A DNA stretch of 64,000 bases from Betaproteobacteria bacterium HGW-Betaproteobacteria-12 (GTDB lineage: Bacteria; Pseudomonadota; Gammaproteobacteria; Burkholderiales; Rhodocyclaceae). Under the pieces are notes generated by a model, which saw nothing but the letters and a program-made list of their open reading frames with translations, was not told the origin of the DNA and did not search any database. Position numbers and translations under genes: made by a program. Below are positions 1 to 64,000 of this stretch, piece after piece. How positions within the stretch are numbered: the first letter of the stretch is position 1; the number at the start of each line of letters is the position of its first letter. The stretch spans positions 22,737-86,736 of the forward strand of contig PHCU01000003.1 in the NCBI GenBank assembly GCA_002842345.1, given 5' to 3'.

Positions 1-5
1 TCAAT

Positions 6-1523
6 GTGCTGGCCAACGGCTGGCTGGTATACCAGATCCTGGCCTGCCGACTCTGGGCGCGCAGCGGCTATTACCAGTCGGGCGGGGCCTTCGGTTTTCG
101 CGACCAGTTGCAGGATGTGATGGCGCTGGTCCATGCCGAACCCGGCCTGGTCCGCCAGCACCTGTTGCTCTGTGCCAGCCGCCAGTTTCCCGAGGGCGAC
201 GTCCAGCACTGGTGGCATCCGCCCGCCGGGCGCGGCGTGCGCACCCATTGTTCGGACGACGCGCTCTGGCTGCCGCTGGCCGTCTGCCGCTATGTCGAAT
301 GCAGCGGCGACCGCGGCGTGCTCGCTGAAACGGTGGCCTTCCTCGACGGCCGCCCGGTCAATCCGGAGGACGACTCCTATTACGACCTGCCCGGCCGCTC
401 CGCCGAAACGGCCAGCCTCTACGCCCATTGCGTACGCGCCATCCGCCACGGCTTGCGGGTCGGCGTCCATGGCCTGCCGCTGATCGGTACCGGCGACTGG
501 AACGACGGCATGAACCGGGTCGGCGTGCTCGGCCAGGGCGAGAGCGTCTGGCTCGGTTTCTTCCTCTGCGAGGTGCTGCGGCGCTTCGTCGGCGTTGCCG
601 CGGCGCAGGGCGATGCGGCCTTCGCCGAAGAATGCCGGAGCGCCGGCGCCCGCCTGCAAGTGAAGCTCGAAGAACACGGCTGGGATGGGCAATGGTATCG
701 CCGCGCCTACTTCGACGACGGCACGCCGCTCGGATCGGCGAGCAATGTCGAGTGCCGGATCGACTCGATCGCCCAGAGCTGGTCGGTGCTGTCCGGTGCC
801 GGCGACGCGGCGCGCGCCCGGCGGGCCATGCAGTCGCTCGACGAACGCCTGGTGCGCCGCCAGGACGGGCTGGTGCAGCTGCTCGATCCGCCCTTCGCCA
901 GCGCGACGCTCGATCCCGGCTATATCCGCGGCTACGTGCCGGGCGTCCGCGAAAATGGCGGGCAATACACCCATGCGGCGATCTGGGCGGCCATGGCCTT
1001 CGCCGAACAAGGCGACAGCGCCCGCGCCTGGGAACTGCTGGCGATGATCAATCCGCTCAATCACGCGCTGAACGCTGCTGCGGTGGCGCGCTACAAGGTC
1101 GAGCCCTACGTGGCGACAGCCGATGTCTATGCGCTGGCGCCGCATGGCGGGCGGGGCGGCTGGAGCTGGTACACCGGCTCGGCCGGCTGGCTGTACCGGC
1201 TCATCGTCGAATCGCTGCTCGGCCTGCGCCGCCAGGGCGATACGCTGCGCTTCGCACCCTGCCTGCCGGCCGACTGGGCAGCCTGCACCGTGCATTACCG
1301 ATTTCGGGAAACCGACTACCGGATCGTTTTGCGCTCGGCGGACGGGAGCGAAGAATCAGCCCTGCGGGTCGTCGTCGATGGCCTGGTGCAGCCCGACGGC
1401 GGCGTGCCGCTGCATGACGACCGGCAGCCGCACCAGGTCGAGGTCTGGCTGCCCGTGTCAGCCAGGCCGGCGCCAGGCGCGGTGCCTCAGACCGGGGTCA
1501 GCCCGAGGCGCGCGAACAACTGA
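6..1523 (+). CDS. GH94-family / cyclic beta-1,2-glucan synthase C-terminal region (5' truncated by window)
   Basis: 505 aa [48 protein letters not shown] motifs typical of GH94 cellobiose phosphorylase/NdvB-ChvB C-termini; runs in from window edge. Confidence 0.85.
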
Positions 1524-2455
1524 TTGTCGAGGTCCGGCGCGGCGTTTTCCGTGGTCAGCAGGTCGCTGCCGTAGAAGATGGAATTGGCGCCGGCGAAGAA
1601 GCACAGGGCCTGCAGTTCGGCGCTCATCTCGTGACGCCCGGCGGACAGGCGGATGCGCGATTTGGGCAGGAGGATGCGGGCGACGGCGATGGTGCGGACG
1701 AACTCGAAACTGTCGAGTTTTTCGGCATCGGCTAGCGGCAGGCCGGGCACCTTGACCAGGTGGTTGATCGGCACCGATTCCGGCGGCCGGGCCATGTTGG
1801 CGAACTGGACCAGCAGCCCGGCCCGGTGGCGGCGCGTCTCGCCCATGCCGACGATGCCGCCGGAGCATATCTTGATGCCGGCGTGGCGGACCTGATCGAT
1901 GGTCTGCAGGCGATCGCCGTAGGCGTGCGTCGAGACGATCTGCGGGTAGTAGTCGGCGGCGGTGTCGAGGTTGTGGTTGTAGAAATCGAGGCCGGCCAGC
2001 TTCAGCCGCTCGGCCTGACCGGGTTGCAGCATGCCGAGGGTCAGGCAGGTTTCCAGGCCGAGCGCCTTGACCGCCCGGACCATCTCGATGACCTGCTCCA
2101 GATCCTTGTCCTTCGGATGGCGCCAGGCGGCGCCCATGCAGAAGCGCGAGGCGCCCTTGGCCTTGGCGTCCTGGGCGGCGGCGAGGACTTCGGCGAGCGG
2201 CTTGAGCGGTTCGCGTTCGACCGGCGTGTCGTGCCGGGCCGACTGCGAGCAGTATTTGCAATCCTCGGAGCAGCCGCCGGTCTTGATCGAGAACAGGGCG
2301 GAACGCTGGATCTGGTTCGGCTCGAACTGCAGGCGATGCACGGCCTGGGCCTGCCACAGCAGGTCCATGAAGGGTTGCTCGAACAGGGCGAGGGCTTGCT
2401 CCGCGGTCCGCGCAGGGGCGCTCGGCGACGGGCAGGCGAATTGATGTTCCGGCAT
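1487..2455 (-). CDS. bioB: biotin synthase
   Basis: Radical SAM motif [18 protein letters not shown]; full-length 322 aa. Confidence 0.97.
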
Positions 2456-2546
2456 CGGTGATGGGCCTTTATCGTTCAGTGGAATGCGGCACGCCGGAGT
2501 CCCGGCGGCGATGGTGGGGCAGGGGCGCCGCTGGGCGGCGCGCCGG

Positions 2547-2849
2547 TCATTTTTCCCAGCGGCTGTGGCCGATGAATTCTTCCCAGCTGAGATAACCGTC
2601 GCTGTTCAGATCGCGTTCCGGGAATTTCTCCGCCAGATAGGCCGAATCCTGCTCGACTTCCGGGCGCGAGAGCTTGCCGTCCTTGTCCTTGTCGAGGGCG
2701 GCGAAGCGTTCATGCGCCTTCTGGTTGGCCAGCCGGGCGACATCGCCCTTGCGGCCTTCCTGGTCGAGGGTCGGCACCATGGTCTTCTGCGCCAGGGCCG
2801 ATTGCGTCAGCATGGCCGACAGCAAGATGAATAGACCGTAGCGCTTCAT
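2547..2849 (-). CDS. secreted EF-hand domain protein
   Basis: Signal peptide [20 protein letters not shown]; two EF-hand loops [12 protein letters not shown] and [12 protein letters not shown]; start inferred inside the longer listed ORF. Confidence 0.8.
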
Positions 2850-3286
2850 GCCGCCTGGCCTCGCTGCTGTTCCGGCAGGGTGCTCAGGAAGGGTTTGTAC
2901 TTCATGTCCTCGAGCAGGATGTGGTTGCGCCACCAGCGCGTCAGGTAGCTGAACAGTTCCTTGACGCCGACAATGCCGAGCGAGGCGCCATAGCAGGTTT
3001 CCGAGATGACTTCGCAGAAGTGCAGGTGTTCCTGCCGATGCTCTTCGAGCTCGTGGTAGCTGGCGAGCGACATCAGTTCCTCTTCCTCGCGGAAGTGGTA
3101 TTCGGCATAGGCAACCAGCGAGGACAGGATGTCCACGATGCCTTCCGAGCGCAGATCCTCGCCGCTGTGTTCGGCCAGCTGGTTGATCAGATGGGCCAGG
3201 TGCTGGTGATGCTGGTCCAGCAGGTCCACGCCGACACTGAAAGCTTCGTTCCAGGCAATCGGCTGGGTTTCGTAACGGGTACTCAC
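2846..3286 (-). CDS. bacteriohemerythrin
   Basis: Hemerythrin pattern LLDQHHQHL...YHFREEEELM...HRQEHLHF...HILLEDMKYKPF. Confidence 0.92.
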   Translation of the reverse strand: MSTRYETQPIAWNEAFSVGVDLLDQHHQHLAHLINQLAEHSGEDLRSEGIVDILSSLVAYAEYHFREEEELMSLASYHELEEHRQEHLHFCEVISETCYGASLGIVGVKELFSYLTRWWRNHILLEDMKYKPFLSTLPEQQRGQAA

Positions 3287-3295
3287 GCCGGCTCC

Positions 3296-3541
3296 TCAGG
3301 TGGAGGCAATGGGGAAATTCTCGCTAGCGAGACGCAGGTTCCGGTTTTCGGGAGCCGCGGAGCGCTGACTGGATTGTGCCATGGCGCGCAGGTTGGCGGC
3401 AGCCCGGCTCAGACTGGCGGCCGATTCACGTTGATGGGCGGCGATGATGGCCAGTTTGGCGCGGAGTTTGCCCGCGTTGGCGATGTAATCGCCGAGTGGA
3501 TCGAGGGAGTCGGCAGGCAGGGTCGGCTGGCGGGAGCTCAT
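3296..3541 (-). CDS. small hypothetical protein upstream of hemerythrin
   Basis: 81 aa ORF, 9 nt from hemerythrin start, same strand. Confidence 0.5.
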   Translation of the reverse strand: MSSRQPTLPADSLDPLGDYIANAGKLRAKLAIIAAHQRESAASLSRAAANLRAMAQSSQRSAAPENRNLRLASENFPIAST

Positions 3542-3668
3542 GCAGTGATTTCCGGGGGAGGTTATGACTTAGGTCATAGCAAAATGCAGTCCACCGCTGG
3601 CCGTCCCGACGGGGCGCTACGCGGCCGCGGCCACCATTTTCCGGCGCGGGACTTGCTTCAAAACCGCC

Positions 3669-5609
3669 ATGTCTGCCCGTTCGCCCCTTGCTTCCCCGAC
3701 CGTCGATAGTCAGTCCCCGGCGGCCTGGCGGACCCTCTATTGGCGGGTGCTGGCGGTCTTCCTGCTCAGCCTGGGCCTGGGCGGGGCGACGGTTTACTGG
3801 ATCGACCAGGCCGAGGTGGCGCAGCACAAGCGCGAGGCGATCGAGCTGGCTTCGCTGCACGGCCATCTGCTGCAGCAGCAGATCGTCCGCTCGCTGTCGG
3901 TGACCTACGGACTGGCCGCGGTCCTGCGCCAGGGCAACGGCGAAATCGCCGATTTTCGCGCCCTGGCAACCGAGATGCTGAGCCTTTCGGGCGGCACCAG
4001 CGCCATCCAGCTGGCGCCCAACGGGGTGATCCGCGACAGCGTGCCGGTGAAGGGGCACGAGGCGGCGATCGGCCACAACCTGCTGGACGATCCAGAGCGC
4101 AATCGCGAGGCCTTCCTCGCCCTGAAGACGCGCGAACTGACCCTGGCCGGTCCGTTCGAGCTGCGCCAGGGCGGCCAGGCGGTGGTCGGCCGCCTGCCGG
4201 TGTTTCTGCGTAGCGGCCAGGCGGACGAGCAGTTCTGGGGCTTCGTCACGGTCCTCATCCGCATTCCCGACCTGCTGCGCGCCGCGGCGCTGATCGACAA
4301 GGAGGTCAAGGGGCATGCCTTCGCCCTGAGTCGCCGGCAAGCGGACGGCGCCGGGCGGCAGACGATATGGAGTTCTGAGTCGGCGCCGCTGGCCGAGCCG
4401 GTGAGTTTTCCGATCACCGTGCCGAATGGCGAATGGACGCTCGACGTCGAGCGCGCCGACGGCTGGCATACGCCGCCCGCCACGCTGCTCTGGCAGTTGC
4501 TGGCGGTGGTGCTGATCAGCCTGCTCTCGGCCGTCCTCGCCCATCATCTGCTGCGCCTGCCCTTACGCCTGGCCGAACAGGTCGCCCGCCGCACGGCCGC
4601 CCTCGACGAGGCCAACGAAAGCCTGCAGGCGGAGATCGTCCAGCACTGGCAGACGGAACTGGCGCTGCGCGACAGCGAGCGCCGGCTCGAGCAGCGGGTG
4701 CGCGAGCGGACACAGGAACTGGAACGGCTCAATGCCGAACTGAGTGACGGGCAGGCGCAGCAGAAGGCGCTGATCGACAAGCTGGCCGATACCCGCAGCC
4801 AGCTGCTGCAGTCGGGGATGCTGGCGGCGGTGGGCCGGCTGGCGGCCGGTGTGGCGCACGAGATCAACAATCCGATGGGCTTCATCATGTCCAATGTGGG
4901 CACCATGAAACTGCACATCGACACCCTGGCCGAGGGCCTGCAGCGCCAGTGCCAGTTGCTCGCCCCCTATCTCGACGAGCGCCAGGATCTGCGCGAACAG
5001 CTCGCCCTGATCGAAGATGAGATGGATCTGCCCTTCGTCCGCGAGGATCTGCCGGCGCTGATCGACGAAACCCTGGCCGGTCTGGCGCGGGTCAAGCGCG
5101 TCGTCCAGGATCTGCGCGAATTCAGCGCCGTCGACCAGGCCGACTGCCAGACGGTCGACCTGAACGCCTGTCTGCGCCAGGCCGCCGGGCTGCTCGGCCA
5201 CCTGCTCGACGGGCGCATCCGGCTGGTCTGGCAGCTCGGCGACCTGCCGCCAGTCGAATGCAACGCGCCGCAGATCGCCCAGGTTTTGCGCGGCCTGCTG
5301 CTCAATGCCGCCCAGGCCATCGACGGCAGCGGCGAGATCGTCGTGACGACGCGCGAGAGCGACGGCTGGGTGGATATCGAGATTGCCGACAGCGGCCACG
5401 GCATTGCCCCGGAAAACCTCGGGCGCGTCTGCGAACCCTTCTTCACCACGCGCGCCGTCGGCGAGGGTATGGGGCTCGGGCTGACCGTCGCCCACCAGGT
5501 GCTGAAGCGTCACGGTGGCTGCCTCTTCGTCGCCAGTCCGGCCGGCCAGGGGGCCCGCGTCACGGTCAATCTGCCGGTCCGCCGGCAGGCCGTTCCCGAC
5601 CTGCTGTAA
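3669..5609 (+). CDS. membrane sensor histidine kinase with CHASE-like periplasmic domain
   Basis: TM-sensor-TM, coiled coil, H-box VAHEINNPMGF, N/G boxes (NAAQAI, DSGHGI, GMGLGL). Confidence 0.9.
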   Translation: MSARSPLASPTVDSQSPAAWRTLYWRVLAVFLLSLGLGGATVYWIDQAEVAQHKREAIELASLHGHLLQQQIVRSLSVTYGLAAVLRQGNGEIADFRALATEMLSLSGGTSAIQLAPNGVIRDSVPVKGHEAAIGHNLLDDPERNREAFLALKTRELTLAGPFELRQGGQAVVGRLPVFLRSGQADEQFWGFVTVLIRIPDLLRAAALIDKEVKGHAFALSRRQADGAGRQTIWSSESAPLAEPVSFPITVPNGEWTLDVERADGWHTPPATLLWQLLAVVLISLLSAVLAHHLLRLPLRLAEQVARRTAALDEANESLQAEIVQHWQTELALRDSERRLEQRVRERTQELERLNAELSDGQAQQKALIDKLADTRSQLLQSGMLAAVGRLAAGVAHEINNPMGFIMSNVGTMKLHIDTLAEGLQRQCQLLAPYLDERQDLREQLALIEDEMDLPFVREDLPALIDETLAGLARVKRVVQDLREFSAVDQADCQTVDLNACLRQAAGLLGHLLDGRIRLVWQLGDLPPVECNAPQIAQVLRGLLLNAAQAIDGSGEIVVTTRESDGWVDIEIADSGHGIAPENLGRVCEPFFTTRAVGEGMGLGLTVAHQVLKRHGGCLFVASPAGQGARVTVNLPVRRQAVPDLL

Positions 5610-5653
5610 GCGCCAGGGCGGCGTTGCCGCCCGCCGTGCGGCGGGCCGGGGGC

Positions 5654-7144
5654 TCAGTGGGCGACGACGTCCGGCGCGTGATGCGGACAGACTTCGCACA
5701 GCCGGCCGGCCTGGGTGCCCTGGGCGACGCGCTGGCGGGTCATGCGGAAGGCCGGGCTCAGCCAGGCATCGGCAAAGGTGGTCTGGGTCAGGTCGGCGGC
5801 GTAGGAATAGCCGGAGTGATCCTGGGCGCAGGCGACGAGATGGCCGTTGGTGCGCACATGCGCTTCGATGAACGGCGCCAGGCAATGGCAGCGGCCGCGG
5901 GACCGGGCATCGCGCGGCGTGATACCGGGCGGCAGCAGCACTTCCGCATGGGCGACGAGGCCCGGCAGCGTGCCGAGATGCTGGAAGAAGTCGCTCATCG
6001 CATGCCGGCAGCGGCGCGAGTTGGTGTTCACCGACAGTTCGCAGCGGCGGCCGGAGCTGACCTGGTATTCGTCGCGCAGGGTGATCAGGCGGCCGATTTC
6101 GCGGCGGAAAAAGTCGGGATCGGCGGCGGCGATTTCCTGGGCGCGGGCGCGCCATTTGCCGCTGGCCTGGTTGAGGTAGATCACCAGATGATCGATGCCT
6201 TCGAGAATGCACTGGCGCAGCAGGGCTTCCGAGGTGCCGAGCAGGTCGACATGCAGGACCAGCTGCTTGAAGCGGCAGTGGGTGCGGGCAAAGCGGATGC
6301 CGGTGGCCAGCCAGTCGCATTTTTCGCTGTCGCCGAGGCTGGAGAAGACCAGCTGGCCGATCGGCAGGGTGCTCAGTTCGCGGGTCAGGCAGCGGAAGAA
6401 ATTCTTCTCCATGATGCCGCCTTCGCTGTGGCCGGCGCGCGCCGAGCGCAGCGCCTGCGGTGTCGTCAGGTCGAGGCGCACCGACGGCGGCAGTGGCGGC
6501 GTGTCATGGACGAAGGTCGCCAGCTTGCTGGAAAAGGCATGTGCCGAGTGGCCCGGTTCGACCCGCGGGCCCTGCGGCGAGAACAGTTGGTTGACGCGCT
6601 TCTGCGTCGCCGTCGTTTCGTGGCGCCGGTTACCGTGGGCCAGGTGCTGCGCCCAGACGTCGTCGGCGCTGCTGCTGTGGCCCATCGCCACGTGGTCGCC
6701 GCGGGCGATCAGGTCGCTGGCTTCGCTCAGGCTGATGCCGAGCAGCGCGGCGCTGTCCTCGGCGCGCAGATGCAAATTGACGCGGGCGAGCAGCATCAGC
6801 TCGCGGGCCACCTCGGCCGGGAAGCCGGCGCGCGCGCCATCGCGGGAATCGAGAAAGAGCTGGGCGATGAAGATGCTCAGGTCGCGGGTCAGCCACAGCG
6901 CCTGGATCTGGCTGAGCAGGTGCGGCATGGCTTCCAGGCCGGCGGTGACGCTGATCGGCTGGCCGGTTTCGGCTGGTGCGCTGGCCGCCGGCGCGGCGTC
7001 GGCAAAGGCCAGGTTGATCTCGGGCAGCGGCGGCATGCTGCCCGCCGGGGCAATCGTGGCGTCGGTCGGGCGTGGCGGCTCGGCCGGCGGCAGCTCGGTC
7101 AGGGGCAGGGAAAAGGACGCGTAACTGGGCACAGACGCTTTCAC
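5654..7144 (-). CDS. radical-SAM-like protein with C-terminal SPASM-like cysteines (degenerate N-terminal cluster)
   Basis: C-terminus CHCLAPFIEAHVRTNGHLVACAQDHSGY...ADAWLSPAFRMTR...CEVCPHH resembles SPASM; upstream segment VRLDLTTPQALRSARAGHSEGGIMEKNFF aligns by eye to a rSAM start but lacks CX3CX2C; GTG start inferred. Confidence 0.6.
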   Translation of the reverse strand: MKASVPSYASFSLPLTELPPAEPPRPTDATIAPAGSMPPLPEINLAFADAAPAASAPAETGQPISVTAGLEAMPHLLSQIQALWLTRDLSIFIAQLFLDSRDGARAGFPAEVARELMLLARVNLHLRAEDSAALLGISLSEASDLIARGDHVAMGHSSSADDVWAQHLAHGNRRHETTATQKRVNQLFSPQGPRVEPGHSAHAFSSKLATFVHDTPPLPPSVRLDLTTPQALRSARAGHSEGGIMEKNFFRCLTRELSTLPIGQLVFSSLGDSEKCDWLATGIRFARTHCRFKQLVLHVDLLGTSEALLRQCILEGIDHLVIYLNQASGKWRARAQEIAAADPDFFRREIGRLITLRDEYQVSSGRRCELSVNTNSRRCRHAMSDFFQHLGTLPGLVAHAEVLLPPGITPRDARSRGRCHCLAPFIEAHVRTNGHLVACAQDHSGYSYAADLTQTTFADAWLSPAFRMTRQRVAQGTQAGRLCEVCPHHAPDVVAH

Positions 7145-7191
7145 GATGATTCTCCTACGCTCCACCTCGCTTGAAGGTGCAGGACCGGGTA

Positions 7192-7208
7192 GCCCGCCTC
7201 GGGCGGGC
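7192..7208. repeat. GC-rich hairpin GCCCGCC...GGCGGGC
   Basis: Perfect 7-bp inverted repeat, 3-nt loop, intergenic. Confidence 0.5.
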
Positions 7209-7281
7209 TGGACGTGCGGTAGTCAATCCGCGGTATTTCTCAAATCTGATAAAAATGTAATGCATATTCCCGATTGTGGCA

Positions 7282-7308
7282 GTGCGGGGCGCTGTGAACG
7301 CCCCGCAC
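7282..7308 (-). terminator. strong hairpin 3' of HiPIP gene (no U-tract)
   Basis: GTGCGGGGCG ctgtgaa CGCCCCGCAC, perfect 10-bp stem, just past the HiPIP stop. Confidence 0.45.
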
Positions 7309-7325
7309 GTCGGGGGGAGACCAGC

Positions 7326-7568
7326 TTACTTCTTGGCCCAGGCCACGCAATAACCCTTGGCAGAAATCTCGTTGTCGCCGGGGAAGATCTTGCAGGCGTT
7401 CGGGGCGACGAACTGGACGCAGGTGGAGCACTGCTTGTCGCCTTCCGGGCTGTCCTTGTACTTCATGCTGGAGCGCATACCGTCATTCTTGGCGGCCATG
7501 GCGACGACCGGGATCAGGGCCAGGGAAAGGCCACCGTACTTCAGCATGTTGCGGCGAGATTGGTTCAT
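7326..7568 (-). CDS. high-potential iron-sulfur protein (HiPIP)
   Basis: Twin-Arg-like leader NQSRRNMLKYGG; CSTCVQF...CKIFPG...GYCVAWAKK HiPIP cysteine pattern. Confidence 0.9.
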   Translation of the reverse strand: MNQSRRNMLKYGGLSLALIPVVAMAAKNDGMRSSMKYKDSPEGDKQCSTCVQFVAPNACKIFPGDNEISAKGYCVAWAKK

Positions 7569-7750
7569 ATTGTCAAGCTCCTCGTAGCGGGCCCCTGTCG
7601 GGGCGGGAGAGTTGGGGAAAGGCGGCCGTGGCAGCGGCCGTCGTCGCCGGGTGCTGTCTCTTGGAGGAGGCAGCGGGGGGGACCCGGCGACGGTATTTGA
7701 TTAGCAAGCTGCGGGCCAGCTTTTGCCGCAACCACCGGCGAGCGTCCGGC

Positions 7751-7772
7751 TTGCCTTGCCGTGGCAAGGCAA
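7751..7772. promoter_or_regulatory. perfect 10-bp inverted repeat TTGCCTTGCC-GT-GGCAAGGCAA
   Basis: Dyad 50 nt upstream of the GGDEF/EAL start at 7822. Confidence 0.55.
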
Positions 7773-7821
7773 TGCATCATGGCCGCATCAGGGCCTTCCC
7801 GCAGAGAGCCGCAGCGTGCGC

Positions 7822-10239
7822 ATGAGAAGAACGAAAATCTGGGTCCGACTGGTCAGTGCCATCCTGGTCGGCGTCATGGTGTCGGGTACCGGCGTGATTT
7901 ACTGGGCCACCGAGGAACAGAGGAATCTGGCCATCGAGCAGTCGAAGGACTTCGCCATCAGCGTCCACCAGATGACGCTGGCCGGCCTGACCGGCATGAT
8001 GATCACCGGCACCATCGGCCTGCGCACCATCTTCCTCGACCAGATCAAGGAAACCAATCACATCGAGGCGCTGAAGGTGTTCCGCGGCGATGGCGTGATC
8101 AAGCAGTACGGTCTCGGTTTCGATGGCGAGACCGCCTCCGATGCGCTGGAGACGCGCGTGCTGGTCAGCGGCGAGCCGTACTTCAACGTGATCGTCAACA
8201 AGTCCGGCGAAGAGCGTCTGAAGGCGATCATCCCGGTCAAGGCGGCGGAAAACTACCTGGGCAAGAACTGCCTGTTCTGCCACGAAGTGCCAGCCGGCAC
8301 CGTGCTCGGCGCCGTCAGCATGGAAATCTCGCTGTCGCGGGCGGCCGAGACGACCCGCAGCTTCGGTCTGCGCGCCCTGCTGGTCGGGGCGCTGGTCTGT
8401 GTTCCGCTGGCCCTGTTCATCTGGCTGTTCATCGCCCGCCTGGTGACCCGGCCGCTGGAGGAAATGACCGAGGGCCTGAACCGCATCGCCGACGGCGACA
8501 TCGAGGAGGCGAAGCCGCTGCCGGCGCTGCATGCCGACGAAGTGGGCATCGCCGCCAAGGCCTTCAACCGGGTCATGGAAAAATCCGGCGAGCTGATCCA
8601 GCAACAGCGCATGGCCCGTATCGTTTTCGAGAATTCGCTCGAAGGCATCACCGTCACCGACGCCCAGTCGCGCATCCAGCTGGTCAACAAGGCCTTCACC
8701 GACACCACCGGCTACCCGGCGGAAGAGGTGATCGGCCAGACGCCGGGTATTCTCAAATCCGGTAAACAGGGGCCGGAGTTCTATCAGGCCTTCTGGGAGG
8801 CGCTGCAGCGCGACGGCGAGTGGCGCGGCGAAATCTGGAACAAGCGCAAGAACGGCTCGGTGTACGCCGAATGGCTCAATGTCAGTGCCGTGCGCAACGG
8901 CCGGGGCGAAGTCGAGCATTACGTGGCCATCTTCTCCGACATCACCGAGCGCAAGGAGCGCGAGGAGGCGATCACCTTCCAGGCCTTCCACGATGCCCTG
9001 ACCGGCCTGCCCAACCGCCTGCTGTTCAAGGACCGCCTCGAGCAGGCGCTGGCCCAGGCCAAGCGCAGCAAGGAGCGGACGCCGGTGGTGATGTTCCTTG
9101 ATCTCGACAAGTTCAAGCAGATCAACGACACCCTCGGCCACGATGTCGGCGACCTGCTGCTCAAGGAGGTCGCCGCCCGGCTGAAGGCCTGCGTGCGCGC
9201 CACCGATACGGTCGCCCGCTTTGCCGGCGACGAGTTCACCGTGCTGTTGCCCGAGGCCACCGCGCCGGCCGATGCCGAGGTCGTCGCCGGCAAGATCCTG
9301 GCGGCCATGCAGCAGCCGGTCGATCTCGGCAGCGAGGAGCGGGTGGTGACGACCAGCATCGGCATCAGCCTCTATCCGGCAGACGGCCGCGACAGCGAAA
9401 CGCTGATGAAGGCGGCCGATGCCGCGATGTACCAGGTCAAGCGGGCCGGCCGGGCCGGCCGCTGCTTCTTCACGGCCGACCTGATCGGCTCGCCGACGCG
9501 CCGGGCCGATCTCGAAGCACGACTCAAGGACGCCTTCATCAACCGCCAGTTCGTCCTCCATTACCAACCCATCGTCGATCTGCAGAGCGGTGCCGTGCAT
9601 GGCAAGGAAGCGCTGATCCGCTGGCAGGCCGGGCCCGACGAACTGCTGATGCCGGAAGATTTCATCGGCCTGGCCGAGGAGGTCGGCCTGATGGTCAAGC
9701 TTGGCGAGTGGGTGCTGGAAACCGCCTGCATCCAGGCCCGCCTGTGGCAGCTGGAAGATCAGCCGGTGCGCGTCGCCGTCAACCTGTCGGCCAGCGAATT
9801 CAAGCGCCCCGATCTGGTCGATATGGTGCGCGACACGCTGCGCCGGGCCGGCCTGACGCCGGCCCTGCTCGAACTGGAAATCGCCGAGGCCATCGTCATG
9901 CAGGATGCCGACTATGCCCGCCAGGTCTGCCGCGGATTGGCCGACCTCGGGGTGATGCTCAGCCTCGGCAATTTCGGCACCGGCTTCGTCAGTCTGGGCC
10001 TGCTCAACAGCCTGCCGCTGCATGCCGTCAAGGTCGATCGCAGCCTGATCCGCGAGCATCTGCATGAGAACCGCGACAAGACCATCCTCACCGCCGTCTT
10101 CGGTCTGGCCAATGCGCTGGGCCTGACGGCGGTCGCCGAAGGCCTGGAAAGTATCGACCAGCTGGCCCTGCTGCACGGCTTCCAGTGCGAGCGCGCCCAG
10201 GGCTATGCGATCGCCCGGCCGGGGCCGGACCAGGAGTAA
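7822..10239 (+). CDS. membrane sensor with periplasmic CXXCH motif, HAMP, PAS, GGDEF and degenerate EAL domains
   Basis: CLFCH in periplasmic region; HAMP VTRPLEEMTEGLNRIADGDIEE; PAS; AGDEF; KEALIRW; LSLGNFGTGF in place of the usual DDFGTG. Confidence 0.9.
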   Translation: MRRTKIWVRLVSAILVGVMVSGTGVIYWATEEQRNLAIEQSKDFAISVHQMTLAGLTGMMITGTIGLRTIFLDQIKETNHIEALKVFRGDGVIKQYGLGFDGETASDALETRVLVSGEPYFNVIVNKSGEERLKAIIPVKAAENYLGKNCLFCHEVPAGTVLGAVSMEISLSRAAETTRSFGLRALLVGALVCVPLALFIWLFIARLVTRPLEEMTEGLNRIADGDIEEAKPLPALHADEVGIAAKAFNRVMEKSGELIQQQRMARIVFENSLEGITVTDAQSRIQLVNKAFTDTTGYPAEEVIGQTPGILKSGKQGPEFYQAFWEALQRDGEWRGEIWNKRKNGSVYAEWLNVSAVRNGRGEVEHYVAIFSDITERKEREEAITFQAFHDALTGLPNRLLFKDRLEQALAQAKRSKERTPVVMFLDLDKFKQINDTLGHDVGDLLLKEVAARLKACVRATDTVARFAGDEFTVLLPEATAPADAEVVAGKILAAMQQPVDLGSEERVVTTSIGISLYPADGRDSETLMKAADAAMYQVKRAGRAGRCFFTADLIGSPTRRADLEARLKDAFINRQFVLHYQPIVDLQSGAVHGKEALIRWQAGPDELLMPEDFIGLAEEVGLMVKLGEWVLETACIQARLWQLEDQPVRVAVNLSASEFKRPDLVDMVRDTLRRAGLTPALLELEIAEAIVMQDADYARQVCRGLADLGVMLSLGNFGTGFVSLGLLNSLPLHAVKVDRSLIREHLHENRDKTILTAVFGLANALGLTAVAEGLESIDQLALLHGFQCERAQGYAIARPGPDQE

Positions 10240-10255
10240 GTAGTCGCCGCCGGCC

Positions 10256-10858
10256 TCAGGGCAGCGGCGCTTTGCCCGGTTGCGGCTGGCTGTGGCAGCG
10301 GCCGCAGGAAAAGAAGGTGACGAAGGCGACGCGGTCGTGGCACTTGCCGCAGTATTCGCCGCGGAAAATGTTGCTCATCTGGATCGTCGAACTGCCGGCC
10401 TTGGTCGGGAACAGGTCCGGGTGGCAATTGCTGCAGGCCAGCCATTCGGTATGCGAGCGGTGGGGAAAGCGGACGTAAGGCATTTCCTTGGTGTTGCGCA
10501 TGATGATGTCGAGATCGAGCACTTCCATCTTCTCCTTGCCGCTCAGCCCGGCCCGCGGCTTGATCAAGCCGCGGTTGAGTGCCTGCATCCAGTCGGGGAA
10601 GCCATTGGCGTCGTAGGGCAGGTCGCGGGTGGCCTCGTCGATGCGTTGCAGACGCTGGTAGTCGGGATTGGCCAGGTCGTGATGGCGGACCGTATCGATG
10701 GCCCGGCGGGCCGCCGGCACCTGGCTCTCGGGCTGGACGTGGCGGCTCACCGGGTCGGCCACTGGCGCAGACCCCGGGGCGGCGCGCAGGAAGGCCTGGG
10801 CGGCGGGCGCCAGCAGACTGGCGAGGAGCAGGGCGCCGATCAGGCGGACAAGGGGCAT
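10256..10858 (-). CDS. trihaem c7/c3-like cytochrome
   Basis: Signal peptide; three CXXCH: CSNCH, CGKCH, CGRCH. Confidence 0.85.
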   Translation of the reverse strand: MPLVRLIGALLLASLLAPAAQAFLRAAPGSAPVADPVSRHVQPESQVPAARRAIDTVRHHDLANPDYQRLQRIDEATRDLPYDANGFPDWMQALNRGLIKPRAGLSGKEKMEVLDLDIIMRNTKEMPYVRFPHRSHTEWLACSNCHPDLFPTKAGSSTIQMSNIFRGEYCGKCHDRVAFVTFFSCGRCHSQPQPGKAPLP

Positions 10859-10863
10859 GCAGC

Positions 10864-11835
10864 TCAACTCGGCAACAGGCGTCGCAACAGGCTTTCCAGT
10901 TTGCCGGCCAGCGTCTGGCCGAGCTGGAGCGGCCGGGCTGCGCTGTCGGGCGGCGCGAGACGGCGCGCCGCTTCGGCGGCCGGCAGCGGCGGCGTGCCGG
11001 CGAGCAGGGTCGCCCGCTGGCCGAGGGCGGCCTTGAGGCTGAGGCGCAGGCTGGCGGCTTTCAGCGGCTTGGTGACCAGCTGGAAAATCTGTTGCTGCTC
11101 GATCATGCGGCCGAGCAGCTTGCCGGCCTCGGCCTCGCCGACAACGATGCTGACGATGTTCGGGTGCTGGCGCTTGAGCAGGCAGAGCAGGTGGGTCAGG
11201 TCCATCGTGCCGAGTTTGCGGGCGCAGACGACGACGCCGATGGCCGCTTCCTGGAGCAGGCGGAAGGCATCGACCGGGCTGCTCAGATGAATGATCTGCG
11301 CCAGATCGCCGGCGCTCATTTCAACCGCCGAGTGCGTCGCCTCGTCCTCGTCGAGCACCAGGATTTTCGCCTGCGGCCGCGCCGGGTCGTCCTCCCGCGG
11401 CGGCCTGGCGGCCGCCGGCAGCGCCTGGCCGCGACGCGCTTCGGCCGCCGCCTGGGCGATGATCATCGGCAGTTCGCCGACATTCCAGGGTTTGCCGATC
11501 TGGCGGAAAGGTGCCGCCTCGCCGGCCGCCGGCGCTGCGCCGGCCTCGCTCAGCAGCAGGCCGGTGGTGCGCGGCGACAGCTGGCGAACGCGCTGCAGGA
11601 AATCGCTGCCGTTGATTTCCGGCAACTGCCGGTCGCAGAGCACGACATCGAAGTCGCCGGCGCGGACGAGCGCCAGCGCCCGCTCGGCGCTGGCGCAGGT
11701 GATCACGTGGAAATCCTTGCGCAGCAGCCAGGACAGCGCCCGCAGGATGTTCGCCTCGGCATCGACGCAGAGAATGCGGACCCTGGCCGGCAGCGGGGTG
11801 CCGGCGGGAGGCAGGTCGTGCGGCGGGGCGGTCAT
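10864..11835 (-). CDS. response-regulator receiver-domain protein (two REC-like segments)
   Basis: RILCVDAEANILRALSWLL...FDVVLCDRQLPEINGSDFL receiver motif; second segment AKILVLDEDEATHSAVEM; start MTAPPHDL inferred. Confidence 0.75.
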   Translation of the reverse strand: MTAPPHDLPPAGTPLPARVRILCVDAEANILRALSWLLRKDFHVITCASAERALALVRAGDFDVVLCDRQLPEINGSDFLQRVRQLSPRTTGLLLSEAGAAPAAGEAAPFRQIGKPWNVGELPMIIAQAAAEARRGQALPAAARPPREDDPARPQAKILVLDEDEATHSAVEMSAGDLAQIIHLSSPVDAFRLLQEAAIGVVVCARKLGTMDLTHLLCLLKRQHPNIVSIVVGEAEAGKLLGRMIEQQQIFQLVTKPLKAASLRLSLKAALGQRATLLAGTPPLPAAEAARRLAPPDSAARPLQLGQTLAGKLESLLRRLLPS

Positions 11836-11858
11836 CGGCGGCCTTTCATGGCAAGAAA

Positions 11859-11874
11859 TTCCCGGTTTCGGGAA
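11859..11874. repeat. palindrome TTCCCGGTTTCGGGAA (copy 1)
   Basis: Identical 16-mer also at 38256-38271. Confidence 0.6.
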
Positions 11875-12058
11875 GCGTTTTCCCGGGATGTGTAAAGTTT
11901 CCTGCACGCTTCCGCCATCCCGATGGCGCCTCGAGCGGCCGAGTCGTCACCGGCGAAAGCGGCCGCCCGGCGGCGCTGGCCGGGCATGGCGACGATCCTT
12001 CGGGCAGCGGGGAGCGGCAAGTTTTCACGGCGGCAGCAAAAAATAGCCTGCCAAACCC

Positions 12059-12076
12059 ATATTACTTTCGTAATAT
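12059..12076. promoter_or_regulatory. perfect inverted repeat ATATTAC-TTTC-GTAATAT
   Basis: AT-rich 7-bp dyad in a divergent intergenic region. Confidence 0.5.
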
Positions 12077-12126
12077 ACGCATTCATTGTGCCAGTTTTAT
12101 CAAAGTTGGCGCGGAGGATATCCAGG

Positions 12127-13014
12127 ATGGGTTTGAGCTTGGCTCGGCATGCGGCGGTAATTTCCGGATTGGCTTCGGCATTGTTGCTGGCCGTCCTGGC
12201 CAGCTTGCTGCTGGCCGGGCTGGAGCAGCACCGGCGCAGCGAGGCACGGGAGATGACCCAGGCTTTCGCCCTGCGTCTGGTCGAGCGTTTCGGCGAGTCG
12301 CTGGGGGCGGTCTATATGCTGGCCAATACCGTCGATCGGCAGAGCGGTTCGGTGCGGCAATTCGAGGAGCGGGCCGGCGAATTGCTGCGCGATTTTCCGT
12401 TGGTTCGGGCCCTCGAACTGGCGCCGGGCGGGGTGATTACCTACGTGCATCCGCTGCGCGGCAACGAACTGGCGGTCGGCCACGACCTGCTGGTGGACAA
12501 GGCCCGCAGCCGTGAAGTGCATCTGGCCATTTCGCGGCGACAGATGGCCGTGGCCGGGCCGATGGAATTGCGCCAGGGTGGCCTTGCCGTCGTCGCCCGC
12601 TACCCGCTGTTCCTGGCGCCGGTCGCCGGGCGCGAGCAATTCTGGGGGCTGGCCATCGGCGTCGTCGATTTTCCCGCCCTGCTGCGCACTGCCGGCGATG
12701 CCGACTTCGAGCGCCTGGGCTACCGTTACCAGATCTGCTGGGTGCCGGCCGGCGAGGCCGACTGCCGGACCGTGCTCGGCGATCCGGAGCTGGCGCTGGC
12801 CGAGGCCGAGGCCTTGAAGGTCGGCTCCTCCCATGCCGACTGGCGGCTGGCTGTGCAGCGCCGTGCCGGCTGGCTGGCCGCCGGCGAACTGGGGCTCGCC
12901 GCCTTCCTCGTCCTGCTCGGCGGCATCCTCGGCGGCTGGCTGGTCGGCCGGCTGGTGGCCGACAAGTGGTGCCAGGCGAGCGATGGCGATCCCCTAGCGG
13001 CGTCGCTCGATTAG
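12127..13014 (+). CDS. orphan CHASE-domain membrane sensor without output domain
   Basis: TM-CHASE-TM; LAPGGVI...AVGHDLL...AGPMELRQGG...REQFWGLAIGVVDF similar to the sensor of the 3669-5609 kinase; ends shortly after TM2. Confidence 0.75.
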   Translation: MGLSLARHAAVISGLASALLLAVLASLLLAGLEQHRRSEAREMTQAFALRLVERFGESLGAVYMLANTVDRQSGSVRQFEERAGELLRDFPLVRALELAPGGVITYVHPLRGNELAVGHDLLVDKARSREVHLAISRRQMAVAGPMELRQGGLAVVARYPLFLAPVAGREQFWGLAIGVVDFPALLRTAGDADFERLGYRYQICWVPAGEADCRTVLGDPELALAEAEALKVGSSHADWRLAVQRRAGWLAAGELGLAAFLVLLGGILGGWLVGRLVADKWCQASDGDPLAASLD

Positions 13015-16000
13015 CGAGACGACCGGCGGCAGACTGGCCGGCAGCGGCGTTTCGGGCAGGGCATAGAGCGGCGTCCGGACGATCAGCTCTTCGAATTCGA
13101 TGGCCGGGATCGGCCGCGAGAAGTGATAGCCCTGCAGCAGATCGACCGAATTGGCGCGCAGCAGGTTCAGCTGTTCGATGGTCTCCACCCCTTCGGCGAT
13201 GATCTCGAAGCCGAGGGTGTGGCCCATGGCGACGATGGCCTTGATGATCGCCTGGGCGTTCTCGTCCTCGGCGGCGTGCATGACGAAACTGCGGTCGATC
13301 TTCAGGGTGTCGAGCGGGAACTGGTTGAGATAGCTGAGGCTGGAGTAACCGGTGCCGAAGTCGTCGATCGACAGGCGAATGCCCATTTCCTTGAGCCGGT
13401 TGAGCGTGCGGATGCCCAGTTCGCTGTCGTGCATGATCGAGCTTTCGGTCAGTTCGATCTCCAGGTAGCGCGGGTCGCAGCCGGTCTCGGCGAGGATCTG
13501 CTGGACGTCCTTGAGCAGGTTGTCGTCGGCCAGCTGGACGGCCGACAGGTTCACCGCGACGAACAGGTCGCTGCCGGTGCGCTGGCGCCAGCGCTTGTTT
13601 TCCAGACAGGCCTTGCGCAACACCCACTTGCCGACCGAGCGGATCAGCTGGGTGTCCTCGAGCAGCGGGATGAAGACGTTTGGACTGACCGCGCCGAGTT
13701 CCTCGTTATGCCAGCGCAGCAGGGCTTCGGCGCCGGCGATGCGGCCGTTGCGGGCATTGACCAGTGGCTGGAAGAAGACCGACAGTTCGCCGCGTTCCAG
13801 GGCGTGATGCAGCAGCGATTCGATGCGCATGCGCTCGGTCGAGCGGAGGTTCATTTCCTGCTGGAAGAAGCGGAAGGTGTTGCCGCCCTGCTCGATCGCC
13901 GCATACATCGCCGAGTCGGCACAGCTGACCAGACCTTCGACGGTCTGCGCATCGTCCGGGAAAATGCTGATGCCGATGCTCGCCGACAGGTGGATCTCGT
14001 GGCCCTCGATCTGGATCGCCTTGCGCAGCCGCGACTGGCAAATGACGGCGATGGCCGCTGCGTCGCTGTTGGCGTCGATGTGATTGAGGATGATGGCGAA
14101 CTCGTCGCCGCCCAGCCGGCACAGCTTGTCGCCGGAGGTGATGCTGTTCTTCAGGCGGGTGCCGGCCTCGATCAGGATGCGGTCGCCGACGGCGTGGCCG
14201 AGGCTGTCGTTGATCAGCTTGAAACGGTCGAGGTCGAGGGTGAGCACGGCCAGCTTGCGCTGCCGGCCGCTCTCGGCCAGCAGGCAGTGTTCGAGCTGGT
14301 CGTGGAAATGCGCCCGGTTGGGCAGCGCGGTCAGCGTGTCGAACTGCGACAGGAAGAGCACGCGCTTCTCGATTTCCTTGCGGTTGGTCAGGTCGGAGAA
14401 CACCGCCACATAGTTGCTGATGCTGCCGTCGGGCTGGCGGACGACGCTGATGTTCAGCCATTCCGGATAGAGGGTGCCGTCCTTGCGCCGGTTCTCGATC
14501 TCGCCATGCCATTCGCCCTTGCTCTGCAAGGATTCCCACATCGTCCTGTAGAAGCTCTGGTCCTGGCGGCCGGAACTGAGCAGGTTGGGGTTCTGCCCGA
14601 TGACTTCCTCCGGCGCGTAGCCGGTCACCGTCGAGAAGGTGTTGTTGACCAGCAGGATGCGGTTACGCGCATCGGTGATCATGATGCCTTCGGCGCTGTT
14701 CTCGAACACCCGGGCGGCCAGTTCGAGTTGCTCGGAAGCCTCGCGTTTCTGCGCTTCGGCGGCGATGCGTTCGAGGGCCTGGGAAACGTTGTTGGCCAGA
14801 TCCTCCAGCAACTGCCGCTCCTGCTCGCCGAGGCCCTGGGGCTGATGATCGAGGACGCCGATGAAGCCGCTGCTGCCGGCGCCGCTGCGGATGGGCAGCA
14901 GCGCCAGGCTGTGCAAGTGGCGGCTGGTCAGTTCGTCGACCAGGCCGATGTCGGTCAGCCCGCCGGTGGTGGCGAAATAGGCGGTGCCGTCGGCCAGCCT
15001 GGCCGGTGGATCGAGCGCGGCGATCAGCCGGCGGACCAGCCCCTCTTCCTTGCCACAGTCCGGCCCCAGGCGCAGTTGCGCCGGCGTGCCGGCGGACACC
15101 CAGGCGACCGGAAAATCGCCGCCGGCGCCGAGCAGTCCAGCCACCTGGTCGAGCAGGCGGTCGCTTTGCTGGGTGCGGAAAATGGCCTCGTTGACCTCGC
15201 TGAGCACGGTCAGGAAACGGTTGAGGCGGGCCACCTGGGACTCCACCTGCTTGCGCTCGGTGATGTCGAGCAGGATGCCGACGATGCCGCCCTTGTCGCC
15301 ATCGGTGTGGTGGAAGACGGCCTTGTGGAAGATCACGTCGCGGTTCTGGCCGTCGGCGTCGCGCACCGCCGTTTCGTAGCTCTGGGTGCCGCCGCTGGCC
15401 AGCAGCTCCATGTCGGCGCGGTTGTACATGCGGGCCAGCGCCGGTTCGGCGATGTCGAACACGGTCTTGCCGGTCAGCGCCTCGCGGTTGATCCCGATGT
15501 AGCGTTCGAAGGCATGGTTGACGCTGGTGTAGCGGCCCTTGGTGTCCTTGAAGAAGAGCGGGCTGGGAATCGCATCGATCAACTGCTCGAGGAAGTGCAG
15601 GTGTTCGCGCAGGCGCAGGTCAAGCTGTTCCTGTTCGGTAACGTCGCTACCGAATTCGAGAATGTACTCGGGCACGCCGTTCTCGCCGGGCAGCACGGTC
15701 TTGCGCACGCTGATCCAGCGCGGCGCCTGGCCCGGCATCTGGTATTTCTCGACCGGCAGTTCGATGGCCAGCTGCAGCTCGACCACCTGCTCGTCGGAAC
15801 GATTGAGCCGCTCGGCCAGTTCCGGCTCGTAGATTTCATCGTTGTGGCGGCCGATCAGCGTTTGCCGGCTGCGGGCGAAAATCTCCTCGCCCGAGCGGTT
15901 GATGCGGACGATCCGCCGGTCGCTGGCCCGCTTGAGGACGATCATCCCGGGAATGTGTTCGAAGATGCTGTCGAGCAGGCGGTGCGAGCGCTCGAGCATT

Positions 16001-16929
16001 TTCTCGGCTTCCAGGCGGTCGGCGATTTCCCGCTGCAGCGCCCGTTTCTCATCTTCGAGCAACTCGTTGGCGACGCGGATCTTCTGCTGCAGGTCGGCCG
16101 GGCGTTTGAGCGCCAGCAGGACCAGGGTGAACAAGGCCAGGCTGGCGACCAGCAGGAAGATCCAGTCGCCGGTCGCGGCGCCGGGGCGGCTTTCCTGGGC
16201 CGCCTCGAACTGCAGCTCGACGGCCCCCGGCAGGCGGATGCTCTTGCTCGCCAGGGTCGCCGCATCGCTGGCGTAGGAGTCGAACAGCAGCGCCTGCTGG
16301 TTGCTGCCGGAGGCATGGAATCGAACCCGGATGGCCAGGTTTTCCGGCGCCAGCAGATTGAGTTGCGCGGTCCGGGCAAGCGCCGAGAACGGCTGGCTGA
16401 TGGTCACGTAACCCCAGAAGCGGGTGCGCCCCTCGGGCGAGCGATTGATCATCGCCTGGGTGACGACCAGTTGCTGGCCGCGCACGCTGATCGTCGGATC
16501 GCCCATCGGCACCGGCGACTTCCACATGGTCGCCGGCCCGGTGCTGGCCAGGTCCGGTTGGCTCGGCGGCGCGCTGTGATTGGCGATGAGCAGGGCGCGG
16601 CCGCCTTCCGGCTTGATTTCCAGCTGCGCCGTCGGGCCGATGAGGCGCAGGATGTTCGACGAGGCGCGCGACAGCAGCTCGGCATTGCCCTGGTCGTAAC
16701 TGTCGCTGAGGACGGCGGTGGCGACGATCGTCTGGTCGATGGCGTGGGCCACCGAGTTGGCGACGGCCTCGATGCGCAGCGCCGCCTGGTCGTTGGCCGC
16801 CTGGCCGGCGCCGTTGTGCTGCAGGTAGAGATTGAGGGCGACGGGGGCCGCGAAGGCCAGCGTAATCGCTGCCGCCGTCAGGTGGCTTGCCTCCTTGGCG
16901 CGGTCAAGCAGTCGCTGCCATGTACCCAT
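12994..16929 (-). CDS. large multi-PAS/GAF GGDEF-EAL protein with CHASE-like sensor
   Basis: 1311 aa; GGDEF; GAEALLRW; DDFGTGYSSL; multiple PAS domains; GAF-like segment. Confidence 0.93.
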   Translation of the reverse strand: MGTWQRLLDRAKEASHLTAAAITLAFAAPVALNLYLQHNGAGQAANDQAALRIEAVANSVAHAIDQTIVATAVLSDSYDQGNAELLSRASSNILRLIGPTAQLEIKPEGGRALLIANHSAPPSQPDLASTGPATMWKSPVPMGDPTISVRGQQLVVTQAMINRSPEGRTRFWGYVTISQPFSALARTAQLNLLAPENLAIRVRFHASGSNQQALLFDSYASDAATLASKSIRLPGAVELQFEAAQESRPGAATGDWIFLLVASLALFTLVLLALKRPADLQQKIRVANELLEDEKRALQREIADRLEAEKMLERSHRLLDSIFEHIPGMIVLKRASDRRIVRINRSGEEIFARSRQTLIGRHNDEIYEPELAERLNRSDEQVVELQLAIELPVEKYQMPGQAPRWISVRKTVLPGENGVPEYILEFGSDVTEQEQLDLRLREHLHFLEQLIDAIPSPLFFKDTKGRYTSVNHAFERYIGINREALTGKTVFDIAEPALARMYNRADMELLASGGTQSYETAVRDADGQNRDVIFHKAVFHHTDGDKGGIVGILLDITERKQVESQVARLNRFLTVLSEVNEAIFRTQQSDRLLDQVAGLLGAGGDFPVAWVSAGTPAQLRLGPDCGKEEGLVRRLIAALDPPARLADGTAYFATTGGLTDIGLVDELTSRHLHSLALLPIRSGAGSSGFIGVLDHQPQGLGEQERQLLEDLANNVSQALERIAAEAQKREASEQLELAARVFENSAEGIMITDARNRILLVNNTFSTVTGYAPEEVIGQNPNLLSSGRQDQSFYRTMWESLQSKGEWHGEIENRRKDGTLYPEWLNISVVRQPDGSISNYVAVFSDLTNRKEIEKRVLFLSQFDTLTALPNRAHFHDQLEHCLLAESGRQRKLAVLTLDLDRFKLINDSLGHAVGDRILIEAGTRLKNSITSGDKLCRLGGDEFAIILNHIDANSDAAAIAVICQSRLRKAIQIEGHEIHLSASIGISIFPDDAQTVEGLVSCADSAMYAAIEQGGNTFRFFQQEMNLRSTERMRIESLLHHALERGELSVFFQPLVNARNGRIAGAEALLRWHNEELGAVSPNVFIPLLEDTQLIRSVGKWVLRKACLENKRWRQRTGSDLFVAVNLSAVQLADDNLLKDVQQILAETGCDPRYLEIELTESSIMHDSELGIRTLNRLKEMGIRLSIDDFGTGYSSLSYLNQFPLDTLKIDRSFVMHAAEDENAQAIIKAIVAMGHTLGFEIIAEGVETIEQLNLLRANSVDLLQGYHFSRPIPAIEFEELIVRTPLYALPETPLPASLPPVVSLIERRR

Positions 16930-17021
16930 TGCGTCCCCCGGTTGCCGCGGAATGGTTCCGGGCTATCTCGCGGAATACAGAGCAAAAACAGCGCCATGCC
17001 GCCGCTTGCCGGCCACCTGTC

Positions 17022-18005
17022 TTAGCGGGCGGCGGCCTTGTCCTTGCCGATCGGGTGGAAGGCGCGATTGATGTAGGCCAGGATGGCGCGGATCTCGGCG
17101 TTGCCGAGCACCGACTTCCAGGCCGGCATCGAGGTGTTGGGCAGGCCCTCGCGGATGGCGTGGGTCAGCGACTCGGGCGTCGCCTGGCGCATGAAGGCCG
17201 GGCTGCGCAGGTCACGCGGCGGCGGCTCGAGGAAGCGGCCGATCCAGTTCTGGCCGCTGCCGTCGTGGCCGTGGCAGAAGGCGCAGTTGACCTCGAACAG
17301 GCGTTTGCCGCGCCGTTCGAGCCGGGTCATGCCGGGCACCTTGGGCGGAATGTCGTGCAGCGCATAGGGGCTGGCGCTGGTCATCGCGTCGATCTTCGGC
17401 GGATTGGCCAGCGAGAAATGATTGCGCGGGTAGGACAGCGGCCGCGATTCCCAGGCGACATCGTCCTCGGTGGCGGCGCCGCGGTCGTGGCAGCTGACGC
17501 AACTGGACAGGTAGAGGCGCTTGCCGGCGGCCTCGTTTTCGCTCAGATTTTCCCAGGGACGGGAAAGTGGAATCTCACCTTTGGCGAAAGGGAAGGCGGC
17601 CTGGTAGCGCTCGTGCTCCGGCCAGCCGTTCTCGACCGTGTGGTAACGGGTGTTGTCGGCCTTGCGCTGGACGAACTCGTCGACGACGAAGGCGGCGACG
17701 GCCTGCATCTCGGCCTCGCTGATGATGCCGACGAACGGCTTCATCGCCGTGCCGGGGCGGCCTTCGCGCAGCACCGTCAGCACCTGGGCGGCGTTCAGGC
17801 GGGCCGGGTCGGCCTGCTTGAAATTGGTCGGCCGCGGGCTGAGGTAGGTGGCGGCCAGCGTCTGCCCGTCGCCGGAATAACCGTGGCAGAAATAGCAGCG
17901 GTAGTTATAGACGGCTCGCCCGGCCTCGACCAGCGCCGGGGCGGCGGTGGCCGGGGCGAGCAGGCAGGCGCCGGCGAGCAGCGTCAAAGCGGCACGGATC
18001 AACAT
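17022..18005 (-). CDS. trihaem c-type cytochrome (class I domains)
   Basis: Signal peptide; CYFCH, CVSCH, CAFCH. Confidence 0.9.
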   Translation of the reverse strand: MLIRAALTLLAGACLLAPATAAPALVEAGRAVYNYRCYFCHGYSGDGQTLAATYLSPRPTNFKQADPARLNAAQVLTVLREGRPGTAMKPFVGIISEAEMQAVAAFVVDEFVQRKADNTRYHTVENGWPEHERYQAAFPFAKGEIPLSRPWENLSENEAAGKRLYLSSCVSCHDRGAATEDDVAWESRPLSYPRNHFSLANPPKIDAMTSASPYALHDIPPKVPGMTRLERRGKRLFEVNCAFCHGHDGSGQNWIGRFLEPPPRDLRSPAFMRQATPESLTHAIREGLPNTSMPAWKSVLGNAEIRAILAYINRAFHPIGKDKAAAR

Positions 18006-18027
18006 GTTGCAGCCTCGGCGGAACGGT

Positions 18028-19065
18028 CTACTTGCCGGCCTTGCCGCGGCCCTGCTGGACGAAGCGGCGGAAGACGAATTCGCTGACGTCGGTCATCTCC
18101 TGCTCGCTCAGCACCTTGCTCCAGGCTGGCATCTCGGCGCCCAGACGACCGTCGTGCACGGCGGTGTAGATGGCCTGGCGGTTGAAGGCGAGGCGGAAGT
18201 TCTTGTCGATGAAATTGCGTGGCTTCGGATTGATGAAGTAGGCGCGCGGCCCCTTGCCGTCGCCCTTGGTGCCGTGGCAGGTGGCGCAGTTGGCCATGTA
18301 CATCTTTTCGCCCTTGCGCAGGTCGCCGCTCAGGCCGTTGGCGAACGGCAGGTCCATCCCTTCCGCATCCGGCAGGCTCTCCTGGCCGGCCCGGGCCTTG
18401 GTGCCGGAAATGCCGCCGGTGGCCGGCAGCATCAGGCCGGCGCGGACGTAATCGACGACCGCTTCGATGTCGCTGGCCGGCAGGCGGCCGGCGAAGGCGG
18501 CCATGGCGGTGTTCGGGCGGCCGTTGGTGACGGCGCCGAGCATCCGTTCGCGGGTCAGTTCGGCGCGCGCCCGCGGCGTCGTGAAGTCGCGCGGCGGGAT
18601 CAGCCCGGCGGCGCTCGGCGCACCCTGGCCGCGCTCGCCGTGACAGACCATGCAGTTCTGCGCATAGACGGTGCGGCCGCGCTGCAGCTTCGGATCGAGC
18701 GAGACCTGCTGGAAGGTGCTGCGGATGTAATCGGCCAGCGCGGCGATTTCCTTGGCGTTCAACTGGGTCGTCCAGCCGGTCATGGCGGTGCCCGGCTTGC
18801 CGTGGGTGATGATGGTGATCATCGTCTCGCGCGTCAGTTCGGGGGCGCGGGTGAAGTCCTTGGGCGGCGGCACCAGGCTGCCCTTGGCCCGGCTGTTGCC
18901 GTCGCCGCGGTCGCCGTGGCAGACCGAGCAGTAGTTGTGATAGAGCACGTCCGGTCGCACCGCCGCCGATTGGGCGGTGGGCTCGGCGGCGCCGGCAACG
19001 GCGCTGACCAGTGAAAAAACGACAAGCAGCAGGCTGCTGGTGAAGGGGAAATGCCGGGTCATCAC
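18028..19065 (-). CDS. trihaem c-type cytochrome (class I domains)
   Basis: Signal peptide; CSVCH, CMVCH, CATCH. Confidence 0.9.
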   Translation of the reverse strand: MMTRHFPFTSSLLLVVFSLVSAVAGAAEPTAQSAAVRPDVLYHNYCSVCHGDRGDGNSRAKGSLVPPPKDFTRAPELTRETMITIITHGKPGTAMTGWTTQLNAKEIAALADYIRSTFQQVSLDPKLQRGRTVYAQNCMVCHGERGQGAPSAAGLIPPRDFTTPRARAELTRERMLGAVTNGRPNTAMAAFAGRLPASDIEAVVDYVRAGLMLPATGGISGTKARAGQESLPDAEGMDLPFANGLSGDLRKGEKMYMANCATCHGTKGDGKGPRAYFINPKPRNFIDKNFRLAFNRQAIYTAVHDGRLGAEMPAWSKVLSEQEMTDVSEFVFRRFVQQGRGKAGK

Positions 19066-19094
19066 GTCACGCTCTCCGTAGGACTTTGATCTTG

Positions 19095-19121
19095 ATTGCT
19101 TGGCCGCTAGCGTCTAGCAAT
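19095..19121. promoter_or_regulatory. 27-bp imperfect dyad ATTGCT-TGGC-CGCTAGCG-TCT-AGCAAT
   Basis: Outer 6-bp arms plus central 8-bp palindrome between divergent cytochrome genes, upstream of a sigma-54-like promoter. Confidence 0.45.
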
Positions 19122-19131
19122 ATTCAGGCCG
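19116..19131 (-). promoter_or_regulatory. candidate weak sigma-54 promoter (minus) CGGCCTG-AATA-TTGCT
   Basis: GG and GC elements with correct spacing; 3 mismatches to TGGCACG-N4-TTGCW. Confidence 0.35.
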
Positions 19132-19145
19132 GTGCGGCGATATGG

Positions 19146-19161
19146 TGGCATGGCAATTGCT
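19146..19161 (+). promoter_or_regulatory. sigma-54 (-24/-12) promoter TGGCATG-GCAA-TTGCT
   Basis: One mismatch to TGGCACG-N4-TTGCW; 47 nt upstream of the cytochrome start at 19208. Confidence 0.75.
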
Positions 19162-19207
19162 ACGATGAGAAGAGTTTTTTTGCACATTGTTCACTGGCCT
19201 GGAATGC

Positions 19208-19546
19208 ATGAGTCCTTCGTGGATCTTCGCGCTGTTGTTGCTCCTGCCGTCGCTTGTCGATGCGGCGGAGCCGCGCAGGAAAAGCGGCGAGCACGCCAGC
19301 CTGCCGCTGAACGGCCGCGAAGTCTATGTCCGTTCCTGCGCCATGTGTCACTCGACCGGCGCCGGCGGGGCGCCGCGTCTGGGCAGTGGCGAGGATTGGG
19401 CGGAACGGGCGAAGAAGGGTCCGGCGGAATTGATGGTATCGGTCTTGCGTGGCAAGGGCGGCATGCCGCCGAAGGGCGGCAATGCCTCCCTGACGCGGGT
19501 CGAAGCCTATCTGGCGCTTGACTACATGTTGAATGTCGAGAAATAG
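19208..19546 (+). CDS. monohaem cytochrome c5-like protein
   Basis: Signal peptide; CAMCHSTGAGGAPRLG; GGMPPKGG. Confidence 0.9.
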   Translation: MSPSWIFALLLLLPSLVDAAEPRRKSGEHASLPLNGREVYVRSCAMCHSTGAGGAPRLGSGEDWAERAKKGPAELMVSVLRGKGGMPPKGGNASLTRVEAYLALDYMLNVEK

Positions 19547-19556
19547 TTTCCAGACG

Positions 19557-19621
19557 GGCTGCCGGGCGAAAGTACATCGAAACGTACTTGGTCACCTCCC
19601 TGAACACTTGTTCCGGTAGCC
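19557..19621 (+). ncRNA. candidate structured leader RNA (multi-stem)
   Basis: Hand fold: GGCTGCCGG/CCGGTAGCC closing stem, AAGTAC/GTACTT hairpin, GAAC-ACTT-GTTC hairpin; precedes a terminator and RBS. Confidence 0.45.
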
Positions 19622-19627
19622 ATTTGC

Positions 19628-19661
19628 CCGCAACCCGAGCAATCGGGTTGCGGTTTTTTTT
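19628..19661 (+). terminator. intrinsic terminator immediately upstream of the tetrahaem gene RBS
   Basis: CCGCAACCCGA-gcaa-TCGGGTTGCGG followed by a T-tract, then ACTGGAGTTGGG and ATG at 19681. Confidence 0.85.
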
Positions 19662-19680
19662 ACTGGAGTTGGGATTGTCG

Positions 19681-20391
19681 ATGCGAATTGCCCTGGCGCT
19701 GCTGCTGCTCGTCCCCCTTGCCGGACATCTGCGCGCGGCTGACATTCGCGCCACGCCGCATAACCTGGCGCAGCAGGGGGCGGCGGTCGAGGCCGAGGAA
19801 GTCTGCGTCTTCTGCCACACGCCGCAAATATCGGCCGACCTGGCCGCCCGCAGTTCGGTCAGCCTGCAGCCGGCCTGGCAGCCCTCGTTGTCCACCAGTC
19901 ATTCCTTCGTGATGTTCGACGACATTGGCCGCCTGCAATTCGGCGACAAGCCGGCGGTCGGCTCGCAATCGATCGCCTGCCTGTCCTGCCACGATTCAAA
20001 CCAGGCGTTTTCGGTCCAGGCGGCGGAGTCCGATCACCCGTTCGGCATCCCCTATCGGGGCTATTCCCGCGGCCGGGAAAGAACGCCGGACGAGATTGCC
20101 GCCGCGCGCAGCATGCCGTCGCGGCAGGCCAAGGAGTTGAAGGGGCTCGACGACTTTCGCCAGCCGAGCCGCGGGGTCGTCGACAATCGCACCGTCTGGT
20201 GGGTGTCGGCTTCCGGCGTGACGCCGTTCCGCACGCGCGCCGACCTGCCGTTGTATGCCCGTCCCCAGGCGGCCGGCGAAGTGCCGTTCGTCGAATGCAG
20301 CAGCTGTCATGATCCGCATGCCAGTAGCGCGTTGTTCCTGCGTGTGGATAATGCGGGCAGCCGTTTGTGCCTGACCTGTCATGACAAGTAA
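19681..20391 (+). CDS. tetrahaem c-type cytochrome
   Basis: Signal peptide; CVFCH, CLSCH, CSSCH, CLTCH. Confidence 0.9.
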   Translation: MRIALALLLLVPLAGHLRAADIRATPHNLAQQGAAVEAEEVCVFCHTPQISADLAARSSVSLQPAWQPSLSTSHSFVMFDDIGRLQFGDKPAVGSQSIACLSCHDSNQAFSVQAAESDHPFGIPYRGYSRGRERTPDEIAAARSMPSRQAKELKGLDDFRQPSRGVVDNRTVWWVSASGVTPFRTRADLPLYARPQAAGEVPFVECSSCHDPHASSALFLRVDNAGSRLCLTCHDK

Positions 20392-20414
20392 TCGTTAGAA
20401 AATTGGGGGTGGAT

Positions 20415-21569
20415 ATGCTTACCAAGCAAGAGAATTTCCCGGGCGTCACGGCCGTTTTGCTGGCCCTTGCCCTGGTGCTGGTCGGTGGCTGCGCCCCGGT
20501 GCAGGAACGTGCCGCGGCCGAGAAGGAGAGCTCGCTGATCTACCCACCGCCGCCGGATGAGCCGCGCTACGCCTACGAGCGCACCATCTACGGCAGTGCC
20601 GACGTGACGCCGCGCAACAAGGACGCGGCGCTCAAGCGTGCGCTGACCGGCGAACTGGAGACCTCGGAAGGCCTGGTCAAGCCCTACGCGGTGACCGTCC
20701 ATCGCGGGCGGATTTTCGTCAGCGACTCGGCCGACCGCTTCGTCAAGGTCTTCGACGTGCCGGAAGGCCGCTATTTCAAGATCGGCGATGACGAACGCGG
20801 GCCGCTGACCAAGCCGCTCGGCCTCGATGTCGATGCCGCCGGCAATCTCTTCGTTGCCGACGGCACGGCCAAGGTGATCATGGTCTACGACCGCAACGGC
20901 AAGTACCTGCGGCGGATCGGCGGGCCCAAGGTCTTCGAGCGCCTGTCGAGCGTCACTGTCGATGCCGCCGGGGGGCGCGTCTTCGTCACCGATATCGGCG
21001 GCGTTTCGTCCGATCAGCACAAGATCCATGTCTTCGACAGCAATAACGGCACGCACCTGTTCGATCTCGGCAAGCGCGGCATCGGGCCGGGCGAGTTCAA
21101 CCTGCCGCGCGACGTGGCGATCGGCAGCAACGGCCAGATCTACGTCGTCGATGGCGGCAATTTCCGCGTCCAGGTCTTCGACCGCAACGGCAAATTCATG
21201 ACCAGCTTCGGCTCGGTCGGCAAACAGTTGGGCAATTTTGCCCGGCCCAAAGAGATCGCCACCGATTCGGCCGGCAACGTCTATGTCGTCGATGCCGCCT
21301 TCGGCAACTTCCAGATCTTCACCGGCGACGGCGATCTGCTGATGTTCATCGGCGAACGCTCGGAGCGCGACGGGCCCGCCCGCTACATGCTGCCTTCGGG
21401 TATCTACGTCGATGAAGACGGGCGTGTTTACATGGTCGACCAGTGGTTCAAGAAGATCGACGTGTTCCGGCCGGCGGGCCTGCCGACCGAGGCCGGCTTC
21501 CTCAACAAGCGCGCCGTAGCCGCCGAGGCAGCGACGGGCGGCAAGGCCGGCGCCGCTTCCCGGCAGTGA
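20415..21569 (+). CDS. NHL-repeat beta-propeller lipoprotein
   Basis: Lipobox LVLVGGC; repeated VYVVDGGNFRVQVFDRNGKF units. Confidence 0.88.
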   Translation: MLTKQENFPGVTAVLLALALVLVGGCAPVQERAAAEKESSLIYPPPPDEPRYAYERTIYGSADVTPRNKDAALKRALTGELETSEGLVKPYAVTVHRGRIFVSDSADRFVKVFDVPEGRYFKIGDDERGPLTKPLGLDVDAAGNLFVADGTAKVIMVYDRNGKYLRRIGGPKVFERLSSVTVDAAGGRVFVTDIGGVSSDQHKIHVFDSNNGTHLFDLGKRGIGPGEFNLPRDVAIGSNGQIYVVDGGNFRVQVFDRNGKFMTSFGSVGKQLGNFARPKEIATDSAGNVYVVDAAFGNFQIFTGDGDLLMFIGERSERDGPARYMLPSGIYVDEDGRVYMVDQWFKKIDVFRPAGLPTEAGFLNKRAVAAEAATGGKAGAASRQ

Positions 21570-21590
21570 GAATATGCCGTTCCTGAGCGC

Positions 21591-21622
21591 GGGAAATTCC
21601 CGGAAATTTTCCGGGAATTCCC
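21591..21622. repeat. inverted repeat GGGAAATTCCCGGAAA/TTTTCCGGGAATTCCC
   Basis: Near-perfect 32-nt dyad 22 nt after the NHL gene stop; related to the TTCCCGG...GGGAA motif. Confidence 0.6.
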
Positions 21623-21689
21623 CTGTTAAATTTGTGGGATTGGCGCGGTAAATATTGTAAGTGCTTGATTGTAGGCGATAACGAATCTC

Positions 21690-21705
21690 TGGCATGTGAG
21701 TTGCT
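21690..21705 (+). promoter_or_regulatory. sigma-54 (-24/-12) promoter TGGCATG-TGAG-TTGCT
   Basis: One mismatch to TGGCACG-N4-TTGCW; 66 nt upstream of the tetrahaem start at 21771. Confidence 0.75.
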
Positions 21706-21770
21706 AATGTATGTTCGGTCGGGCCAATCGGCTCGTTCTTGATCAATCATTTATCGGTCGGGGGTATTAC

Positions 21771-22646
21771 ATGTCCAATCACACCAGGGAAGCACGAGGT
21801 CTCGCCGGGCTCGTGGTCAGGATGCTGGCAATTGCCGCATTCGCTCTCGGCGCCGCCGGGGCGCATGCCGGCATCGCCAACACCAAGCACAATCTCGGCG
21901 CCGACAACGCCACCAACGAAAACTTCATGGGTGCGGGCGGCACGACGGAAATCTGCGTCTTCTGCCATACGCCGCACGCCTCCAACACCAACGTTACGGC
22001 GCCCTTGTGGAACAAGCCGGTGGCGGCGGGTGCCAGCTACACCACCTACACGACGGCGACCTCGGCGACCATCGAAGGCTCGGTCGACATGTCCGGCATC
22101 TCGCTGGCCTGCCTGTCCTGCCATGACGGCACCCAGGCCATGGACACCATGATCAACCGCCCGGGTTCCGGTGGCTACAACGCTGCCGGTGCGGTAACCG
22201 GTGGCACCTGGAACGGCGCCCGCCAGAGCAACGGTCAGCTGATCAATGCCGGCGAATTCATCGCCAATCTGGGCACCGACCTGAGCAACGATCACCCGGT
22301 CGGTATTCAGTACTGCGGCGGCGGCATCTCCACCGGCGGCGCGTCCACCACGGATGCTTCTTCCGGTACCTGCCGCGACGGCGACTTCAATGCCCCGCAG
22401 AACGGCCTGATCGGCGGCCATCGTGCCTGGTGGGTGGATACCTCGGCCGGTGCGGCCGGTACCCGCCAGAAGACCGACATGGTCCTCTACGCCCGTGCTC
22501 CGGTGCTGGCCGGCGATGCCACCAGCGGCCAGTTCCAGCCCTTCGTCGAATGCGCCAGCTGCCATGATCCGCACAGTGAAAACCCGACCTTCCTGCGCGT
22601 CCCGAATACGCAAAGCGCGGTCTGTCTGGCATGTCACAACAAGTAA
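21771..22646 (+). CDS. tetrahaem c-type cytochrome
   Basis: CVFCH, CLSCH, CASCH, CLACH; signal peptide after MSNHTREARG; paralogue of 19681-20391. Confidence 0.92.
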   Translation: MSNHTREARGLAGLVVRMLAIAAFALGAAGAHAGIANTKHNLGADNATNENFMGAGGTTEICVFCHTPHASNTNVTAPLWNKPVAAGASYTTYTTATSATIEGSVDMSGISLACLSCHDGTQAMDTMINRPGSGGYNAAGAVTGGTWNGARQSNGQLINAGEFIANLGTDLSNDHPVGIQYCGGGISTGGASTTDASSGTCRDGDFNAPQNGLIGGHRAWWVDTSAGAAGTRQKTDMVLYARAPVLAGDATSGQFQPFVECASCHDPHSENPTFLRVPNTQSAVCLACHNK

Positions 22647-22682
22647 GTAATAGTTGCGGGTAACCGCACTAGTTCTGGCAAT

Positions 22683-22718
22683 CGGGCCGGCCCGCAAGGT
22701 GTTCGGCCCGTTTTTTTT
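22683..22718 (+). terminator. intrinsic terminator immediately upstream of ppiC-like gene RBS
   Basis: CGGGCCG...CGGCCCG followed by TTTTTTTT, then CTGGAGGTAG and GTG at 22733. Confidence 0.8.
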
Positions 22719-22732
22719 CTGGAGGTAGTCAC

Positions 22733-23791
22733 GTGAGCAATTATTCCCGAGCCTGCTATCGCCTTGGCATTGCCCTGCTGGCGGTGCTTCCCGGTTTGCC
22801 GATGGTCCATGCCCAGGCGGCCGTCAATCCGGAAACGCCGGCCGTCGCCGCCCAGCAACCCGAAGCAGCCGTGCGCAAGGACGCCCACGACAGCGTCTTC
22901 GCCGTGATCAACGGGCGTGCGGTGCCGACCTCGGACTACGAAATGGCCTTCACCACCCTGGTCCGCCAGCGCTTCTATCACGGGCAGATCCCGGAGAACG
23001 AACTGGCGGCGGTGCGCGAGGAAATCAAGAACAAGCTGGTACAGCGCATCGTGCTGCTCGAAGAAGCCCAGCGCCGCAAGATCGTGGCGGATGAGGCACA
23101 GATCGAGGAAACGCTGGCCGGTTACGAGAAGCGCTATACCAACAGCCCGCAATGGCAGCAAAATCGCCAGATTCTGTTGCCCGAGCTGCGCAAGCAGCTG
23201 GCCGAACAGAGCCTGATTGCGCAACTGGACAAAGCGGTGCGCGATCTGCTGGCACCCACCGATGACGAGGTCCGTGCCCATTACGACCAGCATCCCGAAT
23301 TGTTTACCGAGCCGGAGAAGCTCCGTCTGTCGGTGATCCTGCTCGCCGTCGATCCGTCTTCGCCGGCGACCGCCTGGCAGGGCACCCGCGAGGAAGCCAA
23401 GGCCATCTACGGCCGGCTGATGAACGGTGCCGATTTCGACGAGGCGGCCCGCCTGCATTCCAGCGTCAATGCCGACAAGAGCGGCGACATGGGCTACCTG
23501 CACCGCGGCATGATTCCCGAGCTGATCCAGAAGAAGATCGATGAGTTCGAGGTGGGCAAGATCAACCCGCCGATGGATACCCTCGAAGGGGTGGCCATCT
23601 TCCGCCTGGCCGATCGTCTGCCGGCGAAGAAGCGCGAATTTGCCGACGTCGCCACGCGCGCACGGGAATTGCTGGTACGTGAGCGTCAGGATACCGCCTG
23701 GAAAACCTTGATCGAAGGCCTGGTGGCCAAGGCTGACGTCAAGTTCATGCACGCAGCCTCATCCGAGCTGCGTGAGGGAGTCACCAAGTAG
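22733..23791 (+). CDS. PpiC/SurA-type periplasmic peptidyl-prolyl isomerase
   Basis: Signal peptide; parvulin features (LLAVDPSSP..., ADFDEAARLHSS, GDMGYLHRGMIPE). Confidence 0.9.
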   Translation: MSNYSRACYRLGIALLAVLPGLPMVHAQAAVNPETPAVAAQQPEAAVRKDAHDSVFAVINGRAVPTSDYEMAFTTLVRQRFYHGQIPENELAAVREEIKNKLVQRIVLLEEAQRRKIVADEAQIEETLAGYEKRYTNSPQWQQNRQILLPELRKQLAEQSLIAQLDKAVRDLLAPTDDEVRAHYDQHPELFTEPEKLRLSVILLAVDPSSPATAWQGTREEAKAIYGRLMNGADFDEAARLHSSVNADKSGDMGYLHRGMIPELIQKKIDEFEVGKINPPMDTLEGVAIFRLADRLPAKKREFADVATRARELLVRERQDTAWKTLIEGLVAKADVKFMHAASSELREGVTK

Positions 23792-23811
23792 TCATAGCGG
23801 TTTCATCGAAG

Positions 23812-26352
23812 GTGGGCAAGCAAGGTACTGCGCGTTCGCGTCTTTCCGGCTCCAGTTACCTCATTGCGGGTCTGGCGGGCGGGGCATTGGCCCTGGCGCC
23901 TGCTGCCTTTGCCAGCGAAGCGGTCGTTCCCGGCGCTTTGCCACCGCTGCGCGAAAGCGTCAGCGCCGTGCAGTCGGCCATCGCTGATCTGGCGACCGCG
24001 CAGGCCGCCGAGCGCCAGGCGACGGTGGTCTCCGGGGTGCTCGGCGAGCAGCTGCTGCTCGCCGAAGACCCGGCCGATGCTCCGGCCAGCGGCGAAATCT
24101 ATCCGGACTTTTTCTCGGAAGTGGTAACGCCGGCCCCGCCGCCGCTCAAACTCGCCCTGACGCTCAGCGCACCCTTGCCGGGCGGCCTGCAACCACGCTG
24201 GCTGGAGGCGACCGAGCCGATGCTGCCGTTGCGCGCCTCGTTCGATTTGGCCTCGCCACTGCTGGCGCCGGCCGAGCTTGGCGACACGGAACCCTTGCCG
24301 CCCGCGGACCCGCCACTCAAGCTGGCGCAGATGCTGGTCATGCCGCCGCCGGGCGGTAGCCAGCCGCGCTGGATGACGACGCCGACGCCGACCACCCGCC
24401 TGCGTCCGTCGCGCGAGCTGTCGCCGCAATTGCCGGGCGCCGCCGGTATCGGACGTCCAGATCGGCAGCCGGCGCCATTGCCCGATCCGGCGGCAGCCAT
24501 GCCGCTTGCTGAAGGCGAAGTCGATGGCGAACAGCCGGTTGCCGCCGTCACCCCGGTGCCGGCCGCCAGCACCACCCCGGGGGCTGGCGCGGCGCCTGAC
24601 ACCTCCGGCCTGCTCGGCTGGGAGATACCGCCGATCCGCTGGGGCGGCCAGCTCGGCTACTCCTATCAGCGCAGTTCGACCAATACCGGCAGTTCCTCGG
24701 CTTCGCACGGGATGTTCGGCAACCTCAGTGCCGCCAGTTACATCTACGCCCCCTGGTTCGCCCGCGTCAGCGGCCGCCTCGGCCTCACCCGGTCGACCAG
24801 CAACAGTAGCAGCGAGGGTGGCGACCAGTCGAACAGCAACGTCAACGTCGTCGGCGGCGGTGAAGTCAACATGTTCTCCAGCAGCCGCTTCCCCTTCCGC
24901 GTCTATTACGACCGCGCCGACACCCGGGCCAGCGGCACCATCGTCAGCAACGACTACATCAGCAACAGCTTCGGCTTCAACCAGAACTTCCGCTCGGAAG
25001 ACGGCATGAAGAACGGCAACCTGATGTTCGATCGTAACGTCGTCGATAGCTCGGACGGCCAGCGCGATGCGGTCTCGTCCCTGTCGGGGAGCTACTCGGC
25101 CCAGGTCGGCATCGTCCAGAACAATCTCAATGGCCGCTATTCGCTCGGCGAGCGCAGCACTACCGGCGACCGGGCGCGGCTGATCGGGCTGAATTCCTCG
25201 CATATCGCCAATATCAGCGACACCTTGAATCTCGGGGCGACGGCGAACTACTCGGATACCGATATCCGCACGGCCAGCGGTTTCGGCGAGGCGGTGAGCA
25301 GTCGCGGCCGCTTCCTGCAGCTCTACGGCTACGGCTCGTGGCTGCCCGATTTCGAAGATCTCGACGACCTGCCGCTGACGATCAACGGCGGCATCCGCTA
25401 TTCGGCCCAGGACACGCAGTTCGGCGGCGAAGCCTTCCGTGCCCAGACCCTGGGCATCAATGGCGGGGCCCTCTACCGGCACAATCGCAATCTGTCGCTA
25501 TCGGCCAATGGGGCGGTGAACCGCTTGACGCAATCGAGCGGCGAAAGCCAGGTACTGACCCAGCTCGGCAGCTCGGTCAATTACGTCGGCGACCCTCTCA
25601 CTTTCGGGAATTTTTCTTATAACTGGAATACCGGCCTCGATCTGAACTGGCAAAGCGCCGCTGCCGAGACGCCGTCCAACACCCTGGTCGGCGGCCAGTT
25701 CAATCATTCCCTGTCGCGCATCTATAGCGTCTTCGGCGGCCAGAGCCTGTCGCTGGCCGCCACCCAGACGGTGAACGCCAACAACAGCCAGCTGGTCGGC
25801 AGTACCCAGTCGCTCAGCCACTCGCTGTCGGCCAATCTCAGCCTGGGTGGCGGCGACCGCTTCTCCGGCTCGGCCAGCGCCATGCTCTCCGATGTGCGGA
25901 CGAGCGGCTTCCTGGAGCAGGAATACCGGGTGGTCAATCTCGGTTTCTTTGGTCAGGGGCAGCTTTCGCAGGTTTCCAACCTGAATCTGAACATGATGTT
26001 CAACTGGTCGGACCAGACCTTCCAGACCGTCGATGCCTTCGGTTTTCCGGTCAACCAGAATACCGAGCGGATGACCGTCAACGGCTCTGCCGCCTACAGT
26101 CACCTGCGCTTCGCCGGTGTCCGCGGCCTGCGCTACAACCTGATCTTCGCCGCCGACACGCGCCTGCGCGACGAGCGCCTGTTCGGCAACGTGAATGGCG
26201 ACGTGGACCGCGCCCGCTTCTCGCTGACCAATCGCCTCGAGTACCGCATCGGCCTGCTCGATTTCCGCCTTTCGCTGATCAACAACGAAGTGGGTGGCAA
26301 GAAAAATGCTCTGCTCTTTTTCCAGGTATCCCGGCAAATCGGTTCCTACTAG
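23812..26352 (+). CDS. outer-membrane beta-barrel (putative porin of a porin-cytochrome conduit)
   Basis: 846 aa, long run of alternating amphipathic strands rich in S/N/Y/G; Pro-rich N-terminal repeats; flanked by multihaem cytochromes. Confidence 0.75.
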   Translation: MGKQGTARSRLSGSSYLIAGLAGGALALAPAAFASEAVVPGALPPLRESVSAVQSAIADLATAQAAERQATVVSGVLGEQLLLAEDPADAPASGEIYPDFFSEVVTPAPPPLKLALTLSAPLPGGLQPRWLEATEPMLPLRASFDLASPLLAPAELGDTEPLPPADPPLKLAQMLVMPPPGGSQPRWMTTPTPTTRLRPSRELSPQLPGAAGIGRPDRQPAPLPDPAAAMPLAEGEVDGEQPVAAVTPVPAASTTPGAGAAPDTSGLLGWEIPPIRWGGQLGYSYQRSSTNTGSSSASHGMFGNLSAASYIYAPWFARVSGRLGLTRSTSNSSSEGGDQSNSNVNVVGGGEVNMFSSSRFPFRVYYDRADTRASGTIVSNDYISNSFGFNQNFRSEDGMKNGNLMFDRNVVDSSDGQRDAVSSLSGSYSAQVGIVQNNLNGRYSLGERSTTGDRARLIGLNSSHIANISDTLNLGATANYSDTDIRTASGFGEAVSSRGRFLQLYGYGSWLPDFEDLDDLPLTINGGIRYSAQDTQFGGEAFRAQTLGINGGALYRHNRNLSLSANGAVNRLTQSSGESQVLTQLGSSVNYVGDPLTFGNFSYNWNTGLDLNWQSAAAETPSNTLVGGQFNHSLSRIYSVFGGQSLSLAATQTVNANNSQLVGSTQSLSHSLSANLSLGGGDRFSGSASAMLSDVRTSGFLEQEYRVVNLGFFGQGQLSQVSNLNLNMMFNWSDQTFQTVDAFGFPVNQNTERMTVNGSAAYSHLRFAGVRGLRYNLIFAADTRLRDERLFGNVNGDVDRARFSLTNRLEYRIGLLDFRLSLINNEVGGKKNALLFFQVSRQIGSY

Positions 26353-26404
26353 TTTCAGCTAGCGGTCCGGCCGACCAGCGCATAAAAAACCAAGAGGATG
26401 TGTA

Positions 26405-26824
26405 ATGAAAATACTCTCGAAACTGAGGGCAAGCATTGCGGTCTCCGTCATCATGATTTTCTCGGCGGTGCTGTTCGTCGACATCAATGAAGCCCGGGCC
26501 GAATACGGGGATGTCGTCATCAACAATTACTCCGACGCTGCGGGCATGCGCCCGGTCGTCTTCCCGCACTGGTTCCACCGTATCCGCTTCCGCTGCAAGG
26601 TCTGTCACGCCGACCTCGGCTTCAAGTTCCAGGCCGGCGGCAACGAAATCAACATGGTCAAGATCATCGACGGCCAGTTCTGCGGCGCCTGCCACAACGG
26701 CGATATCGCCTGGTCGGTCGAAAACTGCAACCTCTGCCACTCGGCCAATCCGAAGACCCCGACGCAGGTGCATGAAAGCACCGTGCAGAAGCTGGTGCAG
26801 CCCACCGGCACTCCGAAGAAGTGA
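26405..26824 (+). CDS. trihaem c7-type cytochrome (type A)
   Basis: CKVCH, CGACH, CNLCH; PVVFPHWFHRIRFRCKVCH. Confidence 0.9.
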   Translation: MKILSKLRASIAVSVIMIFSAVLFVDINEARAEYGDVVINNYSDAAGMRPVVFPHWFHRIRFRCKVCHADLGFKFQAGGNEINMVKIIDGQFCGACHNGDIAWSVENCNLCHSANPKTPTQVHESTVQKLVQPTGTPKK

Positions 26825-26835
26825 GGGAGGCCGCC

Positions 26836-27849
26836 ATGAAAATATCCAACAAGTTCGTCGCCGCCACCGTCGCCCTGCTGCTCGCCGCGCCGGTTATCGC
26901 CCAGCAGTCGGGCAAGGATGTCTACACCAAGGTCTGCGCCACCTGCCACGCCACCGGCCTGGCCGGCGCGCCGCGCTACGGGAATGGCGCCGACTGGGCG
27001 CCGCGTGTCGCCACCGGCCTGCCGGCGCTCTACCAGAGCGCCCTGAAGGGCACGCCGAAGGGCATGCCGGCCAAGGGCGGCCATTTGACCCTGCCCGATG
27101 GCGAAGTGAAGGCGGCCGTCGATTACATGCTGGCCTCGGTCAAGGGGGCGGTGAAGGTCGCCGAGCCGAAGAAGGCCGAAGAAGCGAAGGAAGCGAAGGA
27201 AGTCAAGGAGCCGAAGAAAGCCGAGGCCAAGCCGGCCCCGGTTGCCGCCGCGCCGGCCCCGGCTGCTGCGCCGGCCCCGGTACGGGCCGCGTCGCCGGCT
27301 CCGGTCGCCCAGACGACGGCCAGCGGCGAAGACATCAACTCCTTCAACCGGCTGCTGAAGCCGGCCAGCAAGCGCAACCTGCCGCCGCCCGAGGATGGCA
27401 TCCACGATCCGGCCAACGACGGCACGCATGCCCTGCAGCCACCGCTCGCCGCCTTCGCCAGCTTGCCGAAGAGCATGTCCGGCAACCGCATCAACTGGGT
27501 CGAGGCGCTGGGCCAGAAGAAGATCAATCCGCGTTACGACCGGGTCGATCCCAAGGCTGAGCCGATCGTCATGGACCTCAACATCGTCCGCGAGGTGAAG
27601 GGCTCGATGCCGGACGTCGTCTATCCGCACAAGCAGCACACCGAGTGGCTGGACTGCTCCAACTGCCACCCGGCCATCTTCGTGCCGCAGAAGGGCGCCA
27701 ACCAGATCAGCATGGCCGCCATCCTGCTCGGCGAGAAATGCGGTGTCTGCCATGGCAAGGTGGCCTTCCCGGTATCCGAGTGCCGGAACTGCCACTCGAA
27801 GAAGAAGGAAATGGCGCGCAGCCCGGCGCCGGCCGCCGCCGCCAAGTGA
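26836..27849 (+). CDS. chimeric cytochrome: c5-like domain, Lys/Glu/Ala/Pro linker, trihaem c7-like domain (type B)
   Basis: CATCH then CSNCH, CGVCH, CRNCH; low-complexity linker. Confidence 0.88.
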   Translation: MKISNKFVAATVALLLAAPVIAQQSGKDVYTKVCATCHATGLAGAPRYGNGADWAPRVATGLPALYQSALKGTPKGMPAKGGHLTLPDGEVKAAVDYMLASVKGAVKVAEPKKAEEAKEAKEVKEPKKAEAKPAPVAAAPAPAAAPAPVRAASPAPVAQTTASGEDINSFNRLLKPASKRNLPPPEDGIHDPANDGTHALQPPLAAFASLPKSMSGNRINWVEALGQKKINPRYDRVDPKAEPIVMDLNIVREVKGSMPDVVYPHKQHTEWLDCSNCHPAIFVPQKGANQISMAAILLGEKCGVCHGKVAFPVSECRNCHSKKKEMARSPAPAAAAK

Positions 27850-27899
27850 CCTAACCGAGGGAGCCGCCGCGAGCGGTTCCCGGCAACTGGAAGAGACGA

Positions 27900-28826
27900 A
27901 TGAAGAAACTCATTTTCAAGGCCGGCGTCGTTACCGCGACGCTCCTCGCCGCCCCTGCCGCCCTGGCCCAGAATGCGCCGGCGCCGGCGGCCAAGGAAAG
28001 CGCCGCCACCCGCCTGTCGGCCGGCAAGATCGACAAGGACCAACTGATCTTCAACATCGAGTCGGTGGCCAAACTGCTCGAGTCCTCGTCGGCCGCCCGC
28101 CAGATCGACGGCAGCAAGGTGCCGGAAGCCATGGCGCGGCGCGAGAAGGCCCGGGAGATCCACCGGGCGGCCAAGGCCTCGCTCGATGCCGGCAACCTCG
28201 AGCGGGCCAACAGCCAGCTGACCGAGGCGCGCGCCGAGTTCTTCGAAGCGGTCCGCCTGGCGGCGCCGGAGGAAATCACCGGCAAGAAGCTGGAAACCGA
28301 CTACAAGGCCCGCCTCGACAGCGTCAATGCCTTGCTCGCCGCCTATCGCCGCGTCGCCAACGAGAAGGGCAGCGCCTCGAAGACCATCGGCGATACCGTC
28401 TCGGCGATCGACCGCTCGGTGGCCGAGGGGGCCCGCCTGGCCGCGGCCAACAAGTACAAGGAAGCGCGCGCCGAACTCGACCGCGCCTACCTGGTCGCCA
28501 AGGCCGGCATCAGCACGCTGCGCAGCGGCGATACCCTGGTGCGGACGCTGAACTTCGCCAACAAGGAAGAGGAATACCACTACGAGATCGACCGCAACGA
28601 CACGCACCAGATGCTGATCAAGGTGCTGGTCGAGGAAAAGCGCGCGGCCAATCCGGCGCTCGACCAGCAGGTGCAGGGCTTCCTCGGCAAGGCCAGGGAA
28701 CTGCGCCAGGCGGCCGAAGCCGCCGCCGCCCGGCGTGATCATGCCCAGGCCGTCAAGCTGCTCGAAGAGTCCACCGTCGAGCTGGTAAGAGCCATCCGCA
28801 ATGCGGGCATCTACATTCCCGGCTGA
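27900..28826 (+). CDS. secreted alpha-helical (coiled/TPR-like) protein
   Basis: Signal peptide; helical repeats; paralogue of 50762-51652. Confidence 0.7.
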   Translation: MKKLIFKAGVVTATLLAAPAALAQNAPAPAAKESAATRLSAGKIDKDQLIFNIESVAKLLESSSAARQIDGSKVPEAMARREKAREIHRAAKASLDAGNLERANSQLTEARAEFFEAVRLAAPEEITGKKLETDYKARLDSVNALLAAYRRVANEKGSASKTIGDTVSAIDRSVAEGARLAAANKYKEARAELDRAYLVAKAGISTLRSGDTLVRTLNFANKEEEYHYEIDRNDTHQMLIKVLVEEKRAANPALDQQVQGFLGKARELRQAAEAAAARRDHAQAVKLLEESTVELVRAIRNAGIYIPG

Positions 28827-29433
28827 TCCTATCGCGCTCCTTTCCCACCTGGCCCGGGCCCGCCTCGGGCTGACGCTGCTCGTCCTGCTCGCGGCCCTGC
28901 TGCCCGCCTCTGCCTGGGCGGGCGAGTGGCTGCCACTGCAGAACGACGGCATCCACGACCCGCGTTCGCGCGGCCTCAAGATCCTGCAGGAGCCGGCCGA
29001 AGCCTTGCACGGGCTGACGCCCGATCACGCCGGCAACATGGTGCGCTGGGTGCACTCGCTGGAAAAGGGCGAGATCCGGCCGCGCGAACGCCTGTTCCCG
29101 CAGACCAAGGTGCGCAAGCTCGATCTCGACATCATCATGGACGTCAAGGGCGGCATGCCGGCCGTGCGTTTCCCGCACCGCCAGCACACCGAGTGGCTCG
29201 ACTGCGCCAATTGCCACAATGGGCTGTTCGCCGAAAAAACCGGCGGCAGCAAGATCTCCATGTTCAAGATCCTGCAGGGCGAGCAGTGCGGCGTCTGTCA
29301 CGGTGCCGTGGCCTTCCCGCTGACCGAATGCACGCGCTGCCACAGCATTCCCCGACCCGGCAGCACGCAGCCGGTGGTCCCGCCGGGCCTCGATCCGCGC
29401 ATCCACCTGCCGAGCGGAGTGGGCAAGAAATGA
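28801..29433 (+). CDS. trihaem c7-type cytochrome (type B)
   Basis: CANCH, CGVCH, CTRCH; similar to C-terminus of 26836-27849. Confidence 0.88.
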   Translation: MRASTFPADPIALLSHLARARLGLTLLVLLAALLPASAWAGEWLPLQNDGIHDPRSRGLKILQEPAEALHGLTPDHAGNMVRWVHSLEKGEIRPRERLFPQTKVRKLDLDIIMDVKGGMPAVRFPHRQHTEWLDCANCHNGLFAEKTGGSKISMFKILQGEQCGVCHGAVAFPLTECTRCHSIPRPGSTQPVVPPGLDPRIHLPSGVGKK

Positions 29434-29810
29434 TGCGCCGACTCTGTCTGCTCCTGCTGGCGAGCGCGCTGCTGCTCGCCGGCGTCCCGGTCAGCCGGGC
29501 CGAGTATGCCGACGTGGTGATCAACCGCCAGTCGGAAAAGAACGGCATGCGGCCGGTGGTCTTCCCCCACTGGTTCCATCGCATCCGCTTCCGCTGCAAG
29601 GTCTGTCATGCTGAGCTAGGATTCAAGATGCGCGCCGGCAGCAATCCGATCACGATGACCGATATCATCGACGGCAAGTTCTGCGGCGCCTGCCACAACA
29701 ACGACATCGCCTGGGCACCGGAGAACTGCGACCTCTGCCATTCGGGGAAGCCGGGTCTGCCGACCGGCGTCTTCGGTGGTCACGAGACTTCCGGACCCGG
29801 CCGCTGGTAA
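29430..29810 (+). CDS. trihaem c7-type cytochrome (type A)
   Basis: ATGA overlap with upstream gene; CKVCH, CGACH, CDLCH; close paralogue of 26405-26824. Confidence 0.9.
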   Translation: MMRRLCLLLLASALLLAGVPVSRAEYADVVINRQSEKNGMRPVVFPHWFHRIRFRCKVCHAELGFKMRAGSNPITMTDIIDGKFCGACHNNDIAWAPENCDLCHSGKPGLPTGVFGGHETSGPGRW

Positions 29811-29819
29811 GGAGACGAC

Positions 29820-30758
29820 ATGCCTGGACTCAATGATGCGCGCCGGCGCTGGCTGAAGGGCCTGGCCGCCGCGCCGCTGCTCGGCCTGGCCCCCGGCCTG
29901 TCGCGCGGCGAAAGCCGGCACCTGCTGGCCGGCCGGGTGTATATGGGCAGCCGGGTCGTCCAGCGGGCCAATCCAGCCGGATTCCCGGATCCGAGAACGG
30001 GCGGCATCAGCCCGCCGGTCCAGTTCGTCTTTCCCGTCGCCGTTGCCGCCACCGCCGGCGGCGACATCTTCATCGCCGATGCCGGCCTGGGCACCATCTT
30101 CCGCCTCGATCCGATGCAGGACACGATGCGCGCCATCGCCGGCATCCGCGCCAGCCAGCAGACGCGCCTGGCGGCGACGGCCGACGGTTCGCTGGTTGTC
30201 GCCAGCGGCAGCGCCGCGCCGGTGGCGCGCTTCGATCGCACCGGCCGGCTGGTCCAGTTCGTCAATCCGCTGCCCGGTGCCGGTACCCACTACGATGAAG
30301 TCGCGGTCGATGCGGCGAGCGGCCGCTACTACGGCCTGGACAAGGTCCAGCGCCGGCTCGAGGAAGTCATGCCGCACGGCCAGGGCGCCGTCCTGGTGCC
30401 GCAGCAACTGGTCCCCGAACTGCCGACGGCGATGGCCATGGCCGATGGCAAGCTGTACATCGCCGGCCGTTCCTGCCAGTGCCTGGCCGCCATCGAGGTG
30501 TTCGGCACGCGCCAGGTCGAAGTGATCGCCGACGATGTCACCCAGGTCATCGCCCTGGCCGCCGGCGACGGCTGGCTGGCCCTGCTCGATGGCCGCGAGC
30601 GCCTGCTCAAGCTGTGGCACAAGGGGGCGCTGCTGGTCGACAGCGAATTTGCCGGCCTCGGCCTGGTCGATCCGCGCGGCCTGGCCATCACCCAGCAGAC
30701 GCTCTATGTCGCCGATGGCGCCAGCCGCCGCCTGCTCAGTTTCCGCCTGCGCCCATGA
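29820..30758 (+). CDS. beta-propeller (NHL-like) protein with Tat-like leader
   Basis: ARRRWLKGLAAAPLLGLAPGLSRG leader; repeated FIADAGLGTIFRLD / LYVADGASRRLLSF units. Confidence 0.75.
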   Translation: MPGLNDARRRWLKGLAAAPLLGLAPGLSRGESRHLLAGRVYMGSRVVQRANPAGFPDPRTGGISPPVQFVFPVAVAATAGGDIFIADAGLGTIFRLDPMQDTMRAIAGIRASQQTRLAATADGSLVVASGSAAPVARFDRTGRLVQFVNPLPGAGTHYDEVAVDAASGRYYGLDKVQRRLEEVMPHGQGAVLVPQQLVPELPTAMAMADGKLYIAGRSCQCLAAIEVFGTRQVEVIADDVTQVIALAAGDGWLALLDGRERLLKLWHKGALLVDSEFAGLGLVDPRGLAITQQTLYVADGASRRLLSFRLRP

Positions 30759-31837
30759 AGCTGCTCGGCGTCCTGCTCCTCAGCCTGCTGCTCGCCGGCT
30801 GCGCCTCCGAGCCGCTGGTCATGCGCTTCGATCCGGGTCGCGTCAATACCAGTCAGAAACTCTATTTCCCGCCGCTCGACGACGAGGAAGTGCCGCGCTA
30901 CGTCTACGTCGGCGAACTGACCGGCGAACTGAATTTCGTCGATAAGGAAGGCACCGAGAAGAACCGCTTCGTCGAGGCGCTGAAATGGATCGCCGGCATG
31001 TTCGAGGTGCAGAACCCGCTGGTGCTGCAGCGGCCGCAATCCGGCGTGGTCGACGAAAACGGCCGGATTCTGGTCACCGATGTCAGCCGCTCGGCGGTGT
31101 TCGTCTTCGATGCGCCCAACGGCCGTCTCGATCTCTGGGAATTCGCCCAGGGTTTTCGCCGCTTCCAGGCACCGACCGGCATCGCCCTCGGGCCGGCCGG
31201 CCGGGTTTTCGTCGCTGATGCCGACCTCGCCCAGGTCTATGTCCTCGATCCCGAGGGCAAGGGTACGCTGCTGATCGACCGCGACCAGCTGAGCCGGCCG
31301 ACCGGCCTGGCCTGGGATGCCGCCGAGGGCCTGCTCTACGTTGCCGACACGCAGGCGCACCAGATCAAGGTCTTCGACGCCACCGGCCGGCTGCTGCGGA
31401 GCATCGGCCAGCGCGGCGAAGGGCCCGGCGAATTCAATTTCCCGACCTACCTGAGCCTGGCCGGCGACCGCCTGATCGTTTCCGACACGATGAACGCCCG
31501 CATCCAGCTGATCCCGCTCGACGGCGCCGGCGCGCCGGAAATTCTTGGCGAACGCGGCACCAAGCTCGGCAACCTGGTGCGGCCGAAAGGCGTCGCCGCC
31601 GATTCCGAGAACAATATCTACGTGATCGAGTCGTACTACGACCACTTGCTGATCTTCGACCGACAGGCCCGCTTTCTGCTTCCGATCGGGGGAGCAGGCA
31701 AGGAGGCCGGGGCTTTCTATTTGCCGGCTGGCGTCTGGGTTGACAGGGGAAATCGGGTGTTTGTGGCGGATACGTTCAATGGTCGGATTGCAGTGTTTCA
31801 ATTTCTCGGCGGGGGCGTAGAAAATGACAGCCAGTAG
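30755..31837 (+). CDS. NHL-repeat beta-propeller lipoprotein
   Basis: Lipobox LLLAGC; NHL repeats; paralogue of 20415-21569. Confidence 0.88.
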   Translation: MKLLGVLLLSLLLAGCASEPLVMRFDPGRVNTSQKLYFPPLDDEEVPRYVYVGELTGELNFVDKEGTEKNRFVEALKWIAGMFEVQNPLVLQRPQSGVVDENGRILVTDVSRSAVFVFDAPNGRLDLWEFAQGFRRFQAPTGIALGPAGRVFVADADLAQVYVLDPEGKGTLLIDRDQLSRPTGLAWDAAEGLLYVADTQAHQIKVFDATGRLLRSIGQRGEGPGEFNFPTYLSLAGDRLIVSDTMNARIQLIPLDGAGAPEILGERGTKLGNLVRPKGVAADSENNIYVIESYYDHLLIFDRQARFLLPIGGAGKEAGAFYLPAGVWVDRGNRVFVADTFNGRIAVFQFLGGGVENDSQ

Positions 31838-34448
31838 CCTGCGTCGCTGGCGGCGGCTGTGGCAATTGGCCGGCCTCAGCCTCTTCGTCGTTTTCCTCAG
31901 CCTGCGCTACGGCCTCGAACCGGTGCAGGCCGCCCGTGTCTCCGATATCCGCGGTACCAAGCACAACCTGTCGGCCGCCGCCGACGGCTCCGGCTATACC
32001 CACCCGACGGCCGGCGGCGGCACCGTGCCGGCGCGCAACATCAAGGCCACGGCGGAAACCCAGCTCTGCGTCTTCTGCCATACGCCGCACGGCGCGGCAA
32101 CCGGCGCCACGCCGCTGTGGAACCGCAAGCTGGCCGGCGCCGGCTACACGCAAAGCTATGTGCTGTACGACTCCAACACCCTCGACGCCAAGCAGGTGCA
32201 GGGTTCGCTCGAACAGCCCGGCGGCAGTTCCAAGCTCTGCCTGTCCTGTCATGACGGCACAGTGGCGGTCGGCAACGTCAATGTGCTGAACGGCACCGCC
32301 CCCAGCCCCAATCCGACGACGACCAGCACCATCGCCACCACCGGCGGCCCCAACATGCCGGTCGGTTCGGGGGCGAGCACCGGTTTCACGCGCAATCTCG
32401 GCACCGACCTGAGCAACGACCACCCGATCTCGATTTCCTATAACGACGCCCTGGTCTTCCGCGACGGCGAGTTGCGCTCGCCGACCATCAATCCGACGCT
32501 GGTCGGCGTGCGCAGCCCGGGCAACAAGCCCAAGCTGAAGCTGGAGAATACCGGCACGCCCGGTCCCAACCAGGCCCAGGTGCAGTGCGCCACCTGCCAC
32601 GATCCGCATATCCGCGAAACCGACGCCAGCAAGGGCAACCAGAAGTTCCTGCGCCTCAACCGCTTCCAGGAAAAGCAGCACTCGGTGGCACCGGCCGCCT
32701 TCGATCCGGCCGACAACACCGGCGACATCATCTGCCTGGGCTGCCACGACAAGGCCGGTGCTTCCTGGCTGTTCTCCGCCCATGCCCATCCGCAGGTCGC
32801 CGACGAGACCTACAAGGCGGCCGCCACCACCCAGCGCGAATTCCCGGCCAACCTGCCGGTGTGGAAGGCCGCCTGCCTCAACTGCCACGACACGCATACC
32901 GTGCAGGGCGCCCGCCGCCTGCTGCGCGAGGGCACCGACAGCATCTCGTCGCCAAAGGCCGGCGGCAATCCGGCGCTCGAACAGGTCTGTTACCAGTGCC
33001 ACACGACGACGGCGGCGAGTGCCGTGACCACGGTCTCCGGCGGGGCCCCCGACATCGCGACGGATTTCAACCTGGCCCGGCGCATGCCGATCACCGTCGG
33101 CACGCCGGAAGTGCACGATCCGAACAGCACCGCCAACCTGACCGCCTTCAACCTCGACTGCAGCCAGGCCGGCACGCAGTGCGGCAAGGACCTGATCGAA
33201 TCGCGGGAAAACCTCGGCCTGAATAATCTGAGCAACCGTCATGCCGAATGCACCGACTGCCACAATCCGCACCGCGTCATCCGCGCCCGCAACGGCCTGC
33301 CCGGGGCGCTGACCGCGGCCAATACCCAGGATACGATGCAGAACGGCGCCAGCGGCGGCGCGCACAATCACCTCAATGCCGCCGGCTTCGTCCACAACAA
33401 TGTCATTTCCGGCGTGCTGCGCGGCAGCTGGGGCGTCGAGCCGACCTATGGCTCGGCCAGTTTCCACGCGCTGCCGACCGGCTACACCGTCAAGCGCGGC
33501 GATCCCGGCACCAGTACGGCGACCGATGCCGCCCAGCCCTACGTCACCCGCGAATACCAGATCTGCCTGAAGTGCCACTCCGATTTCGCCTACTTCGACG
33601 ACAACGTCTATCCCAGTGGCGGCTCCCGGCCCTTGCTCGGTGCGCCGGGGACCTCGGCCAATTCCAACGGCCATACCAATTTCACCCGCTACACCAACCA
33701 GGCGAAGGAATTCCAGGCGCCGGCGGCGCACGCGGTGCCGGTGGGCAGCGTCAGTCTGGGCAACGCCGGGGGAACCGGCACGGCGGCCTCGAACAATAAC
33801 AATCACCGCTCCTGGCACCCGGTGATGGCGCCGACGGGCCGGACCAACCGTGCCGGGTCCTGGATCGCCCCCTGGAACAACTCCGGCACCGGCGGTCAGG
33901 CCGGGCGGCTGGGTGTCCAGACCATGTACTGCACCGACTGCCACGGCTCGAACGTCACTTCCACCACCTCGGTGATACCCGACACCGGCAAGCCCTGGGG
34001 GCCGCACGGCTCGGCCAACAACTTCCTGCTCAAGGGCGGATGGGATACCAGTTCCGGCGAAGGCAGCAGCAACACGCTGTGTTTCAAGTGCCATAGCGCG
34101 AGCGCTTACTCGGGGGGCGGCGGCACCGGTTTCAGCACGGACAAGGGCGATGGCCACAGCGTGCACTCCGACAGGATCGACACGCAGATGAAGTGTAACT
34201 TCTGCCATGTGGCCGTCCCGCATGGCTGGAAAAATCGCGGCTTGCTGGTCAATCTGCTCGATGTCGGGGCCGAGGCCGGCCTGGCACCGGGTACCGCGGT
34301 ATCCTTGCCCTATACCAACGGACCCTACTATCGCCGGGCCTATCTGCGGGTGATTTCCTTTCCGGCCGCCGGTGCGCAATGGCGGGAATCGAATTGCAAC
34401 GGCGGCAGCAAAGACACGATGAAGAGCAATTGCGAGAACGCTACCTGA
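31824..34448 (+). CDS. undecahaem (11 CXXCH) c-type cytochrome
   Basis: CVFCH, CLSCH, CATCH, CLGCH, CLNCH, CYQCH, CTDCH, CLKCH, CTDCH, CFKCH, CNFCH; N-terminal signal/anchor. Confidence 0.93.
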   Translation: MTASSLRRWRRLWQLAGLSLFVVFLSLRYGLEPVQAARVSDIRGTKHNLSAAADGSGYTHPTAGGGTVPARNIKATAETQLCVFCHTPHGAATGATPLWNRKLAGAGYTQSYVLYDSNTLDAKQVQGSLEQPGGSSKLCLSCHDGTVAVGNVNVLNGTAPSPNPTTTSTIATTGGPNMPVGSGASTGFTRNLGTDLSNDHPISISYNDALVFRDGELRSPTINPTLVGVRSPGNKPKLKLENTGTPGPNQAQVQCATCHDPHIRETDASKGNQKFLRLNRFQEKQHSVAPAAFDPADNTGDIICLGCHDKAGASWLFSAHAHPQVADETYKAAATTQREFPANLPVWKAACLNCHDTHTVQGARRLLREGTDSISSPKAGGNPALEQVCYQCHTTTAASAVTTVSGGAPDIATDFNLARRMPITVGTPEVHDPNSTANLTAFNLDCSQAGTQCGKDLIESRENLGLNNLSNRHAECTDCHNPHRVIRARNGLPGALTAANTQDTMQNGASGGAHNHLNAAGFVHNNVISGVLRGSWGVEPTYGSASFHALPTGYTVKRGDPGTSTATDAAQPYVTREYQICLKCHSDFAYFDDNVYPSGGSRPLLGAPGTSANSNGHTNFTRYTNQAKEFQAPAAHAVPVGSVSLGNAGGTGTAASNNNNHRSWHPVMAPTGRTNRAGSWIAPWNNSGTGGQAGRLGVQTMYCTDCHGSNVTSTTSVIPDTGKPWGPHGSANNFLLKGGWDTSSGEGSSNTLCFKCHSASAYSGGGGTGFSTDKGDGHSVHSDRIDTQMKCNFCHVAVPHGWKNRGLLVNLLDVGAEAGLAPGTAVSLPYTNGPYYRRAYLRVISFPAAGAQWRESNCNGGSKDTMKSNCENAT

Positions 34449-34500
34449 CCGTCCGCCACGGTCGACTTGATCCACCACTCAAGCCCGACTATCCCTTGCC

Positions 34501-35469
34501 ATGAAGCCTTGGATTCTCGCCCTGGCCTCGCTGAAACTGACGCCGGTGGGGCTGCTGCTCCTCGGCGCGGCGTCGATTGCCGTCTACCAGGTGGGCGACA
34601 GCGCCACGCCCTGGCTGGCCGGCCCGCTGCTGCTGCTGGCGCTCAACCTGATCGCCGCCGTCTCGACCAATGTCATCTTCCGCCGCCAGATGCCGCTGCT
34701 GGTCTTCCACCTGGCCCTGATCGCGCTGGTGCTGCTGGCTGCCGCCGGCCGTCTCACTTACCTGAACGGCGCGGCCAGCGTCACCGAGGGCGAGGCCTTT
34801 ACCGGACTGTGGAAACAGGTGGCCGGGCCCTTGCACAACGGCCGGCTGGCCGAGGTCGACTTCGTCAACGAAGGCTTCGACATCCGCTACAAGCCGGGGC
34901 CGGTGCGCGACCTGACGCTGAACCGCGTCCGCTGGACCGATGGCGCCGGCCAGGTCCGGAGCGAGGAGATCGCCGACAACCGCCCGCTCATCGTGCATGG
35001 TTACCGCTTCTATCCGAGTTCGAACAAGGGCTTTGCCCCGGTGTTGCTGTGGGAGCCGAAGGCCGGTGAACCGGTGCTTGGGGCCATTCATCTGCCCAGC
35101 TATCCGGTCAATCGCTTCGAGCAGGCCAGGGAATGGCGGCCGGCCGGGGCCGGCAGCGATATCTGGGTGATGCTCGACATTCCGGAAGAACTGATCCCGG
35201 CCGATCAGTTTTCCCGTTTCCGGCTGCCCGACAAGCACAAGCTGGTGCTGCGCCAGGGCGAGCAGCGATGGGAACTGCAACTCGGCGAGCGGGTCAGCTT
35301 GCCGGAGGGCAATGTCGAATATGTGGAATTGCGCACCTGGATGGGGTACATCGTCTTCTACGACTGGACGATCACCTGGATGCTGTCGGCGTGCGTCGTG
35401 GCGATTCTCAGCATAGGCTGGCATTTCTGGCGCAAGTTCATGGCCAAACCGTGGGACAAGGATAAGTAG
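34501..35469 (+). CDS. ResB/Ccs1-like cytochrome c biogenesis protein (compact)
   Basis: TM-periplasmic-TM architecture; VRWTDGAGQVRSEEIADNRPLIVHGYRFYPSS; followed by ccsA-like gene. Confidence 0.75.
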   Translation: MKPWILALASLKLTPVGLLLLGAASIAVYQVGDSATPWLAGPLLLLALNLIAAVSTNVIFRRQMPLLVFHLALIALVLLAAAGRLTYLNGAASVTEGEAFTGLWKQVAGPLHNGRLAEVDFVNEGFDIRYKPGPVRDLTLNRVRWTDGAGQVRSEEIADNRPLIVHGYRFYPSSNKGFAPVLLWEPKAGEPVLGAIHLPSYPVNRFEQAREWRPAGAGSDIWVMLDIPEELIPADQFSRFRLPDKHKLVLRQGEQRWELQLGERVSLPEGNVEYVELRTWMGYIVFYDWTITWMLSACVVAILSIGWHFWRKFMAKPWDKDK

Positions 35470-35475
35470 TCTTTT

Positions 35476-36288
35476 ATGGAATTCGAACTGAAACTGTTGT
35501 GGTCGGGGATCGTGCTCTACGTGCTCGGCGGCTCGCTGGCAATCGCCGGCGTGATCCTGCGCAAGCGCCCGGAAAAGACCATCCTGGGCCTGATCTTCGC
35601 CGGCTGGCTGCTGCATACGGCCGCCTTGACCGTGCGCTGGCTGCGCCTCGATCATGGACCCTTCATCACCATGTTCGAGATCCTCTCCAGCAATGTCTGG
35701 AGCCTGGTGCTGGCCTTCATGATCGCCTTCTGGCGTATCCCGCTGATCCGGCCCTCGGCCGCGGTGATGATGCCGATCCTCTTCGTGATGATGGGCTGGC
35801 TGGTCCTCTCCAGCCCCGGCGAGGCGCATTTCCCGCAATCCTTCCGGACGCCATGGCTGTTCATCCATATCGGCTTCGGCAAGGTCTTCCTCGGCGCGGC
35901 GCTGGTGGCGGTCGGCCTGGCCTGCGTGATCCAGTTGCGCCGACTGGCCGTCGGTCAGCGCTGGTTCTACAGCCTGCCGGACGATAGCCGCCTGGATGAG
36001 CTGAGCTATCGCCTGATGGCCCTGGGCCTCGTCTTCAATAGTCTGATGCTGGTTGCCGGAGCGATCTGGGCGCAGGATGCCTGGGGCCGCTACTGGGCCT
36101 GGGATCCGCTCGAGACCTGGGCCTTCCTGACCTGGCTGATGCTGGCCATCTCCCTGCATTTGCGCGTTACCTTCAAATTGTCGCCGCGGGCGGCGTCGGT
36201 GATGGCGGTCGCTGTGTTCGTCCTCGCCTTCCTGACCTTCTTCGGTATGCCTTTTGTGTCGACGGCCCCGCACAAGGGGGCGGTGTGA
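35476..36288 (+). CDS. ccsA: CcsA/CcmC-family cytochrome c assembly protein
   Basis: WWD-type motif WAQDAWGRYWAWDPLETWAFLTWL; 8-TM-like. Confidence 0.85.
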   Translation: MEFELKLLWSGIVLYVLGGSLAIAGVILRKRPEKTILGLIFAGWLLHTAALTVRWLRLDHGPFITMFEILSSNVWSLVLAFMIAFWRIPLIRPSAAVMMPILFVMMGWLVLSSPGEAHFPQSFRTPWLFIHIGFGKVFLGAALVAVGLACVIQLRRLAVGQRWFYSLPDDSRLDELSYRLMALGLVFNSLMLVAGAIWAQDAWGRYWAWDPLETWAFLTWLMLAISLHLRVTFKLSPRAASVMAVAVFVLAFLTFFGMPFVSTAPHKGAV

Positions 36289-38231
36289 CGCTGCCGTTGC
36301 CGGAGGAATTGGCGGCGACCAGCCGCCGCCTGGCCCGTGCCTGGTTCGCCCTGGCCCTGGGCGCGCTCGGCGCCTCGGCGCTGCTGGCCATCGTCCTGGT
36401 GGCGGCGCGCACGCCGCTGCTCGGGCTGGGTGGCGGCTTCTTCCGCACCGCCCTGGTCCTGCATGTCAATTTCGGCGTCGTCGTCTGGTTTCTCGCGGCC
36501 GCGGCCGGCGTCTGGACCCTGCTGTTGCAGCGCGCCGGCGGCGCTGGCTGGGGCTGCTTCATCCTGGCCCTGCTGAGTGTCGTGGCGCTGGTGCTGTCGC
36601 CCTTCATCGGCGGCCCGCCGCCGGTGCTGGCCAACTACCTGCCGGTGCTCGACAGCCCGATCTTTCTCGGCGGCCTGGCCGGTTTCCTGGTGGCCATCCT
36701 GGCTGCCGGCCTGCTGTCGCTCACCGGCGGCTGGCAGCGCCCCATCACGCCGCCACACCAGGCCGCCCGCTGGGCGGTGTTTGCCATGCTGGTGGCCGGC
36801 CTGGTGTTCCTCATCGACCAGCAGCGGGCGGCCAACGCCAGCCTGGTGCTACCGGTCACCCTCGATGACCAGTTCTGGGGCGTCGGCCATTTGCTGCAGT
36901 TCGTCCATAACCTGCTGATGATGGCCGCCTGGCTGGTGCTCGGCCAGCGCTTCACGGCGGCAGTGCCCGGTCTGCAGCGAGGGGTTCCCTGGCTCTTGGC
37001 GCTGACCGGCCTGGCGACCCTGGGTGGCGTCTGGTTCTCGCTGCACGAGGCGGTCGGCAGCGCCGGCCACCGCCTGGGCTACACCGATCTGATGCGCTGG
37101 GCCACCTGGCCCGGACCGCTGCTGCTCGGCAGCGGCCTGTTGCTCGGGGCCTGGCGGCTGCGGCGGGCGGCCGGCGGCTGGCAGTCGGGCGAGCTCGGCC
37201 TGCTGGCTTCGATGGCCTTGTATGCCTTCGGCTGCATCGTCGGCGCCACCATTCAGGGGCATGCCTCGACCTCGGTGCCGGCCCACTACCACGGCACGAT
37301 CGGCGCGGTGACCCTGGCCTATCTGCTGCTGGCCGTGCGCCATGCGCCCGATTTCGGGCTGGCCCTGGCCAGCGGCCGCTGGTCAGGCCGCTTGCCCCTG
37401 CTTTATGGACTGGGTATTGGCGTCCTGGTGGCCGGGCTGGCCTGGTCGGGTTTTCAAGGCGTCCCGCGCAAGGCGCCGCACGTCGAACTGATGCAGAGTG
37501 AGCCGGCCTACCTGGCAGCGATGACGCTGGCCGGGCTGGGCGGCTTCCTGGCGCTGGCGGCGATTCTGCTGCTGGTCGGCTGGTTCCTCGCCGGCTGGTT
37601 GCGCGCTCCCGTCGCCGTGGCGGCGAACAAATCCCGGCTGCCGCGTGACGTACGCTACCGCGCCATGGCCATTACCGCGCTGCTGATCGTGGTCGGTGGG
37701 CTGGCCGTCGAGTATCTGCCCAAGCTGCCGACCATTGGCGGGATGCGGGCCGATGGCCACGTGGCGGAAAAGCAGCGCAAGGAAATCGCCATGCGCTTTT
37801 CGCAAGGCGTGGTGATGCTGCACGCCAAGGAGTACGACCATGCCCTGGTCGCCTTCCATCGGGTCATCGAATTGGCGCCGCAGATGCCCGAGGCCTATGT
37901 CAATACCGGTTTTGCCCTGCTGGGTCTGGGGCAATATGCCGCCGCCCGGGATTTCTTCGATGAAGCCACCAACCTGCGGCCCAACCAGATGAACGGCTAT
38001 TACGGGCTGGCCCTGGCTTTGGAGGGAACGGGCGATACTTTCGGCGCCATGCAGGCCATGGAAACCTATCTGCACCGGGCCGCCGCGGACGATCCTTATC
38101 GGCCGAAGGCGGCGACGGCGGTGGGGAAGTGGCGGGCCAAGCTGGAGGCGGAACAAATGTCGGCGGCTAAACCAGCCACCGGCAAGGCGAACAAAGGCAA
38201 AGCCGGCCAGGCGAAAGAAGCGCAGCCTTAG
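36285..38231 (+). CDS. haem-copper-oxidase subunit I-like membrane protein fused to C-terminal TPRs
   Basis: Polytopic; HVNFGVVVW, FWGVGHLLQFVHN, GHASTSVPAHYHGTIGAV motifs; TPRs YVNTGFALLGLGQYAAARDFFDEATNLRP; GTG start overlaps ccsA stop. Confidence 0.65.
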   Translation: MTLPLPEELAATSRRLARAWFALALGALGASALLAIVLVAARTPLLGLGGGFFRTALVLHVNFGVVVWFLAAAAGVWTLLLQRAGGAGWGCFILALLSVVALVLSPFIGGPPPVLANYLPVLDSPIFLGGLAGFLVAILAAGLLSLTGGWQRPITPPHQAARWAVFAMLVAGLVFLIDQQRAANASLVLPVTLDDQFWGVGHLLQFVHNLLMMAAWLVLGQRFTAAVPGLQRGVPWLLALTGLATLGGVWFSLHEAVGSAGHRLGYTDLMRWATWPGPLLLGSGLLLGAWRLRRAAGGWQSGELGLLASMALYAFGCIVGATIQGHASTSVPAHYHGTIGAVTLAYLLLAVRHAPDFGLALASGRWSGRLPLLYGLGIGVLVAGLAWSGFQGVPRKAPHVELMQSEPAYLAAMTLAGLGGFLALAAILLLVGWFLAGWLRAPVAVAANKSRLPRDVRYRAMAITALLIVVGGLAVEYLPKLPTIGGMRADGHVAEKQRKEIAMRFSQGVVMLHAKEYDHALVAFHRVIELAPQMPEAYVNTGFALLGLGQYAAARDFFDEATNLRPNQMNGYYGLALALEGTGDTFGAMQAMETYLHRAAADDPYRPKAATAVGKWRAKLEAEQMSAAKPATGKANKGKAGQAKEAQP

Positions 38232-38255
38232 GCGTCGGCGCGCGGCCGGTCGTTA

Positions 38256-38271
38256 TTCCCGGTTTCGGGAA
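38256..38271. repeat. palindrome TTCCCGGTTTCGGGAA (copy 2)
   Basis: Identical to 11859-11874; 25 nt past the preceding stop. Confidence 0.6.
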
Positions 38272-38433
38272 ATTAATCCCGCCGCCGGGACGGCGCTTCC
38301 CGGTCCGTTCCCTGGCCGCCCGGCGAAAGCCGCACGGCAAGGTCGTTTCGGCCGGTGACTGAGGCGCCGCGCGGCCTTCGGCGGATGGAACTGATCTTGC
38401 TAGAAATGTCCGACTTACCATCGGAGCAGTTTC

Positions 38434-40386
38434 ATGATTCCAGAGTTGGGGCACCTCGCCCTGATCATTGCCTTGATTGTCGCCATCATCCAGGGGGTGT
38501 TCCCGCTGGTCGGCGTGCTGACCCATAACGGCCGCCTGATGGCGCTGGCCCGGCCGACGGCCGTCGCCCAGTTCGCGGCGCTGGCTTTTTCCTATGCCTG
38601 CCTGATGCACGGCTTCCTGAACAACGATTTCTCGGTGCGCTACGTCGCCGAGCATTCGAACAGCCTGCTGCCGACCTTCTACAAGGTGGCCGCGGTGTGG
38701 GGTGGGCATGAGGGTTCGATGCTGCTGTGGGTGCTGATCCTGTCCACCTGGACGGTGGCCGTGGCGATTTTCAGCCGGCGCCTGCCGAAGGAGATGCTGA
38801 CCACGGTGCTCGCCGTGATGGGGCTGATCAGCATCGGCTTCCTGGCTTTCCTGCTGTTCGCGTCCAGCCCGTTCGAACGCCTGCTGCCGGCCGTGGCCGA
38901 AGGGCGTGACCTCAATCCGCTGCTGCAGGATCCGGGCATGGCCTTCCATCCGCCGATGCTCTACATGGGCTATGTCGGCTTCTCGGTGGCTTTCGCCTTC
39001 TCCATCGCCGCCCTGATTTCCGGTCGCCTCGATGCCGCCTGGGCGCGCTGGTCGCGGCCGTGGACGACGGTCGCCTGGGTGTTCCTGACGCTCGGCATCG
39101 CCCTCGGTTCGTGGTGGGCCTATTACGAACTCGGCTGGGGCGGCTGGTGGTTCTGGGATCCGGTGGAAAACGCCTCCTTCCTGCCCTGGCTGATCGGCAC
39201 GGCGCTGATCCATTCGCTGGCGGTCACCGAAAAGCGCGGCTGCTTCAAGAACTGGACGGTGATGCTGGCGATCATGGCCTTCTCGCTGTCGCTGCTCGGC
39301 ACCTTCCTGGTTCGTTCCGGCGTGCTGACCTCGGTGCATGCCTTCGCCACCGATCCGAAGCGCGGCATCTTCGTCCTGGCCTTCCTCGCCATCGTCGTCG
39401 GCTCATCGCTGCTGCTGTTCGCCTGGCGGGCACCGAAGGTCGGCCTCGGCGGCGCCTTCCAGATGCTGTCGCGCGAGTCGCTGCTGCTGGTCAACAACGT
39501 GCTGCTCACCGTGGCCTGCGGTGCCGTGCTGATCGGCACGCTCTATCCGCTGTTCCTCGACGCCCTCGACCTGGGCAAGATCTCGGTTGGCCCGCCGTAC
39601 TTCGAGAGCATCTTCGTGCCGCTGATGGCGCCGATGATCCTGATCATGGGCATCGCCCCCTTCGCTCGCTGGAAGGCGGCTTCGGCCAGCGATTTTCCCC
39701 AGTTGCTGTGGCTGTGCATGGCCCTGGCGCTGGTCGCCGCGCTGGCTGTGCCGCTGCTGATGGGCGGCTGGACCTTCCTTGCCGCCCTCGGCGTCTTCCT
39801 CGGTGTCTGGGCCATCCTGGCCAGCCTGCTGGTGCTGCGGGCGCGCGGCGTGTCGCGCCTGGGCAGCATGTCGCTCGCCCAGTGGGGCATGGTCGTCGCC
39901 CACGTCGGCGTCGGCGTCTTCATCCTCGGCGTCACCTTCGTCAAGGCCTACGAAAGCACCAGTGACGTCAAGATGAGCGCCGGCGAATCGACGACGGTGG
40001 CCGGTTACACCTTCACCTTCCAGAGCATCAACGAAATCAAGGGGCCGAACTACATCGCCGCCCGGGCGCGTATCGAAGTCAGCCGCAATGGCCAGTTCGA
40101 CCGCCTGATGGAACCGGAAAAGCGGGTCTACAACGTGCAGCGCATGCCGATGACCGAGGCGGCGATCGATACCGGCCTGTTCCGCGATCTCTACGTGGCG
40201 CTGGGCGAGCCGATCGACCAGAAAACCTGGGTCGTCCGCGTCCAGCACAAGCCGCTGGTCGACTGGATCTGGTGGGGCTGCCTGCTGATGGCCATCGGCG
40301 GCGGCCTGGCCGCCGCCGACCGGCGCTACCGCATCGCCGCCCGCGCCAGGGCCGGCGGTTCGGCCTATTCGTCGGCGCAGGCCTGA
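38434..40386 (+). CDS. ccmF: cytochrome c haem lyase CcmF
   Basis: WGGHEGSMLLWVLIL, GWGGWWFWDPVENASFLPWL motifs. Confidence 0.97.
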   Translation: MIPELGHLALIIALIVAIIQGVFPLVGVLTHNGRLMALARPTAVAQFAALAFSYACLMHGFLNNDFSVRYVAEHSNSLLPTFYKVAAVWGGHEGSMLLWVLILSTWTVAVAIFSRRLPKEMLTTVLAVMGLISIGFLAFLLFASSPFERLLPAVAEGRDLNPLLQDPGMAFHPPMLYMGYVGFSVAFAFSIAALISGRLDAAWARWSRPWTTVAWVFLTLGIALGSWWAYYELGWGGWWFWDPVENASFLPWLIGTALIHSLAVTEKRGCFKNWTVMLAIMAFSLSLLGTFLVRSGVLTSVHAFATDPKRGIFVLAFLAIVVGSSLLLFAWRAPKVGLGGAFQMLSRESLLLVNNVLLTVACGAVLIGTLYPLFLDALDLGKISVGPPYFESIFVPLMAPMILIMGIAPFARWKAASASDFPQLLWLCMALALVAALAVPLLMGGWTFLAALGVFLGVWAILASLLVLRARGVSRLGSMSLAQWGMVVAHVGVGVFILGVTFVKAYESTSDVKMSAGESTTVAGYTFTFQSINEIKGPNYIAARARIEVSRNGQFDRLMEPEKRVYNVQRMPMTEAAIDTGLFRDLYVALGEPIDQKTWVVRVQHKPLVDWIWWGCLLMAIGGGLAAADRRYRIAARARAGGSAYSSAQA

Positions 40387-40394
40387 GGTGGAGC

Positions 40395-40922
40395 ATGCGC
40401 CGCTTCCTCCTGCCGCTGCTCATCTTCATCGTCCTGATCGCCTTCCTGGCGGTCGGCCTGCGCCTGAAGCCGCGCGAGGTGCCGTCGCCGTTCATCGGCA
40501 AGCCGGCACCGGCCTTCGTGCTCAGCCAGTTGCACCAGCCGGACAGCAGCTTTACGCCGGTGGACATGCTCGGCCAGGTCTGGCTGCTCAATGTCTGGGC
40601 TTCCTGGTGCGTCTCCTGTCGCCAGGAACATCCGGTGCTGCTCGATCTGTCCCGGCACAACGTCGCGCCGATCATCGGCCTCGACTACAAGGACGAGCGC
40701 GAACCGGCCAAAGCCTGGCTGAGCGAGCACGGCGATCCTTACCGGCTGTCGATCTGGGATCGCGACGGCAAGGTGGGTATCGACTACGGGGTCTACGGCG
40801 TGCCGGAGACCTTTGTCATCGACAAGACCGGCACCGTCCGGATGAAACATATCGGCCCGCTGACGCCCACTGTGGTCAGCGAGAAAATCATACCGTTGGT
40901 GAAGGAGTTGAACGGTGCGTAA
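40395..40922 (+). CDS. ccmG: CcmG/DsbE thiol-disulfide interchange protein
   Basis: WASWCVSCRQEHP; GVYGVPETFVIDKTG. Confidence 0.95.
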   Translation: MRRFLLPLLIFIVLIAFLAVGLRLKPREVPSPFIGKPAPAFVLSQLHQPDSSFTPVDMLGQVWLLNVWASWCVSCRQEHPVLLDLSRHNVAPIIGLDYKDEREPAKAWLSEHGDPYRLSIWDRDGKVGIDYGVYGVPETFVIDKTGTVRMKHIGPLTPTVVSEKIIPLVKELNGA

Positions 40923-41364
40923 ACTAATTGCCCTGCTGCTGCTGACTTTCAGCCTGTCCTTCAGCTTCGCCGCCGAGGCGCAGCGCGTCGCGGCCGACCC
41001 GGTCCTCGAGGCCAAGGTGCAGTCGCTAGCCGAACTGCTGCGTTGCCTGGTCTGTCAGAACCAGAACCTGGCCGATTCGCATGCCGACCTGGCCATCGAC
41101 CTGAAAAACCAGGTGCGCGACATGCTGCGCCAGGGCCGGACGGAGAAGGAAGTGATCGATTACATGGTCGAGCGTTACGGCGACTTCGTGCTCTATCGCC
41201 CGCCGCTGAAGACGACCACCTGGCTGCTCTGGGGCGGTCCCTTCCTGCTGCTGCTCGGGGGCTTGTTCGGCCTCTACGTCGTGCTCAAACGGCGGCGCGG
41301 CAATGCGGAGGCGCCGCTCGACGAGATCGACCGACAAACGGCCGCCCGGCTGCTTCAGGGCTGA
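40915..41364 (+). CDS. ccmH: cytochrome c maturation protein CcmH (CcmL-like)
   Basis: LRCLVCQNQNLADSHADLAIDLKNQVRDMLRQG. Confidence 0.95.
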   Translation: MRKLIALLLLTFSLSFSFAAEAQRVAADPVLEAKVQSLAELLRCLVCQNQNLADSHADLAIDLKNQVRDMLRQGRTEKEVIDYMVERYGDFVLYRPPLKTTTWLLWGGPFLLLLGGLFGLYVVLKRRRGNAEAPLDEIDRQTAARLLQG

Positions 41365-41372
41365 CTCACGCG

Positions 41373-42635
41373 ATGCTGATGAATACGTTCGTGGTGGTTG
41401 GCGGGCTGCTCGTGCTCGCCGTCGTGGGAGGCATTCTCTATCCCTTGCTGCGCCGGCAACCGGGGGAGGATGCCCCGACAACGGGGCAGCGCGAGCTGAA
41501 CCTGATCGTGCTGCGCGACCAGCTGGCCGATCTGGAACGCGACTTTGCGGAAGGGCGCATCGGCGACGCCGACTATCAGCAGGCGCGCGAGGAACTGGAA
41601 CGGCGGGCCCTCGATCATGTCAGCGAGGGACCGAAGCAGGCGCTCAGCGGCGGCCGCCAGAAGCTGCTGGCAGCGGCGCTGGCCATCGGCTTCCCGGTGG
41701 CTGTCGGCGTGCTGTACTGGACGCTGGGCGCGCCGGAAACGGTGGCGCCGGTGCCAACCGTGGCGGCGCCGAAGGACGGCGAGCATGCGCTGTCGCAGGA
41801 ACAGATCCTGGCGATGGTCGAAAACCTGGCGCTGCGCCTGCAGGAAAATCCCAATGACGGCCGCGGCTGGCTGATGCTGGCCCGCTCCTATGCCGTGCTC
41901 GGCCGCTATCCGGAATCGGCGGCGGCCTTCAGCCGGGCGCTCGGCCTGTTGCCGCCGGAAGCCCAGCACTATGCCGATTTCGCCGATATCGTCGCGATGA
42001 CCCAAGGCAAGAAGCTGGCCGGCGAACCGGAACGCCTGGTGCGCCGGGCGCTGGAAATCGATCCGCGCAACGTTAAGGCGCTGGCGCTGGCCGGGACGAT
42101 CGCCTTCGATCGCCAGGACTACGCCCAGGCCATCGGCGAATGGCAGAAGGTGCTGGCCTTGCTGCCGGAACAATCGCCGGCGGCCAACAGCATCCAGGGC
42201 AGCATCCGCGACGCGCAGAACCGCATGGCCATTGCCAGCCAGCAAGGCGCTGGCGAGCCGCCCGCCGCCGCGGCCGACAAGCCGGCGGCGCTGGCCCGTG
42301 TCGCCGGTATCGTCGAGCTCGATCCCAAGCTGCGCGCGGCGATCAAGCCGGGCGATACGTTGTTCGTCTTCGCCCGCGCCGTCGATGGGCCGAAGATGCC
42401 GGTGGCCATGCTGCGCGCCAAGGCCGGCGAGATGCCGCTGCGCTTCGCGCTCGACGACAGCATGTCGATGGCGCCGCAGTTCAAGCTGTCCACGGTCGGC
42501 CAGGTGGTGGTCGGGGCGCGGATATCGAAGAGCGGTGACGCCCTGGCCCGAGCGGGCGACCTGGAAGGGCTTTCGGCCCCGGTTTCGGCCGGAGCCGGCA
42601 ATGTTAAGATCGTGATCAATTCCGTCGTCCCGTAA
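41373..42635 (+). CDS. ccmI: cytochrome c maturation protein CcmI (TPR)
   Basis: Adjacent to ccmH; LRDQLADLERDFAEGRIGDADYQQAREELERRAL. Confidence 0.93.
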   Translation: MLMNTFVVVGGLLVLAVVGGILYPLLRRQPGEDAPTTGQRELNLIVLRDQLADLERDFAEGRIGDADYQQAREELERRALDHVSEGPKQALSGGRQKLLAAALAIGFPVAVGVLYWTLGAPETVAPVPTVAAPKDGEHALSQEQILAMVENLALRLQENPNDGRGWLMLARSYAVLGRYPESAAAFSRALGLLPPEAQHYADFADIVAMTQGKKLAGEPERLVRRALEIDPRNVKALALAGTIAFDRQDYAQAIGEWQKVLALLPEQSPAANSIQGSIRDAQNRMAIASQQGAGEPPAAAADKPAALARVAGIVELDPKLRAAIKPGDTLFVFARAVDGPKMPVAMLRAKAGEMPLRFALDDSMSMAPQFKLSTVGQVVVGARISKSGDALARAGDLEGLSAPVSAGAGNVKIVINSVVP

Positions 42636-42689
42636 GTCCCCGGCTGTTCCTGTCAGGGGGCCGCCGGCCGGCCAACCAAGGGGAACGAG

Positions 42690-43262
42690 ATGTTGCGCAT
42701 GGCTTGGCTCTGTCTGTTGGCGGTTTTTGCGTCGGCTGTGCTGGCGCAACCGCCGAACAAGGCGCTGGTCGAGGAAAGCCGGGAAGTGGCCAACCGCATC
42801 GCCGGCCAGGTGCGCGACGAACTGGTGCGCGAACTGGATCGCACCAGCCCGATCCGGGCGATTACCGTGTGCAAGTACAGCGTTCCCGAGATCACCTCGA
42901 ACATCTCGCGCCAGACCGGTTTGCGCGTTACCCGTGTCGCCCTGCGGCCGCGCAACCGGGCGTTGGCCGAACCGGATGCCTGGGAGCAGCAGGTTCTTCT
43001 CGATTTCGAGAAGCGCGTCGCCAAAGGCGAGAAGGCCGATGCCCTCGAGCACCATGAAATCGTCACCGAGCCGGCCGGGCGCGCCTTCCGTTACATGAAA
43101 TCGATCGCCGTCAGCCAGCCCTGCATGCTCTGCCATGGCCCGGTCAATCAGTTGTCGGAAGGGGTGCGGGCGCAGTTGCTGCTCGAATACCCGAACGACA
43201 AGGCGGTCGAATATCAGGTGGGCCAGGTACGCGGTGCGATTTCCATCAAGAAACCGCTGTAA
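42690..43262 (+). CDS. DUF3365 / Tll0287-like monohaem periplasmic protein
   Basis: Signal peptide; AVSQPCMLCHGPV; VGQVRGAISIKKPL C-terminus. Confidence 0.85.
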   Translation: MLRMAWLCLLAVFASAVLAQPPNKALVEESREVANRIAGQVRDELVRELDRTSPIRAITVCKYSVPEITSNISRQTGLRVTRVALRPRNRALAEPDAWEQQVLLDFEKRVAKGEKADALEHHEIVTEPAGRAFRYMKSIAVSQPCMLCHGPVNQLSEGVRAQLLLEYPNDKAVEYQVGQVRGAISIKKPL

Positions 43263-43770
43263 TCGCCGCGCCTTCTGCCGCCTGCTGCTGTTGTTGCCGG
43301 CCGCCCTGGCCGGCTGCGACGAGGCGCCGCCGCCGCCGGGGCCGAGCCTCGGCCGCCTGCCGGCCCTGGCCATGCCGATGCTCGACGCGCCGGCTGCCTA
43401 CCCCCTGGGCGAGGCCGCGACTCCCTGTCTGATCAACTTCTGGGCGACCTGGTGCCCGCCCTGCCGGGCCGAGATGGCCTCGCTCAATCGTCTCTATCGG
43501 GATCTGCGTGGGCGCGGGCTCCAGGTGCTGGCTGTGTCGATCGACCGGGATCTGCATCTGGTGCGCGAATTTCTCCTCCAGACGCCGCTCGACTTCCCCA
43601 TCCTGCTCGATCCGGACGGCGAGTTGGCGAGCCGCGTCTTCCGCGTCGCCGCCTATCCGACGACCTGGCTGGTCGCGCCCGGCGGAGTGGTGCGTGATGT
43701 CTGGGTCGGCGAGCGCGACTGGGATGCGCCGGCGATCCGCGCCCGTGTCGCGGCGCTACTGGAAAGCTGA
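43234..43770 (+). CDS. TlpA/ResA-like thioredoxin lipoprotein
   Basis: Inferred GTG start giving lipobox LPAALAGC; WATWCPPCRAEM; overlaps upstream gene by 29 nt. Confidence 0.85.
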   Translation: MRFPSRNRCNRRAFCRLLLLLPAALAGCDEAPPPPGPSLGRLPALAMPMLDAPAAYPLGEAATPCLINFWATWCPPCRAEMASLNRLYRDLRGRGLQVLAVSIDRDLHLVREFLLQTPLDFPILLDPDGELASRVFRVAAYPTTWLVAPGGVVRDVWVGERDWDAPAIRARVAALLES

Positions 43771-43772
43771 AG

Positions 43773-44303
43773 CTACTTGCCCGTTTCGACGACGGCCAGC
43801 GCCTTCTTCGCTTCCGCATGCCCCTGGGCGGCGGCCTTGCGCATCCAGCGGGCGGCTTCCGTCCGGCTGTCGATCACGCCTTTGCCGGCCAGGAAGAGCA
43901 GGCCAAGGTGGTACTGGGCTTCGGCGTGGCCGGCACTGGCGGCCTGGAAGTACCAGGTGGCAGCTTCGCGGTCGGGGTCGGGTACGGTTCTTGCGGCTTG
44001 ATTGCCAAAAAGATAGGCAGACCCCAAATGAAACATCGCATCGACGGAACCTTGACTGGCGGCCTTCTTCCAATAAAAAACCGCCTGCTTCTCATCTTCG
44101 GGAACACCGTGTCCCATATAGTAGAGCAGGCCGAGACGGAACTGCGCCGTGCTGTTGCCGCTGTTGGCCAACGGAGTGAGTAATTGAGCCGCCTGGCGGG
44201 GTTGTCCGGCTTCGATGGCCCGGATGGCGTCGGCCAGCGGATCGGCCTTGGCCATCGGCGAGCAGAGCACGGTCAGCGCGAGAATAAAGGTACGTACCCA
44301 CAT
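43773..44303 (-). CDS. Sel1-repeat periplasmic protein
   Basis: Signal peptide MWVRTFILALTVLCSPMAKA; Sel1 repeats. Confidence 0.88.
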   Translation of the reverse strand: MWVRTFILALTVLCSPMAKADPLADAIRAIEAGQPRQAAQLLTPLANSGNSTAQFRLGLLYYMGHGVPEDEKQAVFYWKKAASQGSVDAMFHLGSAYLFGNQAARTVPDPDREAATWYFQAASAGHAEAQYHLGLLFLAGKGVIDSRTEAARWMRKAAAQGHAEAKKALAVVETGK

Positions 44304-44398
44304 GTTCGTTTCGGTAACTTGTTTGTCGTGTTCGTTGTGGCGGCGCAGACCGTCGGTCTGGCCATAATGGGTGAAGTCCCTGCGATGCGTCAATTCTT

Positions 44399-44414
44399 AG
44401 CAAGAAGCAGGCCG
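44399..44414 (-). promoter_or_regulatory. candidate weak sigma-54 promoter (minus) CGGCCTG-CTTC-TTGCT
   Basis: Same -24-like and -12 elements as the 19116-19131 site; upstream of the Sel1 gene. Confidence 0.35.
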
Positions 44415-44436
44415 TGTTTTCCGAAAGGTTCCCCGA

Positions 44437-45960
44437 GTGGCCGATGATTTTATTTTGAAGCAGATCGGCGACCGGCGAAAGCGCTCGCGCCTGTCGCTGT
44501 TCAGTTCCCTGCGCGGCAAGGGCTGGCTGTTTACTTTTCTGCTGGCGGTCTACTTCCTCATCGTCAGCCTGGTCATCACCTTCGAGCGCAACACCATGCG
44601 CGAGTCGGTGACGCTGCTGCAGAGCATCAACGAGCGCGAGGAGTACCTGGTCGGCCTGAATTACGCGGTGTCGCGCGCCGTCATCTCGGTCAACGAAAAC
44701 TACTTTTCGCCGGACGTCGAGGCCTCCGGCAAGATGCTGGCGCTCGAGGTCGAGGCGCTGCTGCCGGGCCTGGCCCGCCTGCAGTCGGTCTATCCGGAAC
44801 TGTCCGATTCGCGCCTCGCGCTCGAGCGCACGGCCGTCGAGCTGGTCAGCGAGCCGAGCCGGGCGACCATCGCCGACCTGCGCGCCTCGATGCATCACCT
44901 GGTACTCGAACTGGACAACGTGACCAACGACGTGGCGGCCAAGAAAAGCACCTTCGCCGAGCAGTATCACACCGCTTCCGAGCGCCTGACCGGCGAATGG
45001 CTGGCCTTCGGCCTGCTCGCCCTGATCCTGGTGGCGGTGGTGTTCAAGGTGTTTTTCCGCGGCCTGTCGGCCGATATCGACCGCGTCCGCCTGCATGCGA
45101 CGCGGGTGCTGCTCGGCCATCCGAGCGCCAAGCTGCGGCACACGCGCAAGGACGAACTGGGCTTGCTGATGGACGCGGTGAATTCGATGCAGGACGAACT
45201 GGCGCGCCGCGAGAGCGAGCTGGAATTGACCCGCCAGCAGAGTTTTCACAAGGAGAAGATGGCCGCCGTCGGTTCGCTGGCGGCAGCAGTGGCGCATGAA
45301 ATAAACAATCCGCTGTCGGCGATCGTCGGCGTTGCCCGGGCGATGAACGAGGAGTGCCAGGCCTCGCATTGCGAGCGCTACGGCACGGCCTGCCATCCGG
45401 AGATGATTCTCGAGCAGGCGACGCGGGTGATGAGCATCACCCGGCAGATCAGCGAATTCTCCGTGCCGCAGTCGCAGGAGGCCGAGCTGGCCGACCTCAA
45501 CAGCATTCTGCGCAGTACCGCCAATTTCGTAAAATTCGACCGGCGCTTCCGCCGGGTCAAGCTGACCCTCGAACTCGACGGCCAGTTGCCGGCGGTGGTG
45601 CTGGTCGCCGACCATATGGTGCAGGTGGCAATGAACTTGCTTATCAATGCGGCCGATGCGCTGCGCGAACTGGAGTCGCGCGAGCCGGAGATCCGGGTGG
45701 TGACGCTCCGGGAGGATGAGCGGGTCAAGGTGCGGGTGATCGACAACGGCAGCGGCATCGCCCCGGAGGTTCTGCCGCGCGTCTTTGACGAACGTTTTTC
45801 GACCAAGGGGCCGGGCCGGGGTAGTGGATTGGGTTTGTCGGTCTGCAAGTCGCTGGTCGAGAAGGCCGGCGGGCAGATCGCCATCAGTTCCGAGCCGGGT
45901 GCGGGGACGACCGTCGAGATCAGCTTGCCGGTACCGCTACTTGGCGCGGATTGTCGCTAG
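44437..45960 (+). CDS. membrane sensor histidine kinase (NtrB-class partner)
   Basis: TM-sensor-TM, HAMP, VAHEINNPLSAIVG H-box, GSGLGLSVCKSLV; precedes NtrC-type regulator. Confidence 0.92.
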   Translation: MADDFILKQIGDRRKRSRLSLFSSLRGKGWLFTFLLAVYFLIVSLVITFERNTMRESVTLLQSINEREEYLVGLNYAVSRAVISVNENYFSPDVEASGKMLALEVEALLPGLARLQSVYPELSDSRLALERTAVELVSEPSRATIADLRASMHHLVLELDNVTNDVAAKKSTFAEQYHTASERLTGEWLAFGLLALILVAVVFKVFFRGLSADIDRVRLHATRVLLGHPSAKLRHTRKDELGLLMDAVNSMQDELARRESELELTRQQSFHKEKMAAVGSLAAAVAHEINNPLSAIVGVARAMNEECQASHCERYGTACHPEMILEQATRVMSITRQISEFSVPQSQEAELADLNSILRSTANFVKFDRRFRRVKLTLELDGQLPAVVLVADHMVQVAMNLLINAADALRELESREPEIRVVTLREDERVKVRVIDNGSGIAPEVLPRVFDERFSTKGPGRGSGLGLSVCKSLVEKAGGQIAISSEPGAGTTVEISLPVPLLGADCR

Positions 45961-45987
45961 GCGACAGGGGGAGAGGGAGACTGGGCA

Positions 45988-47358
<1,371 letters not shown>

Positions 47359-47380
47359 CGTCCAGAGCGAGGAGCTTGCC

Positions 47381-48025
47381 ATGAAACTCGGCCGGATCAC
47401 CGGTGTTGTCGCCTGCGCCCTGCTGTTCGCCGGACCCGTCCAGGCGGGGGCGGAGGAGGATTATCAGGCGGGGCTGAAGAGCCACCGTGAAGGCGACATC
47501 GTCGGCGCCATGACGCCGCTGCGCGCTGCCGCACTGGCCGAGCATCCGAAGGCCCAGGCGCTGCTGGCGGAGATTCTCGATCGCACGGATTTCGACGCCG
47601 ATGCCTTGGTCCTCTACCGCAAATCGGCCGCCCAGGGTGAGCCGGAAGGCATGTTCGGCCTCGGGGCGATGCTGGTTTCCGGCGAAGGCACGCCAAAGGA
47701 TCTGGTCAACGGCCGGGCCTGGATACTCAAGGCGGCGGAAGCCGGCCATTCCCAGGCGATCAACGTCATCGCCCAGGGCTACCTGAAAAGCGAGATCGGC
47801 TACACCGAGGCCGAGCGCGACACGCCGGCGGCGCTGGCCTGGATCAAGCGGGCCGCCGATAATGGCTACCTGCCGGCGATCGACGCCCTGGCCGCCGCCT
47901 ATGCTGCCGGCAATGCCCTCAGCGTCGCCGCCGATCCGGCCCTGGCCGAGCAATACCGGAACCAGGCCAACCGCATCCGCCAGGTCGACCCGAGCAAGGG
48001 CAAGAAGAAACAACGGCGCATGTAA
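47381..48025 (+). CDS. Sel1-repeat periplasmic protein
   Basis: Signal peptide; Sel1 repeats. Confidence 0.85.
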   Translation: MKLGRITGVVACALLFAGPVQAGAEEDYQAGLKSHREGDIVGAMTPLRAAALAEHPKAQALLAEILDRTDFDADALVLYRKSAAQGEPEGMFGLGAMLVSGEGTPKDLVNGRAWILKAAEAGHSQAINVIAQGYLKSEIGYTEAERDTPAALAWIKRAADNGYLPAIDALAAAYAAGNALSVAADPALAEQYRNQANRIRQVDPSKGKKKQRRM

Positions 48026-48060
48026 TGGACATGATCGCCAGTTCCGTCGAGGAGAGCGTT

Positions 48061-48369
48061 ATGAAAACCTGTTGGCGAATGGGCTTGCCGTTGTTGCTGC
48101 TGGCCTGTCATGTGGCGCCGGCCGCGGCCGTGAACCTGGTGCAGGGGCAGCAGTTGTACAACCTGCACTGCGCTGCCTGTCACGGGCCGCGCGGTGAAGG
48201 GGTGATGCCCGAGGCGCCGAAGTTTCGCCTGGGCGAGCGCCTGGAGCAGCCGGACATGATGTTGTTGCAGTCGGTGAGGAGTGGCAAGAAGAGCATGCCG
48301 CCGTTTTTCGGCATCCTGAAGGATGCGCAGATTCTTGATGTATTGGCTTACGTGAGAACACTAAGATGA
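48061..48369 (+). CDS. monohaem class I cytochrome c
   Basis: Signal peptide; CAACHGPRGEG. Confidence 0.9.
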   Translation: MKTCWRMGLPLLLLACHVAPAAAVNLVQGQQLYNLHCAACHGPRGEGVMPEAPKFRLGERLEQPDMMLLQSVRSGKKSMPPFFGILKDAQILDVLAYVRTLR

Positions 48370-49439
48370 AACTAAAACTAAAACTGGTGCTGGGCACCGT
48401 AGCCGTCATGCTGTGCGGAGCCATCCATCCCGCCCTGGCTGCCGATGCCAAGACCGGCGTGCGGGTGATCGACTCCTTCGAAGTCGGCGACAACGTCTAT
48501 GTCCGGGCGCTGACCGTCGAGAAGGCGACCGATACGCTGTGGGTCGGCACCTCGGTCGGGGCGCACGAGATCGACCTGAAGGCCAGCAAGCCGCGCAACA
48601 CCTTTACCCGCCAGCACGGCCTGGCCAACGAATACGTCTTCGCCATCGGCATCGACAGCCAGGGCTACAAGTGGTTCGGCACCAATGCCGGCGGCGCCTC
48701 GCGCTACAAGGACGGCAAGTGGAAGACCTACTTCCCGATGCACGGCCTGGCCGATTACTGGATCTACTGCTTCCAGAACGACAAGGACGGCAATCTGTGG
48801 ATCGGTACCTGGGCCGGCGTCAATCACTTCAACGTCAAGACCGGCAAGTTCAAGACCTACGTCAAGGAACTGATCAACGAGTGGGTCTACGGTCTGACCA
48901 TGGACAAGGCGGGTCGCATCTGGTTCGGCACCGAGGGCGGCGTCAGCATGTTCGACGGCAAGCGCTGGCGCTCGTGGACGCACAAGGACGGCCTCGGCGC
49001 CGACAATGAGGCGAAACTGCAGGCCAGCCCGAATACCGGCCTCGGCACCCGCTCGCGCCACGACCTGACGACACAGGTCGAAGGCCTCGGCTCGTTCAAC
49101 CCGAACTACGTCTTCTCCATCCACGCCGACCCGGCCGGCGTCATCTGGGCCGGCACCTGGGGCGGCGGCGTGTCGCGCTACGACGGCAAGCAGTGGAGCA
49201 ACCTGACGACGCGCGACGGCCTGGCCGGCAACATCGTCTATTCGATGGTCCAGGACGACAAGGGCGTCTTCTGGTTCGGCACCGACAAGGGCCTGTCGCG
49301 CTACGACGGCAAGAGCTTCAAGAACCTGGGCAAGGCCGAAGGCCTGTTCGACACGCACGTCTATGCCGTCACCGTGGCGCCGAACGGCGACATCTGGGCC
49401 GGCACCAAGCGCGGCGTGGTACGCGTCGCGGCGCAATGA
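48366..49439 (+). CDS. secreted two-component-regulator-propeller protein
   Basis: Repeated W[VI]GT..G[VA]...G.....DGL units; signal peptide; ATGA overlap with cytochrome gene. Confidence 0.85.
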   Translation: MKLKLKLVLGTVAVMLCGAIHPALAADAKTGVRVIDSFEVGDNVYVRALTVEKATDTLWVGTSVGAHEIDLKASKPRNTFTRQHGLANEYVFAIGIDSQGYKWFGTNAGGASRYKDGKWKTYFPMHGLADYWIYCFQNDKDGNLWIGTWAGVNHFNVKTGKFKTYVKELINEWVYGLTMDKAGRIWFGTEGGVSMFDGKRWRSWTHKDGLGADNEAKLQASPNTGLGTRSRHDLTTQVEGLGSFNPNYVFSIHADPAGVIWAGTWGGGVSRYDGKQWSNLTTRDGLAGNIVYSMVQDDKGVFWFGTDKGLSRYDGKSFKNLGKAEGLFDTHVYAVTVAPNGDIWAGTKRGVVRVAAQ

Positions 49440-49462
49440 TCATTCGCCATAAAGGAATTTCC

Positions 49463-50680
49463 ATGAATCGCATTTTTTCGCTGAACCAGGCCGGGCCGCT
49501 GCTCGCCGGGCTGCTCGCCGCTGCCAGCATCGGCAACGCCGTCGCCCAGGCGCCGGCGCCGGTGCATCCGCCGATGAGCGGCGTGCCGCATCCGCCGGTC
49601 GCCCAGCAACCGGTGGAGCGCGAAGGTAAGGTGACGGTCGATCCGGCGGCCAAATTCACGCATTTCCGCGTCGGCAACAAGAACGTCAAGTCGATCTATC
49701 TCGACGGCACAGTGGTCTGGGTCGGCACCTCGGGCGGCGTCGTCCGCTACGACACCAAGGACGACAGCTTCAAGCTGTACGATGCGCGCAACGGCCTGTT
49801 GTCGAACGGCATGTTCTACGTCGGCCGGGTCAAGGGCATGATCGCCGTCGGCACTTACGGCGGCGGCCTGTCGCTGCTGGTCGACGAGAAGGCCAACAAG
49901 TGGAAGACCTACAACATTCCCGAAGGCCTCGGCGACGCCTTTGTCTACGACGTGCTGACCGCCGCCAACGGCGACATCTGGATCGCCACCTGGTCCGGCG
50001 TCAATCGCATTCGCGGCGGCAATCTCGACGACCGCAGCAAGTGGGATCTGTACACCGTCGAAAATACCAAGGGCGGCGTGCCCAACGACTGGATCTACGG
50101 CCTCGCCGAAGGCAAGAACGGCGACATCTGGCTGGCCACCGAAGGCGGCATGGCGCGCTATGCCAACAAGAAGTGGGAGAACTGGAATCACGCCCGGGGG
50201 CTCGGCGCGCCCTATGCCAAGGTCAAGGAGGACATCGCCTTCAAGAACGATCCGGGCAAGCAGTCCACGCATCACGCCAAGCAGAAACAGGAAATGGGCC
50301 TGCAGGGCGTCGATGTCGCCTACAACCCGAATTATGTGGTTTCGCTGGAAGTCGATCGCCAGGGGGCGGTGTGGGCTGGTACCTGGGGTGGCGGCCTGTC
50401 GCGTTTCGACGGCAAGCGCTGGACCAATTTCACCACGGCCGAAGGCCTGCCCGGCAACCACGTGTTCATGCTCCATGCCGACGCCAACGGCAAGCTGTGG
50501 ATCGGTACCAACAACGGCCTGAGCTACTACCAGCCGGAAACCGGCAAGTTCGCCAAGGCGCTGACCACGGCCGACGGCCTGTTCGCCAACAATGTCTTCG
50601 CCATGGGTTCCTCGGCCAAGGGTGACCTGTGGGTCGGCAGCTTCGGCGGCGTCGCCCACCTGCGACCGCTGGCCAAATAA
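49463..50680 (+). CDS. secreted two-component-regulator-propeller protein (paralogue)
   Basis: Same propeller repeats; signal peptide. Confidence 0.85.
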   Translation: MNRIFSLNQAGPLLAGLLAAASIGNAVAQAPAPVHPPMSGVPHPPVAQQPVEREGKVTVDPAAKFTHFRVGNKNVKSIYLDGTVVWVGTSGGVVRYDTKDDSFKLYDARNGLLSNGMFYVGRVKGMIAVGTYGGGLSLLVDEKANKWKTYNIPEGLGDAFVYDVLTAANGDIWIATWSGVNRIRGGNLDDRSKWDLYTVENTKGGVPNDWIYGLAEGKNGDIWLATEGGMARYANKKWENWNHARGLGAPYAKVKEDIAFKNDPGKQSTHHAKQKQEMGLQGVDVAYNPNYVVSLEVDRQGAVWAGTWGGGLSRFDGKRWTNFTTAEGLPGNHVFMLHADANGKLWIGTNNGLSYYQPETGKFAKALTTADGLFANNVFAMGSSAKGDLWVGSFGGVAHLRPLAK

Positions 50681-50683
50681 GCT

Positions 50684-50731
50684 GGCTGGTCGGCCAGCCT
50701 GGCGGCTGCCGGGCTGGCCTGCCCCGGCAGC
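50684..50731. terminator. tandem GC hairpins between convergent genes
   Basis: GGCTGG-tcgg-CCAGCC and GCTGCCGGG...CCCGGCAGC; no U-tract. Confidence 0.4.
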
Positions 50732-50761
50732 GTCAGCGGCCGGGGAAAGCTGGCGGCGGCC

Positions 50762-51652
50762 TTAGAAAACCGCCACGCCCATCAACTGCAGCGCCCGGTT
50801 CAGGTGCTGGTTGGCCTTCTCCATGTCCTTGATCGCCGCCGGATAGTCGTTGCTGGCGGCTTTCGCCGCGGCCTCTTCCTTCATTTCGCCGGCGGCCTTG
50901 ACGAAGCCGTCGACCAGTCCCTTGGCCTCGCCCTGGGCGCGGCCTTCGCGGCTGAGCATGCCGACCAGGATCTCGTTCGAGTGATAGCGCTTCTGCTCGT
51001 AGTCGAATTCTTCGCGCGGCGAGGCGAAATGCAGGCTATGCACGACCTCCTGACCGGCGCGCAGGCGGGAGATTTCGGCGACGGCCAGGTTGTAGGCGGC
51101 GGTCATCTGCTTGAGTGCATCGTCGAACTTCTGCTTGTCGAACAGCTTGTGGCCTTCGGCGACCATGATGTCGAGCTGGATGATCAGGCGCCGGGCCGAG
51201 TCCGATGTCCGCGGTACGGCGGCCATTTCCTCCAGGGTGCGGCGATAGCTGTCGAGCTGCTTGACCTGTTCCTCGAAGTCCTTCTTGCGCGTCAGGAGGC
51301 CGGCGATGCGGTCGCTGGCCAGCGCGCCGCTGGCCTTGGACAGGCTGCGCAGCGCCTCGTCGAGCATCTCGATCGCCTCGTCCGGCTGCTCGTTCTGCAT
51401 CGCCGTCTTGGCCTGGTCGAGCAGGGTCCGGCTGATGTTGACCCAGCCCTGGGCCTCGGGATTCTTGCCCTCCAAGGCCTTTTTCATGGCCGGAGTGGCG
51501 ATCAGCGTCTCGATCAGTCGCGATTTCTGCTCGGCCAGCTGCAGCTTGCGGCTCTGGTCGACGGGCGCTGCGGCGCTGGGCGGCGTGTCGGCCCAGGCGG
51601 TCAGCGTGGTCAGCAGCAAAGCCAGGACGAAATGGCATCCCTTGTTGTGCAT
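50762..51652 (-). CDS. secreted alpha-helical protein, paralogue of 27900-28826
   Basis: Signal peptide MHNKGCHFVLALLLTTLTAWA; shared pattern GQEVVHSLHFASPREEFDYEQ vs GDTLVRTLNFANKEEEYHYEI. Confidence 0.7.
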   Translation of the reverse strand: MHNKGCHFVLALLLTTLTAWADTPPSAAAPVDQSRKLQLAEQKSRLIETLIATPAMKKALEGKNPEAQGWVNISRTLLDQAKTAMQNEQPDEAIEMLDEALRSLSKASGALASDRIAGLLTRKKDFEEQVKQLDSYRRTLEEMAAVPRTSDSARRLIIQLDIMVAEGHKLFDKQKFDDALKQMTAAYNLAVAEISRLRAGQEVVHSLHFASPREEFDYEQKRYHSNEILVGMLSREGRAQGEAKGLVDGFVKAAGEMKEEAAAKAASNDYPAAIKDMEKANQHLNRALQLMGVAVF

Positions 51653-51822
51653 GATTTCCTGCAATCGGTTGTTCTGCCTGAATGAAATGGCCGTGTCAGC
51701 GGAGCTCGGCCGGATGACCGGCACTCCCTCGCGCGGCGAATCGGTACATGCGTTGCGAATGAAATCAAAGCATGAATCAGGCCGGATTGCCTCGGCGGCA
51801 GCCGGCCAGCCGGCTTGTCCGC

Positions 51823-52866
51823 TCAGGCGTCGGGCGGCAGGCGGGGCGAGGTCGGCGCTTCGTGCCCGGCTGCCGTGGCGCGCATGTGCTGTTCGAGCGA
51901 ATCGGCCAGTTGCCGGGCGCTTTCAACCGGTCCATGGTGGGCGGCGCGCAGCCACTGGGCGACTTGTCCGTCGATGGCGTTCAGCGTGTGGAAGCGCTGG
52001 TCGGCCTGGACCAGCGCCTCGATCTGGCGCGAAGCCCGTAGCCAGAGGGCCGAAAAGCTGACGGCGATGGCAATCAGCAGGACGAAGAAGAGCAGCATCA
52101 CCGGACGGGCAGTGTGGTCGGCATCGATCAGTTCGCTGGCCAAGGTTTCGACCAGCAGTTTGGGCGAGGCCTCGCTTTCCGGACCCGACCAGGTCAGGGC
52201 CACGCTACTGCTGCCATTCTCAGGTTTGGCAAAGCTGGCAGCGGTCCGGCGCAGGCCATCCTCGCCGTCCGAGGAAGCCGCGGTCTTGCCCTTCCACCAC
52301 AGGCTGAGGCGCGTGCCGGGATAGGTGATCTGGGTCAGTGCGGCATGGTCCATCGGCTTGAACAACACCAGATAGCCGTTCTCCTTGCCCAGCCAGATGA
52401 ACTGCCGTATCACCAGGTACAGCTGCCCGTCGGCCGGGTTCTGGGCCCAGGTGCTGACCTGGCCCTGGGCGAATTTCATCTTCGGGTCGACATGCCCGGC
52501 ATAGTCGTAGGCAGCGAGCACCTCGCCGTTGGTTTTTTCGATCCGCAGCGAGGGAAACTCGATGCTGCTGCCCTGCGAGATCAGGTACGCCAGCAGCTTG
52601 TCATTGCGCTGGCCTTTGCTGTCGAGAATCTCCTGGGCTTCGATGCGGGTTTTCAGATTGACGGCTTCACGCCCCCAACGCCGGTCGAGGTCGGCGAGGA
52701 CGACGGCATAGTGCTCGCGGGCGTTGGTCAGCTGGTTTTCGCGCGCCTTGTCGTTGGCCAGTTCCTTGAGCCAGAGGCCCTGCAGGGCCAGGCAGAGCAG
52801 CACCAGCAGGAGGATGCCGGTGAGGCGCAGGGCAAGGTGGCCATTCAGGGTGCGCGGCATGATCAT
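51823..52866 (-). CDS. membrane sensor-domain protein without recognisable output domain
   Basis: TM - periplasmic CHASE-like region - TM - short helix; start MIMPRTLNG. Confidence 0.6.
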   Translation of the reverse strand: MIMPRTLNGHLALRLTGILLLVLLCLALQGLWLKELANDKARENQLTNAREHYAVVLADLDRRWGREAVNLKTRIEAQEILDSKGQRNDKLLAYLISQGSSIEFPSLRIEKTNGEVLAAYDYAGHVDPKMKFAQGQVSTWAQNPADGQLYLVIRQFIWLGKENGYLVLFKPMDHAALTQITYPGTRLSLWWKGKTAASSDGEDGLRRTAASFAKPENGSSSVALTWSGPESEASPKLLVETLASELIDADHTARPVMLLFFVLLIAIAVSFSALWLRASRQIEALVQADQRFHTLNAIDGQVAQWLRAAHHGPVESARQLADSLEQHMRATAAGHEAPTSPRLPPDA

Positions 52867-52871
52867 CGGTT

Positions 52872-53888
52872 TCAGTCCCGGTGTCCGGCCCAGCGGTCGT
52901 TGATCATGCTGTCGATGCGGAAATGTTCGGCGGCGGGATTGCCAGCCTGCGAATCGATGAAGAAGATTTCCGTCTCGCTCAACTGCTTTTTCGAGAAGGC
53001 GCCATCCTTGCTGTACTGGCGGGGAAACTTCTTGAGCACGGCGACCAGCTTCTGACGATCGTCGGGGTCGGCGATGCCGAGCGTGTCGGCAAATTCCTCG
53101 GCGCTGTGCGTGGCGATCCAGGCCAAGGTGCGCTTGACGATGCGCACCATCGTCTCGGCCTTGGTGCTGTCGCTGGCGATCCGGTCGCTGCGGCCGATCA
53201 GTGCGCCGCGCAGGAATCCGGTGCCGGAGAACTGGCGCATCGTTTCCTGATAGCCCAGATGCACCAGCGGGAAGGCGATATTGTCCGCCTGCATGTGCGT
53301 GGCGTGCGGTTCGTCGCCGATCACCGCATCGACCGCCCCGGTCTTCAGCATCAGGGCTTCCGATTCCCAGCGCCGGCCGATGCCGACGACGCGGTAGCTG
53401 CCGGGCGGTACGCCGCCGCGGCGGAACAACAGTTCGAGAACCTGTTGCGAGGTGCTCTTGTTGATCGTCGAATTGCTGTGCAGGCCGATCGTCCGGCCCT
53501 TGAGGTCGGCGATGCTCTTCACTTCGCCCTTCAGGCTCTGGCGGACGAGCAGGGCGTAAAGTGGCAGATCGTTGATCGCTGCCAGGGCGACGACCCGATC
53601 GTCGCGCAGGCGCACCGACATGGCGGCCGGCAGACCGACAACGGCGAAATCGGCATTGTTGTGGAGCATGTCGTCGATGGCGCTCGGGCCGCCGGGCGAG
53701 AAGATGACGCGCACCGCGGCGCCCTCCGCCTTGTCGGCACCGATCTTGGAAATCAGCTCCATCGGGTAATAGGAGGCGGCCCCCGGTCCGGGAATGGCCA
53801 CGGTAATGGCCAGCGCCTGCGCCTGCAGGAGGCCGGAGAACAGTAGCAGTTGGGCGGCCAGCAAGGCTCCCGTCAAGGTGTGACGCAT
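52872..53888 (-). CDS. NMT1/THI5-like periplasmic substrate-binding protein
   Basis: Signal peptide; FAVVGLPAAMSVRL...SIADLKGRTIGLHSNST...VDAVIGDEPHATHM; start inferred. Confidence 0.75.
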   Translation of the reverse strand: MRHTLTGALLAAQLLLFSGLLQAQALAITVAIPGPGAASYYPMELISKIGADKAEGAAVRVIFSPGGPSAIDDMLHNNADFAVVGLPAAMSVRLRDDRVVALAAINDLPLYALLVRQSLKGEVKSIADLKGRTIGLHSNSTINKSTSQQVLELLFRRGGVPPGSYRVVGIGRRWESEALMLKTGAVDAVIGDEPHATHMQADNIAFPLVHLGYQETMRQFSGTGFLRGALIGRSDRIASDSTKAETMVRIVKRTLAWIATHSAEEFADTLGIADPDDRQKLVAVLKKFPRQYSKDGAFSKKQLSETEIFFIDSQAGNPAAEHFRIDSMINDRWAGHRD

Positions 53889-54057
53889 GGCAGTTTGGCT
53901 CGTCGTTCGCGTAGCGGCTATTATGCCGCAGGCCATGGCTGAGCGTGGCTTGTTGCGCAAAGTGAGCGCATCGCCGCGCGCCGCCATTGCCCATGCCATA
54001 TTGCCGGACGCTGCCGTCCGGCAGCCCAGCGTCGCGGCGGCAGTCTATGCTGTAGCT

Positions 54058-54540
54058 ATGGTCGATTTCATCCCACCTCTTCCTCTGCCGGTCCATCTCG
54101 AGTGCGTTTCGTGGCAGTTGGTGCAGCACCATCTGCGGCATGGCGCCTTGCGCTTCGAGGCGACGGCCGGCGACTATCTGGCGAGCCTGGCGCCGAGCGA
54201 CGCGGCTTCACATTTCTGCATCGCCACGGGTGACGACGATCCGATCACGGTGGTCGGCATGCTGCATTACCGATTGGCCCGCGACGATCTCGACTTTGCC
54301 GGCATACAGGTCCGCGCCGACTACCGGCGGCGCGGCATCGGCCGCCGGATGATCACCGAAGTCGTCACGCACCCGACCTGCATCCACCTCGCCCACATTC
54401 ACTGGTCGGCAGGCGCGGCGGAGTGCACGGGGCTGATCCATCATCTGGAATGGTTGCGCGACAACGCCCGGCGCTTGTGCGGGACCTCCTTCGATTTGCT
54501 GGTGGAGCCGCCCGGGCGCTCGCTCAAGACTTTTCCCTAA
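54058..54540 (+). CDS. GNAT-like acetyltransferase
   Basis: FAGIQVRADYRRRGIGRRMITEV acetyl-CoA motif. Confidence 0.7.
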   Translation: MVDFIPPLPLPVHLECVSWQLVQHHLRHGALRFEATAGDYLASLAPSDAASHFCIATGDDDPITVVGMLHYRLARDDLDFAGIQVRADYRRRGIGRRMITEVVTHPTCIHLAHIHWSAGAAECTGLIHHLEWLRDNARRLCGTSFDLLVEPPGRSLKTFP

Positions 54541-54607
54541 TTGCTGGACGGTGGGCGGGGGAGGGGGCTTGATCCGCGCCGGGCGGGGATTCCGCCATTC
54601 GCTCGCG

Positions 54608-54838
54608 CTAGCGGTGTCCGCGAAAACCGCGGTGGCCGCGATGCCCATGGCGCCAGTGATGGCCGTGGTGCCATGGGAAGAAGAAGGGGGCAGGAACCAC
54701 TACCGACGGTGCGTATGCCGGCCCAGGGTAGTCGTAGTATCGCGGCGGGCTGTAAGGCACGACCGCGCATCCGGCCAGAACGGAAAACAGCAGGCCAATG
54801 AAGGCAAGACGGCGTAATGAATGTTGCCAGCCAGTCAT
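54608..54838 (-). CDS. small lipoprotein with His/Gly/Arg-rich C-terminus
   Basis: Lipobox VLAGC; WHHGHHWRHGHRGHRGFRGHR. Confidence 0.65.
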   Translation of the reverse strand: MTGWQHSLRRLAFIGLLFSVLAGCAVVPYSPPRYYDYPGPAYAPSVVVPAPFFFPWHHGHHWRHGHRGHRGFRGHR

Positions 54839-54952
54839 GATCCTCTCCTTGCGGTTGGAACTTGCTCGGTAGACTGGTCCCGTGCCGTCTTCTATCCGGT
54901 CTTTACGATTTGTTACGCTGGGGCTGGGAGGGGTGTTTGCGCGCCAGCCAAC

Positions 54953-54977
54953 AAAAAACCCGCACTTAGGCGGGTTC
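54953..54977 (-). terminator. intrinsic terminator downstream of tRNA
   Basis: Minus strand AACCCGC-ctaagt-GCGGGTT-TTTT. Confidence 0.85.
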
Positions 54978-55011
54978 AAAGGATGGTGCTGATTTTCTTC
55001 CTACTTGTTCC

Positions 55012-55087
55012 TGGTGGAGACAGGCGGGATCGAACCGCCGACCTTCTGATTGCGAACCAGACGCTCTCCCAACTGAGCTATGCCCCC
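55012..55087 (-). tRNA. tRNA-Ala (anticodon CGC)
   Basis: GGGGGCA...GAGC-G-TCTGG-TTCGCAA-TCAGA...GGCGG-TTCGATC-CCGCC-TGTCTCC-A-CCA; G3:U70 pair. Confidence 0.9.
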
Positions 55088-55211
55088 AAGCAGGCGAATT
55101 CTAGCGCAATCCCCCGGGCTTCTCAAAGACGGGGCGCATTTCAGCACCGGAACCTCTGGCCGGCGATGCGTTCTCAATTGCAGGATGGCAATTCGACGGG
55201 GGAAGGTAACG

Positions 55212-55547
55212 ATGGACCATTGCGAACTGAGCGGCAAACGCTGCCAACCATGCGAAGGCGGGGTGCCGGCGCTGACCGGCGCGGAGATCGGCGGCCTGCT
55301 GGCGGGGCTGTCGGGGTGGGGCGTCAGTGACGGCCGGCTGAACAAGTTGTTCGTCTTCCGCAATCACTACGAGGCGTTGGCCTTCGTCAATGCCGTGGCC
55401 TGGGTGTCGCACCGCGAGAATCATCACCCGCAGTTGACGGTCGGCTACAAGGACGTGCGTGTCGAGTACTGGACGCACGCCATCGGCGGGCTGTCGGAAA
55501 ACGACTTCATCTGTGCCGCCAAGCTGGAGAAGCTGCTGGTACTGTAG
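55212..55547 (+). CDS. phhB: pterin-4a-carbinolamine dehydratase
   Basis: [42 protein letters not shown]. Confidence 0.93.
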
Positions 55548-55553
55548 GTGGTT

Positions 55554-56549
55554 TCAGCTTTGGCCGGCACCGGCGACGGCGCGGCGCAGGCGGTCGGCGA
55601 CGGCCGCCCATTCACTGCTGTCGGGCAGCGCCTCGACGACGATCAGGTCGACGCCGGCATGGTCCATGGCGCGCAGCGCGGCATACAGGTCGTGGGCATA
55701 GCCGACCGGATCGGCCGGCAGCAGGCGCCAGTCGTGCGGCATGCCGGCTTGCGGTGGCTGGTTGGTGCTGAGCACGCCGCAACGCCCGCCGCGATGGCGC
55801 TGGGCATTGAGGAAGTCGAGCAGGCGCTCGCCGGTGACCAGGCGCATCGGCGTCTGCGGCGCGTAATGCGCGGCCAGAGAACCGGAGACGCGCGGCGCGC
55901 CGTGCGCCGTCTCGATCGCCGGCTGGTGGCCAAGCACGGCTTCCAGATGCAACGGCGAGATGTGGCCGGGGCGCAGCACGACCGGTTCGCTGCGCGAGCA
56001 GTCGATGATGGTCGACTCGATGCCGACCGAGCAGGGGCCGCCGTCGAGGATCAGCGGGACGCTGTTGCCGAGTTCCTCGGCGACGTGGGCGGCGGTGGTC
56101 GGGCTGATGCGGCCGAAGCGGTTGGCCGACGGGGCGGCGATGCCGGCGTGTTCACCAGCGACCGCGGCGAAGCGGCGCAGCAGTTCGAGCGCCACCGGGT
56201 GGCCGGGCACGCGCAGGCCGACCGTGTCCTGGCCGCCGGTGACGGCATCCGGCACCCAGGCTTGTTTCTTCAGGATCAGCGTCAGAGGGCCGGGCCAGAA
56301 GGTTTCCATCAGTTCCCAGGCGACGTCCGGCACCTGTTCGGCCCAGTGCGCTACGGCATCGTGGCCGGCCAGATGGACGATCAGCGGATGGTCGGCCGGG
56401 CGCCCCTTGGCGGCGAAAATCTTGGCCACCGCCGCCGGATTGGCGGCATCGGCGCCGAGGCCGTAGACGGTCTCGGTCGGCAGGGCGACCAGTTCGCCGG
56501 CGCGCAGCAGCTCGACGGCGCGCTGGTAATCGGCGTCGGACGGCGTCAT
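55554..56549 (-). CDS. L-threonylcarbamoyladenylate synthase (Sua5/YrdC type)
   Basis: LVALPTETVYGLGADA...KGRPADHPLIVHL. Confidence 0.95.
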   Translation of the reverse strand: MTPSDADYQRAVELLRAGELVALPTETVYGLGADAANPAAVAKIFAAKGRPADHPLIVHLAGHDAVAHWAEQVPDVAWELMETFWPGPLTLILKKQAWVPDAVTGGQDTVGLRVPGHPVALELLRRFAAVAGEHAGIAAPSANRFGRISPTTAAHVAEELGNSVPLILDGGPCSVGIESTIIDCSRSEPVVLRPGHISPLHLEAVLGHQPAIETAHGAPRVSGSLAAHYAPQTPMRLVTGERLLDFLNAQRHRGGRCGVLSTNQPPQAGMPHDWRLLPADPVGYAHDLYAALRAMDHAGVDLIVVEALPDSSEWAAVADRLRRAVAGAGQS

Positions 56550-57697
56550 TAGGCCGTGATGCCGATCGCCGCGCGGGCGGCCAGCGCGGCTTTCTGCACG
56601 GCTTCGGCATTGTCGCCGATGACCGTGAAGTGGCCCATCTTGCGGCCCGGGCGGGCGTGGTGCTTGCCGTACAGATGCAGCTTCAGGTTCGGGATGGCGT
56701 AGAGCGCCGCCCAGTCCGGCTCGCGGTAGGTGTCGCCGTCGTACCACAGGTCGCCCAACAGGTTGACCATCACCGAGGCCGAGTGCGCGCGCGGTTCGCC
56801 CAGCGGCAGGCCGCACAGGGCGCGCACTTGCTGCTCGAACTGGTTGGTGATGCAGGCATCGATGGTGTAGTGGCCGCTGTTGTGCGGCCGTGGCGCCATT
56901 TCGTTGACGATCAGTTGGCCGCGGCTGACGAAGAACTCGACGCCCATGGTGCCGATGTAGCCGAGCTGCTCGGCAATGCGGGCGGCGACGTCTTCGGCGT
57001 CGCTGGTGACGCAGGAGGTGGCCCGGGCCGGGACGATGGAGACGTCGAGGATGCCCCGGGTGTGCTGGTTCTCGCCGGTCGGGAAGCAGGCGACGCGGCC
57101 GTGTTCGTCGCGGGCCAGGACGACGGAAACTTCGTAATCCAGCGTCAGGCGCTGTTCGAGCACGCAATGCTCGCCCTTGAAATGGCCGAAGGCGAGTAGC
57201 GCTTCCTCGACGGTGTGGACAGTAGCCTGGCCCTTGCCGTCATAGCCGAAGCGGGCGACCTTGAGAATCGCCGGGAATAGCTCGGCCGGCGCGTTCTTCA
57301 AATCGTCTTCGGTGTCGACCGCGATGAATGGGCCGTGCGGGAAGCCGTGGTCGCGCAGGAAGGACTTCTCGGCGATGCGATTCTGGCAGACGGCAACGGC
57401 GGCGGCCGACGGACGCACCGGGACGAACTTGGCCAGATAGTCGAGGGTGCCGGCTGGTACGTTCTCGAATTCGGTGGTGATCGCTGCGCAGCCGGCAGCG
57501 AATTCGTCGAGCGCCGCGTAGTCGTCGTAGGCGACGCAGAAATGGCGTTCGGCGATCTGGCCGGCCGGGCTGTTCTGGTCCGGATCGAGCACCCAGACCT
57601 GGTAGCCCATCTCGTGTGCGGCGGTGACGAAAAAGCGGCCCAACTGGCCGCCGCCGAGCATGCCCAGGGTGGCGGGCGGCAGGATCATGGCCTTCAT
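56549..57697 (-). CDS. purK: 5-(carboxyamino)imidazole ribonucleotide synthase
   Basis: [16 protein letters not shown]-grasp; [17 protein letters not shown]. Confidence 0.97.
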
Positions 57698-58191
57698 ACT
57701 TCCGGCAGCTTCATGCCCAGTACCTTGTCGGTCTGGGATTGGCGGAAAGCCTGCAGCCGGGCGTTCAGCGCCGGGTCTTCGTTGGCCAGCATGGCGACTG
57801 CGAACAGCGCGGCATTGGCGGCACCGGCTTCGCCAATGGCGAAGGTGGCGACCGGGATGCCCTTCGGCATCTGCACGATGGAATGCAGCGAATCGACACC
57901 GGACAGGGCGCGCGACTGGACCGGCACGCCGAGCACCGGCACCGTGGTCTTGGCCGCCAGCATGCCGGGCAGATGGGCGGCGCCGCCGGCGCCGGCGATG
58001 ATCGCCTTGAGGCCGCGTGGACCGGCGGTCTCGGCGTATTGAAAGAGCAGGTCCGGCGTGCGGTGGGCGGAAACGACGCGGGTCTCGAAGGCGATGCCGA
58101 AGTCCTTGAGGATCACGGCAGCGGCCTGCATCGTCGGCCAGTCGGAATCGGAGCCCATGACGACGCCGACGGAAATCTTCTTATCACTCAT
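57694..58191 (-). CDS. purE: 5-(carboxyamino)imidazole ribonucleotide mutase
   Basis: [32 protein letters not shown]. Confidence 0.97.
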
Positions 58192-59048
58192 TTGCGCAGC
58201 CCTGCCTTGCGTTCGGCGGCCTCGATGGTGTTGGCCAGCAGCATGGTGATGGTCATCGGCCCGACGCCGCCGGGCACCGGCGTGATCTGGCCGGCGACTT
58301 CGGAACAGCCGGCGAAATCGACGTCGCCACAGAGCTTGCCATCGGGCAGGCGGTTGATGCCGACGTCGATGACCACGGCGCCCGGCTTGACCATGTCGGC
58401 GGTGACGAACTTCGGCTTGCCGACGGCGGCGACCAGGATGTCGGCGCGGCGGGTGTGGCCGGCCAGATCCTTGGTCCGCGAGTTGCAGACGGTGACGGTG
58501 GCGCCGGCGTTGATCAGCAGCAGCGCCATAGGTTTACCCACGATGTTGGAGCGGCCGATGACCACGGCTTCCTTGCCGGTCAAATCGACGTCACCCTTTT
58601 CGAACATCTTCATGACGCCGTAGGGCGTGCACGGGATGAAGCGCGGATTGCCCTGGGCCAGCGCGCCGACGTTCTCGGCATGGAAACCGTCGACGTCCTT
58701 GTCGGTGGCGATGGCTTCGAGCACCTTCTCTTCGTTGAAATGCTTGGGCAGCGGTAGTTGCACCAGGATGCCGTGGATCCTGGGATCGGCATTCAGCTCG
58801 GCGATCTTGGCCAGCACCGTTTCCTGATCGACCGTCTTGTCGTAGGTGATCTTCTCGGAATGCATGCCGATGGCCAGGCAGCCATTGACCTTGTTCTTCA
58901 CGTACACCTGGGAAGCCGGGTCTTCGCCGACCAGAATGACCACCAGGCCGGGCTGGTGCCCCTTGGCGGTGAGTGCTTCCACGCGGGCTTTGAAGCTCTG
59001 GCGCAATTCTTCTGCCAGGGCCTTGCCGTCGATAATTTGTGCCGTCAT
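58188..59048 (-). CDS. folD: methylenetetrahydrofolate dehydrogenase/cyclohydrolase
   Basis: [35 protein letters not shown]. Confidence 0.97.
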
Positions 59049-59060
59049 CGTCGCATCCAA

Positions 59061-59098
59061 CAAAAAAGAAAAGGGGAAAGGCGGCTGCCTTTCCCTTT
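59061..59098 (-). terminator. intrinsic terminator downstream of iorB
   Basis: Minus strand GGGAAAGGC-agcc-GCCTTTCCC followed by a T-rich tract; lies between iorB stop and folD start. Confidence 0.8.
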
Positions 59099-59121
59099 GA
59101 ATTGGCGACTATTTTACCAGA

Positions 59122-59730
59122 TTACGCGGCAGCGGCTTGGGCCGTACCGACCGCAGCGCGGCCGGCTTCGAAGGCGCGGCGGTTGAGTTCGACCAGCTTC
59201 TCGCCCTTTTTCTGGAAGCGCTTGAGTACGCAGTCGAGCAGCGTCTCCGCTGGGAACGGCAGGTGATCGGCGATGGCGCCGAGCATCACGGTGTTGCCGA
59301 GACGGATGTCGCCGAGTTCCTGGGCGATCGAGGTGGCGTCGAAGGCGACCACCTGGTTGCCGCTCTTGCGGATCTCGGCCAGCGGGTCTTCCGGGTAGTC
59401 GAACAGGCCCAGTTCGACCACCGGCGGCACCAGCTTGGCGGTGTTCATCAGCGTGATCGCGCCGGGTTTCAACATGTGTTGCCAGCGCATCGCCTCGGCC
59501 GATTCGAAGCCGAGCAGCACGTCGGCGGTGCCCGGGGTGATCTGCGGCGACAGCACCTTCGGCCCGAAGCGCAGGTGCGAGGAGACGACGCCGCCGCGCT
59601 GGGCCATGCCGGCGACTTCCGTCTTCTTGGCATCGTGGCCCATGGCGATGGCGGCCTCGGCGAGGATTTCGGTGGCGGTCATGACGCCCTGGCCGCCGAT
59701 GCCGACGACGAGAATGTTGGTGGTGCTCAT
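59122..59730 (-). CDS. iorB: indolepyruvate:ferredoxin oxidoreductase beta subunit
   Basis: ILVVGIGGQGVMTATEILAEAA...GMAQRGG; follows iorA. Confidence 0.93.
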   Translation of the reverse strand: MSTTNILVVGIGGQGVMTATEILAEAAIAMGHDAKKTEVAGMAQRGGVVSSHLRFGPKVLSPQITPGTADVLLGFESAEAMRWQHMLKPGAITLMNTAKLVPPVVELGLFDYPEDPLAEIRKSGNQVVAFDATSIAQELGDIRLGNTVMLGAIADHLPFPAETLLDCVLKRFQKKGEKLVELNRRAFEAGRAAVGTAQAAAA

Positions 59731-61601
59731 GCCGAACAGCCTCCCTTGATCAGCTGAATCGGCGAAGTCGGCACGTGATGGACGATGGCCTTCGGCGCGC
59801 AGGGCTGGACGCACAGGCCGCAGCCGGTGCACACCGAAGTCTCGATGCGGACGAAGGCCAGATCGACTTCCTTGCCGCTGGCCTTCACTTCCTTGCCGCG
59901 GCGGGTGACGTGGATGGCCGGGCAGCCGACGTCGATGCAGTTGCCGCAACCGGTGCATTGGTCGTCGATGACCTCGAACGGTTTCAGTTTGTGGTAATCC
60001 TTGATCAGCACGCAGGGCTGGTCGGTGATGATCACCGAGACGTCCGGCACCTTCACTTCCTCGCGGATGGTCTTGAACAGCACCGGCAGTTCGTAGGGAT
60101 TGACCACGTGGATGCGCTCGTCCTTGACGCCGAGCGCCGAGACCAGCTTGGCGAAGTCGATGCGCGGCGCTTCGTCACCGTGGATGTCGCGGCCATTGCC
60201 CGGATTGTCCTGGCCGCCGGTCATGCCGACCGCGCGGTTGTCGAGCAGCAGGACAGTGACGTTGCCCTTGTTGTAGACCATGTCGAGCAGGCCCTGCATG
60301 CCCATGTGCAAGAAGGTCGAGTCGCCGATCACGGCGACGATGCGTTTGTCCTTGTCGGATTCGCCGCGGCCCTTGTCCATGCCCAGCGCGACGCCCATCG
60401 AGGCGCCCATCGAGACGCAGGTGTCCATCGCCTGCCACGGGTGTCCTGCGCCCAGCGTGTAGCAGCCGATGTCGCCGGAGATGTTCAGGTTGCGCACCTG
60501 CGACAGCGTGTAATAGACGCCGAGGTGCGGGCAGGCTACGCACATGGTCGGCGGCCGCGGGAAGACCTGCATCGGCGCGAAGGCCGTCATGGCCGGCACC
60601 GGTTCGCCGAGCAGTTTGGCGATCGCCGGTTTCAGCACGTTCGGCGACAGCTCGCCCTGCAGCGGCAGGATTTCCTTGCCGATGACCTTCAGGCCCTGGG
60701 CCTTCAGTTCGGTTTCGATCAGCGGCTCGACTTCCTCGACGACGACGACCTGCTCGACCAGCGCCGCCAGTTCGCGGCATTTGTCGAACGGCGCCGGGCA
60801 GGAGAAGCCGAGCTTCAGCACCGGCGCGTTCGGGAAGGATTCCTTGACGTGCATGTAGGCCGGGCCGGAAGCGATGAAGCCGACGCGCTTGTCGCTGCCG
60901 TCTTCGATGAAATTGAGCGGCGAGCTTTCGGCGGCGGCGCGCAGTTCGGCGTCGCGCTGGAACATCAGCGGAATGCGCTTGCCGGCATTGCCCGGCACCA
61001 TGACGAAGCGCCCCGGTTCCTTCCTGAAGCCGGCGCCGGTATGGGGCACCCGCTCGCCGACGGTGACCAGCGATTTCACATGATTGATGCGCGTCGTCAT
61101 GCGCAGGATCACCGGCACCTGGAACTGTTCCGACAGTTCGTAGGCGGCCAGCGTCATCGCATAGGCCTCCTGCGAATCGGCTGGCTCGAACACCGGTACA
61201 TGGGCGAAGCGGCCCCAGTAGCGGGAATCCTGTTCGTTCTGCGACGAGGACAGGCCGACGTCGTCGGCGATGGCGATCACCAGGCCGCCGATCACGCCGG
61301 TCAGGGTCAAGGTCATCAGCGCATCGGAGGCGACGTTCATGCCGACATGCTTCATGCAGCAGAAGGCGCGCGAGCCGGCATAGGCGGCGCCGATGGCGAC
61401 TTCCAGCGAAACCTTCTCGTTGACCGACCACTCGGCGTAGAGGTCCGGATAGGTCGAGATCACTTCCATCATCTCGGTCGACGGCGTGCCCGGGTAGGCC
61501 GCCGCGACCTTGACGCCGGATTCCCAGACGGCGCGGGCGACGGCTTCGTTGCCGGACATGAGGTGCCGGCTGGCTGCCGGGGCTGGCATCACTGCTGCCA
61601 T
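59727..61601 (-). CDS. iorA: indolepyruvate:ferredoxin oxidoreductase alpha subunit
   Basis: GNEAVARAVWESGVKVAAAYPGTPSTE; GDIGCYTLG; two C-terminal 4Fe-4S motifs (CTGCGNC, CTGCGLC). Confidence 0.95.
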   Translation of the reverse strand: MAAVMPAPAASRHLMSGNEAVARAVWESGVKVAAAYPGTPSTEMMEVISTYPDLYAEWSVNEKVSLEVAIGAAYAGSRAFCCMKHVGMNVASDALMTLTLTGVIGGLVIAIADDVGLSSSQNEQDSRYWGRFAHVPVFEPADSQEAYAMTLAAYELSEQFQVPVILRMTTRINHVKSLVTVGERVPHTGAGFRKEPGRFVMVPGNAGKRIPLMFQRDAELRAAAESSPLNFIEDGSDKRVGFIASGPAYMHVKESFPNAPVLKLGFSCPAPFDKCRELAALVEQVVVVEEVEPLIETELKAQGLKVIGKEILPLQGELSPNVLKPAIAKLLGEPVPAMTAFAPMQVFPRPPTMCVACPHLGVYYTLSQVRNLNISGDIGCYTLGAGHPWQAMDTCVSMGASMGVALGMDKGRGESDKDKRIVAVIGDSTFLHMGMQGLLDMVYNKGNVTVLLLDNRAVGMTGGQDNPGNGRDIHGDEAPRIDFAKLVSALGVKDERIHVVNPYELPVLFKTIREEVKVPDVSVIITDQPCVLIKDYHKLKPFEVIDDQCTGCGNCIDVGCPAIHVTRRGKEVKASGKEVDLAFVRIETSVCTGCGLCVQPCAPKAIVHHVPTSPIQLIKGGCSA

Positions 61602-61885
61602 GTTTGCTCCTGTGTGCAATGCAAAACCATCAATTATAGGAATCGGGGCGATGTTCGTTTTGATACAGCGCAACTGCCTGCGCAATTTAAAAATGTCTCA
61701 CTTTCGCCGGGGTGAAAAGCGACTAAGGGAAAATACGGATATTGCACGATACGAATTTTGTTTTTACAATGCGAAAAGCCGGCCTAGGGAAATCTCGGGT
61801 CAACAGAGCTGCCCGCCGGTCCCCTTTAAGCGTTAAAGTTTGTTTTGCCCAACAGGCAAAAACAAAACAACACAGGAGACAAACC

Positions 61886-64000
61886 ATGGCCGATCAGCCG
61901 AATGCCCAGCCTGCCGATAACGATCCGCAGGAAACCAAGGAATGGATGGACGCCCTCGAGGGCGTCATTACTCAGGAAGGCGCTGGTCGCGCCCACTTCC
62001 TGATCGAAAAACTGATTGGCCAGGCGCGCGAGGATGGCATCGACATCCCTTACGCGGCCAACACCGAATACATCAACACCATTCCCGCCGACCAGCAGCC
62101 GAAATATCCGGGCAACCCGGACATGGAGATCAAGATCCACTCCTACATCCGCTGGAATGCCATGGCCATGGTCGTCCGCGCCAACAAGGACACCAACGTC
62201 GGCGGCCACATCGCCTCCTTCGCCTCCGCCGCCGCCCTCTACGACGTCGGCTTTTCGCATTTCTGGAAGAGCCTCGACCACGACACCGGTGGCGATCTGA
62301 TCTTCTTCCAGGGCCACTCGGTGCCCGGTGTTTACTCCCGCGCCTTCATGCTCGGCCGTCTGACCGCCGACCAGATGGACCACTTCCGCCAGGAAACCGG
62401 TGGCCAGGGCATCTCCTCCTACCCGCATCCGTGGCTGATGCCGGACTTCTGGCAATTCCCGACGGTGTCGATGGGCCTCGGCCCGATCCAGGCCATCTAT
62501 CAGGCCCGCTTCATGAAGTACCTGGCCAGCCGCGGCCTGATCGACGCCGCCAAGGCCGAGCAGCGCAAGGTGTGGGCCTTCCTCGGCGACGGCGAAACGG
62601 ATGAAGTCGAATCGCTCGGCGCGAACGGCATGGCCGGCCGTGAAAAGCTGGACAACCTGATTTTCGTCATCAACTGCAACCTGCAGCGCCTGGACGGTCC
62701 GGTGCGCGGCAACGGCAAGATCATTCAGGAACTGGAAGCCGAATTCCGCGGTGCCGGCTGGAATGTCATCAAGCTGATCTGGGGCACCCACTGGGATGCG
62801 CTGTTCCAGCGCGACAAGAAGGGCATCCTGAAAAAACGCATGATGGAACTGTGCGACGGCGAGTACCAGACCTTCAAGGCCAAGAACGGCGCCTACGTCC
62901 GCGAGTATTTCTTCAACACGCCGGCGCTGGCCGAACTGGTCGCCGACTGGACCGACGACGAGATCTGGAACCTGAATCGCGGCGGCCACGACATCTTCAA
63001 GATCTTCACCGCCTACAACGCCGCCGTCACCCACAAGGGCGCCCCGACGCTGATCCTGGCCAAGACCATCAAGGGCTTCGGCATGGGCCAGGCCGGCGAG
63101 GCGATGAACATCTCGCACCAGCAGAAGAAGATGGACAAGGAGCAGATCGGCCGCTTCCGCGACCGTTTCAACCTGCCGATTGCCGACGACCAACTGGAAG
63201 AGCTGCCTTACCTGACCTTCCCGGAAGATTCGGAAGAGTACAAGTACATGCGCCAGCGGCGCATGGACCTCGGCGGCTTCCTGCCCTCACGCCGGCGCAA
63301 GGCTGCAGCGCTGCAGATTCCGCCGCTCGACACCTTCGCCGCGCTGTTGAAGGCTTCCGGCGAGGGCCGCGAGTTGTCCACGACGATGGCCATCGTCCGC
63401 ATCATGAACATGATGTTGAAGGACAAGAATGTCGGCAAGAACGTCGTGCCCATCGTGCCGGACGAGTCGCGCACCTTCGGCATGGAAGGCATGTTCCGCT
63501 CGGTCGGCATCTGGAACCAGGAAGGCCAGAACTACGTGCCGGAAGACCACGACCAGCTGATGTTCTACAAGGAATCGAAGACCGGTCAGGTGCTGCAGGA
63601 AGGCATCAACGAGTCGGGTGCGATGAGCGACTGGATCGCCGCCGCCACTTCCTACTCCGTGCATAACGTCCAGACCATTCCGTTCTACATCTGCTACTCG
63701 ATGTTCGGCATGCAGCGTGTCCTCGATCTGTGCTGGGCGGCTGGCGACCAGCGCGCCCGCGGCTTCCTGATCGGCGGCACCGCCGGCCGCACGACGCTGA
63801 ACGGCGAAGGCCTGCAGCACGAAGACGGTCATAGCCTGATCCTCTCCAACCTGATCCCGAACTGCGTCTCCTACGACCCGACCTTCCAGTACGAAGTCGC
63901 CGTCGTGACCCAGGACGGCATGCGCCGCATGTTCCAGGAGCAGGAAGACGTCTTCTATTACCTGACGGTAATGAACGAGAACTACGAGCACCCGGAAATG
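61886..64000 (+). CDS. aceE: pyruvate dehydrogenase E1 component (3' truncated by window)
   Basis: Open frame from ATG at 61886 to window end: MADQPNAQPADNDPQETKEWMDALEGVI...; homodimeric AceE motifs (FLGDGE, NCNLQRLDGPVRGNGKIIQELE). Confidence 0.95.
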   Translation, partial: MADQPNAQPADNDPQETKEWMDALEGVITQEGAGRAHFLIEKLIGQAREDGIDIPYAANTEYINTIPADQQPKYPGNPDMEIKIHSYIRWNAMAMVVRANKDTNVGGHIASFASAAALYDVGFSHFWKSLDHDTGGDLIFFQGHSVPGVYSRAFMLGRLTADQMDHFRQETGGQGISSYPHPWLMPDFWQFPTVSMGLGPIQAIYQARFMKYLASRGLIDAAKAEQRKVWAFLGDGETDEVESLGANGMAGREKLDNLIFVINCNLQRLDGPVRGNGKIIQELEAEFRGAGWNVIKLIWGTHWDALFQRDKKGILKKRMMELCDGEYQTFKAKNGAYVREYFFNTPALAELVADWTDDEIWNLNRGGHDIFKIFTAYNAAVTHKGAPTLILAKTIKGFGMGQAGEAMNISHQQKKMDKEQIGRFRDRFNLPIADDQLEELPYLTFPEDSEEYKYMRQRRMDLGGFLPSRRRKAAALQIPPLDTFAALLKASGEGRELSTTMAIVRIMNMMLKDKNVGKNVVPIVPDESRTFGMEGMFRSVGIWNQEGQNYVPEDHDQLMFYKESKTGQVLQEGINESGAMSDWIAAATSYSVHNVQTIPFYICYSMFGMQRVLDLCWAAGDQRARGFLIGGTAGRTTLNGEGLQHEDGHSLILSNLIPNCVSYDPTFQYEVAVVTQDGMRRMFQEQEDVFYYLTVMNENYEHPEM

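Follow-up and report, generated by a model that had tools for sequence, protein, structure and literature searches.

Published work describes a gene cluster, uetA-J, that has been named "undecahaem electron transfer" and tied to the cathode-oxidising Ca. Tenderia and to Gallionella. As far as the published descriptions go, the Uet loci known from Ca. Tenderia electrophaga, Gallionella and other organisms share, in the same order, a tetrahaem cytochrome (A), a peptidyl-prolyl isomerase (B), a porin (C), the trihaem cytochromes D, E and G, the protein F, the NHL proteins H and I and an undecahaem cytochrome J. For Ca. Tenderia a run of trihaem, TPR, trihaem and undecahaem genes is described, and Ca. 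Dechloromonas occultata, which reduces Mn, is reported to have an undecahaem cytochrome. PCC3 conduits are marked, according to the literature, by a cytochrome of 21-27 haems in the periplasm and by a conserved inner-membrane protein of five helices that has two HX13H motifs. A survey of the Gallionellaceae treats Uet and PCC3 as separate systems.

The window analysed here, 64,000 nucleotides from Betaproteobacteria bacterium HGW-Betaproteobacteria-12, contains 17 open reading frames between 19208 and 38231, all on the plus strand and without internal stops. Their products include a PpiC foldase, a large outer-membrane barrel, three beta-propellers, cytochrome-c maturation proteins and cytochromes carrying 33 c-type haems in total (CXXCH counts, in gene order, 1, 4, 4, 3, 4, 3, 3 and 11). 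Profile searches returned class-I c, paired-CXXCH, c7/TIGR04257, NHL, PpiC, ResB, CcsB and TPR domains, which bears out the co-directional gene set of a preliminary description. By gene content, order and haem counts, g4 to g14 match the published A-J plus one extra trihaem gene; the ordered set from tetrahaem to undecahaem is complete, UetJ has 11 haem motifs, and the run described for Ca. Tenderia agrees in content and order. We consider it about 80% probable, judging from sequence, that the operon encodes a Uet/Occ-type trans-outer-membrane electron conduit of a freshwater bacterium. The parts are, from left to right:

12994-16929, minus: PAS/GGDEF/EAL regulator that closes the divergent arm (domains read from sequence; same place in L001-L006, 54-80% identity)
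17022-18005, minus: cA, secreted, three class-I domains, 3 CXXCH (Pfam Cytochrome_CBB3 x3; conserved in L001-L007)
18028-19065, minus: cB, secreted, three class-I domains, 3 CXXCH, Met motifs (Pfam; conserved in L001-L007)
19208-19546, plus: g1, monohaem c5-like cytochrome (Pfam Cytochrome_CBB3 2e-12; start codon judged by eye)
19547-19661, plus: conserved structured RNA with P1 hairpin, exposed ACCUCCCUGA loop and intrinsic terminator with T8
19681-20391, plus: g2, second OmcE-like tetrahaem cytochrome (PDB 7tfs E 4e-14; alignment)
20403-21569, plus: g3, NHL beta-propeller lipoprotein (Pfam NHL 2e-22; lipobox LVGGC)
21711-22646, plus: g4 = UetA, OmcE-like tetrahaem cytochrome (PDB 7tfs E 1.5e-24)
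22733-23791, plus: g5 = UetB, PpiC/SurA-type peptidyl-prolyl isomerase (Pfam Rotamase_2 6e-13)
23812-26352, plus: g6 = UetC, outer-membrane beta-barrel, 846 aa (AlphaFold2 model)
26405-26824, plus: g7 = UetD, trihaem c7 (TIGR04257 1e-17)
26821-27849, plus: g8 = UetE, chimera of class-I c and trihaem c7, 4 haems (Pfam, TIGR04257)
27900-28826, plus: g9 = UetF, helical TPR-like secreted protein (no family match in the Pfam search; in the place of the TPR gene Tel_16525 among the trihaem genes described for Ca. Tenderia)
28801-29433, plus: g10 = UetG, trihaem c7 (Pfam C7 6e-12)
29430-29810, plus: g11, additional trihaem c7 and a paralogue of g7 (Pfam C7 3e-15; 65% identity to the g7 orthologue)
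29820-30758, plus: g12 = UetH, beta-propeller whose signal is Tat-like, RRRWLKG (NHL 2e-5)
30755-31837, plus: g13 = UetI, NHL beta-propeller lipoprotein (Pfam NHL 9e-29)
31824-34448, plus: g14 = UetJ, undecahaem cytochrome (11 CXXCH invariant in 12 homologues)
34501-35469, plus: g15, ResB-like (Pfam 1e-11)
35476-36288, plus: g16, haem-handling protein of the CcsA/CcsB kind, carrying a WGRYWAWDP motif (TIGR03144 3e-38, under the model's cut-off)
36285-38231, plus: g17, TPR domain fused to a membrane domain that resembles haem-copper-oxidase subunit I
38434-42635, plus: ccmF-ccmG-ccmH-ccmI block adjoining the operon (CcmF_C 1e-125; same order in L098-L101)

The gene order was identical in all seven close relatives and is kept in nearly all of 20 gammaproteobacterial loci (L059-L078). 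Since all genes keep their order in the seven related genomes, the gene set is far beyond chance. Synteny was based on tblastn because, at some loci, gene calling by longest ORF had put genes in the wrong place beneath antisense ORFs. The porin UetC occurs in 36 of 369 genomes of the class, compared with only 8 of 121 of the family, and the distribution within the class covers 29 of 272 sampled genera. Maturation genes are repeatedly linked to uet loci.

The preliminary description had placed the operon at 19146-38231. The gene set stands, but conservation reaches further on both sides: leftwards to about 12994, through a divergent arm of two triple-domain cytochromes and a GGDEF/EAL regulator that raises the haem total to 39, and rightwards to about 43770, including ccmFGHI. 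The most likely starts of g1 and g2 are ATG 19208 and ATG 19681. Between them lies a perfect intrinsic terminator (19628-19653 followed by T8), so simple co-transcription of g1 with the remaining genes is improbable. The RNA at 19547-19661 gave a z of about -5 in four sequences, has four pairs with two-sided changes, and found strong full-length matches at this locus only. No Rfam family reached its gathering score there, the sub-threshold hits including anti-hemB at E 0.016. A riboswitch-type antiterminator was rejected because the required pairing is not conserved and is almost absent in L001 and L004. A promoter scan found no more sites than in shuffled sequences.

For the 846-residue protein g6 the AlphaFold2 model has 28 long strands between residues 276 and 844. 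The outer-membrane barrel is thus modelled as had been proposed, but with confidence only from residue 271 onward, the N-terminal region being Pro-rich and of low confidence. The barrel had no match in Pfam, NCBIfam or PDB sequence searches. In the structural comparison MtrB of the Mtr complex had the highest TM score among the PDB matches listed; g6 does not match the MtrB/PioB model TIGR03509. The only TIGR03509 match of this genome is another gene, on C291, in a separate MtrAB-like locus. The operon shares with MtrAB, MtoAB and PioAB the idea of a large barrel conduit but has no decahaem MtrA partner.

The alignments indicate that the tetrahaem cytochromes g2 and g4 and the first third of g14 are homologous to the nanowire subunit OmcE. 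In g4 all eight His ligands are conserved and the C-terminus lies two residues past the last CXXCH, as in its orthologues; homology and ligand pattern are those of an OmcE-type filament cytochrome. In g2 the histidine of CHTPH is replaced by Gln in seven of seven orthologues. UetJ consists of an OmcE-like tetrahaem domain (approximately residues 37-312; hmmsearch to 7tfs 1e-27, profile positions 20-260) and a heptahaem extension. A tentative proposal, which we hold to be possible but somewhat doubtful, is that the Uet/Occ conduit has its own nanowire, in which UetA would polymerise in the manner of OmcE; UetJ would be an OmcE subunit end-blocked by its seven-haem extension and would cap or anchor the filament at the UetC pore. 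If true, systems that combine conduit and wire would occur widely among Gammaproteobacteria beyond the classic metal reducers.

The membrane domain of g17 is related to ba3 subunit I (profile to Thermus ba3 5e-10; AlphaFold2 and Foldseek), as its earlier description as haem-copper-oxidase-like had it, and shares fold and haem ligands with the Thermus protein. The family alignment has invariant His 60, 202, 334 and 336, in which the haem-ligand histidines are retained. Most of the Cu_B site, however, is gone: only His 202 of its three histidines is left, and the positions aligned to the HH pair (GFHHQ) and the GHPINY tyrosine of Thermus ba3 are neither His nor Tyr in the family. Because two of three Cu_B histidines are lost, g17 is probably not an oxidase. 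That it is a working terminal oxidase, which would give the operon its own complete Fe(II):O2 pathway, is highly improbable; its recurrent partners in uet loci are only ResB, CcsA and the TPR part, and in many such loci the TPR protein lacks the oxidase-like domain. We rejected this function on the missing Cu_B ligands.

The outer-membrane conduit reading of the preliminary description is well supported, whereas its named analogues do not hold. The host group and the combination of a barrel with multihaem cytochromes would suit a conduit of the PCC3 type known from Fe(II)-oxidising betaproteobacteria, but the gene-content comparison proposed with that likeness makes it the least probable of the readings. 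The largest cytochrome has 11 haems rather than 21-27 and the only membrane proteins are ResB, CcsA and g17; the PCC3 label is wrong because neither the 21-27-haem periplasmic cytochrome nor the five-helix protein is encoded, and the Gallionellaceae survey, as published, separates the two systems. Omb-Oma-Omc systems have an octahaem periplasmic Oma and a 12-haem Omc, and no 8- or 12-haem gene is found among the 17. PCC3, MtrAB and Omb-Oma-Omc were accordingly rejected on gene content. It is also very unlikely that the cytochromes form a periplasmic redox buffer beside a barrel with an unrelated transport role, since in nearly all of 20 distant loci the barrel gene has the tetrahaem/PpiC pair on one side and the trihaem run on the other, and the tetrahaems are homologous to an extracellular filament protein.

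In the Uet/Occ conduit UetC would be the pore. Electrons would pass through it along UetJ as an 11-haem wire, or UetJ would sit at the pore mouth, its OmcE-like front end contacting UetA, which may act extracellularly and might form a polymer there. Folding, docking or assembly of the surface cytochromes may fall to PpiC and the propeller lipoproteins. Across the periplasm the trihaem c7 proteins, arrayed by TPR-like UetF, would relay electrons to the His/Met class-I haems of g1, g8, cA and cB (GTAM/TSMP-type Met motifs in two of three cA domains) and on to the respiratory chain. Haem attachment would involve ResB, CcsA, the membrane-anchored TPR protein and the neighbouring ccmFGHI. Such a conduit can in principle run in both directions. 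For this organism we lean slightly towards electron uptake or oxidation of Fe(II) or solids: the genome encodes a RuBisCO large chain, the class-I haems suggest a high-potential partner, and published work places uet genes in cathode-oxidising Ca. Tenderia and in Gallionella. The lack of any cbb3 oxidase at the CcoN cut-off in the 95%-complete genome counts against this explanation. An outward Mn- or metal-reducing route, from quinol via a CymA/NapC-type protein and the trihaem relay to UetJ/UetA and Mn(III/IV) or Fe(III), remains a serious contender, though we rate it below even odds. It is favoured by a NapC/CymA-type gene in the genome, by the PpcA-like trihaems and OmcE homologues typical of metal reducers, and by the undecahaem cytochrome reported from Mn-reducing Ca. 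Dechloromonas occultata.

The guess of a poorly described variant was fair, although the kind already has a name. It gains a clear extended gene set, in which A-J are joined by ResB, CcsA and the TPR protein and have ccm genes close by, and its distribution among the sampled genera has been measured. The new details are the OmcE homology, the ba3-type subunit I of g17 with its lost Cu_B histidines and the conserved structured RNA. Because the operon combines a pore with an OmcE-like subunit and a fusion that contains an OmcE domain, the attachment point of cytochrome nanowires to a conduit is now testable.

The undecahaem Occ cluster of Ca. Dechloromonas occultata, whose genus is closely related to the host, is probably the same as uetA-J, the available description matching by one feature, the undecahaem cytochrome. 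That feature, in a cytochrome-rich cluster, is also seen in the Dechloromonas relatives L001 and L003, the latter being Dechloromonas hankyongensis. Compared with Uet as published, this locus adds the c5 cytochrome, an extra tetrahaem and NHL gene upstream, an extra trihaem, the oxidase-like domain on the TPR protein and the divergent triple-domain cytochromes. With OmcE of Geobacter sulfurreducens (PDB 7TFS) it shares, at about 30% identity, a tetrahaem unit that is homologous, has its histidines in the same pattern and ends alike at the C-terminus; to this unit UetJ adds its seven-haem extension.

We compared the operon with databases and with related genomes. The open reading frames of the preliminary description were present at their positions on the + strand without internal stops, and its gene labels agreed with Pfam and NCBIfam domain searches. 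The barrel gene g6 and the helical gene g9 had no Pfam match, and g6 had none in NCBIfam. The seventeen genes (g1-g17, 19208-38231) carry 33 haem motifs. A search with the barrel protein as query retrieved seven genomes of relatives, Dechloromonas hankyongensis and HGW-Betaproteobacteria-7 among them, and all seven have the complete set in identical order. We conclude that this is a real, complete and conserved conduit operon. In all four relatives checked it is followed by ccmF-G-H-I, a Tll0287-like gene and a TlpA-like gene. Further conserved features in the window are:

12994-16929, - strand: PAS/GGDEF/EAL regulator, conserved in 6/7 relatives
17022-19065, - strand (opposite to the operon): two class-I triple-domain cytochromes, conserved in 7/7 relatives
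19547-19661, + strand: structured RNA of 115 nt between g1 and g2, conserved in six relatives (L001-L006)

Since conserved genes flank the operon on both sides, the true unit exceeds the limits originally proposed, which were too narrow. Besides this full extent, the analysis adds a relationship to OmcE, a new RNA element and the observation that g17 has lost most of its Cu_B site. Elsewhere in the window, a fifth nanowire_3heme trihaem cytochrome (10256-10867, -) overlaps a response-regulator gene (10864-11907, -); its relative in L007, the locus of a close relative, lies close to a g9-like gene. A Tat-exported high-potential iron-sulfur protein adjoins a SPASM-domain protein at 5654-7568 (-).

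By gene content and order the operon belongs to the already named Uet/Occ kind. Occ, presumably the cluster of the Ca. Dechloromonas occultata undecahaem cytochrome, is probably the same as Uet. A Gallionellaceae pangenome paper itemises the components that make up Uet in Ca. Tenderia electrophaga: undecahaem UetJ, extracellular tetrahaem UetA, trihaems UetD/E/G, isomerase UetB, NHL proteins UetH/I and porin UetC (PMC10734462). Compared by description, g4-g14 agree exactly with these components, plus one additional trihaem, g11. In the 2017 Ca. Tenderia paper, a TPR gene and an undecahaem gene bear locus numbers close to those of three trihaem genes (Tel_16515-16545), the trihaems being among the genes with highest expression at the cathode (PMC5371394). 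UetJ and its porin are likewise encoded by genomes of the Leptothrix group (PMC13386937), and a 2026 paper cites an undecahaem cytochrome of the Mn-reducing Ca. D. occultata (PMC13264449).

A barrel profile was positive in 36 of 369 genomes of the class (29/272 genera), every match having E < 1e-38. The uet operon is an accessory trait, because the porin occurs in 8/121 genomes of the window's own family and is absent from two of the same genus. The order tetrahaem, PpiC, barrel, c7, c5/c7, helical, c7, propeller, NHL, 11-haem, ResB, CcsA, TPR recurred across 20 loci of the class, so the ResB-CcsA-TPR trio is part of the wider Uet kind. As exceptions, PpiC was sub-threshold in two loci, UetJ was missing from one, and some stop at contig edges or lack ResB/CcsA. 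Locus L077 has no undecahaem gene between NHL and ResB; TlpA-like, CcmA-like and ccmF genes then follow. Variation at other uet loci includes near-identical copies of UetJ in tandem, a second start resembling UetJ and an extra five-haem OmcE-like gene (L042 6494-11650; L075 18983-20000; L078 16407-17216).

The proposed outer-membrane barrel was modeled with AlphaFold2 from ten homologues. UetC (g6) is predicted to form about 28 long strands in residues 276-844 (pLDDT mostly 70-95), the N-terminal 270 residues being of low confidence; closure and size are approximate because the pTM was 0.48. Consistent with the proposal, Foldseek returned many outer-membrane barrels for the modeled 23812-26352 protein, and the top TM score among the matches listed was to MtrB of the Mtr complex (0.39/0.49, E 8e-9).

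The RNA element combines a long hairpin, whose ACCUCCCUGA loop (CCUCCC) is exposed, with a perfect 11-bp terminator with T8, and shows two-sided changes at four base pairs. In the related genomes, strong matches over its full length were confined to this locus. When 121 family genomes were scanned, the window gave the sole strong full match; another genome, G712, has a weak match at the corresponding position, 4.5 kb upstream of its uetC. No Rfam family fits the element and a conserved antiterminator pairing was sought and not found. It is possibly an sRNA or a regulated terminator.

For g17 itself the TPR was the sole Pfam match. A profile of 15 homologues matched Thermus ba3 subunit I (E 5e-10), with which the predicted structure is consistent. 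His 60, 202, 334 and 336 are invariant in the family, and its alignment to ba3 gave no counterparts of the HH pair or the cross-link tyrosine. The oxidase-like domain occurs in a subset of loci: the window, L007 and four further genomes of the order have it fused to TPR, and the remaining six close relatives apparently carry it as a separate, adjoining gene. A thirteenth hydrophobic helix (457-480) ahead of the TPR would place the latter in the periplasm. This predicted location and the place of g17 behind ResB and CcsA make it more likely that the protein helps to attach haem, as the TPR portion of CcmI does, than that it reduces oxygen. A stand-alone homologue adjoins a true oxidase operon. 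Such stand-alone oxidase-subunit-I-like proteins without the Cu_B His pair (L045 9493-10938, L048 and similar) form an uncharacterised family; the complete oxidase operon in L045 includes a cytochrome b/ferredoxin/FlpD protein.

The conduit could run in either direction: by analogy with Ca. Tenderia and Gallionella it would take up electrons, by analogy with D. occultata it would serve metal reduction. The genome contains RuBisCO, one NapC/CymA-type gene and an MtrAB-like locus apart from the uet operon; its CcoN and NarG matches were below the respective cut-offs. On contig C291 (12000-24000; L113, L102) an MtrB/PioB-family porin (E 4e-101), with a 10-haem and an at least 8-haem cytochrome next to it, constitutes a second conduit. 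On C186 (48214-55087) the NapC-type gene lies near a 947-aa molybdopterin oxidoreductase that is below the NarG cut-off.

In a PDB sequence search g4 (UetA), the second tetrahaem g2 and the first part of UetJ (g14) matched two entries only, 7TFS and 9YUQ. E-values to 7TFS, the Geobacter OmcE nanowire (PMC12954529), were 1.5e-24 for g4, 4e-14 for g2 and 1e-27 for the g14 profile, at about 30% pairwise identity. Judged by sequence, UetA, g2 and the UetJ front domain are homologous to OmcE; polymerisation is a separate claim, of which homology is no proof. A full-text literature search, whose reach did not include the original Uet paper, identified no paper tying OmcE to Uet, Dechloromonas or Tenderia. 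In the OmcE nanowire a histidine from the next subunit ligates one haem (PMC12954529). Both g4 and the front domain of UetJ retain the four CXXCH histidines and four more (KHN, CHTPH, NDHP, CHxxH); orthologues of g2 read CHTPQ, with Gln in place of the CHTPH histidine. UetJ runs on beyond the OmcE-type end point with seven additional haems. All 17 four-haem UetA-type proteins checked terminate two residues past the last CXXCH, as OmcE does.

Follow-up and report, generated by a model that had tools for sequence, protein, structure and literature searches.

The intergenic region between a monohaem cytochrome gene (c5) and a tetrahaem cytochrome gene, in the 64,000 nucleotides of DNA that were analysed as a whole (the window), holds a real structured RNA at 19557-19661 (Table 1), and this element is best read as the 3' untranslated region (UTR) of c5 and, at the same time, as the tetrahaem operon's intercistronic leader. 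We assign a probability of about 55% to the proposal that this 3' UTR ends in a leaky terminator and probably yields a CU-rich small RNA (sRNA) that would pair with Shine-Dalgarno (SD) sequences. The preliminary description of this DNA had drawn by hand a closing stem (P1), two inner hairpins and a terminator followed by the SD of the tetrahaem gene, and all of these are found at the positions it gave, while its suggestion of a riboswitch is unsupported, for the reasons given below.

Table 1. Features of the c5-tetrahaem intergenic region, its flanking genes and a candidate target (window coordinates)
Feature	Position	Strand	Remarks
c5 gene, monohaem cytochrome c (Pfam Cytochrome_CBB3)	19208..19546	+	stop TAG 19544-19546
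Closing stem P1, 5' arm GGCTGCCGG	19557-19565	+	covarying, 11 sequences
Hairpin AAGTAC (19570-19575) / GTACTT (19584-19589)	19570..19589	+	lineage-specific
Anti-SD seed ACCUCCC, P1 apical region	19594..19600	+	CUCCC 19596-19600 invariant, 11 sequences
Small hairpin GAAC-ACTT-GTTC	19602..19613	+	close relatives only
Closing stem P1, 3' arm CCGGTAGCC	19613-19621	+	covarying, 11 sequences
Linker ATTTGC, P1 to terminator, U-rich	19622..19627	+	conserved in alignment A2
Intrinsic terminator, arms CCGCAACCCGA (19628-19638) / TCGGGTTGCGG (19643-19653)	19628..19661	+	
SD GGAG of the tetrahaem gene	19665-19668	+	3 nt past the T-tract
Tetrahaem cytochrome gene	19675..20391	+	probable start TTG 19675
RBS region, c5-c7 fusion cytochrome gene in the same cluster (start 26836)	26815..26836	+	candidate target

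As to the structure itself, the leader (19552-19661) folds with -47.4 kcal/mol (z = -4.94), none of 200 shuffled sequences folding as well, and the z-scores of the six relatives that were folded are between -4.6 and -5.6 in five cases and -4.1 in the remaining one. Across 11 sequences, 7 of the 20 base pairs of P1 and the terminator show two-sided changes, compared to 2.2 in shuffled data, with 0 of 500 shuffles reaching 7. P1, a stem of 9 bp including one G:U that starts approximately 10 nt past the c5 stop, has four of its nine pairs changed on both sides in the same 11 sequences, with 99% of the cells paired, and the terminator alone contributes three such pairs, while sliding the partner by a single base reduces pairing from 94.5% to about 42%. 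Covariation in homologues, by which the preliminary description had proposed to judge the element, is thus present in P1 and the terminator, supporting its claim of a structured RNA with a strong intrinsic terminator 5' of the tetrahaem gene. The terminator combines the properties expected of the intrinsic type, a GC-rich hairpin (an 11-bp stem closed by a GCAA loop, -22.3 kcal/mol), a U-tract (T8, 19654-19661), conservation and compensatory pairs.

More than a terminator is conserved, as the identity to the window from the seed through the terminator, 93-97% in G408, G404, G452, and G431 and 87% in G429, is far above that of the fourfold-degenerate sites of the tetrahaem gene (38-55% identical in the closest relatives). 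Of the 48 alignment columns interior to P1, the only ones invariant in the 11 sequences are those of CUCCC and of a single UU (columns 98-99 in alignment A2), CUCCC being the sole unpaired run that is invariant in all of them. In terms of sequence, the features of a CU-rich anti-SD sRNA are in place: CUCCC is present in 11 of 11 sequences, its predicted probability of being unpaired is at least 0.73 in ten (0.73-1.0), and a T-tract is found in all. The exception is G429, with a less accessible seed in the predicted fold (0.28), and this counts against the sRNA reading. In G404, G408, and G431, the loop of the first hairpin (19570-19589) contains a second CTCCC, with TTCCC found there in G452 and neither motif in the window. 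The full seed of G408 and G452, GAUCACCUCC, reproduces the known 3' end of 16S rRNA. This signature of the seed, an SD complement resembling the 16S rRNA terminus, points to pairing with SD sequences.

Homologues were searched for with the tetrahaem protein first, and afterwards with R1, a covariance model built on the leader. Eleven distinct elements are now recognized, in the window, G404, G408, G429, G431, G452, G363, G430, and G436, along with the divergent L009 and G053, and wherever the flanks were read, a monohaem cytochrome gene precedes the element and the tetrahaem gene follows it. One of the carriers is Dechloromonas hankyongensis XY25 (L003, G404). Ten of 77 genomes of the genus encode the tetrahaem protein and nine of these ten possess the element, while the 67 genomes without the tetrahaem gene contain no credible copy of it (0/67), defining the element as locus-bound and narrow. 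G270, the tenth carrier of the tetrahaem gene, has a terminator at this locus, without the C-rich loop, and L008 likewise lacks the element. A search with the leader DNA in 399 genomes of the family returned only short chance matches, and an order-wide search with model R2 returned 21 weak matches (24-35 bits), rejected as further copies, being ordinary terminators or CU-rich sRNAs of the S17/RF02278-like and anti-hemB-like kinds. Ten S17/RF02278-like RNAs of the pattern UCUCCUCCA-C/U-CCUCC...UUUGGUG (L121, L122, L123, L126, L219, L226, L227, L228, L233, and L234), from other genomes of the family and the order, are weak matches to the leader models.

A structured leader with a terminator, tied to a single operon, is what would be expected of a new metabolite riboswitch (for c-di-GMP, haem, or metal) controlling the tetrahaem operon, as originally suggested. 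However, the Rfam scans agree with the preliminary description in recognizing no known class of riboswitch, c-di-GMP-I included: at gathering thresholds, only a tRNA reaches its score within the window, and at relaxed E-values no riboswitch class emerges from the window or the relatives. No conserved aptamer core is found, the apical region of P1 offering only the invariant CUCCC and UU, and the one conserved unpaired run is a complement of the SD. The architecture of the inner helices also shifts between clades. While members of the main clade have AAGTAC/GTACTT and GAAC/GTTC, G430 and G363 hold a different hairpin in the same space, AATTAAC/GTTAATT with ACCUCCC in its loop, and the inner helices of the two clades are non-homologous. 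The inner hairpins are therefore lineage-specific, and the three-way-junction-like domain described before is not a conserved feature. With no conserved antiterminator (a sequence further 5' that could pair with the terminator arm) in nine genomes, and with the element known from about 11 genomes only, the riboswitch reading is unsupported, and we consider it highly improbable.

Only 3 nt lie between the end of the T-tract and the tetrahaem SD, in agreement with the earlier remark that the two adjoin. A separate downstream promoter, which had been named as the competing possibility, would not fit into this space, and transcription of the tetrahaem operon must therefore proceed by read-through of the terminator. 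No conserved promoter of the element's own was found, and a sigma-70 promoter at 19518-19547 was rejected, as it overlaps the coding sequence and as two promoter-like sites in 8 kb compare to 1.7 expected. The tetrahaem gene itself, previously assigned the ATG at 19681 as its start, more likely starts with TTG at 19675, the aligned codon being TTG, CTG, or ATG in relatives, some of which lack an ATG at 19681. The codon is CTG in G404, G431, and G452, and, judging from these alignments, non-ATG starts seem to be usual for this gene.

Attenuation in a loose sense is plausible, and this much of the attenuator originally proposed can be retained, as read-through is needed. A cis-acting version that responds to something other than a small molecule, with read-through into the tetrahaem operon altered by a protein, by an sRNA, or by ribosomes as they terminate on c5, would agree with the terminator immediately preceding the SD, with the missing space for a promoter, with the restriction of the element to the tetrahaem operon, and with the precedent of UpsM, an sRNA-bearing leader able to control read-through (PMC8625941). 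This version appears unlikely, however, as no pairing that would compete with the terminator is conserved, and pairing between the 5' part of the element and the SD is within chance in eight of nine genomes: a helix, P0, formed by the post-stop UUUCCAGAC with the SD region was seen in single folds but was rejected (p = 0.10-0.60 in the eight genomes, 0.044 in the other). Somewhat less unlikely, though still a minority reading, is a plain terminator of c5, or a stabilizer of its mRNA, with partial read-through setting the stoichiometry of the cytochromes and with a C-rich loop that has no function in trans. The terminator between c5 and the tetrahaem gene is also present in G270, L009, and G053, and a hairpin with T8 preceding the SD of a PPIase gene makes intercistronic terminators a theme of this operon. 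What a plain terminator leaves unexplained is the near-invariant loop and linker, the covariation of P1 as a separate stem, and the invariant CUCCC.

The sRNA reading accommodates these features as follows. Transcription entering from upstream would mostly stop at the intrinsic terminator, and the terminated RNA would consist of P1, displaying the unpaired ACCUCCC, followed by the terminator and a U-tail. This RNA would most likely act as, or be processed to, a base-pairing sRNA of approximately 100 nt, occluding SD sequences on its target mRNAs as the betaproteobacterial CU-rich sRNAs do, while some of the polymerases would read through into the tetrahaem operon; with such partial read-through, the terminator would also determine the proportion between c5 and the remainder of the cluster. 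We infer from sequence the transcription of the element, its processing, its action in trans, the level of read-through, and Hfq binding, for which the linker is a possible contact. An sRNA acting in trans would not usually be tied so strictly to a single locus, and this counts against the sRNA reading. There are precedents for such an sRNA in S17 (PMC11722255) and ncS27 (PMC5688073), and for the layout of an sRNA combined with read-through in UpsM (PMC8625941).

Of the known families, the best match at relaxed Rfam thresholds is anti-hemB (RF02837), with 22.0 bits for the window and 19.4-21.6 bits for four relatives. Membership in this family is rejected, as the scores are under half of the gathering threshold of 49.5 bits, and so is membership in RF02278, the Betaproteobacteria toxic sRNA (13.3 bits versus 50). 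Bona fide members of both are encoded at other loci of the same genome (68.6 bits for anti-hemB and 64.4 bits for the RF02278 sRNA), and anti-hemB is present in 12 of the 12 genus members tested. The element belongs functionally with the CU-rich betaproteobacterial sRNAs, outside of both RF02837 and RF02278, the sub-threshold Rfam scores and the weak matches to CU-rich sRNAs indicating a functional grouping and not family membership. Like the element, anti-hemB (known as ncS04 in Burkholderia cenocepacia, PMC5688073) has CCUCCCUGA in a hairpin-loop region, a second element, and a terminator with a U-tail, but the leader seed resides inside a different long stem, in the c5-tetrahaem intergenic region. 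The S17/ncS27 'double-hairpin' or 'toxic' sRNAs (RF02278; PMC11722255, PMC5688073) share with it the CU-rich unpaired sites complementary to the RBS, the two hairpins, and the terminator, whereas the 5' UCUCCUCC... of the family copies is missing from the leader element. The short form of S17 arises through processing by RNase E (PMC11722255, PMC5688073).

Two further comparisons concern the layout. UpsM of Rhodobacter sphaeroides (PMC8625941) is similar in that partial termination right before an operon makes an sRNA while read-through expresses the operon. It differs in sequence and lineage, no StsR-like partner is known for the leader element, and what precedes the element in the transcript is, in our case, a coding gene. 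The CcsR1-4 RNAs have CU-rich loops. These sRNAs, of the 'cuckoo' family (PMC8625941, PMC10253847), likewise lie in a small gene's 3' UTR, share its transcript and are processed, but they are alphaproteobacterial, linked to DUF1127, and arranged as four tandem copies.

Other CU-rich hairpin-terminator elements are found in the same genome, at C181, C267, and C9. One of these (L117, G000:C181:20165-20233, minus strand) presents a long stem around CCUCUCUCCUCCCUG followed by a terminator, the same architecture as that of the leader element, and is located directly 3' of the stop of an ORF that reads as TctA-like. The other two (L114, G000:C267:3524-3586, and L112, G000:C9:5959-6015, both minus strand) are CU-rich double-hairpin RNAs with terminators ending in U8, below the thresholds of RF02278 and RF02837, and they apparently begin directly at an ORF stop codon (TGAACCCUCC... 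and TGAACCCCUCC..., respectively).

As to possible targets, the strongest predicted partner of the seed among the 480 ORF starts of the window is the RBS of the c5-c7 gene (-22.3 kcal/mol). The window and G431 give a strong predicted duplex, G404, G408, G452, and G429 a moderate one, and G363, G430, and G436 none, and no target conserved in all carriers emerged from the duplex scan. As SDs complement the seed by their nature, the c5-c7 RBS is to be regarded as a lead only. This RBS (26812-26836) extends into the 3' end of the gene before it; its SD is of a strong AGGGAG type in the main clade and AAGGTG in G363 and G430. Matches of the SD-complement type, AGGGAGGU...ATG, which in several carriers include a gene resembling malonate decarboxylase by its sequence, were rejected as targets, since any AG-rich SD would match.

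It would follow from a bolder version of the sRNA reading, which we regard as very doubtful, that an operon of extracellular-electron-transfer (EET) cytochromes encodes an anti-SD sRNA of its own, released by termination past the first gene, with the ACCUCCC seed pairing with the RBS of the last cytochrome gene (c5-c7, 26836) and of other mRNAs, and with read-through expressing the conduit. Were this true, how much of the conduit is made and what it consists of would both be adjusted by the balance of termination and read-through, in cis as well as in trans. In a narrow literature search, no account was found of porin-cytochrome conduit genes of Rhodocyclales being under riboregulation. An RNA that is bound to a single locus and conserved in its seed sits inside an operon of electron-export cytochromes, and would enlarge the growing set of betaproteobacterial CU-rich sRNAs with seeds resembling the 3' end of 16S rRNA. 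Further along the same operon, a second intercistronic hairpin with T8 (22681-22719) adjoins the SD (to 22724) of the PPIase gene (22733), and eight relatives conserve the T-run just 5' of this SD, suggesting that terminators segment the cytochrome operon.
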